This document shows, piece after piece, positions 1 through 33,831 of a stretch of 33,831 bases of DNA. The stretch is from Clostridiales bacterium (GTDB lineage: Bacteria > Bacillota > Clostridia > Christensenellales > Aristaeellaceae), in the NCBI GenBank assembly GCA_015056155.1, contig SVGU01000024.1, positions 1-33,831 on the forward strand, in the 5' to 3' direction. Both the position numbers and the translations under genes were made by a program. Position 1 is the first letter of the stretch; each line of letters starts with the position of its first letter. Below the pieces are notes generated by a model. The model was not told where the DNA came from. It worked only from the letters and a program-made list of their open reading frames with translations, and searched no databases.

Positions 1-580
1 TCTCGCCGCCCCAGGGGGTCAGCTTGCCGCCGCGGAAGGCGGGATGCATCGTCAGGGGCAGCAGGGGCGTTTCCGCCGTCAGGGGCTTCTCGTAGCAGAA
101 GAAGGGCTTCTCCCGGTGGAAGAAGGTCACCTCACCCGCCTTGCGCATGCCGATGCGGCTGTAGAGCTTCTGCGCGGCGGCATTCTCGCAATAGGTATCG
201 ATGCGCAGCGCGTCGCAGCCCTGCTCCCGCAGCACCTCGCACACCGCCTCCACCGCCTGCGCGCCAAGACCCCTGCCCTGCTGATCGGGCGCGATAACCA
301 GACGGTGGAACGCGCCGGGCTTCACGCCGAAGAGCCAGTTCACGCCGGCGTACTCGGGGTCGAAATTCGTGTCGATGGTCACGGCGCACAGGAGCGCGTC
401 TTCCACGCGGGCGATGTAGAGCGTGCCTGCGTCCAGGCTCTCCTGCAGGAAGGTCTCGTTGGGGTATTCGCCCCAGCGCCACTGGCCATTGCCGGCGGCC
501 TGCATCGCGTTGCAGGCGGATTCATAGAGCGCGCAGACGGCACGGAAATCAGCAGGGGTAGCTTTGATAAGATGAAGCAT
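1..580 (-). CDS. GNAT acetyltransferase, apparently fused to a phosphomannose isomerase-like domain (3' end cut off)
   Basis: The gene starts at the ATG at 580-578, behind AGAAGGAGG, and stays open to the left edge, giving 193 visible codons. Residues 1 to about 165 look like a complete GNAT N-acetyltransferase: the acetyl-CoA loop reads QQGRGLG after the strand RLVIAPD, and NAAAQKLYSRIGMRKAG is the usual late motif 'NxxAxxLYxxxGF'. These enzymes transfer an acyl group from CoA to an amine; the substrate cannot be told. After the normal GNAT end (FFCYEK) the frame continues as PLTMHPAFRGGKLTPWGGE, which resembles the start of type I mannose-6-phosphate isomerases (PxFxxxxWGG). I infer a GNAT-ManA fusion, but only the first 25 or so residues of the second domain are visible. 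It follows the ABC exporter gene on the same strand, with two palindromic repeats between them and no clear promoter. Confidence 0.8.
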   Translation of the reverse strand, partial: MLHLIKATPADFRAVCALYESACNAMQAAGNGQWRWGEYPNETFLQESLDAGTLYIARVEDALLCAVTIDTNFDPEYAGVNWLFGVKPGAFHRLVIAPDQQGRGLGAQAVEAVCEVLREQGCDALRIDTYCENAAAQKLYSRIGMRKAGEVTFFHREKPFFCYEKPLTAETPLLPLTMHPAFRGGKLTPWGGE

Positions 581-630
581 GGGGGAGAGCCTCCTTCTGA
601 GAATGTGGAATGCAGAATGGAATCATCCTT

Positions 631-664
631 GCAGGGGCGGCTGATAGCCGCCCCTACGGAATGC
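631..664. repeat. Palindromic repeat family 1, copy A
   Basis: The 34-base element has the stem GGGGCGGCT / AGCCGCCCC around a 3-base loop and ends in CCTACGGAATGC. The same right flank occurs in copy B at 695-728, while the stem differs. It lies between the ABC exporter and the acetyltransferase gene. Confidence 0.75.
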
Positions 665-694
665 ATGGGCAATCCGTGCCGCTTCCTTTAACGG

Positions 695-728
695 TGCAAG
701 GCGAGCAATGCTCGCCCCTACGGAATGC
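695..728. repeat. Palindromic repeat family 1, copy B
   Basis: Shares the flank CCCCTACGGAATGC with the copy at 631-664, but its stem is GGCGAGCA / TGCTCGCC. The stem sequence has changed while self-complementarity is kept. It may also act as a weak terminator or RNA-end stabiliser after the ABC exporter, whose stop is at 756. Confidence 0.7.
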
Positions 729-755
729 CGGGAGCGGGCCGATGGGCCTATGCGT

Positions 756-2528
756 TTACCTGTCCGTAGTATACATGGCATACAGCCCGGCGTAAATCCC
801 GCCTTTTTTGATCAGCGTCTCGTGGTCGCCCATCTCCTCCACGCCGTTCTCGGTCAGCACCCAGATGACGTCCGCGCCCTTGATGGTGGTCAGGCGGTGG
901 GCGATGGTGAAGACGGTGCGGCCCTTGGCGAGCTTCTCCAGGCTCTGCTGCACGATGTGCTCCGACTCGTTGTCCAGCGCGGAGGTCGCCTCGTCCAGCA
1001 CCAGGATGGGCGGGTTCTTCAGGAACACGCGGGCAATGGAAATGCGCTGCTTCTGGCCGCCGGAGAGGCGCACGCCGCGCTCGCCGACATAGGTGTCGTA
1101 GCCGTCGGGCAAGGCGGAGATGAACTCATGCGCACCAGCCAGCTTCGCCGCCTCGATCACGTCCTCCGGGGACGCGCCGGGCTTGCCGTAGAGGATGTTC
1201 TCCATCACCGTGCCGGCAAAGAGGTACACATCCTGCTGCACCACGCCGATGGCCTCGCGCAGGCTCTTCTGCGTCAGGGTGCGGATGTCCTGCCCGTCGA
1301 TGAGGATGCGGCCGCCGGTCACGTCGTAGAAGCGGGGCAGCAGGTTGCACAGGGTCGTCTTGCCGGCTCCGCTGGGGCCTACCAGCGCGATGGACTGGCC
1401 CGGGGTGACGTGCAGGTTCAGCCCGTGCAGCACCTCGGTCTCGTCGTCGCCGTAATGGAAGGAAACGTCCTCAAAGGTGACCTCGCCCTTCACGCCCGTC
1501 AGCGTCTTCGCGTCCGGCGCGTCCAGGATGTCGATGGGCGCGTCCAGCACCTCGAAGAAGCGGTCGATGCCCGTCATGCCCTGCTGGAACTGCTCGGTGA
1601 ATTCAACGATGCGGCGGATGGAGTTCAGCAGCACCGTCGCATACAGCAGATACGCCGTGAAGTCCGCGATGGACAGCACCTCCGGGCCCTGCGCCATCAG
1701 CAGCGCGCCCGCGCAGACCAGCACGATGTACATCAGGCCGTCAAAGATGCGGTTGGAGGTGCCGAACTGGGCCATGACCTTATAAGACTCAGCTTTCAGA
1801 TCCAGGAATCGAAGATTCCCCTTGCGGAACTTCTCCTCCTCGATGTCCTCGTTGGCGAAGGACTTCACCACGCGCACGCCCAGCAGGCTGTCCTCCACCT
1901 GCGCGTTGATCTCGCCCACCTGCTTGTTGCGCTCCTTGAAGATGGTGCGCATCTTGCTGTTGAAGTGCTTGGCGAAAACCAGCATGAAGGGCAGCACCGC
2001 GAACATCAGCAGCGTCAGCGGCAGGTTCTTCGTGCACAGGACGGTAAAGGACACGATGATCTTCACGCCCGCGATCAGGAACTCCTCCGGGCAGTGGTGC
2101 GCGAACTCCGTCACCTGGAACAGGTCGGAGGTGATGCGCGCCATAATTTGCCCCACCTTCGCCTCCGAGTAGTACCCGAAGGACAGCTTCTGCAGGTGGT
2201 GGAACAGGTCGCCGCGCATGTCCGTTTCCATCTTCGAGCCCATGATGTGGCCCACGGACTGCATGAAGTAATTCGCCGCCGCATCAATGACGCGCAGCAG
2301 GATATACACGCCGCCCAGCGTCAGCACGAAGGGCACCGTCAGGCTCGTATAATCCGCATCGGCGCGCCCGGTGATCTCCGACACGATCATCGGCAGCACC
2401 AGCTCGCACACCGTGGTCAGCAGCGCACAGAGCAGGTCGAAGACGAGGGTCTTCTTATGCTTGCTGAAGTAAGGCATGAAACGCCGGATCAGCGTTCCGG
2501 TTGACAGGGTCCTTGCTTCCTTTTCCAT
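756..2528 (-). CDS. ABC exporter, fused permease and ATPase (MsbA/multidrug type)
   Basis: The 590-residue half-transporter has an N-terminal membrane domain (about residues 20-310, five to six hydrophobic spans) and a C-terminal nucleotide-binding domain. Walker A is ALVGPSGAGKTT near residue 385, the ABC signature is LSGGQKQR near residue 490, and Walker B with its catalytic Glu follows as ILVLDEATSALD. The size and order match type IV ABC exporters, which work as homo- or heterodimers and move lipids, drugs or peptides outward. A second half-transporter is not adjacent, so a homodimer is simplest. I chose the ATG at 2528 (MEKEAR) because AGGAG lies just upstream; an in-frame ATG at 2546 is possible. 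A consensus-like promoter sits at 2560-2588. The substrate is unknown. Confidence 0.93.
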   Translation of the reverse strand: MEKEARTLSTGTLIRRFMPYFSKHKKTLVFDLLCALLTTVCELVLPMIVSEITGRADADYTSLTVPFVLTLGGVYILLRVIDAAANYFMQSVGHIMGSKMETDMRGDLFHHLQKLSFGYYSEAKVGQIMARITSDLFQVTEFAHHCPEEFLIAGVKIIVSFTVLCTKNLPLTLLMFAVLPFMLVFAKHFNSKMRTIFKERNKQVGEINAQVEDSLLGVRVVKSFANEDIEEEKFRKGNLRFLDLKAESYKVMAQFGTSNRIFDGLMYIVLVCAGALLMAQGPEVLSIADFTAYLLYATVLLNSIRRIVEFTEQFQQGMTGIDRFFEVLDAPIDILDAPDAKTLTGVKGEVTFEDVSFHYGDDETEVLHGLNLHVTPGQSIALVGPSGAGKTTLCNLLPRFYDVTGGRILIDGQDIRTLTQKSLREAIGVVQQDVYLFAGTVMENILYGKPGASPEDVIEAAKLAGAHEFISALPDGYDTYVGERGVRLSGGQKQRISIARVFLKNPPILVLDEATSALDNESEHIVQQSLEKLAKGRTVFTIAHRLTTIKGADVIWVLTENGVEEMGDHETLIKKGGIYAGLYAMYTTDR

Positions 2529-2559
2529 CGTATTTCTCCTGTTCATTTGATCAGGTGCT

Positions 2560-2588
2560 ATTGTACCACTTTTATCGCCGCAGGGCAA
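2560..2588 (-). promoter_or_regulatory. Sigma-A promoter of the ABC exporter
   Basis: On the minus strand TTGCCC (2588-2583) and TACAAT (2565-2560) are separated by 17 bp, about 32 bp upstream of the chosen start. The position supports the start at 2528 rather than a longer form. Confidence 0.75.
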
Positions 2589-2636
2589 GGGCGCGCCGGC
2601 ATTTCGCCCACCGGGACACCCTCCCCGGAGCGCTCC

Positions 2637-2972
2637 TCACCCGGCGCTCTCCCGGCGCATAAACGTCTCCAGATCGACGTCATGGTGATACTTGGCCGAC
2701 GCCTTCCGGTCCTTGCTGATGATCGTTTCGCTCAGGTCGATCCCGTTCACCGCCGCGATGGCGACCGCATAATGGACGACGTCCGCCAGCTCCTTGGCCA
2801 GATCGGACTGCATGTCCTCGCCGCTTGCCGCCTTCGCGCCCGAACGCATATTCAGGATCTCCGCCACCTCGCCGATCTCCTCGATCAGCTTCATGAACAG
2901 CCCCTGTTCATTCCCCTGCCTTCCATACAGGTGAAACAGGTATGCCTCCAGGGTCTTGATCGTCAGATCCAT
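2637..2972 (-). CDS. MazG-like nucleotide pyrophosphohydrolase
   Basis: This 111-residue protein has the all-helical MazG/dUTPase layout: the metal-binding signature EEIGEVAE near residue 31, followed by ELADVVHY near residue 60, matching the EExxE...ExxD pattern that holds Mg2+ for hydrolysis of (d)NTPs to monophosphates. The length fits single-domain MazG-like house-cleaning enzymes rather than the two-domain E. coli MazG. The start at 2972 has GGAGG about 9 bases upstream. The gene stands alone on the minus strand, 108 bp upstream of the exporter start, and a long repeat-filled stretch separates it from ispG. I see no strong promoter upstream. The preferred nucleotide cannot be read from the sequence. 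Confidence 0.85.
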   Translation of the reverse strand: MDLTIKTLEAYLFHLYGRQGNEQGLFMKLIEEIGEVAEILNMRSGAKAASGEDMQSDLAKELADVVHYAVAIAAVNGIDLSETIISKDRKASAKYHHDVDLETFMRRESAG

Positions 2973-3134
2973 CTCTGTATCCTCCTTCGTTTCGGGTGTT
3001 CTCTTCTGCCGTCCCGCGCGCAGCCTGCATGCAGCGCCCTGCGAATGCTGTATAAAGCTGCAAGCCAGACGCTTTGTCCGGCTTGCGGGGGTGACTGGTT
3101 TTTGTTTCTTGCGGGAGGGATTGGGGCGTTTGTG

Positions 3135-3480
3135 CCGCTTCCTTTTTTGGGGGACGCAGGCTGTTTCTACGAATCCTTTGGATTCGTGAAAGGCGCGTGC
3201 TTGTTTGCGCCTGCGGGCGCAGGGGCTGCCAGCCGGGCTCCGGTCTCCGACGGGGAGGGGCGCCGCAGCTCTGCACCCTGCAAGGGGTTTCACCCCTTGA
3301 CCCGTTTTTCCGCTTCCTTGGGGGATGTGTGAACTGTTTGATCGATCCGGAGGATCGATCAAAGGCGTAAAGGGGCTGTGCGCCTGCGGGCGCAGGGGTC
3401 TCCGACGGGCAGGGCCTCCGCGGCCCTGCACCCCGCAAGGGGTTTCACCCCTTGACCCGTTTTTTCCGCTTCCTTGGGGG
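3135..3480. repeat. Palindromic repeat family 2, two tandem units in the 512-bp mazG-like/ispG gap
   Basis: Two units of about 174 and 156 bp begin at 3135 and 3309. Each has CCGCTTCCTT plus a G run, a perfect hairpin, AAAGGCG, the palindrome GCGCCTGCGGGCGC (3207 and 3380), a CTCCGACGGG block, and AAGGGGTTTCACCCCTT followed by GACCCGTTTT. The first hairpin differs between units: ACGAATCC/GGATTCGT (3169-3187) against TTTGATCGATCC/GGATCGATCAAA (3337-3363). A third partial edge ends at 3480. No reading frame here looks like a protein. In 2973-3134 I see only the ribosome site of the MazG-like gene. Confidence 0.8.
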
Positions 3481-3484
3481 TGTC

Positions 3485-4546
3485 TTAACCCCGCTTGAGG
3501 TCGGCAATGCGGCGGGCGGTGCGGATCAGCTCCTCCGCCAGATTGTCCTCCACCTTGATCGGCTCCTGTCCCTTGATAAACAGCACGCCGCCCTTCTTGC
3601 CGCCAGCCATGCCCACATCCGCTTCCCGCGCTTCACCCGGGCCGTTCACCACGCATCCCATCACCGCAACCTTCAGCGGCACCGTGATGTCCTTCAGCTC
3701 CTCCTCCACCCGCGCGGCAATGCCCGCCACGTCGATGCAGGTCCGGCCGCAGGTCGGGCAGCTCACCAGCTGAACACCCTGGGTCCGCAGGTTCAGCGCG
3801 CGCAGGATGTCCCACGCCGCCTTGCCCTCCGGGATGGGCGAGCCGGTCAGGCTCACGCGGATGGTGTTGCCGATGCCCTGTGCCAGCAGCGCGCCGATGC
3901 CGATGGCGCTCTTGATCGTCCCCTGCCCGGGCAGTCCGGCCTCCGTCACGCCCACGTGCAGCGGATAATCGCACTTCTGCGCCGCCAGCTGGTAGGTGTC
4001 GATGGTCAGGCGGACGTCGCTGGCCTTCATGGACAGCACGATATCCTCAAAGCCGACCTTCTCCAGCATCCGGGCGTGGTTCAGGGCGCTCTCCACCAGA
4101 CCCTCGGCGCAGGGGCCGCCGTACTTGTGCAGGATCTCCTTCTCGATGGAGCCGGTGTTCACGCCGATGCGGATCGGGATATGATGCGCCTTTGCCGCCG
4201 CCGCCAGCTCGCGGACGTTCTGCTCGCCGCCGATGTTGCCGGGGTTGATGCGCAGCTTGTGGATGCCGTTTTCCGCCGCCGCGATGGCCAGGCGGTGATT
4301 GAAATGGATATCCGCCACCAGCGGCACCGGGGAGCCGTCCACCAGCGTGCGGACAGCCTTTGCGCAGTCCTCGTCATAGACGGAGCAGCGGACGATATCG
4401 CAGCCCGCCTCCGCCAGCGCGCGGATCTGCGCAAGGGTCGCCTGCGCGTCGCGGGTATCGGTGTTGGTCATCGACTGCACCCAGACCGGGTTCTTTCCGC
4501 CCAGGGTCAGGGCGCCGAGCTTCACTTCACGGGTCATATAGCTCAT
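3485..4546 (-). CDS. ispG: 4-hydroxy-3-methylbut-2-enyl diphosphate synthase (IspG/GcpE)
   Basis: The 353-residue protein carries out the penultimate step of the MEP isoprenoid pathway, reducing methylerythritol cyclodiphosphate to HMBPP with a [4Fe-4S] cluster. The N-terminal TIM-barrel start is clear (VWVQSMTNTDTRD). The C-terminal cluster domain has Cys263 and Cys266 in CPTCGRTC, and Cys298 and Glu305 in GCVVNGPGE. Their spacing equals that of E. coli Cys270, Cys273, Cys305 and Glu312, so all four cluster ligands are present. I chose the ATG at 4546 (MSYMTREV) because GGAGG lies 9-10 bases upstream; an ATG at 4564 would place that site inside the gene. Other MEP genes, often next door in Bacillota, are not adjacent here. 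A terminator-like hairpin lies upstream, so the gene may use an unrecognised promoter or read-through. Confidence 0.96.
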   Translation of the reverse strand: MSYMTREVKLGALTLGGKNPVWVQSMTNTDTRDAQATLAQIRALAEAGCDIVRCSVYDEDCAKAVRTLVDGSPVPLVADIHFNHRLAIAAAENGIHKLRINPGNIGGEQNVRELAAAAKAHHIPIRIGVNTGSIEKEILHKYGGPCAEGLVESALNHARMLEKVGFEDIVLSMKASDVRLTIDTYQLAAQKCDYPLHVGVTEAGLPGQGTIKSAIGIGALLAQGIGNTIRVSLTGSPIPEGKAAWDILRALNLRTQGVQLVSCPTCGRTCIDVAGIAARVEEELKDITVPLKVAVMGCVVNGPGEAREADVGMAGGKKGGVLFIKGQEPIKVEDNLAEELIRTARRIADLKRG

Positions 4547-4579
4547 GGGAATACCTCCATGCATGCGGCGTCGTTTACA

Positions 4580-4614
4580 GGAAAGGCGGCCTTCCCCGCT
4601 TGGAGAAAGCCGCC
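4580..4614 (-). terminator. Probable terminator of the secreted-protein gene
   Basis: On the minus strand GGCGGCTTTCTCC and GGGGAAGGCCGCC pair around AAGC and are followed by TTTCCTGT. It lies 26 bp past the stop at 4640 and upstream of ispG. The T tract is short, so termination may be partial. Confidence 0.55.
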
Positions 4615-4639
4615 CGAGGCAACAGGTCAGATCAGGTCA

Positions 4640-5269
4640 TTACAGACCGAAGGTGTTGGGAACGGGAGTGATGACGGGGGCGGCCTCGTTCAGCGCGTTC
4701 ACCCAGTCGATGTCAACGTTGACATAGTGCAGGAACAGGGCGTCGTCATGGCCGGCGATGGCGATGGCAGAATCCGCCGCGGGCAGCCAGTAGCAGTAGA
4801 GCTGATCGTAGTTGATGGAGAAGTCGAAGCCGCTGGTGGGCTTGCCGTCCAGGATCGCCTCGTAGGCGGTGAGCAGCTTGGGGTCGGCCTCGGCGTTCAT
4901 GTCAGCCGCCTCGCCGTAGGCATAGGCCAGCGCGTTGCTCAGGTCGGTCACGGTCTGGGGCACCTTGAAGTCCAGGTGGTTCCAGCCGCGGTCCAGCAGG
5001 ATCTCGGACTGGGCCAGGCCGCCGTCCACGAACCAGTAGGTGATCGTGCAGTTGTAGCTGCTGACGGTCATGTTCTCGAAAACAGCCTTGGTGATGTGGT
5101 AGGTATACTCCTCGGTGCTGGCAGGCTGCACGCCCTCGACCGCGATGAGCTCTTCCAGGGTCATGCCCCAGTGGAGGCCGCCGCGGAAGGAGAAGGACGA
5201 CTCAGCGAAGGCAGCGCTGCCGGCGAGCAGCATCATCAGGACGAGAAGAACGGAAACGAGCTTCTTCAT
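4640..5269 (-). CDS. Secreted protein of unknown function
   Basis: The 209-residue product has a textbook signal peptide (MKKLVSVLLVLMMLLAGSAAFA, cleavage likely after AFA near residue 22) and no lipobox Cys. The mature part starts SSFSFRGGLHWGMTLEEL, a pattern common in small exported proteins that begin with a 'GxxWGMSxxEV' motif. The rest is acidic and aromatic-rich with no catalytic motif I recognise. The start at 5269 follows AGGAGG by 7 bases and a good promoter lies at 5319-5347. It appears to be a single-gene unit ending at the hairpin at 4580-4614. I infer export to the cell surface or medium; the function is unknown. Confidence 0.85.
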   Translation of the reverse strand: MKKLVSVLLVLMMLLAGSAAFAESSFSFRGGLHWGMTLEELIAVEGVQPASTEEYTYHITKAVFENMTVSSYNCTITYWFVDGGLAQSEILLDRGWNHLDFKVPQTVTDLSNALAYAYGEAADMNAEADPKLLTAYEAILDGKPTSGFDFSINYDQLYCYWLPAADSAIAIAGHDDALFLHYVNVDIDWVNALNEAAPVITPVPNTFGL

Positions 5270-5318
5270 GGTTATTCCTCCTGTGCTTTATCTGGCGTAC
5301 CAGAAATCTGTCAGCAGC

Positions 5319-5347
5319 ATTATACCATAACCCCCGTCTCCGGGCAA
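5319..5347 (-). promoter_or_regulatory. Sigma-A promoter of the secreted-protein gene
   Basis: TTGCCC (5347-5342), a 17-bp spacer and TATAAT (5324-5319) lie on the minus strand, 50 bp upstream of the start codon. Confidence 0.82.
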
Positions 5348-5371
5348 GCACTTTCGCAGCGTATCGCCGGA

Positions 5372-7156
<1,785 letters not shown>

Positions 7157-7207
7157 AAAAATCTGGTCCTTTCGGAAAATGGCTCAGGAAAAATAATGAT
7201 CAAACAA

Positions 7208-7602
7208 GGCGAAGCCCCCTTGAACGCTGCAAGTCAACTCCAGCGCGGGGCGTCTGTCACGCCCGTGCGACGCTCAACACTGCCTTACAAACACGCGACT
7301 CAGCCCCCAACCGAAGGCGCTCAGCCCCATCGCGCGAAATCGGGGGCGAAGCCCCCCTTGAACGCTGCAAGTCAACTCCAGCGCGGCTCGCCTGTCGCGA
7401 GCCGTGCCCGCGCGGGGCGTCTGTCACGCCCCGTGCGACGCTCAACCATGCCAAACAAACTCGCGACTCAGCCCCCAACCGAAGGCACTCAACCCCTTCG
7501 CGCGAAAACGGGGGCGAAGCCCCCCCGTGCGACGCTCAACGCTGCCTTACAAACACGCGACTCAGCCCATGCCCGAAGGCGCTCAACCCCTTCGCGCGAA
7601 AA
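7208..7602. repeat. Palindromic repeat family 3, three tandem units between the J-domain gene and dnaK
   Basis: The 457-bp gap holds three related units starting at 7208, 7342 and 7510. Shared blocks are the stem GGGGGCGAAGCCCCC, CTTGAACGCTGCAAGTCAAC (units 1 and 2), GTGCGACGCTCAAC (7264, 7433, 7527), ACTCAGCCC, and the palindrome CGCGCG near each end. Units 1 and 2 also carry a hairpin module GCGCGG-N5-CTGTC-N5-CCGTGC, present twice in unit 2 (7381-7407 and 7410-7436) with entirely different paired N5 arms. The array is transcribed, if at all, as spacer RNA between the two chaperone genes. No protein-like frame is present. Confidence 0.82.
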
Positions 7603-7613
7603 AAGACGAAGTC

Positions 7614-8447
7614 TTAGCAGCAGATGTAGCCGCTGCCGGGGCAGCAGAGCTGCATCATGCAGCAGAGGTAGCAGAGCATGTTGGGGTCGAAGATGCTGCG
7701 GGTGTAGCCCTGGCCGTTGGCGGTGTAGGTCTGGCCGGCCTGGCGGTACTGGTTGAGGAGGGCGCGGTAGGTGCCGTTGTTGGGGTCCATCTGGCAGGCA
7801 CGGGTCATGTGCTCGGTCGCCTGGATGGTGTTGCCCGCGCCGTGGTTGGCCACGCCGGAGAGATAGTACCAGCGGGCGTTGCGCTGGGCGCTGACGACGT
7901 TTTGAAGATGGGCCAGCGCCGACTGGTAGGAACGCTGCTGAATGTCGCGGATAGCCTGGCGCACCAGCTCCGGGTCGCCGGGCTGCTCGGTGGGCGGCGC
8001 GGCCTGATAGTTTTGATAGCCGCCGAATCCGAAAAGATCCTCGAAGCCGAAGCCGCCGAAATCGCTCTGCCAGCCGCCCCGGTTGTAGCCGCCCTGTCCG
8101 CCATATTGCTGATAGGGATTGCCCTGCTGGCGCTGCCCGTAGGGGTTGTAGCCGCCGGACTGCCCATAGGAACCGGACTGTCCGTAGGAACCGGACTGCC
8201 CGTAGGGATTGCCGCCGTAGGGATTGCTTCCGTAGGGATTCTGCTGCTGCTGACGGCGGGCGTACTTCTCCGGGTTCATGAGCATGTCATACGCCTCGTT
8301 CAGCTCGTTCATCTTGCGGGCGGCGTCGGGGTCGCCCGGATGCAGGTCGGGATGGCACTCCTTCGCCTTGCGGCGATAGGCGCGCTTGATCTCGTCCTGC
8401 GTGGCGTTTTCAGACACGCCCAGCAGCTGATGGGGATTGGTCACCAC
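7614..8447 (-). CDS. J-domain protein with YG-rich linker, TPR-like region and Cys-rich tail
   Basis: The 277-residue protein has an N-terminal J domain (residues 4-62) with the HPD triad at 32-34, which stimulates Hsp70 ATPase. Residues 68-125 are a low-complexity Gln/Tyr/Gly/Asn stretch built on NPYG and SGSYGQ repeats. Residues 155-240 are helical and TPR-like (a repeat of the form ALAHLQNVV...AT EHMTRACQMDP). The last 20 residues contain seven cysteines in a hydrophobic setting. DnaJ-type zinc-finger and CTD domains are missing, so this is a class III J protein. The start is a GTG at 8447 with AAAGGAGGT 8 bases upstream; it overlaps the end of the DUF5685 gene by 38 bp, implying translational coupling. 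It very likely partners the DnaK encoded downstream. Confidence 0.9.
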   Translation of the reverse strand: MVTNPHQLLGVSENATQDEIKRAYRRKAKECHPDLHPGDPDAARKMNELNEAYDMLMNPEKYARRQQQQNPYGSNPYGGNPYGQSGSYGQSGSYGQSGGYNPYGQRQQGNPYQQYGGQGGYNRGGWQSDFGGFGFEDLFGFGGYQNYQAAPPTEQPGDPELVRQAIRDIQQRSYQSALAHLQNVVSAQRNARWYYLSGVANHGAGNTIQATEHMTRACQMDPNNGTYRALLNQYRQAGQTYTANGQGYTRSIFDPNMLCYLCCMMQLCCPGSGYICC

Positions 8448-9360
8448 GGCCGTCCACCTCCTTTCCCGGGCCCGCGCAGGCTTCCTCGCCGCCTGCTGCC
8501 AGCCCTTCTTCCCGTTCCTCGTTCTTCATGCCGGAATCGCCGGCCTTCTTCTCCAGCCTGTGCAGATGCTCGTTGTAGCCCTGCCACAGACCGGAATACA
8601 GGATGTTGCGCAGGATCCCTTCATCCTCGACCAGCGGCAGACGCTCGAAGGCCACCGACGCGTCCCCCAGCAGGTTCTCGAGGATCCCGCGCATTTCCTC
8701 CGGCCGCTTGTCCATCAGGACGACCGGGTTGTAGCTGCCGGATTTGCGGTCCTTCTCCGCATCGCAGACCGCATCGAGCATGTAGATGAACCGGCCCAGC
8801 GAATACCCGAAGGCCCCCAGCGCTCCGGACCAGAAATCCTCCTGCATCACGAAAAGCGCCGCCATCAGCCGTCCGAAGCAGTTGGGCGCAGCGTCGGGCG
8901 TTTCGTCCCGGCGGCGCTCGATGTCCGCCTGCTCAGCCATCGCCTGCTCGATCGCCCCGCACTGCCGCGGCCACTGCGCCTTCACGGCCTCGTACCGCTT
9001 CCTCAGCAGCGCCGCAAAGGCCGCCGCCGGTACGCTGCGGTCGTCCTGCCAGTCGTCCCGGCACTTGTGGTACGTCAGGGCGATGGTCATGTCCGCCGCA
9101 TAATCGGTGACGGAGGACGTCGCCCATGGATGCGGTCTGCGCGGATGGGGCAGGCAGCGCCCCATGCCGGAATGCTCCTCCGGCTCGTACAGGGAGCCAA
9201 GGAACATCGTCAGGAACGTCAGGTCGAAGGTCAGCGCCATCCGGGCCAGCTGTCCGTGCCGCCGGCCCAGGGCGTGGCACAGCCCGCAGTAATGTGCCCG
9301 GTAGCGCTGCCGCTCCTGCTCGGTCAGGCTGTTCAGATCCGGTCGTACATAGCCGAACAT
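8410..9360 (-). CDS. DUF5685 family protein
   Basis: The 316-residue protein begins MFGYVRPDLNSLTEQERQRY and continues with HYCGLCHALGRRHGQ, the Cys-containing start typical of the DUF5685 family of Bacillota, as I remember it. The body is mainly helical with conserved-looking acidic and His residues (TYHKCRDDWQDD; LDAVCDAEKDRKSGSYNP), which could bind metal, but no reaction is known. The last 40 residues are Glu/Gly-rich and are encoded over the start of the J-domain gene, so they may be little constrained. The gene begins 4 bp after the stop of the zinc-ribbon gene and overlaps the next by 38 bp, a tight operon. Context links it to an Hsp70/J-protein pair; the role is unknown. Confidence 0.85.
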   Translation of the reverse strand: MFGYVRPDLNSLTEQERQRYRAHYCGLCHALGRRHGQLARMALTFDLTFLTMFLGSLYEPEEHSGMGRCLPHPRRPHPWATSSVTDYAADMTIALTYHKCRDDWQDDRSVPAAAFAALLRKRYEAVKAQWPRQCGAIEQAMAEQADIERRRDETPDAAPNCFGRLMAALFVMQEDFWSGALGAFGYSLGRFIYMLDAVCDAEKDRKSGSYNPVVLMDKRPEEMRGILENLLGDASVAFERLPLVEDEGILRNILYSGLWQGYNEHLHRLEKKAGDSGMKNEEREEGLAAGGEEACAGPGKEVDGRGDQSPSAAGRV

Positions 9361-9364
9361 GCCG

Positions 9365-9778
9365 TCACGCCCTCTGGGTGAACTGGTGGCGGCACACCGG
9401 GCAGGTGATGCTCCGCTCCCCGGAGCCGCGCTTCATGCGCAGGCGGTTGCGGCAGCCCGGGCAGCGGAAATACTTGTAGGTCTTCATGCCCTTGAGGCGC
9501 AGGAAGAACTGCTTCACTTCCTTGGACGCCTTCTCAAAGAAGACGATGTAGCGGGCGTTCTCCGCCTGCCGTTTGGCGATGTTGCGGCTGAGGATGCGGA
9601 AGAGCGCGTAGACCAGCAGCGCGTTGCCCAGCAGTTCCAGGACCGGGCTGCGCAGGAAAATATTGATCACCAGCAGAGCGATGCATCCGCGCATGGCATG
9701 CCAGCTGATATTGTCCATGCCGTTGCGGCCGGTCATGAAGCGCGCCATCGCCATCTGAAGCCTTGTCAAAAAACCCAT
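9365..9778 (-). CDS. Membrane protein with C-terminal zinc ribbon
   Basis: The 137-residue protein has one or two hydrophobic helices (about residues 28-62), a basic helical stretch, and a C-terminal zinc ribbon, CPGCRNRL...ITCPVCRHQF, with two CxxC knuckles. It is the first gene of the chaperone island and its stop is 4 bp before the DUF5685 start. GGAGG lies 11 bases upstream of the ATG at 9778. The ribbon probably binds zinc structurally and faces the cytoplasm; the partner is unknown. A strong promoter lies 46-73 bp upstream. Confidence 0.8.
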   Translation of the reverse strand: MGFLTRLQMAMARFMTGRNGMDNISWHAMRGCIALLVINIFLRSPVLELLGNALLVYALFRILSRNIAKRQAENARYIVFFEKASKEVKQFFLRLKGMKTYKYFRCPGCRNRLRMKRGSGERSITCPVCRHQFTQRA

Positions 9779-9823
9779 AAACGTCCATTCCTCCCTGTTT
9801 CAGGCGGGCATAGCCCAACCTAT

Positions 9824-9851
9824 ATTATAAATACTACACCCGAATTTTCAA
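9824..9851 (-). promoter_or_regulatory. Promoter of the zinc-ribbon/DUF5685/J-protein/DnaK operon
   Basis: TTGAAA (9851-9846), a 16-bp spacer and TATAAT (9829-9824) lie on the minus strand. The operon diverges here from the GH2 operon within a 220-bp gap. Confidence 0.85.
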
Positions 9852-9929
9852 CCGAATATGAACAGAAAATCAAATTTTGTCCCTGACAGCGCCCTTCAGG
9901 CAAAATTCCTCGCCTGCCGCTTTGCCGGA

Positions 9930-9958
9930 TTGAAAAATGCGCCGCAGCCCGCTATAAT
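9930..9958 (+). promoter_or_regulatory. Promoter of the GH2/FliB-like operon
   Basis: TTGAAA (9930-9935), a 17-bp spacer and TATAAT (9953-9958) precede the GH2 start by 40 bp. It rules out starts upstream of about 9965. Confidence 0.88.
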
Positions 9959-9998
9959 GGAAGGCAGCAATCCGACATTCCGATGGGAGGATACGAGC

Positions 9999-12656
9999 AT
10001 GCAGAAGATCGACCTTTCCGGCCTGTGGCAGGTATATCTGGACGCAGAGAAGCAGCCGGGGCTTCCCGCCGCCTATCCCGACGCCATGACGCTCCCCGGC
10101 ACGACCTCCGCCGCCGGTCTCGGCCCGGAGAATCCCGCCCGGGAGACCTATTTCCTCACCGATGCGCACAAGTTCGAGGGCTATGCGTGGTTCACGCGCA
10201 CCTTTGAGGCCGGAGACTGGCAGGACATGGCCGTCCTCCTGCGGCTGGAGCGCACCCGCAAGACGACCGTGTGGCTCGACGGCAAGGAGGTCGGCAGCCA
10301 CTGCTCCCTGTGCGCGCCCCATCTGTATTTCCTGCCCGGCCTGGCGGCAGGCGTGCACACCCTCGTCATTCGCGTGGACAACACGGACTACCCCACCCGC
10401 GGCGGCCACCTGACCAGCCAGGACACCCAGAGCAACTGGAACGGTATCACGGGCGAGATCAGCCTGACGGTGGGCAAGTGCATCGTCACCGGCATCCAGG
10501 TCTTCCCGGACATTCCCGGGGGCAGAATACGCCTGCGCGCCTGTGTGACGGGCGAGCACAGCGGCTTCGCCTCCGTCGGCCTGCCCGGTCAGATGGAGCA
10601 GCTGATCCCCATTCACGGCCAGGCGCTGGAGGGAACGCTCCCTCTCACGGGCAGCGAGGCCCTCTGGGACGAGTTCGAGCCGAACCTGCACACCCTCACC
10701 ATCGACGTGGAGGGCGACGTATACGAAACCACCTTCGGTCTGCGCAAATTTGAAACAAAGGGCCGAAGCCTCCTGTGCAACGGGCGCGAGGTGTTCCTGC
10801 GCGGCAAGCACGACGGCCTCATCTTCCCCCGGACCGGCTATGCGCCCACGGACGTGGACAGCTGGCGCAGGGTGCTGCAGACGGCGAAGGACTACGGCGT
10901 CAACCACTACCGTTTCCACACCTGCTGCCCGCCGGACGCCGCCTTCACCGCCGCAGACGAGCTGGGCATCGTCATGTCCCCGGAGCTGCCCTTCTGGGGT
11001 ACCATCCGCGAGGAGGGCGAGGAGGGATACGACGCGGCCGAGAACACCTTCCTCTTCGGCGAGGGCCTGCGAATGCTGGGCGAATTCGGCCATCACCCCT
11101 CCTTCGTGTTCATGTCCATGGGCAACGAGCTGTGGGGCTCGAAGAAGGAGCTGAACCGGATGCTGGCGGCATACCGCCGCTTCGACCCGGACAAGCTCTA
11201 CATTTCCGGCGCGAACAACTTCCAGTGGGTGCCGGAGGTGCTGCAGGAGGAGGACGTCTTCGTGGGCGTGCGCCTCTCCGGCGACCGCCTCATCCGCGGC
11301 AGCTACGCCATGTGCGACGCGCCGCAGGGCATCGTGCAGGTGACGGAGCCGGAATCCGTCTCCGACTACGACCGGATGATCGCCCCGGAGGTCATGTCCG
11401 GCGCGTCCGGCAAGACCGGCAAGATCCAGATCCAGTACGGCACCGGCGTCAAGGAGGTCGACGCCCAGTCGGCGCAGGCCTTCATCCCCCAGGTGCCCGT
11501 CATCAGCCACGAGGTCGGCCAGTATGAGTTCTACCCCGACTTCAACGAGATCGACCGCTACACCGGCCCGCTCAAGGCCCGCAGCTTCGAGGTGTTCCGC
11601 GAGCGGCTGCAGGCAGCGGGGCTCTGGGAGGACCATGAGCGCTTCTTCCGCGCGGCGGGCCAGCTGGCCATCGACTGCTACCGCCGGGAGATCGAGACCT
11701 TCCTGCGCACCTCCGAGCTCAGCGGCTTCCAGCTCCTGGACCTGCAGGACTTCACCGGCCAGGGCACGGCGCTGGTGGGCGTGCTGAACGCCTTCATGGA
11801 ATCCAAGGGGCTGATCACCCCTGCCCAGTGGCGACAGTTCTGCGCATCGACGGTGGTGCTGGGCTGCTTTGAGCGCTTCGTCCTCGCAGAGGGCGACGAG
11901 CTGACCTTCTCCGTGCAGGTATCCGAGTGCGATCCCCGCCGCCGGCACAGCGCCGTCTGCTGCGAGCTGCTGGACGGCGAAAGCCTGCTGGCCGTCGCAA
12001 CCGTTCCCGTCCAGGAGACCGGCCGCCGCCTCAGCCGGAAAACCGAGGTATGCTTCGGGCAGGTCTGGACGCATTCCGACCGGCCCGTCCGCCTCACCGT
12101 CCGCCTGACGCTGGAGGATGGCACTCACAATACCTACCCCCTGTGGATTTTCCCGCAGAAGAACGTGCAGATCACAAAGGATGGTATCGTTTCGGGAGAG
12201 AAGCGGATCCGATTCGTCCGCAGCGTCGCGGAAGCCAAAGCCTGCGGCATGCCCGCCATCGTCATCCCGGACTGCAAGGGCAAGCTCCCCGCCGCCTACG
12301 CCAGCGATTTCTGGTGCTATCCGATGTTCCGCAGCATCTCCCAGAGCATGGGCAAGCCCCTGCCGGTCGGCACCCTCGGCCTGTGCGTGGACGCGCAGCA
12401 CCCGTGGCTGGAGGGCTTCGTGAAGGAGGACTGCACCACCCCCGCCTGGTACCGCATCCTCCAGACGGCGCACTGCGAGAACACGCCCTGCGCCGCGCCG
12501 GTCGTGCAGATGATCGACAACACCGAGCGCTGTCAGCGGCTGTGCATCCTCTGGGAGGAGGAGGGCGTGCCGCACCTGACCGCCCGGCTGTGGGAGGACG
12601 CGGAGGACGTGACCGTGCGCGCCTTCGCCGCATCCCTTGCGGAGGCGATGGCATGA
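9999..12656 (+). CDS. Glycoside hydrolase family 2 protein
   Basis: The 885-residue enzyme has the GH2 order: an N-terminal sugar-binding jelly roll (residues about 1-180, including WFTRTFEAGDW and WLDGKEVG), an Ig-like domain (about 180-260), and a TIM barrel entered by the motif FGLRKFETKGRSLLCNGREV. The acid/base candidate is Glu377 in SMGNELWG and the nucleophile candidate is Glu505 in ISHEVGQYEF. Two further beta domains follow. GH2 retaining enzymes release beta-galactose, mannose, glucuronic acid and others; the substrate is not readable here. No signal peptide is present, so it should act in the cytoplasm on imported oligosaccharides. The start at 9999 has GGGAGG 8 bases upstream and lies after the promoter. 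Its stop overlaps the next start as ATGA. Confidence 0.9.
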   Translation: MQKIDLSGLWQVYLDAEKQPGLPAAYPDAMTLPGTTSAAGLGPENPARETYFLTDAHKFEGYAWFTRTFEAGDWQDMAVLLRLERTRKTTVWLDGKEVGSHCSLCAPHLYFLPGLAAGVHTLVIRVDNTDYPTRGGHLTSQDTQSNWNGITGEISLTVGKCIVTGIQVFPDIPGGRIRLRACVTGEHSGFASVGLPGQMEQLIPIHGQALEGTLPLTGSEALWDEFEPNLHTLTIDVEGDVYETTFGLRKFETKGRSLLCNGREVFLRGKHDGLIFPRTGYAPTDVDSWRRVLQTAKDYGVNHYRFHTCCPPDAAFTAADELGIVMSPELPFWGTIREEGEEGYDAAENTFLFGEGLRMLGEFGHHPSFVFMSMGNELWGSKKELNRMLAAYRRFDPDKLYISGANNFQWVPEVLQEEDVFVGVRLSGDRLIRGSYAMCDAPQGIVQVTEPESVSDYDRMIAPEVMSGASGKTGKIQIQYGTGVKEVDAQSAQAFIPQVPVISHEVGQYEFYPDFNEIDRYTGPLKARSFEVFRERLQAAGLWEDHERFFRAAGQLAIDCYRREIETFLRTSELSGFQLLDLQDFTGQGTALVGVLNAFMESKGLITPAQWRQFCASTVVLGCFERFVLAEGDELTFSVQVSECDPRRRHSAVCCELLDGESLLAVATVPVQETGRRLSRKTEVCFGQVWTHSDRPVRLTVRLTLEDGTHNTYPLWIFPQKNVQITKDGIVSGEKRIRFVRSVAEAKACGMPAIVIPDCKGKLPAAYASDFWCYPMFRSISQSMGKPLPVGTLGLCVDAQHPWLEGFVKEDCTTPAWYRILQTAHCENTPCAAPVVQMIDNTERCQRLCILWEEEGVPHLTARLWEDAEDVTVRAFAASLAEAMA

Positions 12657-13597
12657 GGCTGATCGCTCCCGATTGCTACCCCCTGTTTCGCTGCATCGCG
12701 GACAGATGCCGCCACTCCTGCTGCATCGGCTGGGAGATCGACGTGGATCCGGACAAGCGGGAGATGTACCGCAGCGTCCCCGGCGCCTTCGGGGAGCGCC
12801 TGAACGCGGCCATCGACGACAGCGGCGATGCGCCCTGCTTCCGCCTCGGCCCGGACGAGCGCTGCCCGATGCTGAACCAAAGCGGCCTGTGCGACCTGAT
12901 CACAGCCCTCGGCGAGGAAGCCCTGTGCCAGATCTGCGCCGATCATCCGCGGTTCCGCAATTTCTACACCGACCGGACGGAGATCGGCCTGGGCCTGTGC
13001 TGCGAGGAGGCGGCGCGCCTGATCCTCTCCCGGGAGGAGCCGATGACCCTGATCACGCTGGAAGACGACGGCGTGCAGGAGGAGCCGGACGATGAGGAGC
13101 TGGCGGTGCTGCGCATGCGCGGTCTGCTGATCGCGATCATGCAGGACCGGAGCGTCCCCGTCACGGAACGCCTGCAGCGCCTGACGGACACGGCGCAGAC
13201 AAGCCTCCCCCGGCGCACGATCGCGGAATGGGCGGAGATCTACCGTGACCTGGAACGCCTTGACCCGGCATGGGACGGGGTGCTGGACAGCCTGTCCGCC
13301 CATCCGGACGCGCAACCGCCCGCCGCGCTGGAGACTGCCTTCGAGCAGTTCGCCGTGTACCTGCTGTACCGCCATTATCCCGGCACGCTGGAGGACGGCG
13401 ACAGCGAAGGCCGGGTGAAGCTCACCGCGCTGTCCGTGACGCTGCTGATGCGCCTGTGCGCCGTGCACGCCGCGCAGCACGGCCGCTGCACCCTCGAAGA
13501 CTGCGCGGAATACGCCCGCATGTACTCCGCCGAGATCGAGTACTCCGAGGACAACCTCGCCGCATTGCTGGACGAGGTGTATGCGGAGGAGGCCTGA
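12653..13597 (+). CDS. FliB/YkgJ-type Cys-cluster protein (annotated in relatives as lysine-N-methylase)
   Basis: The 314-residue protein starts MRLIAPDCYPLFRCIADRCR and has Cys at 8, 14, 19, 23 and 24 (CRHSCCIGWEID), followed by a second cluster (CPMLNQSGLC, then CQICADHPRF, then GLCCEEA). This is the CxxC-rich core of the YkgJ/FliB family, thought to hold a zinc or iron-sulphur centre. FliB methylates flagellin lysines in Salmonella, but many Bacillota homologues occur without flagellar genes, as here, so that role should not be assumed. The ATG overlaps the GH2 stop by 4 bases (ATGA), showing translational coupling. A strong terminator follows at 13635. Codon use matches the neighbours. 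Confidence 0.85.
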   Translation: MRLIAPDCYPLFRCIADRCRHSCCIGWEIDVDPDKREMYRSVPGAFGERLNAAIDDSGDAPCFRLGPDERCPMLNQSGLCDLITALGEEALCQICADHPRFRNFYTDRTEIGLGLCCEEAARLILSREEPMTLITLEDDGVQEEPDDEELAVLRMRGLLIAIMQDRSVPVTERLQRLTDTAQTSLPRRTIAEWAEIYRDLERLDPAWDGVLDSLSAHPDAQPPAALETAFEQFAVYLLYRHYPGTLEDGDSEGRVKLTALSVTLLMRLCAVHAAQHGRCTLEDCAEYARMYSAEIEYSEDNLAALLDEVYAEEA

Positions 13598-13634
13598 ACA
13601 CACATACGCCCATTTCTCCCGGACAATGGAAGAA

Positions 13635-13676
13635 GCCCCGCTCTCCGCACAGGCTGCAGGAGAACGGGGCATTTTT
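13635..13676 (+). terminator. Terminator between the GH2 operon and the ADP-ribosylglycohydrolase gene
   Basis: GCCCCG(C)TCTCC pairs with GGAGA(A)CGGGGC around a 12-base loop and is followed by ATTTTT on the plus strand. It lies between convergent genes, and a TTCTTCC tract on the other side may let it serve the minus strand too. Confidence 0.9.
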
Positions 13677-13685
13677 CTGCCTCGA

Positions 13686-14729
13686 TCAGTACGGGACACG
13701 GTCCGCGATGAAGTCCACCGCGTCAACGAGCGCGCCCAGCAGGAAGCCGTCGAGCCGGTCGAGCACGCGGCCGCGCAGCTCCTCCGGGATGGGGTATACC
13801 ACCTCGGCAAGGCTGCCCGCCATGGCGGCAATGGTGTCGGAGTCGCCGCCGATGGAGATGGCGCTGGCGATCACATCGGTGAAGCTGTCGTTCTCCAGGA
13901 ACGCGCAGATCGCCTGCGGCACAGATCCGGCGCAGGAGACGTCGAACTTGTACGTCGGGCGGATCTCATCCAGCGTGAAGTTCAGGTCGTAGAAGCGCGC
14001 GGCATATTCCCGCACGGCCGCCTTGTCCGCGCCGGTGCGCAGGAGGTAGATGCACCCCGCGATCACCACCGCGCCCTTGATGCCCTCGGGATGGTCATGG
14101 GTGACGCTGGAGGAGATCTCCGCCAGCTTCTCCGCCTCCTCCAGCGAACGCGCCGCCCAGCCGGGATAGGACGCGCGCATGGCAGAGCCGTTCGCCCAGC
14201 TGTTGTAGGGCTGCGGATCCTCCGAAGCGAGCCACGCGCGGAACCGACCGCCGTAGCCCGCCTTCGGGTAGCGGTTGCCGAACCGGTGGACATGCTCCTG
14301 CACCGACGCCAGCAGCTGCTCCCGCGCGCCGGGATGCTGCATCCAGTCCGCCGGGAGCTGGCTCAGCCCTTTTTGCAAGCCCTGCGCCACGGCACAGGTC
14401 ATCACCGTGTCATCCGTGAAGCGGGAGCGGGCGCTGATCATCTCCTCCGGCTGGAGCTTGCGGCTGATGTTGTGCCATTCATAGATGGAGCCGACGACGT
14501 CGCCGCAGACCGCGCCGAGCATCGCCGTCCTGCGCGGCGCTTCGCCCGGAATGAACCACTTGCCCGTGGGCGTCCATGTCACGACGGTCGTGCCGTCCGC
14601 CGCCGTATCCACCCGCGCCTTGCCGCTTTCCACGCCGCGGTCGATCTGCCGCTGCGCCATGATCATCGCCGTGCCGGGAGAATAGAGCGCCGGATCGCCA
14701 TAAACGCGCAGTTCTTCTTCCTTCCGCAT
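13686..14729 (-). CDS. ADP-ribosylglycohydrolase (DraG/ARH family)
   Basis: The 347-residue protein has the family metal-site motifs: GAVCGDVVGS near residue 71, FTDDTVMT near 104, NGSAMR in the middle, and SIGGDSDTIAAMAG near residue 290. These acidic and Thr residues hold two Mg2+ ions that help cleave ADP-ribose from Arg, Ser or DNA bases. About 65 extra residues precede the usual start, so there is a short N-terminal extension. I chose the ATG at 14729 (MRKEEE) because AGGAGG is 9 bases upstream; an ATG at 14762 is upstream in frame but would sit at the -10 region. The gene is a single unit with promoter at 14765-14793. No toxin-like ADP-ribosyltransferase is adjacent. Confidence 0.92.
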   Translation of the reverse strand: MRKEEELRVYGDPALYSPGTAMIMAQRQIDRGVESGKARVDTAADGTTVVTWTPTGKWFIPGEAPRRTAMLGAVCGDVVGSIYEWHNISRKLQPEEMISARSRFTDDTVMTCAVAQGLQKGLSQLPADWMQHPGAREQLLASVQEHVHRFGNRYPKAGYGGRFRAWLASEDPQPYNSWANGSAMRASYPGWAARSLEEAEKLAEISSSVTHDHPEGIKGAVVIAGCIYLLRTGADKAAVREYAARFYDLNFTLDEIRPTYKFDVSCAGSVPQAICAFLENDSFTDVIASAISIGGDSDTIAAMAGSLAEVVYPIPEELRGRVLDRLDGFLLGALVDAVDFIADRVPY

Positions 14730-14764
14730 ACCGAAAGCCCTCCTGTATCCATCTTCATACATTC

Positions 14765-14793
14765 ATTATACACCAGCCGCATCCGTCTGTAAA
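14765..14793 (-). promoter_or_regulatory. Promoter of the ADP-ribosylglycohydrolase gene
   Basis: TTTACA (14793-14788), a 17-bp spacer and TATAAT (14770-14765) lie on the minus strand, 36 bp upstream of the chosen start. Confidence 0.85.
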
Positions 14794-14826
14794 GCCGACG
14801 CACACCCATTCCCCGGGCATGCAGAA

Positions 14827-14854
14827 ACCCTCCCGCCACGCCGGGCAGGAGGGT
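14827..14854 (-). terminator. Terminator of the DUF4234 gene
   Basis: ACCCTCC and GGAGGGT arms with an inner GCC/GGC pairing form a GC-rich hairpin 17 bp past the stop at 14872. The T tail is short (TTTC). Confidence 0.65.
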
Positions 14855-14871
14855 GAAAGCACGTTGTCAGA

Positions 14872-15315
14872 TCAGCGGTTGATGTTGACGTTGATCACGG
14901 GGTTGGCACCGTAGCCGGCGCCGCTGTTGGGGTTGGCGTTGTAGGCGGAGCACAGGGTGTTCATGTTGGACATCATCAGGTGCAGCGCGATGAAGGGGCC
15001 CAGGCCGCACAGCATGGAGCCCAGCAGGTACCACAGCAGGAACTTGCCGCCGTCCACAGAGCAGGGCACACCGCGGCGGCTGCAGCCAAAGGCAATGCGC
15101 TCACACACGCCGTAATGCCACACGAGAGCATAGATGCCGCAGGTCAGCAGGGAGAACACGATGTACGCCAGCAGGCCCTTGGTGTGCTTGCCGTCGCTCT
15201 GGCAGGCAGCGTTCACGTCCTGCGCCAGGCCATGATAGAAGAACAGGCTGTAAATGCCCAGCGTCACGATGTTCAGCAGGATATAGACCAGCAGGCTGCG
15301 ATTCGTCTTCAGCAT
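14872..15315 (-). CDS. DUF4234 membrane protein
   Basis: The 147-residue protein has three hydrophobic helices (about residues 8-28, 48-68 and 92-115) and starts with the DUF4234 pattern LKTNRSLLVYILLNIVTLGI. The end is Asn/Gly-rich (NANPNSGAGYGANP). No catalytic residues are apparent. The ATG at 15315 has GGAGG 9 bases upstream; a TTG two codons earlier lies too close to that site. It is a single-gene unit between a consensus promoter and a hairpin terminator. The role is unknown; family members are small inner-membrane proteins. Confidence 0.85.
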   Translation of the reverse strand: MLKTNRSLLVYILLNIVTLGIYSLFFYHGLAQDVNAACQSDGKHTKGLLAYIVFSLLTCGIYALVWHYGVCERIAFGCSRRGVPCSVDGGKFLLWYLLGSMLCGLGPFIALHLMMSNMNTLCSAYNANPNSGAGYGANPVINVNINR

Positions 15316-15346
15316 ATTCAATAACCTCCAGAAAGTTGTTGTTCAT

Positions 15347-15375
15347 ATTATATTCATATTAGCGAAAATTGTCAA
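15347..15375 (-). promoter_or_regulatory. Promoter of the DUF4234 gene
   Basis: A perfect TTGACA (15375-15370), a 17-bp spacer and a perfect TATAAT (15352-15347) lie on the minus strand. This is the strongest match to consensus in the window, suggesting high constitutive expression. Confidence 0.92.
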
Positions 15376-15406
15376 CACGCAGCCTGCTATTCCTGATTTT
15401 TCCGGT

Positions 15407-16129
15407 TTACTGCGCCTCGCCCTTCTTCTTCAGATACCACGCCAGCACAGCGCCGCCGACCAGCAGCACCACGCCCACGCCGATGATGAAATTGCACAGG
15501 ATCATCGCCGGCTGCATCACCGCCATGCCGTCGCTGACCCCGTAGGCGCTGCTCACGCCGAAGCCGAAGGGGCTGCCGATCCCCAGGTCTGCGGCGCTCA
15601 GGCCAAGATCGCCGATGTCGATCACGTTGCCGGCGTTGTCATAGGCCGTGATCCCGCCGGATATGCCATGCATCGGTCCGCTGCCCATCCCGCTCCCCAG
15701 ACCGCCGATCGAACGGAACATTGCCTTTCCCACAAGGCCCATCGCCGCGAACAGCGCGCCGCCGATGGCCATGCGCACCCCGACGATCCAGCCGTACTGA
15801 CGGATCAGCCGCCCCAGAAAGCCGGGCAGATGGTCCACCCAGTCCGGGAGCTGACGGGCGCTCCCGCCGCAGGGTGCGTAGGGGTGCCCGCCCGGGGCGG
15901 CAGGCTCCTCCGGCGCGTCGCTCTCCGGAGCATCCTCCTCCGACAGCAGCCAGTCCGCCGTCACGCCGAAGGTCTTCGCCAGCAGCGGCAGCTTGCTGAT
16001 CTCCGGAGCCGCCTCGCCCGTCTCCCATTTCGAGATCGCCTGACGGCTCACGCCGATCTTTTCCGCCAGCGCCTCCTGCGAATAGCCCGCCTTTTTGCGG
16101 CAATGGTAGATCTTCTCATTCAGCTTCAT
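15407..16129 (-). CDS. XRE-family regulator with membrane-anchoring C-terminus
   Basis: The 240-residue protein starts with a Cro/C1-type helix-turn-helix (residues 3-60; recognition region GVSRQAISKWETGEAAP), a Pro-rich linker, and a C-terminal part with a hydrophobic span near residues 120-140 and another near residues 210-232 ending in the basic tail LKKKGEAQ. This architecture, an XRE domain tethered to the membrane, is common in Bacillota and suggests a sensor-regulator acting at the envelope. The start at 16129 has AGGAG 7 bases upstream; the ATG just before it (16132) is closer than usual. The promoter at 16287-16315 implies a leader of about 150 bases with hairpins. Its targets are not evident. 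Confidence 0.88.
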   Translation of the reverse strand: MKLNEKIYHCRKKAGYSQEALAEKIGVSRQAISKWETGEAAPEISKLPLLAKTFGVTADWLLSEEDAPESDAPEEPAAPGGHPYAPCGGSARQLPDWVDHLPGFLGRLIRQYGWIVGVRMAIGGALFAAMGLVGKAMFRSIGGLGSGMGSGPMHGISGGITAYDNAGNVIDIGDLGLSAADLGIGSPFGFGVSSAYGVSDGMAVMQPAMILCNFIIGVGVVLLVGGAVLAWYLKKKGEAQ

Positions 16130-16211
16130 CATTATGCTCCTTTCTGCCTCAAGGCATGTTCAGCATAGCATATCCGCGCTGAAAACACTGCCTACGAGGG
16201 CTGGAAATCCC

Positions 16212-16226
16212 GCAACCGGCGGTTGC
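16212..16226 (-). other. Hairpin in the leader of the XRE regulator
   Basis: GCAACC and GGTTGC pair around 3 bases. Together with the hairpin at 16244-16275 it forms a structured leader of about 150 bases; no known riboswitch is recognised. Confidence 0.4.
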
Positions 16227-16243
16227 AGTCCGCCTATTTTCGC

Positions 16244-16275
16244 AAAAAGACCGCGTCCGGCAAGAAAAGCCGGTC
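16244..16275 (-). terminator. Terminator-like hairpin within the XRE leader
   Basis: On the minus strand GACCGGC-TTTTCTT-GCCGG is followed by ACGCGGTC and then TTTTT. GACC can pair either with the adjacent GGAC arm or with the distal GGTC next to the T run, giving two alternative folds. It lies about 12 bases after the expected transcription start, so it could attenuate transcription. Confidence 0.45.
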
Positions 16276-16286
16276 GTTCACTTCAA

Positions 16287-16315
16287 ATTCTATCATACGA
16301 TCATCCGGCGTTCAA
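16287..16315 (-). promoter_or_regulatory. Promoter of the XRE regulator
   Basis: TTGAAC (16315-16310), a 17-bp spacer and TAGAAT (16292-16287) lie on the minus strand, about 158 bp upstream of the start codon. In the 366-bp gap 16130-16495 the other features are the leader hairpins and the GH26 promoter. Confidence 0.75.
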
Positions 16316-16436
16316 TAGCCGGCACCGGGAATTCTTCCTTTGTACCACGGCGTGCAGCTGGCTGCCCGGATCCCGCTGACCGAATGAACAAACAGGGCTT
16401 CCTGCAAAGATACATATGGCATTCCGCCCGCATCTG

Positions 16437-16445
16437 TGCTATACT
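16437..16445 (+). promoter_or_regulatory. Extended -10 promoter of the GH26 gene
   Basis: TGC followed by TATACT makes an extended -10 element; the -35 region (TGGCAT, 17 bp upstream) is poor. It lies about 50 bp before the GH26 start, with GGAGG at 16484-16488. Confidence 0.6.
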
Positions 16446-16495
16446 GGTGGCAGCGTTCTCACAACCATCACATTCCGCACCAAGGAGGACATCCC

Positions 16496-17461
16496 ATGGA
16501 ACGGATCACCACGCCCAGCAACCCGAACGCGCTGCCCTGTGTGCACCGGATGATGGCATACCTGGGCGAATTGACGGGCAAGGGCATCCTGACCGGCCAG
16601 CACACGAAGACCCGCGGGCAGGAGGAGCTGCATCACATCGAGCAGATCACCGGCAAGCAGCCCGCACTGCTGGGCTTCGAGCTGCTGTCCTACTCCCCCA
16701 ACATCAACTACCTGGATACCGACGAGGAATGCATGGAGGAGGTCGCGGGCAACTACGGCACCCTCCGGCAGGCATGGGAGTGGGCGGCGCAAAAGGGCGT
16801 CGTCACCTTCACATGGCACTGGTTCTCCCCCCTCGGCGGCCGGAGCAAGGCCTTCTACACCGCCAACACCGACTTCGACGCGAGCCTCGCGCTGGTGGAC
16901 GGAACCCCCGAAAACCGCGCCCTGCTCTCCGACATGGACATGATGGCGGGTCTGCTGCGTCCCTTCTGCGACGCCGGCGTGCCGATCCTCTGGCGGCCCT
17001 TCCATGAGAGCGAGGGCACCTGGTTCTGGTGGGGTGCAAAGGGCCCGGAGACCGTCAAGGGCCTCTGGCGGCTGATGTACGACCGCTTCACGAACCTGCA
17101 CCGCCTCAACAACCTCATCTGGGTCTGGAACGCCCCCGTCCCCGCCTGCTACCCCGGCGACGACGTGGTGGACGTCATCTCCCGCGACATGTATCCCCCG
17201 GCGCATGCCCACGGCGCGCATGTGGAAAAGCTGGAGGAGCTCCGCCGGATCACCAACCAGCCCAAGATCGCCCTGATCGGCGAGATCGGTACGATCCCCT
17301 CCGCGCAGGCGCTCGCGGATGAAAAGGCCGGCTGGGTCAGCTACATGACCTGGTGCGACGGCTTCTGCCTGAGCGAGGATTTCACGGACAACGACGCCCT
17401 GCGCGCGATGTACAGCCACCCCTGGGCGGTGACAAAGGACCGCCTGCCGGAGCTGTATTGA
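16496..17461 (+). CDS. Glycoside hydrolase family 26 protein (beta-mannanase type)
   Basis: The 321-residue protein is a single GH26 barrel. The acid/base motif is WRPFHE with Glu171, followed by the characteristic GTWFWWG; the nucleophile candidate is Glu263 in LIGEIGT. The N-terminal motif GKGILTGQHTK also fits the family. GH26 enzymes are mostly endo-beta-1,4-mannanases, with some exo-acting forms. There is no signal peptide or carbohydrate-binding module, so this one probably acts inside the cell on short manno-oligosaccharides. Start at 16496 with AAGGAGG 8 bases upstream. It is a one-gene unit; the phosphomannose isomerase-like fragment at the left edge and the GH2 gene hint at mannoside use, but they are not in one operon. 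Confidence 0.9.
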   Translation: MERITTPSNPNALPCVHRMMAYLGELTGKGILTGQHTKTRGQEELHHIEQITGKQPALLGFELLSYSPNINYLDTDEECMEEVAGNYGTLRQAWEWAAQKGVVTFTWHWFSPLGGRSKAFYTANTDFDASLALVDGTPENRALLSDMDMMAGLLRPFCDAGVPILWRPFHESEGTWFWWGAKGPETVKGLWRLMYDRFTNLHRLNNLIWVWNAPVPACYPGDDVVDVISRDMYPPAHAHGAHVEKLEELRRITNQPKIALIGEIGTIPSAQALADEKAGWVSYMTWCDGFCLSEDFTDNDALRAMYSHPWAVTKDRLPELY

Positions 17462-17514
17462 CAGCAGGATTTCCGCAATGAGACGGCGAATCTCTATCCG
17501 GAGCCGCCATTTTC

Positions 17515-17552
17515 CCCGTTCGTCCGCCGTCTGCAACCACTCACACCCGAAA
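17515..17552 (+). promoter_or_regulatory. LytTR-type direct repeats upstream of substrate gene 1
   Basis: Two boxes, CCCGTTCGT (17515-17523) and ACCACTCAC (17536-17544), start 21 bp apart, and the second runs on as ACCCGAAA. LytTR regulators usually bind direct repeats of about 9 bp spaced by two helical turns. The proximal box starts 39 bp before the -35 hexamer, exactly as at the WXG100 operon promoter (22855-22863). The proximal box lacks the central GT, so recognition rests mainly on the shared context. Confidence 0.65.
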
Positions 17553-17574
17553 AGCTGCGTTTCGTCGGGAATTG

Positions 17575-17603
17575 TTGCCGGGAACGGCATTTCCTGATAT
17601 GAT
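17575..17603 (+). promoter_or_regulatory. Promoter of the substrate 1/DUF4176 operon
   Basis: TTGCCG (17575-17580), a 17-bp spacer and TATGAT (17598-17603) lie 23 bp upstream of the GTG start. The -35 is imperfect, as expected for an activator-dependent promoter. Confidence 0.75.
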
Positions 17604-17625
17604 GTAGCCAATGGAGGGATCAATT

Positions 17626-18804
17626 GTGGCAAACACTATTCGATGGGATACCGAATCAATGGAGGAGATCGCCCGGAGGCTGCAGAATCTGAGCCGTGAG
17701 CTCAATTCCTGCCAGAACACCGTCCGCGGGATCGCCAGCCGCATGGATCGTGCCAGCGGCAGCCAGCTCAATTACAACCGTTCCCTGCGCCTGCCCATGT
17801 CCGGATATTATGTGGGCGGCGCCAGCATCCAGCATTGCCTGCGTCAGTACGCCACCGCGCTGGATCGCTATAACTCCATCTCCTCCCAGCTCGCCAGGAA
17901 CCTCCTGCGGGCCTCTCATGAGGTGGAAGAAACCGAGCACACCCTGTCCTCTGCCATCACGCAGTCGGGCACTGCCAGCCCCTTTACCTCGGGCGGCGGC
18001 GCCGCTGCTTCCTGGGGCACCGCGGTCGGCGCGGGCGTGGCCGGTGCGGTCGTCGAACCCGGCTCGGTCGAGGCCGGCGTCTCCGGCATCAGCTGGAAGA
18101 AGCTCGCCCTGGACGCGCTGAGCAAGGCCGGCATCGTCGGAGCGATCGCCAGCAGCCTGCTCGGCCTGGACGGCACGCTCAAGACCACGCTCAAGTCCGT
18201 CGTGAAGATCGGCGGCGCGGTCGCCAAGTGGCGCGGTCTGGAAAAGGTCACGGCGAAGGACCTGTTCGGTCTGGGCCCGTACCTGAAGACCCCGTCCACC
18301 GCCGGCAAGTGGGCCGCCTTTGGCGAGAACTTCAAGTCCGGCTTCAAGGCCGGCATGGCCAACCCCGTCAGCTGGATCACCTCCGGCATCGACAGCTTCT
18401 TCAGCAACTACGAGGAGTTCGGCGGTCAGATCACCGACCGTGCGATTGTTGAATGGGCGATCGAGACCGGCGCAGGCGTAGCGCTGAAGGCCGGCACTAC
18501 GGCGCTGGTCGGCGCGGGCCTGGCAGCGGCCGGCATCGCGGGCGCACCCGCCCTCGTCGTGGGCGCGGCAGGCGCGATCATCTACACCGGCGTCGATGCG
18601 CTGTGGAAGCACACCATCGGCAACGGCAGCTCCCTGACCGAATCCATCGGCCACGCAGCCGGCGAAATCTGGGACGGCGGCAAGAAGGTCGTCAAGGAAG
18701 CCGGCAAGAAGATCGGCAAGGCCGTGAACGGCGCCATGGACTGGCTGGGCGACAAGGTCGGCGGGCTGGTCAGCGGCAAGGGCATCTTCGCCCGCTGGGC
18801 ATAA
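17626..18804 (+). CDS. Putative T7SS substrate 1 with glycine-zipper C-terminus
   Basis: The 392-residue protein has a helical N-terminal domain (about 1-110) that shares RLxxLSREL, Cys29 and a second Cys (71, in QHCLRQ) with substrate 2 at 19940-21292. The C-terminal part has hydrophobic helices and a long Gly/Ala-rich stretch (about 281-325, with motifs such as GAGLAAAGIAG and VVGAAGAIIYTG). It then has amphipathic lysine-rich helices to the end. LXG-type T7SS toxins such as TelE use glycine zippers to form pores, and I infer the same type of activity here. There is no Sec signal. The likely start is GTG at 17626, with GGAGGG 7 bases upstream; an ATG at 17611 overlaps that site. A DUF4176 gene follows by 33 bp. 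Toxicity and target are not proven. Confidence 0.78.
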   Translation: MANTIRWDTESMEEIARRLQNLSRELNSCQNTVRGIASRMDRASGSQLNYNRSLRLPMSGYYVGGASIQHCLRQYATALDRYNSISSQLARNLLRASHEVEETEHTLSSAITQSGTASPFTSGGGAAASWGTAVGAGVAGAVVEPGSVEAGVSGISWKKLALDALSKAGIVGAIASSLLGLDGTLKTTLKSVVKIGGAVAKWRGLEKVTAKDLFGLGPYLKTPSTAGKWAAFGENFKSGFKAGMANPVSWITSGIDSFFSNYEEFGGQITDRAIVEWAIETGAGVALKAGTTALVGAGLAAAGIAGAPALVVGAAGAIIYTGVDALWKHTIGNGSSLTESIGHAAGEIWDGGKKVVKEAGKKIGKAVNGAMDWLGDKVGGLVSGKGIFARWA

Positions 18805-18837
18805 ACAAGGATTGATAATTTGAAGGAGGATATACCT

Positions 18838-19128
18838 ATGTTGATGAATGATGTTCGCCAGCTGCTTCCTATCGGCTCCGTCGTGAAGCTCAAGGGCGCG
18901 GAGAAGTGCCTGATGACCTTCGGCGTCCGCCAGACCGACGTGAAGAGCGGCAAGGAATATGACTACATCGGCGTCATGTACCCCGAAGGAAACCTCGGCG
19001 AGGATCTGCGCTTCATGTTCGACCATGAGGACATCTCCGAGATCATCTACAAGGGCTACGAGAGCGACGAGCTCACTGCCTTCCTGGAGAAGCTGAACAA
19101 CTTCTTCGCCAACAAGGAAGACGCCTGA
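18838..19128 (+). CDS. DUF4176 protein paired with substrate 1
   Basis: The 96-residue protein matches DUF4176: LLPIGSVVKLKG near the start, then DYIGVMYPEGNLGEDL and FDHEDISEII. DUF4176 genes typically lie beside LXG-type T7SS substrates; whether they are chaperones, targeting factors or immunity proteins is unsettled. AGGAGG lies 8 bases upstream of the ATG at 18838. A paralogue (19614-19907) sits beside substrate 2, sharing LLPxGSVVxL, DYxG and PEG. The absence of a hydrophobic segment argues against it being a membrane immunity protein to a pore-former. A terminator follows directly. Confidence 0.85.
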   Translation: MLMNDVRQLLPIGSVVKLKGAEKCLMTFGVRQTDVKSGKEYDYIGVMYPEGNLGEDLRFMFDHEDISEIIYKGYESDELTAFLEKLNNFFANKEDA

Positions 19129-19140
19129 TCCGGATACAGC

Positions 19141-19182
19141 AACGGCTCTGTACCATCCATGCGGTACAGAGCCGTTGTCTTA
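19141..19182 (+). terminator. Terminator of the substrate 1 operon
   Basis: A perfect 14-bp inverted repeat, AACGGCTCTGTACC / GGTACAGAGCCGTT, encloses 8 bases and is followed by GTCTT. Confidence 0.85.
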
Positions 19183-19256
19183 TGTCTGCGGGCTTGGCGG
19201 ACGCCCCCGGTCTGCGCCGCACGCACCGCACCGCCACAAGAAACACACCGCCAAAA

Positions 19257-19562
19257 GGCTCCCTCCCCGAGGGAGCTGTCGCCGCCAGGCGACTGAGGGA
19301 GTGCGCCGCACACTCCACACCACCGCAAGAAGCACACCGCAAAAAAGGCTCCCTCCCCGAGGGAGCTGGCAGCCGCTTGCGGCTGACTGAGGGAGTGCGC
19401 CGCACGCTCCACACCACCGCAAGAAACGCACCACCAAAAGGCTCCCTCCCCGAGGGAGCTGTCGCCGCCAGGCGACTGAGGGAGTGCGCCGCACCGCCAC
19501 AAGAAACGCCCCCCCAAGGCTCCCTCCCCGAGGGAGCTGTCGCCGCCAGGCGACTGAGGGAG
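19257..19562. repeat. Palindromic repeat family 4, four tandem copies between convergent operons
   Basis: Copies of 45-49 bp lie at 19257-19301, 19347-19395, 19440-19484 and 19518-19562, spaced about 78-93 bp. Each is GGCTCCCTCCCCGAGGGAGC, then a second hairpin, then CTGAGGGAG. The second hairpin is GTCGCC-GCCA-GGCGAC in three copies and CAGCCG-CTTG-CGGCTG in the second, so pairing is kept while sequence changes. The first three copies are separated by related text (TGCGCCGCAC, CTCCACACCACCGCAAGAA). Very similar elements are widely dispersed in gut Clostridia, from general knowledge. The gap 19129-19613 holds only this array and two terminators. Confidence 0.9.
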
Positions 19563-19564
19563 CA

Positions 19565-19604
19565 AAAAGGACCCGCACCACAGCGATCTGGTACAGGTCC
19601 TTTT
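19565..19604 (-). terminator. Terminator of the substrate 2/DUF4176 operon
   Basis: On the minus strand AAAAGGACC and GGTCCTTTT form a 9-bp stem around a loop with a further ACCA/TGGT pairing. TTTTTG follows. It is 9 bp past the stop at 19614. Confidence 0.82.
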
Positions 19605-19613
19605 GTGTCCGGG

Positions 19614-19907
19614 TCAGTCCGCAGACTTCTGCTTGCGGTAATCCGCCAGCGCCGTCTCCATCTTCGCCACGAACATCTTCTGGCCGTCTGTCTGGAAACC
19701 GAGGAAGAGCACATCCTCGATCGCCCCGGCGTTGAACACATAGTTCTTGTCGGGCGACTGATGTCCCTCCGGCCACAGGCAGCCGACGTAATCATTCACT
19801 TCTTCCTGCCCCTGCAGGCGCTGTCCATAACCGGTGATCATGATCCGGTGTTCACCCGCAGCCAGACGCACGACGGAACCAAGGGGCAGCAGACCTTCAA
19901 TCTTCAC
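19614..19907 (-). CDS. DUF4176 protein paired with substrate 2
   Basis: The 97-residue protein has the DUF4176 hallmarks GLLPLGSVVRLA, DYVGCLWPEGH and an acidic helix followed by LFLGFQTDG. It is paralogous to the protein at 18838-19128 but clearly diverged, as expected if each partner is matched to its own substrate. The start is a GTG at 19907 with GGGAGG 8 bases upstream. It lies 32 bp after substrate 2 and is the last gene of the WXG100 operon, ending at a strong terminator. Confidence 0.82.
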   Translation of the reverse strand: MKIEGLLPLGSVVRLAAGEHRIMITGYGQRLQGQEEVNDYVGCLWPEGHQSPDKNYVFNAGAIEDVLFLGFQTDGQKMFVAKMETALADYRKQKSAD

Positions 19908-19939
19908 AGTAGGATCCTCCCGTTCTCATTTCTTGGGGA

Positions 19940-21292
19940 TCACATGAAAAAGTTCCATGCGCTCTCGACGAAGCCACAGACGGCGTCCGCAGCGTTGTTC
20001 ACCATCCCGGCCACATCCACTTCAAAGCCGATGCTGCCGCCGACGCCGATGGAGAGACCGATGTCCACCTTCAGCACGCCGTCGTCCATGCCGACCTCCG
20101 CATGACCGCCGATGCCGTAGTTCAGGGATGCGTTGACCGAAGCGTCCACGCCCATCACATTCAGGCCCAGCTCGCCCTCGATCTCGCCTGCAATGGCCTC
20201 CAGCTCCCCGCCTGCATACAGGTTCAGGTCGCCGTCCACGATGCCGATCTTGATCTCGCCCTCCGCAGAAAGCTCACCGGCCGTCGCCGTGACGGTCGAG
20301 GTCAGGTCCACGCCGTCCACGATCTCGTACATGCCCGAAGCGGTGGCTTCGAACACGGATACGGACACGCCCGCATGCACCTCCGCACCGGGGGCGAGCT
20401 CGTAGGTCGTCTTGCCGTCCGGGCCGACCTTGGTCGCATAGATGCCGGCAGAAGCGCCGGCCTCTGCCGAGCCGTTGCCCAGGCCGATATCCCACGACGC
20501 GGTCACATCGCCGTTGGAGCGGCTGTCGCCGAAGGAGAAGATGCTTTCAGAAACGCCCTTCTTCGCGGAGACGGTGAACACCGACAGGCGGTCTGCCAGC
20601 GGGCTGACGCCGTCGCCGTCGCTGTCAAGGTCCCATTCGCCGCTGGAGCCGATGGACATCCAGTCCGGCACCAGCTGATCCAGGCTGTGCACAGGGCTGC
20701 TCTGGATCGCCTCGCGCAGGGCGCTGGGGTCGCCGATCAGCGGCGCGAGCATCGAAAACGCAGAGGGATTCAGCAGTCCGCCCACGCACATGGCGATCGG
20801 GATGCCGCCGATGACCAGCTGCGCAAAGTCCTCGCCGATGCACAGGGCCACATCGCCGTCCGTGATGGTCTCCAGGATGCCGGAGCCGCGGTTGGGGGTG
20901 GGGTTCGGGCTGCAGCCGTCGGCGCCCTGACCGTCGGTGAAGACCGCAGGACGGGACCCGCCCAGCTCCTGCATGGCCAGCTCGGATTCCACGACCTCGA
21001 ACAGGTTCATCGCCTTGCGGATGTTGTCCGCCATGTCGCCGGTGTGGTCGCGCAGCTCGCGGATGGTCTGGCGCAGGCCGCGGATGCAGCTGGAGATCCT
21101 GCCGCTGGGGAGGGACTCGCCGATGGAAGACAGGCGGCTTCCCAGGTGGATCGGCAGCGTGCCGCCGGCCTCCTGCTCCGTGTTGACACGAGAAAGAGAA
21201 GCAGCACAATCCGACAGCTCGCGGGAAAGATCCGTCAGCCGGTTTGTGATCTGCCTATATATATCGGTATTGATATATATCTTATCTGCCAT
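19940..21292 (-). CDS. Putative T7SS substrate 2 with glycine-rich beta-strand C-terminus
   Basis: The 450-residue protein has the same N-terminal domain as substrate 1: NRLTDLSREL at 17-26, Cys29 and Cys69 (SSCIRGLRQ), followed by long helices to about residue 110. The middle contains a hydrophobic, Cys-containing stretch. Residues about 265-425 form repeated alternating strands rich in Gly/Ala/Val (for example ASAGIYATKVG, EVHAGVSVSVF, SAEGEIKIGIVDG, VDIGLSIGVGGSIG), ending in an amphipathic helix. Such strand repeats recur in polymorphic toxin backbones and could shape a pore or fibre, but the function is unknown. No Sec signal. ATG at 21292 with AGAGGAG 7 bases upstream. It lies downstream of the fourth WXG100 gene with a terminator hairpin in between. 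Confidence 0.75.
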   Translation of the reverse strand: MADKIYINTDIYRQITNRLTDLSRELSDCAASLSRVNTEQEAGGTLPIHLGSRLSSIGESLPSGRISSCIRGLRQTIRELRDHTGDMADNIRKAMNLFEVVESELAMQELGGSRPAVFTDGQGADGCSPNPTPNRGSGILETITDGDVALCIGEDFAQLVIGGIPIAMCVGGLLNPSAFSMLAPLIGDPSALREAIQSSPVHSLDQLVPDWMSIGSSGEWDLDSDGDGVSPLADRLSVFTVSAKKGVSESIFSFGDSRSNGDVTASWDIGLGNGSAEAGASAGIYATKVGPDGKTTYELAPGAEVHAGVSVSVFEATASGMYEIVDGVDLTSTVTATAGELSAEGEIKIGIVDGDLNLYAGGELEAIAGEIEGELGLNVMGVDASVNASLNYGIGGHAEVGMDDGVLKVDIGLSIGVGGSIGFEVDVAGMVNNAADAVCGFVESAWNFFM

Positions 21293-21349
21293 ACGTGCAC
21301 TCCTCTTCTCAGCATTGATGCTCTGTAACCCTCAGAGCCTGGATGAAAG

Positions 21350-21391
21350 AAACGGCGAGCAAGGGCCGATAACGATCCTTCCTCGCCGTTT
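21350..21391 (-). terminator. Intra-operon terminator between the WXG100 genes and substrate 2
   Basis: On the minus strand AAACGGCGAG and CTCGCCGTTT make a 10-bp perfect stem with a 22-base loop, then CTTTC. The T tract is interrupted and I find no promoter in the 57 bp before substrate 2. Partial read-through is therefore likely, lowering substrate 2 relative to the WXG100 proteins. Confidence 0.7.
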
Positions 21392-21411
21392 CATAAGCAT
21401 TGCGGAACCGA

Positions 21412-21741
21412 TTAGCCCGCCGCAAAGGGATCGGTGGTATCGGCAGCGGCTTCAAACGACGCGCCGACCTCAGCATTGACTTCCTCGTGGCCCGCGACAA
21501 CCATCTGGATGTCCTTGACGGCCGACTCGATGGTGGCGTCGCTGGTCTTCAGGTTGTTGAACAGCTCGTTGTACTGATTCTTGAAAGCCTCGCTGGCCTC
21601 GCCGTTCCAGGTGGTGTCCAGAGTGAACACGGCGCTGGTCATCTGCAGGTAGGAGTTCTGCAGTTCGGACATGCAGCTATGGAACTGGGATACCGCCTGT
21701 TCAAACGCCTCAACGCTTACATTAATGCGATCGTTAGCCAT
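21412..21741 (-). CDS. WXG100 protein, B-type (copy 2)
   Basis: The 109-residue helical hairpin protein has the turn motif TWNGEAS near residue 44 (a W-x-G). It ends ...DTTDPFAAG, resembling the end QSPFNAG of the gene at 22092-22421. WXG100 proteins are small dimeric substrates or adaptors of EssC-type T7SS. It is fourth of four WXG100 genes spaced 25-36 bp apart and transcribed from 22796-22824. Its neighbour upstream (21776-22066) is the likely heterodimer partner, since only that type carries the YxxxD/E tail. GAAAGGG precedes the ATG. Confidence 0.85.
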   Translation of the reverse strand: MANDRINVSVEAFEQAVSQFHSCMSELQNSYLQMTSAVFTLDTTWNGEASEAFKNQYNELFNNLKTSDATIESAVKDIQMVVAGHEEVNAEVGASFEAAADTTDPFAAG

Positions 21742-21775
21742 GGTGACAACCCTTTCTATCTAAATTTCTCAGATC

Positions 21776-22066
21776 TTACTTTTTGCGAACCAGGGAAGCG
21801 CCCTTCGCGTCCATTTCCTCGTACTTCTCAGCGATCTGATTCATCGCCTGCACGTACTGGGAAACGATCTGGTTCATCTCGTCGTACCACGCCTTGCGCT
21901 GCTCCATACCGGACTGGAACTTGTCGCGGGAATCGCCTTCCCAGATGGACATCAGCTCATCGGCGGCAGCCTTCAGCTTCGCAGCCGCGTCACGGAAGGC
22001 CTCATTCGCCTTGGAAATGTTGCTTGCGGCAGTCCGCAGTTCAGAACACGTTACTTCGATCAACAT
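21776..22066 (-). CDS. WXG100 protein, A-type (copy 2)
   Basis: The 96-residue protein has the turn motif IWEGDSRDKF near residue 42 and, after the second helix, EKYEEMD, a YxxxD signal known from ESX and Ess substrates as an export tag recognised by the ATPase. It resembles the gene at 22458-22745 (AAAxL near the turn, AEKY near the end), showing duplication. It lies third in the WXG100 operon, 25 bp after the B-type gene 22092-22421 and 34 bp before the next B-type gene. Confidence 0.88.
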   Translation of the reverse strand: MLIEVTCSELRTAASNISKANEAFRDAAAKLKAAADELMSIWEGDSRDKFQSGMEQRKAWYDEMNQIVSQYVQAMNQIAEKYEEMDAKGASLVRKK

Positions 22067-22091
22067 GCTACTATCGTCCTTTCGTTATTTA

Positions 22092-22421
22092 TTAGCCAGC
22101 ATTGAAGGGGCTCTGGGTGCCAACTTCCTGGTTTGCGATAACGCCCTTGATGGAGTTCTCGGTCTCGCCGGTCAGCTCGATCATCTCGCTCAGCTCGGTC
22201 ACGGCGTCCTCAAGATTGTTGAAGGAACGAGCGATGTTCACGCCCATAGCGGCGACCTTGCCGGCCATGATGACGAAGGCCTTGCCGGTCCAGTCGGAAC
22301 GGAGCGCTTCGAGGGACTTGGTGAAAGCAGCGTAGCTGTCCTTCAGGGTGGACAGGGCGCCACGGTACTGGTTGATACACTGCTGAAGATCAGCTGTATC
22401 GACGATAATATGATCTGCCAT
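22092..22421 (-). CDS. WXG100 protein, B-type (copy 1)
   Basis: The 109-residue protein starts MADHIIVDTADLQQCINQ and has the turn DWTGKAFVIM near residue 44 (W-x-G) and the tail SPFNAG. It matches the 109-residue B-type gene at 21412-21741 in length and tail. A single Cys lies near residue 15. It follows the A-type gene by 36 bp and is probably its dimer partner. Confidence 0.85.
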   Translation of the reverse strand: MADHIIVDTADLQQCINQYRGALSTLKDSYAAFTKSLEALRSDWTGKAFVIMAGKVAAMGVNIARSFNNLEDAVTELSEMIELTGETENSIKGVIANQEVGTQSPFNAG

Positions 22422-22457
22422 GATTGTATCTCCTTCCTATTTTCATCAATCAATGGA

Positions 22458-22745
22458 TCAGCCGTTGACCTTGCTGGCCAGCTCTTCTTCCTTCTCCTGA
22501 TACTTCTCAGCAGCGTTCAGCACCAGGCTGATGTACTCAGAAGCAACCTGGATCAGCTGGTTGAACCAGTTATCCAGCACGCCCTGCTCCTCGGCGAACG
22601 CGGTCGCGGCGTCGCCCTGCCACTTGCTGCACAGCTCAGCAGCCGCAGCCTTCATCGTCTCACGAGCTTCGTCCAGCTGATCCTGGGCAGCTCTTGCTTC
22701 CTTCGCGTAGCGAATGAGCGCCGAGATAGTTACCAACCAAGTCAT
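22458..22745 (-). CDS. WXG100 protein, A-type (copy 1), first gene of the operon
   Basis: The 95-residue protein has the turn KWQGDAATAF near residue 41 and the tail AEKYQEKEEE, which fits YxxxE. The start at 22745 (MTWLVT) is chosen because the transcript should begin near 22789; a longer in-frame version to 22844 would run through the promoter. The ribosome site is weak (AAAGG 13 bases away). It opens the four-gene A-B-A-B WXG100 block. The promoter has a LytTR-type activator region upstream. Confidence 0.82.
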   Translation of the reverse strand: MTWLVTISALIRYAKEARAAQDQLDEARETMKAAAAELCSKWQGDAATAFAEEQGVLDNWFNQLIQVASEYISLVLNAAEKYQEKEEELASKVNG

Positions 22746-22795
22746 AGATGTAACCCAACCTTTCTTGATTTTGTAGAGGTGAACTCTGTGATTAG

Positions 22796-22824
22796 AATAT
22801 ACTACGAAACACCCGGAGAGTAAA
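22796..22824 (-). promoter_or_regulatory. Promoter of the WXG100/substrate 2 operon
   Basis: TTTACT (22824-22819), a 17-bp spacer and TATATT (22801-22796) lie on the minus strand, 50 bp upstream of the first start. Like the substrate 1 promoter, the -35 is imperfect and a LytTR-type box lies 39 bp upstream of it. Confidence 0.78.
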
Positions 22825-22854
22825 CCATTTCCGATGAATTGCACGATTTCGGGT

Positions 22855-22905
22855 GTGAACGGTCATTTTTGCCTTCTCGAATGGTCATTTCGGGGTGCGA
22901 ACGGC
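22855..22905 (-). promoter_or_regulatory. Three LytTR-type boxes upstream of the WXG100 operon
   Basis: On the minus strand GCCGTTCGC (22905-22897), ACCATTCGA (22885-22877) and ACCGTTCAC (22863-22855) begin 20 and 22 bp apart, about two helical turns. The first and third extend to a longer repeat, CCGTTCRCACCC(C)GAAAT. The third box begins exactly 39 bp before the -35 hexamer. The match to the general LytTR half-site (GTT core with C or A before it and R after) is good. The LytTR protein encoded at 26939-27709 is the natural candidate. Confidence 0.7.
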
Positions 22906-22991
22906 CGATTTTTTCCTCATTTTCCGCCTCCGGATGTCAAAAATTCCGCCATTCCCGCACAGAAAACACATACCGGCCCATTTCCGCCGTA

Positions 22992-23021
22992 ACCGTTCGT
23001 CGGGAAAAAGCGACCGTTCGC
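22992..23021 (+). promoter_or_regulatory. Additional pair of LytTR-type boxes in the opposite orientation
   Basis: ACCGTTCGT (22992-23000) and ACCGTTCGC (23013-23021) start 21 bp apart on the plus strand. No -10/-35 pair lies at the corresponding distance on the plus strand, so they may be auxiliary sites for looping or a silent remnant. Together with 22855-22905 and the terminator at 23057 they account for most of the 375-bp gap 22746-23120. Confidence 0.5.
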
Positions 23022-23056
23022 GAAGTGCGCCTCCCCCGGCGGAAGTCTCCGGACGC

Positions 23057-23098
23057 AAAAGCCTCCCCCCGCCCGGACGGACCGGAACGGGAGGAGGC
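23057..23098 (-). terminator. Terminator of the T7SS machinery operon
   Basis: On the minus strand GCCTCC(TCCCG) and (GGGGGG)GGAGGC pair and are followed by TTTTGC. It lies 22 bp past the stop of the TM-FHA gene. Confidence 0.75.
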
Positions 23099-23120
23099 AG
23101 GAGCATTGGGTTTTGCCGCC

Positions 23121-23690
23121 TCAGGAAATGCGGGTGAAGCGGTAGGTGCGGTCGGCGACCGTGATGGAGGCGTTCTCCAGGAGCTTTTCCTGGGTGAAGG
23201 GCTCCAGACGGCGCACGCCAAGGAAGGTGCCGTTGTTGCTGCTCAGGTCCTCAATGTAGTAGGACTGGCTGTACTTGCGGAACACGATGCGGCAATGCTT
23301 GCCGGAGACCGTCGGGTCGGCGATCACCAGGTCGCAGCTTGCCGAGCGGCCGATGACGAAGACTTCCTTGTCGATCACGGTCTTGTTGTTGCGGCCGTGA
23401 CGGTTGAACACCAGCTGGAAGTTCGGATGGAAGTCGACGTCGTACTCGGTGATCTCGCTCTTCGTCGCGTCGCTGACCTTCTTCTTGACGTTCTGGCGCA
23501 TCTGGGACACTTTTCCGCCCACCGTGTTGCGCAGCTTGGGCCAGCAGGTCCACAGGATGGTGAACACCAGCGCGCTCACCGCAAGGAACAGCAGCCCCAT
23601 CATGGGCGCAATGAGCATGATGAAGATCCCCAGCAGCAGCACAAAGCCGCACACCAGAATCGTCAGGCGCAGGAATGTCTTGCTTTCCAT
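23121..23690 (-). CDS. Membrane-anchored FHA-domain protein
   Basis: The 189-residue protein has two closely spaced hydrophobic spans (about residues 7-28 and 30-50), a basic linker, and a C-terminal FHA domain (about 95-185). The phosphothreonine-binding residues are visible: VIGRSASCDL (GR), VSGKHCR (S..H) and SSNNGTFLG (NG). FHA domains dock phosphothreonine peptides, so it should recruit phosphorylated partners to the membrane on the cytoplasmic side. It is the last gene of the machinery operon, 12 bp after the vWA-like/FHA gene. A dedicated role in secretion is inferred from position only. Confidence 0.9.
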   Translation of the reverse strand: MESKTFLRLTILVCGFVLLLGIFIMLIAPMMGLLFLAVSALVFTILWTCWPKLRNTVGGKVSQMRQNVKKKVSDATKSEITEYDVDFHPNFQLVFNRHGRNNKTVIDKEVFVIGRSASCDLVIADPTVSGKHCRIVFRKYSQSYYIEDLSSNNGTFLGVRRLEPFTQEKLLENASITVADRTYRFTRIS

Positions 23691-23702
23691 CGCTGCACCG
23701 CC

Positions 23703-26342
23703 TTACCAGTTGACTGTGATCCGGTAGTTGCTGATCTCGATCGTGTCGCCGCGACGGACCGCATAGCCGCTGCTGCCCTGCTTCGCGGAGGCGTTCAGGG
23801 GCATGGTCTCCTCGGAGGCCGCAGAGGACTGGTTGTCGCCGATGGGCTGGCCGTTGACGCGGGTGCCGTTGCTGGACAGGTTGTACAGGAACAGCTGGCC
23901 ATTCTGGTAGGTCAGCGCCGCATGCTTGCGGGACACGCTGGGATCGCCCTCCAGAGGCAGATCGCAGCCCACACCGCTGGAAGAGGGACGGCCGATGACA
24001 AAGTTGCTCTCGCGGATGATGACGTTGCGGGCGCCGGCAGAACGGCCGCCGCTGATGTTCAGGGTGACGTTGATGCCGGAGTTGAGGGGACGGGTGGGAT
24101 CGTCGTCGAAGCCGCCGCCGTGGCCCACAGGCACGGTGCTCTCATCGCCGCCGTAGCTGCTGGGAGTCGCATTCTGAGGCATCCTCGCGCCCGCAGCCGT
24201 CGCGCTGGTCATGGCGCTCTGGCTCATCTGGGCGTTGCGCGGCTGGTTCTTCACCGGCAGGGAGGAGCCGGAATTGTCGTTGGCCTTGCGGTTGGTCAGG
24301 ATCACGATCAGCAGGATCACGAACACGACCAGCACCACCAGTGCCAGCAGCATCCACATCTTCACCGAGAACGTGCCCAGCTTCAGCGCTTCCTTCTGCA
24401 GGAAGCCGACCAGCTGCTCGCTCATGGTGGGATCGGGCTCGACATAGGGCGCGCGCTTGGCGCCGTTGGTCAGGATGTCGGTGATGATGGACTTGGCCAC
24501 CGTGTTCGAAGCGCCCTGCTGCGCCAGGCCATAGGTCGCGCAGTACTTGTTCACCGCGTCCATGGTGGGCTGATCCAGCATGCCCAGCGTCATGGGCTGC
24601 TCAGGATCGTACAGGTTCAGGTTCTGCAGGATGGTCTGCATCTGCGCCAGGTAGTTGCTGTCGCCCTCGTCCGTCATGTACATCTGGTAGCCCTCGGGCG
24701 GGATGGTCGCCTCGGGGACGGGGGTGATGACGGGTTCGGGGGTCGCCGTAGCCTTGGGCGTCAGGTTGCTGCCGATGACCCAGTTGTACATTTCGTCATC
24801 GATGAACTCATCCGTGTACTGGAAGCCGTTGTCCTCGCACAGCTGCTGGAAGGCCAGCATGCAGGTGCTGTCCCATTCGTTGGAGGAGGTGCCCTTGTCC
24901 AGGTAGAACAGCTCCTGCAGCTTCAGGATCACGCGGGCGGCATTGGTGTTCTTGCAGCCGATGTAGATCATCGGCACCGCGGTGGGCGCGGGAGAGGGCG
25001 TGGGGGTCACAGCGGCCGGGGTGGGGGTCGCCGTGGGATAGGCCACTGCCTTGCCGCCCAGCAGCTTGGCGTAGGCCTCCTGGCTCACGTTCAGCTCCTC
25101 AGGCAGGCCGTTGAGGCGGCAGAACTCCATGAAGGCGTACTGGCAAACCACGTCAAAGCTGCCGGGCTTGCTGTCTTCCTCGAGGTAGTACATTTCGCGC
25201 AGCGCACGGATGGCCAGGAAGGCCTCCTCCGTCTCGTCGCCGGGACGCACGACATAGGGGTCGGGCGTGGCGGTGGGCGTAGCCGTGGGCGTGGGCGTCA
25301 CGGGCGCGGTCGTCGACACGGTCTTGGGCGTGCGGGTGGGCGTTGCCGTGGGCAGGGGCGTGGGCAGCATGCTGGAGGGCACGCTGTTGAGCGTGATGCC
25401 GGCGCCGATGCTGCGGCCGTCGGAGGAGTTCACGCTGATCTCATGCTCCTTCTTGGAGTAGTCGATCATCTTGTGCAGGGGGGACAGGTCCAGCGTGTAG
25501 TAGCTGCGGGCCACCTTCATCGTGGTGATGGCGCTGGTGGGCAGCGCTTCATCGGCGACGAAGTTCATGCGGGCCAGCACGGAGCCGTTGTCCGCCGCGA
25601 AGGCGTTGTAGTGGCTCATGCCGCGCTCGATGGCGTCGTCAGCGGTGTTGTTGGAGCTGGCCTTCTCCATGAAGGTCTTGGGGTAGACCGTAGCGATCAG
25701 TACCGGGAAGAAGCCGCCTTCCTTGATGTAGTTATCGCGCACGGCGGTCGCAGAGTTGCCGATGCCGGAGCTGCCGGGATCGACCAGTGCGAACACGTTC
25801 TTGAACATCGGATCGTTCGCGCCGTTCTCCGTCGCCTTCACGAAGGCCGTGGTCAGCGCACTGTCGATGCTCGTCTTGGAGGGCTTGCCCGTGGCGGACG
25901 TGGGCGTCGCCGGCAGGGTGATGTTGTCACGCGCATAGGTACGCGCCTGGCTGACGCTCATGTAGTTGGTCTGGCCGTCCTCGGAGAGCACGAACATGAC
26001 CATCTGGCCGCTGGGGATGGTGTTCAGGTACGCATTGACCGCCGGGAGCAGGGTCTCCCAGGTGATCGACTTCGTCCAGGTCCAGCCCTGATCGATGACG
26101 ATGATGTGGCCGACCTGGTTGTCCGGGAACTTGGACGCCTTCACCTGCACGGCGTCGCTGCCGTCAACGGTGACAAGGAAGGACAGGGAATCGTTGCTGC
26201 TGGCGCCGGAAACGGCCACGTCCACGGTCAGCTGCTTCAGATTGCCGCTGATCTCGTCGATGGTGCCCGGCGCGGCAAATGCCGGCAGCATGGTGCAGCA
26301 CATGACCAGCAGCGCCAGCAGAAGGCATAACCTCTTTTTCAT
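23703..26342 (-). CDS. Signal peptide - vWA-like - PG-binding-like repeats - TM - FHA protein
   Basis: The 879-residue protein starts with a signal peptide (MKKRLCLLLALLVMCCTML, cleavage near AFA-APG). Residues about 30-300 have a vWA-like fold pattern: strand HIIVID followed by QGWT where DxSxS would be, TSIDSALTTAF as the Thr site and FALVDPGSSG. The metal site is thus degenerate. Three Thr/Pro-rich linkers (near 324, 432 and 530) alternate with three helical repeats similar to peptidoglycan-binding domain 1 (near 369, 466 and 562). A TM helix (about 659-685) leads to a cytoplasmic FHA domain (about 767-850: FVIGRPSSSG, VSRKHAA, LSSNGTRVNG). The outside part could touch the wall while the FHA reads threonine phosphorylation. 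ATG at 26342; upstream TTG/GTG starts are less likely. I know no standard T7SSb component with this layout. Confidence 0.82.
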   Translation of the reverse strand: MKKRLCLLLALLVMCCTMLPAFAAPGTIDEISGNLKQLTVDVAVSGASSNDSLSFLVTVDGSDAVQVKASKFPDNQVGHIIVIDQGWTWTKSITWETLLPAVNAYLNTIPSGQMVMFVLSEDGQTNYMSVSQARTYARDNITLPATPTSATGKPSKTSIDSALTTAFVKATENGANDPMFKNVFALVDPGSSGIGNSATAVRDNYIKEGGFFPVLIATVYPKTFMEKASSNNTADDAIERGMSHYNAFAADNGSVLARMNFVADEALPTSAITTMKVARSYYTLDLSPLHKMIDYSKKEHEISVNSSDGRSIGAGITLNSVPSSMLPTPLPTATPTRTPKTVSTTAPVTPTPTATPTATPDPYVVRPGDETEEAFLAIRALREMYYLEEDSKPGSFDVVCQYAFMEFCRLNGLPEELNVSQEAYAKLLGGKAVAYPTATPTPAAVTPTPSPAPTAVPMIYIGCKNTNAARVILKLQELFYLDKGTSSNEWDSTCMLAFQQLCEDNGFQYTDEFIDDEMYNWVIGSNLTPKATATPEPVITPVPEATIPPEGYQMYMTDEGDSNYLAQMQTILQNLNLYDPEQPMTLGMLDQPTMDAVNKYCATYGLAQQGASNTVAKSIITDILTNGAKRAPYVEPDPTMSEQLVGFLQKEALKLGTFSVKMWMLLALVVLVVFVILLIVILTNRKANDNSGSSLPVKNQPRNAQMSQSAMTSATAAGARMPQNATPSSYGGDESTVPVGHGGGFDDDPTRPLNSGINVTLNISGGRSAGARNVIIRESNFVIGRPSSSGVGCDLPLEGDPSVSRKHAALTYQNGQLFLYNLSSNGTRVNGQPIGDNQSSAASEETMPLNASAKQGSSGYAVRRGDTIEISNYRITVNW

Positions 26343-26356
26343 TTGAATCACGCTCC

Positions 26357-26653
26357 TCAACCACCGATTTTTGCAGCCATGGCTGCGTCAAAGGCTTCCT
26401 GCTTCTCCGCGTAGGTGAACAGCAGGCTCTGGATGGAGTTGAGCGCAGAGGCGATCTTCTCCACATCGCTGCCCAGCTCGGTCAGCATGTCCATCAGCGC
26501 GTCGGCGGTGCTGCCGGCCAGCTCGCTGTCCACGGTGTTCTTCATCGCCCGCACGTTCTGGCGGGAAAGCTCCTGCACCTGCGCCGCCACATTGCGGATG
26601 CTGCGCGCTGCCTGACGGACTTTCGCAGTGTCAACCTCAAAATCTTCGTACAT
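26357..26653 (-). CDS. WXG100-superfamily protein lacking the W-x-G
   Basis: The 98-residue helical protein (MYEDFEVDTAKVRQAARSIR) has the length, register and C-terminal helix of WXG100 proteins (FTYAEKQEAFDAAMAAKIGG), but its turn reads DSELAGSTADAL, with no Trp. It stands among machinery genes between YukD and the vWA-like protein, apart from the A-B-A-B block, so it may be a structural or adaptor protein. AAAGGAG precedes the ATG. The stop is 14 bp before the next gene. Confidence 0.8.
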   Translation of the reverse strand: MYEDFEVDTAKVRQAARSIRNVAAQVQELSRQNVRAMKNTVDSELAGSTADALMDMLTELGSDVEKIASALNSIQSLLFTYAEKQEAFDAAMAAKIGG

Positions 26654-26687
26654 GGTGAATCTCCTTTTCTATATCGTTTTGCTTGGG

Positions 26688-26939
26688 TTACAGAATCATC
26701 AGCCTGCTGCTGTCGCGGACGCCGTTCTGGGCAAGCGTCCAGTCCTGCTGCAGAAGAATGGAGCGGTCCAGATCGAACAGTACGATGGACTCCCTGTCAA
26801 AGGCAACGGACAGGTTCACCTGCTCGACCAGCTGGGCGATATCCTGCGTCAGCGAACGGATCGGGACGTGCGCCGGCAGCATGAACTCCGCCACATCCCC
26901 CGTGTTGCCCAGGGTAATCTCGATGATGATGGTTTCCAT
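26688..26939 (-). CDS. yukD: YukD/EsaB ubiquitin-like T7SS protein
   Basis: The 83-residue protein has the small beta-grasp pattern of YukD/EsaB: METIIIEITLGNTGDVAEF, the segment HVPIRSLTQDIAQLV for the helix, and a final strand SSRLMIL. There is no C-terminal Gly-Gly, so it is not conjugated. In Bacillus and Staphylococcus this protein is essential to or regulates secretion. Its ATG overlaps the LytTR stop by one base (TGATG), so the two are translationally coupled. It supports the identity of the whole locus as a T7SS of the Bacillota type. Confidence 0.88.
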   Translation of the reverse strand: METIIIEITLGNTGDVAEFMLPAHVPIRSLTQDIAQLVEQVNLSVAFDRESIVLFDLDRSILLQQDWTLAQNGVRDSSRLMIL

Positions 26940-27709
26940 CAGGCTTCACCTTCTTTCTTGCTTGCATCCTTCTGCGCCATCATGCCGTGGAAGGTCTGGC
27001 GGAAGGAGCGTGCCAGGGGGATCTCCATGCCACTCATCATATGAATGGTCATCGTCTGGAAATCAACGCGCTGGATCAGCCGGGTATTGATGATGCTGCT
27101 GCGGTGGCAGCGGACAAACCGGTCATCCAGCTTGCCGGAGAAGTTTTCCAGACTGTCATAGGTGACGATCACATCCCGGAGGGTGTGGATCTCGATCATC
27201 TTGTTCGCAGCGGTCACAGCGCAGACCTCGTCCAGATTGACCCGGCGGATGGAGGATTTCTCCTTCACGCTGATCCAGACGCCTTCGTCCTCCTGCTTGT
27301 GGATGCTGCGGTAATCATTGAAGATGTCCTTGATGAGGCGGGCGCCCTGCGCGCCGAGGATCGCGTCGGTCACGATCGCCGCCGGCCGCGTGCAGTAGGA
27401 TGCCATGCCCACCATCGTCCGGTTATCCTTGGCGGAATAGATCACGTAGTGATCCCGGTTGTGCTGGATGGCAAGGCGGCCCATCTGCAGGGCGCGGAGG
27501 CTTTCCTGCTCCTTCAGGTCGTCGATGCAGGTGATCAGCAGCAGGATGTCGCTGTGGGCGTCCAGCGCCTTCACCGCATCCTGGTACCGGTCCGTCCGCA
27601 TCTCGACGCGCAGGTATACGCCTGTTTCATCGCTGACGGTCTGGAAGCTCTTCATGATCTGATCGAAAAGGGTATCTGATACACGATACAGCACTGCGGG
27701 CAGTATCAT
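26939..27709 (-). CDS. LytTR-family transcriptional regulator with degenerate receiver domain
   Basis: The 256-residue protein ends in a LytTR DNA-binding domain (about 145-245), with WISVKEKSSIRRVNLDEV, the helix RFVRCHRSSIINTRLI and MEIPLARSFRQTF. The N-terminal 130 residues have a receiver-like pattern but no aspartate pair after the first strand, and the usual phospho-acceptor strand reads DILLLITCIDDL. The Lys site is replaced by RP (CTRPAAI). Phosphorylation is therefore doubtful, and no histidine kinase is nearby. GGAGG lies 7 bases upstream of the ATG at 27709. It sits 23 bp after essC and overlaps yukD by one base, so it is made with the machinery. LytTR-type boxes at two operon promoters of the same locus are its likely targets. 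Confidence 0.9.
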   Translation of the reverse strand: MILPAVLYRVSDTLFDQIMKSFQTVSDETGVYLRVEMRTDRYQDAVKALDAHSDILLLITCIDDLKEQESLRALQMGRLAIQHNRDHYVIYSAKDNRTMVGMASYCTRPAAIVTDAILGAQGARLIKDIFNDYRSIHKQEDEGVWISVKEKSSIRRVNLDEVCAVTAANKMIEIHTLRDVIVTYDSLENFSGKLDDRFVRCHRSSIINTRLIQRVDFQTMTIHMMSGMEIPLARSFRQTFHGMMAQKDASKKEGEA

Positions 27710-27732
27710 TCAGGTGCCTCCTTTCGATATCA

Positions 27733-30700
27733 TCAGTCGTCTTCGGATTCGTCAGCAGGGATCTCCACCCGGGGCAGAACGATATGCGCGGAATCGTCAT
27801 CGGCAATGAGGTATGCCTCGCCGCGCGGGAGTTCGCCGGGCTTCTTCAGGCCCGGGATGATGCTGGCGACCTTGAAGGGATCGCAGTCGAAGGTCACGCC
27901 CTGCAGCATCACGCCGCGGGAGACGCCCAGCATCGTGTTCAGCGGCTCCTTGATCCGGTTGGCCGCGATGTTCTTGCGCTGGATGGTGGCGATGGTGATC
28001 AGGCGGAAGGAAGCGATCTTCTCATCGTCACGCACGCAGAACTTGAGGTAATCCAGCATCGCCTGTTCCTTGGCGTAGCTGGTCATGAACTGGTCGATGT
28101 CGTCGATCAGGATGGCCACGGGCTTGAAGCTCGCCGCGACCTCCTGCTTGCGCTCGTTGCCGAACTTGCGCGCCTCGGTCAGCATGGCCGAGCGGCTGCC
28201 GATCAGCTCCTTGATCTTGCCGAACTGCTCCAGCCAGGCGGCGCTGCCGTAGGTGAAGCTGGCCACCTGGTTCTTGCGGCCCCATTCGGCCAGGTCCTCC
28301 GGACCGACGAGGTAGACCTCGCAGCCCTTCCGGAGCAGCGTGAGCGCCATGGTCTGCAGGAGCGTGGTGCGGCCGGACTTCTTCGGGCCGATGATCAGGC
28401 CGGAATAGAAGGTGCGGAAGTCCACGCTGGCGATGCTGCCCTGCGCCTTGATGTAGCCCAGAGGCAGCTTGCAGGGATCGGCCATGAGGCTGACGGCCTC
28501 GGAGGTCTCCAGCATCCGGGAGATCACGGGCTTCGACGGGATGCGGGCGATACCGGCCGGGCGGTCGCCCTTCCAGCATTCGCTCATCCGGCGGCCCAGC
28601 TCCAGGATCGCGTCGGCGCGCGCCTTGTCCGATTCGACGGTCTCGTACGCGGCCACCTGGATCTCGTACAGGAAGGTCTCCTTCGCTTCCTTGTCCTCCA
28701 CCGCGATCATGCCGCGGCCGGGATACTCGCGGATGCCTCCCCAGTCGGAGCTGACGCGCGCGCTGAGGGCGTCGGCGTAATCGGCGCGCTCATTCTGCTG
28801 CAGGGTGATCGCGCGGGTGAAGGGATGGTACTTCATGGGCAGCTCGTTGCGGTTGAAGACGGTCATGATGAAGAAGATACCCTGGCTGGCGCCGGAGCGG
28901 AGCATGGCGTAGAAGCGCTGCAGCGCCGCATCGCGCTTGCCGTCGTCCCAGTCGCGCAGCTGCTGCATGCGGTCGATGAGCACGACGATGGCGGGGATCT
29001 TCTTGTGATCCGGGGAATTCTCTGCCGAGCGGTTGAACTGGATGTAGTTGTCCGTCGCCAGCTCGCGGAAGAGCTTCTTGCGGCGCTCGCTCTCGGCGTA
29101 GAGCATGTTCATCAGGCGGACCTGCTCGTCCGGCTCCTCCTCGTAGACGATCTCGCCCACATGCGGCAGCGTCTTGAGGCAGTTGAGGACGTGGCTGGTC
29201 AGGGAGAAGGCGTAGATGTTCACCTCGTCGGGCGAATACTGCTGCGCCAGGGAGACCGCGATGGTCTGCAGGGCAGTGGTCTTGCCCGAGCCGGGAAGAC
29301 CAGCCAGGAGGATATTGTGCTGCGCGGTGAAGTCGATCTTCGCGGGCAGGCGCTGCTGGGTGTTGATATCGTCCGCCATGCCGTAGAGAACGGTGAAGTT
29401 GCCATCTTCCTGCTCAGGCCACTTCTCGCCGTCCCACACGGGCTGCTCGAACTCGCTGTGCAGCCGGCTGAGCATGAGCGTGGGATCCATTTCCTTCAGC
29501 CACATCTTCTCCGCCCAGGCGTACTGATGGCGGCGGCAGCATTCGCGGATGTACTCCAGCACCACGTCCAGCTCGGTCTCCTCGGCCACGCCGGGCGCCT
29601 GCTGCTTCTTCTTTTTGCGGAACTTGATGGGCTGGCCGGCCTCGTTGAGGATGCGGGGCTCCTCCTCGGGGCGCAGGGCATCGGGGTTGTAGGTCGAGCC
29701 GGACCAGGAGGTCTGCACCTGCTCGTACACCTCGTCGCTGCCAACGCGGACGTAGCAGCGGCCCATGCCCTTGAGGTAGGCGGCGTCGGGGTGCTTGATC
29801 ATTTCGTTGGAGTCGCCGCGGGAGGCCACGCGCAGACAGATGCGGAAGCGGGTGTTCGCGTCGATCTCGTCGCTGACGGAGTTGCTGGGCTTCTGCGTCG
29901 CCAGCACCAGATGCATGCCCAGGGAACGGCCGACACGGGCCGCCGAGACCAGCTCGGTCATGAACTCGGGCTCTTCCTTCTTCAGCTCGGCGAACTCGTC
30001 GACGATGATGATCAGGTGGCCCAAGGTTTCCTCGGTGGGGTCGGCATTGAAGAGCTTCATGTAGTCGTCGATGTTGTTGACGCCCACGCTCTTGAAGATG
30101 GCCTCGCGGCGCTTGATCTCGCCGCGGATGGAGGCCAGCGCACGGAAGATGGTGCGCGCGCCCTCGGAGGAGTCGATGATGCCGGCCACATGGGGCAGCT
30201 CGCGGAAGCTTTCGGACGTGCCGCCGCCCTTGTAGTCGATCAGGATGAACTGGATCTCGGAGGGGCTGTAGTTCAGCGCCAGCGACATGATAAAGGACTG
30301 GAGCAGAACAGACTTACCGGCGCCCGTGGTACCAGCGATCAGGCCGTGGGGGCCGTGGTTCTTGTCGGAGATATCCAGGATGAAGGGGGCGGAACCGGCC
30401 TTGAGACCCAGGATGGTCTTGATGGACTGCCATGCATGGTTCTCGCTCCAGTTGTGGCAGACGTCGATGTCCTCCACGCGGCGCACGCCGTAGGTCTCCA
30501 GGAACGTGACCAGCGAGGGGATCGCCGTGTCGCCCACCATCTCCTTGATGCGGTAGGGCGCCAGCGCGTTGGCGAAGCTCTGCAGCTGGGTCTGGTCGAC
30601 CGTCTCGAAGCTGACGCCCTGCATGGTGCCGTTGCCGTGGAAGACGGTGCCCAGCTCCGTGCGCGCCTCGATGATCAGGTCGCACTCCTTGGGCAGGGAT

Positions 30701-32436
30701 TCCATCTCGGAGGCCTGCATCACCATCGTGAAGCCCAGGCCCGGCTGGGACAGGTAGCGCAGGATCGGCTGACCCTCCAGCAGCTTGGGATCGGTGACGA
30801 AGAACATGTACCACGGCAGCATGCCGGCCGTTTCGCTCTCCGCCTTGCCGTCCGCCTCTGCGTTCTGCAGGGACTCGGCGCGCACCTTCAGGACATTGTC
30901 GAAGTGCGAGAGCACCTCGTGGATCGCCTCAGGCGTGCACACGGACATGCGCAGCGTGCGGTCGTCGGCGGCGTAGACGTGCTGCAGGGACTTGGTGAAG
31001 CGCCACTGCTCGGCGTTGGGCTCGTCATGGATGACGATGATGCGCACGTCGTGGTAGCTGTGGCTGGCGGCGATCTGCGCCACCATGCTCTGCATCATCC
31101 ACGGAGAGGACGCATTGCCCAGCACGCCGATGATCCGGTGCTCCCGGGGATTGACGATGATGGGCGCGTCGTTCATCATCTGGTAGATGTCCTTGAGGCG
31201 CTGCGGCTCGTGGCGCAGCTGATCATCCACCAGGTTGATGCGCGGCTTGGGGATGGTGATCTCGCAGGGCAGGCGGTGTTCGCCCACGCCCAGGCGGATG
31301 GCCAGGAAGTCGTCATGGTTGGGCAGGCGCTCCCACATGCGGTGGTCGCCGGTCTGGGGCAGGGTCACGCACTCGCTGACCGGGAGGTAGTTGAGGTTGA
31401 GGCGCTTGCGCTCGCGCTCGGTCTCCGCCATCAGCTTCTCTTCGATCTCCGCGTAATACTGCCGGCAGATGTTCTGCCGGTTCGTCTCGCTCAGCTTCGC
31501 TTCCTTGTCGGTGAAGCGGCGGTTCAGCGTGGACCACATCACCGACAGCGCCGAGGAGGTACCGATCATGACCAGGCTCGCGCCCATGCTGCGGCCCATG
31601 ACCAGCGTGGACACCAGCATGGGCATGATCATCGTCATGCTCGGGCCGATGGCCAGCCACACGGGGGTGTGCTTGCCGCGTTCCTTTTCCAGGGGGGCGT
31701 CGATGTTGATCGGCTCGGTGTTGGGCTGCTGCTTCAGGCGGGGCGCGCGGTGGTACTCGCGGGTGACGGGCACATCCTCCGGGGGCGTCAGGTTGGACGC
31801 GACGGCGGAGGCGGGCATGGGCACGCAGTCCTGACGCAGCGTCAGGTCATCCAGCGTGTTGACCGCGAAGAAGTTCGTGCCGACCACCAGACGCAGCGCG
31901 GGCGCGATAAACAGCGTATCGCCGGGGCGCATATCCACGCTGCGCTTGCTCACCCGGCGGCCGTTGACCCAGGAGCCGTTGACAGAGTGATCGGTGTAGA
32001 TGATCCGGCTGCCCTGCACGCTGATGTCGCCGTGGCGGGTGGAGACCATCGGGCGGTTGTAGCGGATGATGGCGTCATCGCCCTTGCCGATGGTCAGCCC
32101 CACGTAGGGGAACATGTACTTGCGCATGACCGTGTTGTCGCGGCCGTAGGCAGTGGGGATCACGGTCAGCTGGCCGTGGCGGTCCGAAACCATCTTCAGC
32201 ACGCCTTCGTTGGTCAGCGGCCGGGTCGCGCCCTGGCCATCGTCCTCCCAGCGGAAGCCCTCGGGCAGGTGCAGCGACCATGCGCCGCCCTCCGAGGTGA
32301 CCGGAAGTGCGGGGCCGTCCGAATCCCCCAGCACGTCGTCAGAGATATCCAGACGACCGGACCAGTTCATCTGTGCCGGAAGCTGATATGACTTGCCCGC
32401 GTGCCGGGCATCGGAGAATATCCAGAGTAAATACAT
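27733..32436 (-). CDS. essC: EssC-type T7SS ATPase (FHA-TM-FtsK/SpoIIIE)
   Basis: The 1567-residue protein is the motor of the secretion system. An N-terminal FHA domain (about 109-182; LTIGKGDDAI, STRHGDIS, SVNGSWVNG) is followed by two transmembrane helices (about 255-300). Three FtsK/SpoIIIE ATPase domains follow, with P-loops GTTGAGKS at 702-709, GLPGSGKT at 1046-1053 and GPKKSGRT at 1350-1357. Domain 1 has a clear Walker B (HLIIIVDEFAEL). EssC is usually about 1480 residues with two FHA domains; here a second one was not identified. The ATG at 32436 is 21 bp after the PP2C stop. The protein should bind WXG100 substrates at domain 3 and drive export. The operon context is tight on both sides. 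Confidence 0.95.
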   Translation of the reverse strand: MYLLWIFSDARHAGKSYQLPAQMNWSGRLDISDDVLGDSDGPALPVTSEGGAWSLHLPEGFRWEDDGQGATRPLTNEGVLKMVSDRHGQLTVIPTAYGRDNTVMRKYMFPYVGLTIGKGDDAIIRYNRPMVSTRHGDISVQGSRIIYTDHSVNGSWVNGRRVSKRSVDMRPGDTLFIAPALRLVVGTNFFAVNTLDDLTLRQDCVPMPASAVASNLTPPEDVPVTREYHRAPRLKQQPNTEPINIDAPLEKERGKHTPVWLAIGPSMTMIMPMLVSTLVMGRSMGASLVMIGTSSALSVMWSTLNRRFTDKEAKLSETNRQNICRQYYAEIEEKLMAETERERKRLNLNYLPVSECVTLPQTGDHRMWERLPNHDDFLAIRLGVGEHRLPCEITIPKPRINLVDDQLRHEPQRLKDIYQMMNDAPIIVNPREHRIIGVLGNASSPWMMQSMVAQIAASHSYHDVRIIVIHDEPNAEQWRFTKSLQHVYAADDRTLRMSVCTPEAIHEVLSHFDNVLKVRAESLQNAEADGKAESETAGMLPWYMFFVTDPKLLEGQPILRYLSQPGLGFTMVMQASEMESLPKECDLIIEARTELGTVFHGNGTMQGVSFETVDQTQLQSFANALAPYRIKEMVGDTAIPSLVTFLETYGVRRVEDIDVCHNWSENHAWQSIKTILGLKAGSAPFILDISDKNHGPHGLIAGTTGAGKSVLLQSFIMSLALNYSPSEIQFILIDYKGGGTSESFRELPHVAGIIDSSEGARTIFRALASIRGEIKRREAIFKSVGVNNIDDYMKLFNADPTEETLGHLIIIVDEFAELKKEEPEFMTELVSAARVGRSLGMHLVLATQKPSNSVSDEIDANTRFRICLRVASRGDSNEMIKHPDAAYLKGMGRCYVRVGSDEVYEQVQTSWSGSTYNPDALRPEEEPRILNEAGQPIKFRKKKKQQAPGVAEETELDVVLEYIRECCRRHQYAWAEKMWLKEMDPTLMLSRLHSEFEQPVWDGEKWPEQEDGNFTVLYGMADDINTQQRLPAKIDFTAQHNILLAGLPGSGKTTALQTIAVSLAQQYSPDEVNIYAFSLTSHVLNCLKTLPHVGEIVYEEEPDEQVRLMNMLYAESERRKKLFRELATDNYIQFNRSAENSPDHKKIPAIVVLIDRMQQLRDWDDGKRDAALQRFYAMLRSGASQGIFFIMTVFNRNELPMKYHPFTRAITLQQNERADYADALSARVSSDWGGIREYPGRGMIAVEDKEAKETFLYEIQVAAYETVESDKARADAILELGRRMSECWKGDRPAGIARIPSKPVISRMLETSEAVSLMADPCKLPLGYIKAQGSIASVDFRTFYSGLIIGPKKSGRTTLLQTMALTLLRKGCEVYLVGPEDLAEWGRKNQVASFTYGSAAWLEQFGKIKELIGSRSAMLTEARKFGNERKQEVAASFKPVAILIDDIDQFMTSYAKEQAMLDYLKFCVRDDEKIASFRLITIATIQRKNIAANRIKEPLNTMLGVSRGVMLQGVTFDCDPFKVASIIPGLKKPGELPRGEAYLIADDDSAHIVLPRVEIPADESEDD

Positions 32437-32457
32437 CTTCAGTCCCTCGCTTTTCGT

Positions 32458-33471
32458 TTATAGCAGGCTGGTATCGGTATCCTCAGTCTTCTTGGGCGCA
32501 GGTGCGGACTTTTCCGCCTTGTCCGCGGCCTGCTTGGTGAGGCTGGTGGTGAACCAGGAGGGCTTATCCTTCTGTGCGGGCTTTGCGGCTGCGGGCCTTG
32601 CGACGTCCACCTGCTCCACCACGCCGGGGAACATCCCCGCCGTCTGGGCCGGCAGCGGCAGCCGCGGCTTGAACGCACCGTAATCCAGAATGATGCAGGT
32701 GGTGTTGTCCTTGCCGCCCAGCTCCAGCGCGGTCATGACCAGATGGCGCGCGCAGGACTTGGGCGATTCGATCGTCGCCAGATGCTCCTCGATGGCGGCG
32801 TTGGACATCAGGTCGCACAGGCCGTCCGAGCAGAGCATGAGGCGGTCGCCGGGCTGCAGCGCCGTCTTGACATAATACATCAGCTGGGAGGGGCGCTCGC
32901 CGTCGGGCATGCCGAGGTACTGGGTGATCACGTTGTTCTTGGGGGACTTGCGCGCCTGCTCAGCGGTGAGGAGGCCCTGGCGCACCAGATCGCCCACGAT
33001 GGAGTGGTCCATGGAGAGCTGCTTGATGCGGTGATCACGCAGGAGGTACACGCGGCTGTCGCCCACGTTGGCGACGTGGCATTCATCGCCCCGGAGCAGC
33101 ACGACCGCCATGGTCGTTCCCTGCGTATCGACCTGATGCGAGCGCCCGTCCTCCACGATGCGGGCGTTCGTCTTCAGTGCATAGTCATTGAGGAGCTTCT
33201 CCACATCGCCGCTCTTCATGCTCATGTACACGGACTGGATGGACTGCGCAGCGAGGGCTGAGGCACGCTCGCCCCAGTCGCCGCCGCCCATGCCGTCGAA
33301 AACGCCGTACAGCTGGCACTTGCTGTTGAAGCTGTGCTCGATGACCGCGCCTTCATTCATGTTGTTCAGCGACATGTAGTTGCCGTTGAAGAAGAAGTTG
33401 TCCTCGTTGTTTGACCGCACACAGCCCTTATGGCAGACAACGGCGGCTTTTACCGTTTGCTTGCTGGCCAT
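32458..33471 (-). CDS. PP2C-family Ser/Thr protein phosphatase
   Basis: The 337-residue protein has all PP2C motifs: RSNNED (19-24), DGMGGG (59-64), GTTMAVV, VGDSRVYLL, a metal Asp in SDGLCD and KDNTTCII. These hold two Mn2+/Mg2+ ions. The last 70 residues are a Pro/Ala/Lys-rich tail with no hydrophobic segment, possibly a docking tail. It removes phosphates from Ser/Thr, so it would antagonise the FHA interactions of EssC and the two other FHA proteins in this operon. The AAGGATG-like site is 10 bases before the ATG. The kinase that would oppose it is not in the window. Confidence 0.93.
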   Translation of the reverse strand: MASKQTVKAAVVCHKGCVRSNNEDNFFFNGNYMSLNNMNEGAVIEHSFNSKCQLYGVFDGMGGGDWGERASALAAQSIQSVYMSMKSGDVEKLLNDYALKTNARIVEDGRSHQVDTQGTTMAVVLLRGDECHVANVGDSRVYLLRDHRIKQLSMDHSIVGDLVRQGLLTAEQARKSPKNNVITQYLGMPDGERPSQLMYYVKTALQPGDRLMLCSDGLCDLMSNAAIEEHLATIESPKSCARHLVMTALELGGKDNTTCIILDYGAFKPRLPLPAQTAGMFPGVVEQVDVARPAAAKPAQKDKPSWFTTSLTKQAADKAEKSAPAPKKTEDTDTSLL

Positions 33472-33507
33472 TGGTTGATCATCCTTTCTGCTTATATGCG
33501 GTGGGGG

Positions 33508-33831
33508 TTAACCGTCGCCTTCGGTGGGAGCAGGATCAACGGGGTCATTACCAAGATCAGAGCTACCTGTTTCAGCACCATCACCAGTGCCGTCAGTGCC
33601 ACCACCATTGCCGCTGCCAGTGCCGCCACCAGCGCCGCCGCCAAGGCCGCCAAGACCGCCAAGGCCGCCAAGGCCGCTGCCAGTGCCGTCAGTGCTGCCA
33701 CCATTGCCGCTGCCAGCGCCGCCGCCAGTGCCGCCGCCAGTGCCGTCAGTGCCGCCACCATTGCCGCCGCCAGCGCCGCTACCAGCGCCGCCACCAGTGC
33801 CGCCGCCAAGGCCGCCAAGACCGCCAAGGCC
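33508..33831 (-). CDS. Glycine-rich protein, C-terminal part (5' end cut off)
   Basis: The frame read from the right edge gives 107 residues to a TAA at 33510-33508. It is almost wholly Gly with Leu, Thr, Ala, Asn, Asp and Ser in GGLGG, GGGTGG and GNGGxTDGTG repeats. It ends with an ordinary acidic sequence, GAETGSSDLGNDPVDPAPTEGDG. That sensible end and the TAA 36 bp before the PP2C start make this frame more likely than the Ala-rich and Arg/Trp-rich alternatives. It is probably the first visible gene of the machinery operon. What precedes the repeat (a kinase, an EssB-like or another FHA protein) is outside the window. Confidence 0.55.
   Translation of the reverse strand, partial: GLGGLGGLGGGTGGGAGSGAGGGNGGGTDGTGGGTGGGAGSGNGGSTDGTGSGLGGLGGLGGLGGGAGGGTGSGNGGGTDGTGDGAETGSSDLGNDPVDPAPTEGDG

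Follow-up and report, generated by a model that had tools for sequence, protein, structure and literature searches.

Type VII secretion systems (T7SSs) that lack EssB are already on record. From EssC trees and gene neighbourhoods the subtypes T7SSc to T7SSj have been published, several of which include kinases, FHA proteins and phosphatases of the PPM type (PMC11217815, available to us in part), so an EssB-less T7SS is not new as a general claim. Two groups of these bear most directly on the locus described here. As far as the available part of that source goes, in T7SSi (Vallitalea) EssC bears an FHA domain, there is a LytR-like regulator (TsiN) and WXG genes adjoin those of substrates, and T7SSe and T7SSj have a kinase (D), a PPM phosphatase (F), an envelope-spanning protein (I) and an FHA protein (J). 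The T7SSb systems (S. aureus Ess, B. subtilis Yuk) are like our locus in having EssC with an FHA domain, YukD/EsaB and WXG100 proteins, and also candidate long substrates with WXG partners and DUF4176; they differ in that here EssB and EsaA were not found, and in that the EssC FHA domain here retains the residues that contact phospho-threonine (pThr).

The stretch analysed (the window, 33,831 bp) is the whole of contig C67 of a Clostridiales genome that is 73.9% complete (G000), its right end cutting through a Gly-rich coding repeat. We put at roughly two-thirds the probability that its locus belongs to an EssB/EsaA-less T7SS clade of uncultured Clostridia, many from animal guts, in which phospho-threonine signalling would control the machine and a LytTR protein would activate the cargo genes. 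Secretion by the locus is itself a prediction from sequence. Genes were called with a home-made, codon-scoring caller, so that some starts and small genes may be wrong.

The machine genes named in the first-pass annotation are all present, on the minus strand. The motor EssC/TsxC (27733..32436), assigned also by its place in the EssC tree, carries a single recognised FHA domain (residues 115-175), a TM segment and three FtsK-type ATPase stretches, and its TIGR03928 score of 911.5 bits (cut-off 778.4) gives the locus the EssC/EccC FtsK-type motor general to T7SSs. Among the EssC sequences displayed, most of those from the clade retain the pThr-contact residues of the FHA domain; the three from T7SSb do not. 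Directly downstream lie a LytTR regulator (26939..27709; PF04397, 68.6 bits), the ubiquitin-like YukD/EsaB protein (TsxB, 26688..26939; PF08817, 33.8 bits, cut-off 27) and a WXG100 protein that is the candidate TsxA (26357..26653; PF06013, 29.8 bits). The regulator has no recognisable receiver domain, and none of the 19 family members scanned matched Response_reg at E<=0.1. On the other side of essC is a PP2C/PPM Ser/Thr phosphatase (32458..33471; PF00481, 61.1 bits) with the motifs DGMGG, GDSR, SDGL and GKDN. Two membrane FHA proteins complete the set: sFHA (23121..23690; FHA, 62.9 bits) has an N-terminal membrane segment (hydrophobic at residues 3-51), and vFHA (23703..26360, with an ATG near 26342 a likelier start than the one called at 26360; FHA, 46.5 bits) has a signal segment, an exterior with a vWA-like part and repeats, a TM segment and a cytoplasmic FHA domain. 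The T7SS hallmarks claimed from the first reading thus hold, EssC and YukD both scoring above cut-off, as does the presence of two membrane FHA proteins, PP2C and LytTR, each over its own Pfam cut-off.

In an EssC tree built from 32/110 EssC sequences the window EssC falls, with support of 100/100, in a clade in which LytTR lies beside EssC. We selected 28 loci of this clade for a LytTR gene within two genes of EssC, so the finding that it follows EssC immediately in 27/28 is partly by construction. Dropped before counting were seven loci already represented by named records (L060, L062, L069, L070, L071, L073 and L075), together with L162 (called on the wrong strand), L083 of G037 (EssC not called) and L066 (EssC partial). 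EssC has a membrane FHA protein no more than six genes away in 26/28 clade loci against 7/82 others, the latter count being lowered by the shortness of many control contigs. As had been anticipated, FHA and LytTR genes do accompany EssC in relatives; for PP2C the same expectation is borne out in part, with the phosphatase in at least 12/28 clade loci and a kinase in at least 10/28, both lower bounds since flanks differ between loci. Both genes stand directly before EssC in L147 and L148, whose kinases read HLD for HRD and DWG for DFG; within the stretch fetched for L150 neither was seen. L058 has the same signalling kit next to an EssC that belongs to a different clade, and no LytTR. The home-made caller found YukD in 20/28 clade loci and WXG genes in 21/28. 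One tree places L084, a second, divergent EssC of genome G146 without LytTR, within the clade at the end of a long branch; L084 was absent from two other EssC trees or alignments, which took in 45/110 and 32/110 EssC sequences.

The first-pass annotation supposed a distinct T7SS subtype. Going by the published descriptions, in the part of PMC11217815 available to us, the locus matches none of T7SSc to T7SSj exactly; it is distinct to that extent, among EssB-less subtypes that were already known. That it is an outlying member of T7SSi, its kinase, phosphatase and FHA genes having been added locally, we judge unlikely. EssC with an N-terminal FHA domain, a YukD-like protein and WXG genes, which here fall within substrate cassettes and in T7SSi lie beside substrates, are common to both, and LytTR adjoins EssC across the clade, a trait shared with T7SSi if the LytR-like protein of that source is a LytTR protein (PMC11217815, in part). 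In 15/28 loci, the distant L234 among them, LytTR and YukD are separated by a conserved protein of some 170 aa that could be the EspG-like TsiG; against this, neither the window nor L147-L151 yielded such a protein, and it has no match to EspG by sequence, and no EspG-like component was recognised in the window. In the available part of PMC11217815 a separate FHA component is ascribed to T7SSe, f and j only, no phosphatase appears in the account of T7SSi, and the pThr motif of T7SSi is termed poorly conserved, whereas the window has two membrane FHA proteins and PP2C, probably a kinase as well, and largely keeps the motif.

We think it rather improbable that the locus is instead of the T7SSe/T7SSj type with single components lost or replaced. 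It has the PPM phosphatase F of T7SSe, f and j (at 32458-33471) and, in common with T7SSe and T7SSj as described in the available part of PMC11217815, a separate FHA component, large envelope-spanning proteins, a conserved pThr motif and probably a kinase. A membrane Ser/Thr kinase that is a candidate for D lies on a probable neighbouring contig (C56), and one is present in L147 and L148, where a kinase with an Ig-like exterior adjoins PP2C and EssC. G061 and G146, too, encode large proteins, signal-like at the N-terminus and with a C-terminal TM segment, in the vicinity of kinase and PP2C. But DUF6382, the mark of TseJ, TsfJ and TsjJ, was not found in the locus's own genome (73.9% complete), and a home-made DUF6382 model gave five matches, all in L183, L186 and L231 outside the clade; the loci examined that bear DUF6382 have EssC of a different clade from the one here. 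Nor does PMC11217815, in the part available, describe for T7SSe or T7SSj a LytR-like protein, whereas here LytTR is present.

The other genes of the locus described here are WXG100, candidate substrate and DUF4176 genes. Four on the minus strand encode WXG100 proteins 1 (22458..22745; PF06013, 32.8 bits), 3 (21776..22066; 49.1 bits) and 4 (21412..21741; 38 bits) and the WXG100-like protein 2 (22092..22421; 25.5 bits), so that of the five WXG100-type proteins first reported, which lie alongside the motor as is general in T7SSs, four pass the Pfam cut-off of 27.3 bits and the fifth falls slightly below it. Protein 1 was first called from 22844; the ATG at 22745 is, from the sequence, the most likely start. 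Next on the same strand are candidate long substrate 1 (19940..21292, 450 aa), without a Pfam family above cut-off and with a C-terminus, Gly-rich and beta-like, that can be aligned in five relatives, and a DUF4176 protein (19614..19907; PF13780, 84.4 bits), of a family common among T7SS genes (PMC9600955, available in part). On the plus strand lie candidate long substrate 2 (17626..18804; a weak TIGR03930 match, E 0.014) and a second DUF4176 protein (18820..19128; PF13780, 82.1 bits).

Before these cassettes stand two copies of a LytTR-type box, a 9-bp repeat, 12 bp and a second 9-bp repeat. Box 1 (22833..22862, minus strand) is followed after 31 bp by the -10 element TATATT (22796..22801, minus strand), then by a ribosome-binding site and the ATG at 22745. 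Box 2 (17537..17566, plus strand) has its -10 element, TATGAT, at 17598-17603 and fits the GTG at 17626, which comes after a ribosome-binding site, as the start of a gene first called from 17611. Scanning with a LytTR consensus returned no repeat pair in the window; the box was discovered by comparing relatives. This conserved 30-bp direct-repeat box with its -10 element is what is new here: it occurs, 31 bp before the -10, in 19/28 clade loci, in 18 of them preceding WXG genes, and several copies fall within over-long called gene starts. In the 22 clade loci outside matrix building there are 16 matches, spread over 11 loci, where 0.2 would be expected, and 15 of the 16 have the -10 at exactly 31 bp; the 82 other EssC loci give two matches, neither with a -10.

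LytTR-regulated promoters are described as carrying two 9-11 bp repeats with an 11-13 bp spacer upstream of the promoter (PMC6193735, PMC4847170, both available in part), and the 9-12-9 box at 31 bp from the -10 has this layout, with imperfect repeats. In S. mutans LRS promoters such as BrsR (PMC6193735, in the part available) there are likewise 9-bp direct repeats and a 12-bp spacer, and 8 bp, the -35 element and a further 17 bp give the same 31 bp to the -10; there the targets are the regulator itself and bacteriocin genes, here T7SS substrate cassettes, with the regulator gene beside EssC. From the co-occurrence of gene and box we infer that the LytTR protein binds the box and activates from it. 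That another regulator binds the box, the LytTR protein acting elsewhere, seems to us improbable. It would accommodate the imperfect halves (on average 4.6/9 places agree, against 2.8 at a control offset) and the 9/28 clade loci with no box scoring above the best control, of which three (L076, L080 and L174) do have WXG genes in reach; it sits badly with the promoter layout (PMC6193735, PMC4847170, as available) and with the lack of any box with a -10 in the 82 other EssC loci.

The first-pass annotation allowed that missing partners might lie beyond the right edge. That edge probably leads not to EssB but to contig C56 of the same genome, which carries a Ser/Thr kinase (Lys, HRD and DFG) and a kinase-N-lobe-like membrane protein and, judging by repeat similarity and synteny, probably continues the operon. 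The edge-cut C-terminal tail of a Gly-rich protein (33508..33831, minus strand) shares 9/321 20-mers with the C56 tail and none with three other stretches of the genome, and is probably the end of the N-lobe-like protein that starts on C56. The family of this protein matches PpkA structures weakly (E 0.0014), and a relative is fused to PP2C in G034; as kin of EssB it was rejected, topology alone being similar (hhalign probability 0.5%). Model searches detected EssB in 0/150 genomes of the family, 85 of them at least 90% complete. In a set of 21 genomes only the four T7SSb controls scored over the EssB cut-off, while 2/17 non-controls (G291 and Clostridium akagii), neither in the EssC clade, gave weak sub-cut-off matches. 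EsaA was detected in 4/4 T7SSb controls and 0/22 other genomes, and the claim of a T7SS without EssB and EsaA stands. An ordinary T7SSb, its EssA, EssB and EsaA genes absent merely through incompleteness of a 73.9% complete genome whose contig ends within the operon, is thus, at these models' sensitivity, refuted as far as EssB and EsaA go and, with EssC outside the T7SSb branch of the tree, is very improbable.

Type VI secretion has a threonine-phosphorylation pathway of PpkA, PppA and Fha, in which a kinase, a PP2C phosphatase and FHA proteins likewise surround the secretion apparatus; machine and envelope are unrelated, and the likeness is one of analogy only. By this analogy the phosphatase and FHA set, with the probable kinase, suggests gating through phospho-threonine. 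The role of motor would fall to EssC, with YukD and the WXG100 proteins, by family, as its core partners and a phospho-signalling module in place of EssB and EsaA. Its parts in the window would be PP2C, the two membrane FHA proteins and the EssC FHA domain with its pThr-contact residues; those on C56, if the join is right, a membrane kinase with a large exterior and the N-lobe-like protein. The kinase may phosphorylate threonine, the FHA domains dock there and PP2C reset the system, a cycle through which outside contact or envelope state could gate assembly. The LytTR protein, encoded directly downstream of EssC, is predicted to bind the 9-12-9 boxes, whose conservation before WXG/substrate cassettes rather than machine genes points to activation of the former, and would so place cargo expression under the machine's own regulator. 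A bolder version, to which we give somewhat under even odds, is that of a new subtype beyond T7SSc-j in uncultured gut and rumen Clostridia, in which envelope sensing by kinase, N-lobe protein, PP2C and FHA proteins replaces EssB/EsaA, and perhaps EssA, and the receiver-less LytTR in the motor operon switches on the boxed cassettes upon machine assembly or a trigger. With this clade comes a well-supported EssC lineage in which a regulator gene neighbours that of the motor and a conserved DNA box points to cargo genes. Through the box, substrates can be sought simply in uncultured gut bacteria, and the coupling of machine and cargo expression in a T7SS becomes directly testable.

A hunt for Vallitalea-type loci in the order and class of genome G456 turned up no additional EssC (1/5 and 1/97, each G456 itself), and the 610 matches to EssC in plasmid records were all below 60% identity, reaching at most 30.5% among the 20 listed. 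The exterior of vFHA, described at first reading as vWA-like and PG-binding-like, keeps the former label. For the window protein itself Pfam reported neither family, but profiles of vFHA and its relatives match chain 8s05_A, which we take to be a vWA protein (E 1.8e-7), and integrin I-domains (E 0.002); PG-binding passes its Pfam cut-off only in the relatives L057 and L058. A plain search with the 885-aa vFHA protein matched 127/150 family genomes, by the matched stretch mostly through low-complexity linkers, and only the seven genomes above 80 bits were therefore used; five of these seven have EssC (E<=1e-60), against 23/150 overall (hypergeometric p 0.001).

The window, the entire contig C67 of a genome in 158 contigs that is 73.9% complete, holds one co-directional gene run from 33831 down to 19614. 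The run begins with an edge-cut Gly-rich tail followed by a PP2C phosphatase, EssC, a LytTR protein, YukD and a WXG100 protein, continues with an 885-residue FHA membrane protein (vFHA; signal, exterior, TM, FHA), a small membrane FHA protein (sFHA) and four WXG100-type proteins, and closes with a DUF4176 gene after a long candidate substrate. The plus strand carries another such pair, candidate substrate plus DUF4176 gene, at 17626-19128. The EssC protein scores 911.5 bits against the curated model (cut-off 778.4). The long candidate substrate (19940-21292) has a Gly-rich, beta-repeat-like C-terminus that across five relatives is about 0.31-0.38 identical and better conserved than the middle, whereas polymorphic toxins have variable ends. 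An 89-bp tandem repeat in four copies, which by eye contains a palindrome, separates the two DUF4176 genes (19213-19562), and a 94-bp unit recurs 1.9 times with 87% matches at 7429-7602.

The first-pass annotation proposed a type VII system (T7SS) devoid of EssA, EssB and EsaA, and profile searches bear this out for EssB and EsaA. EssB (PF10140) was found neither in the 73.9% complete genome itself nor in any of 150 sampled genomes of the family, 85 of them at least 90% complete with at most 5% contamination. Among 21 further genomes the model exceeded its cut-off only in four of the S. aureus/B. subtilis type (T7SSb), there beside EssC, with weak sub-cut-off matches in a Clostridium akagii genome and in G291, where the match is one away from EssC. 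EsaA (TIGR03929) gave no match in the 22 genomes of interest and was detected in 4/4 controls.

EssC itself, at TIGR03928 E<=1e-60, occurs in 23 of the 150 family genomes and in 19 of 398 same-phylum genomes. LytTR adjoins it in 13 of the 23 and other gene sets in 9, with G037 left unplaced. A contig scan for named EssC loci yielded more than 80, and among the best 80 the nearest to the window EssC are 22 loci (L147-L167, L174) at 36-53% identity, the remainder being at most 33% identical. All 22 come from records titled MAG or uncultured, several titles naming rumen, rectum, caecum, duodenum or jejunum. In a FastTree phylogeny of 68 of our 110 EssC proteins those adjacent to LytTR, 28 in number, group together, and L084 is the sole intruder. 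This is a second, divergent EssC copy of G146 (1126 aa) that lacks LytTR and sits within the clade on a long branch. IQ-TREE analyses without L084 place the LytTR rows on one side of a branch, 19 of 45 rows with support 100 and 12 of 32 with support 100/100, under LG+G4 models with no mixture and with odd residue make-up in several rows. The T7SSb references, Paenibacillus loci, the DUF6382-bearing L186 (Clostridium akagii), L183 and L231 (G544) fall outside; L234 (G456) is a distant member, the first to branch.

LytTR immediately follows EssC in 27 of the 28 clade loci, a count partly due to construction, since only loci with LytTR at most two genes from EssC were selected; the grouping of these loci in a single clade is the independent support for the linkage. 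Of the clade loci, 26/28 have a membrane FHA protein no more than six genes away from EssC, versus 7/82 other EssC loci, and in the two clade loci without one EssC is at a contig end. The stretches retrieved show PP2C in at least 12 and a Ser/Thr kinase in at least 10 of the 28, lower bounds because flank lengths differ. The expectation that the extra genes accompany essC in relatives holds for LytTR and the membrane FHA proteins, and for PP2C to the extent of that minimum. L147 and L148 repeat the gene order of the window and add a kinase-TM-Ig protein flanked by PP2C and EssC. In L058 (G059; 1-14509) the kinase, PP2C, vFHA, sFHA and a kinase-N-lobe-like membrane protein adjoin an EssC that belongs to a different clade and has no LytTR, so the kit does not always go with one motor lineage.

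A 30-bp LytTR-type box, two 9-bp repeats 12 bp apart with a -10 hexamer exactly 31 bp on, occurs in the window and in five relatives, in the gap that separates sFHA from the leading WXG gene of the substrate cassette. In leave-one-out each founding site ranked top among the 40,134-67,604 positions of its locus. The first matrix excludes the -10, although the -10 had served as the anchor for the six founding sites. In the 22 clade loci outside this matrix, which are not fully independent since L157, L158 and L167 are near-duplicates, it matched 16 times above 20 bits across 11 loci; 15 of these matches had the -10 at 31 bp, and Markov shuffles predict 0.2 box matches. The 82 other EssC loci (1.44 Mb) gave 2, none with a -10. 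The -10 stands at 31 bp in 16 of 18 non-founding sites and 22 of 24 overall, where any other spacing between 20 and 44 gives 0-6 of 24. A second matrix, built from the found sites with the -10 and hence partly circular, finds boxes scoring 26-51.5 in 19/28 clade loci (best control 14.2; partial locus L066 24.8) and none exceeding that control in the other nine, L052, L074, L076, L080, L153, L154, L156, L165 and L174. A box precedes a WXG gene in 18 of the 19; that of L234 precedes a 527-aa gene, a second in the window precedes the second substrate, and no gene was called behind one of the two in L155. No box found in the 19 loci precedes an EssC, PP2C or kinase gene. Cargo cassettes carry the box and the machine genes examined do not; the regulator gene is part of the motor operon. 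PMC4847170 describes LytTR sites as paired 9-11-nt repeats that stand 11-13 nt apart and lack a common sequence; for S. mutans BrsR, PMC6193735 gives a 12-bp gap separating the repeats and 31 bp (8+6+17) from there to the -10.

The best explanation as a whole, with a probability of about 0.66 (lowered from 0.68, since the -10 had been used to anchor six of the 24 sites), is a LytTR-clade T7SS lacking EssB and EsaA, gated by phosphorylation and with its cargo under its own LytTR. In the simplest model the LytTR protein would bind the box and switch on transcription of the cargo genes, and the machine would be gated through threonine phosphorylation by kinase, PP2C and FHA proteins. This model takes the genes, the clade and the box as observed and infers binding, activation, phosphorylation and secretion. 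PMC11217815 defines subtypes T7SSc-j, occurring in place of the EssA/EssB/EsaA type, and assigns a phosphatase and DUF6382-FHA proteins to T7SSe, f and j and a LytR-like regulator to T7SSi; the present clade mixes T7SSi features with those of T7SSe/j, but DUF6382 was not found. None of the literature matches listed describes this arrangement, most subscription journals lying outside the search.

A LytTR domain is present in all 19 LytTR proteins scanned, which have no receiver-domain match at E<=0.1, and the residue at the phospho-acceptor position, judged by eye in 25 sequences, is other than Asp. Most of the 19 clade members shown keep the S..H and NG residues of the EssC FHA domain, and the three T7SSb proteins shown do not; T7SSb lacks this FHA binding site according to PMC11217815.

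At the end of contig C56 of the same genome lies a 2300-aa Ser/Thr kinase ORF with Lys, HRD and DFG, after which the next ORF, that of an N-lobe protein, leaves the contig within a Gly-rich repeat. C56 probably adjoins the right edge of the window: 9/321 20-mers of that edge recur in the C56 tail and 0 in three other stretches of the genome (the two share no 25-mer), and in G050 a relative of the N-lobe protein, which starts on C56, stands after a relative of the C56 kinase and directly upstream of PP2C. In G034 a kinase-N-lobe-like domain is fused directly to PP2C (L056:424-1842). The N-lobe protein has zinc-ribbon-like and kinase N-lobe-like stretches at its N-terminus, the latter with Gly loop and catalytic Lys lost (by eye), before a TM at 191-214. 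Pfam reports no kinase in the kinase-like stretch; it is linked to kinases by matches to the C56 kinase at E 3e-6 and to PpkA, a type VI kinase, at E 0.0014. Its topology resembles that of EssB, but kinship with EssB was rejected on profiles.

Profiles of the vFHA family match the vWA protein 8s05_A at E 1.8e-7 and, at E 0.002, integrin I-domains. Since the metal-site-like D-x-S-x-S is kept in L057 and not in the window vFHA (by eye), metal-dependent binding by the latter is doubtful. TM kinases also lie at or near other EssC types in the family (L067:7450-18078, L072, L078, L079, L081), in genomes where EssB was sought and none found, and another membrane kinase of the window's genome (L088:10555-14220) has a BspA-type leucine-rich repeat exterior (PF13306, 447 bits).
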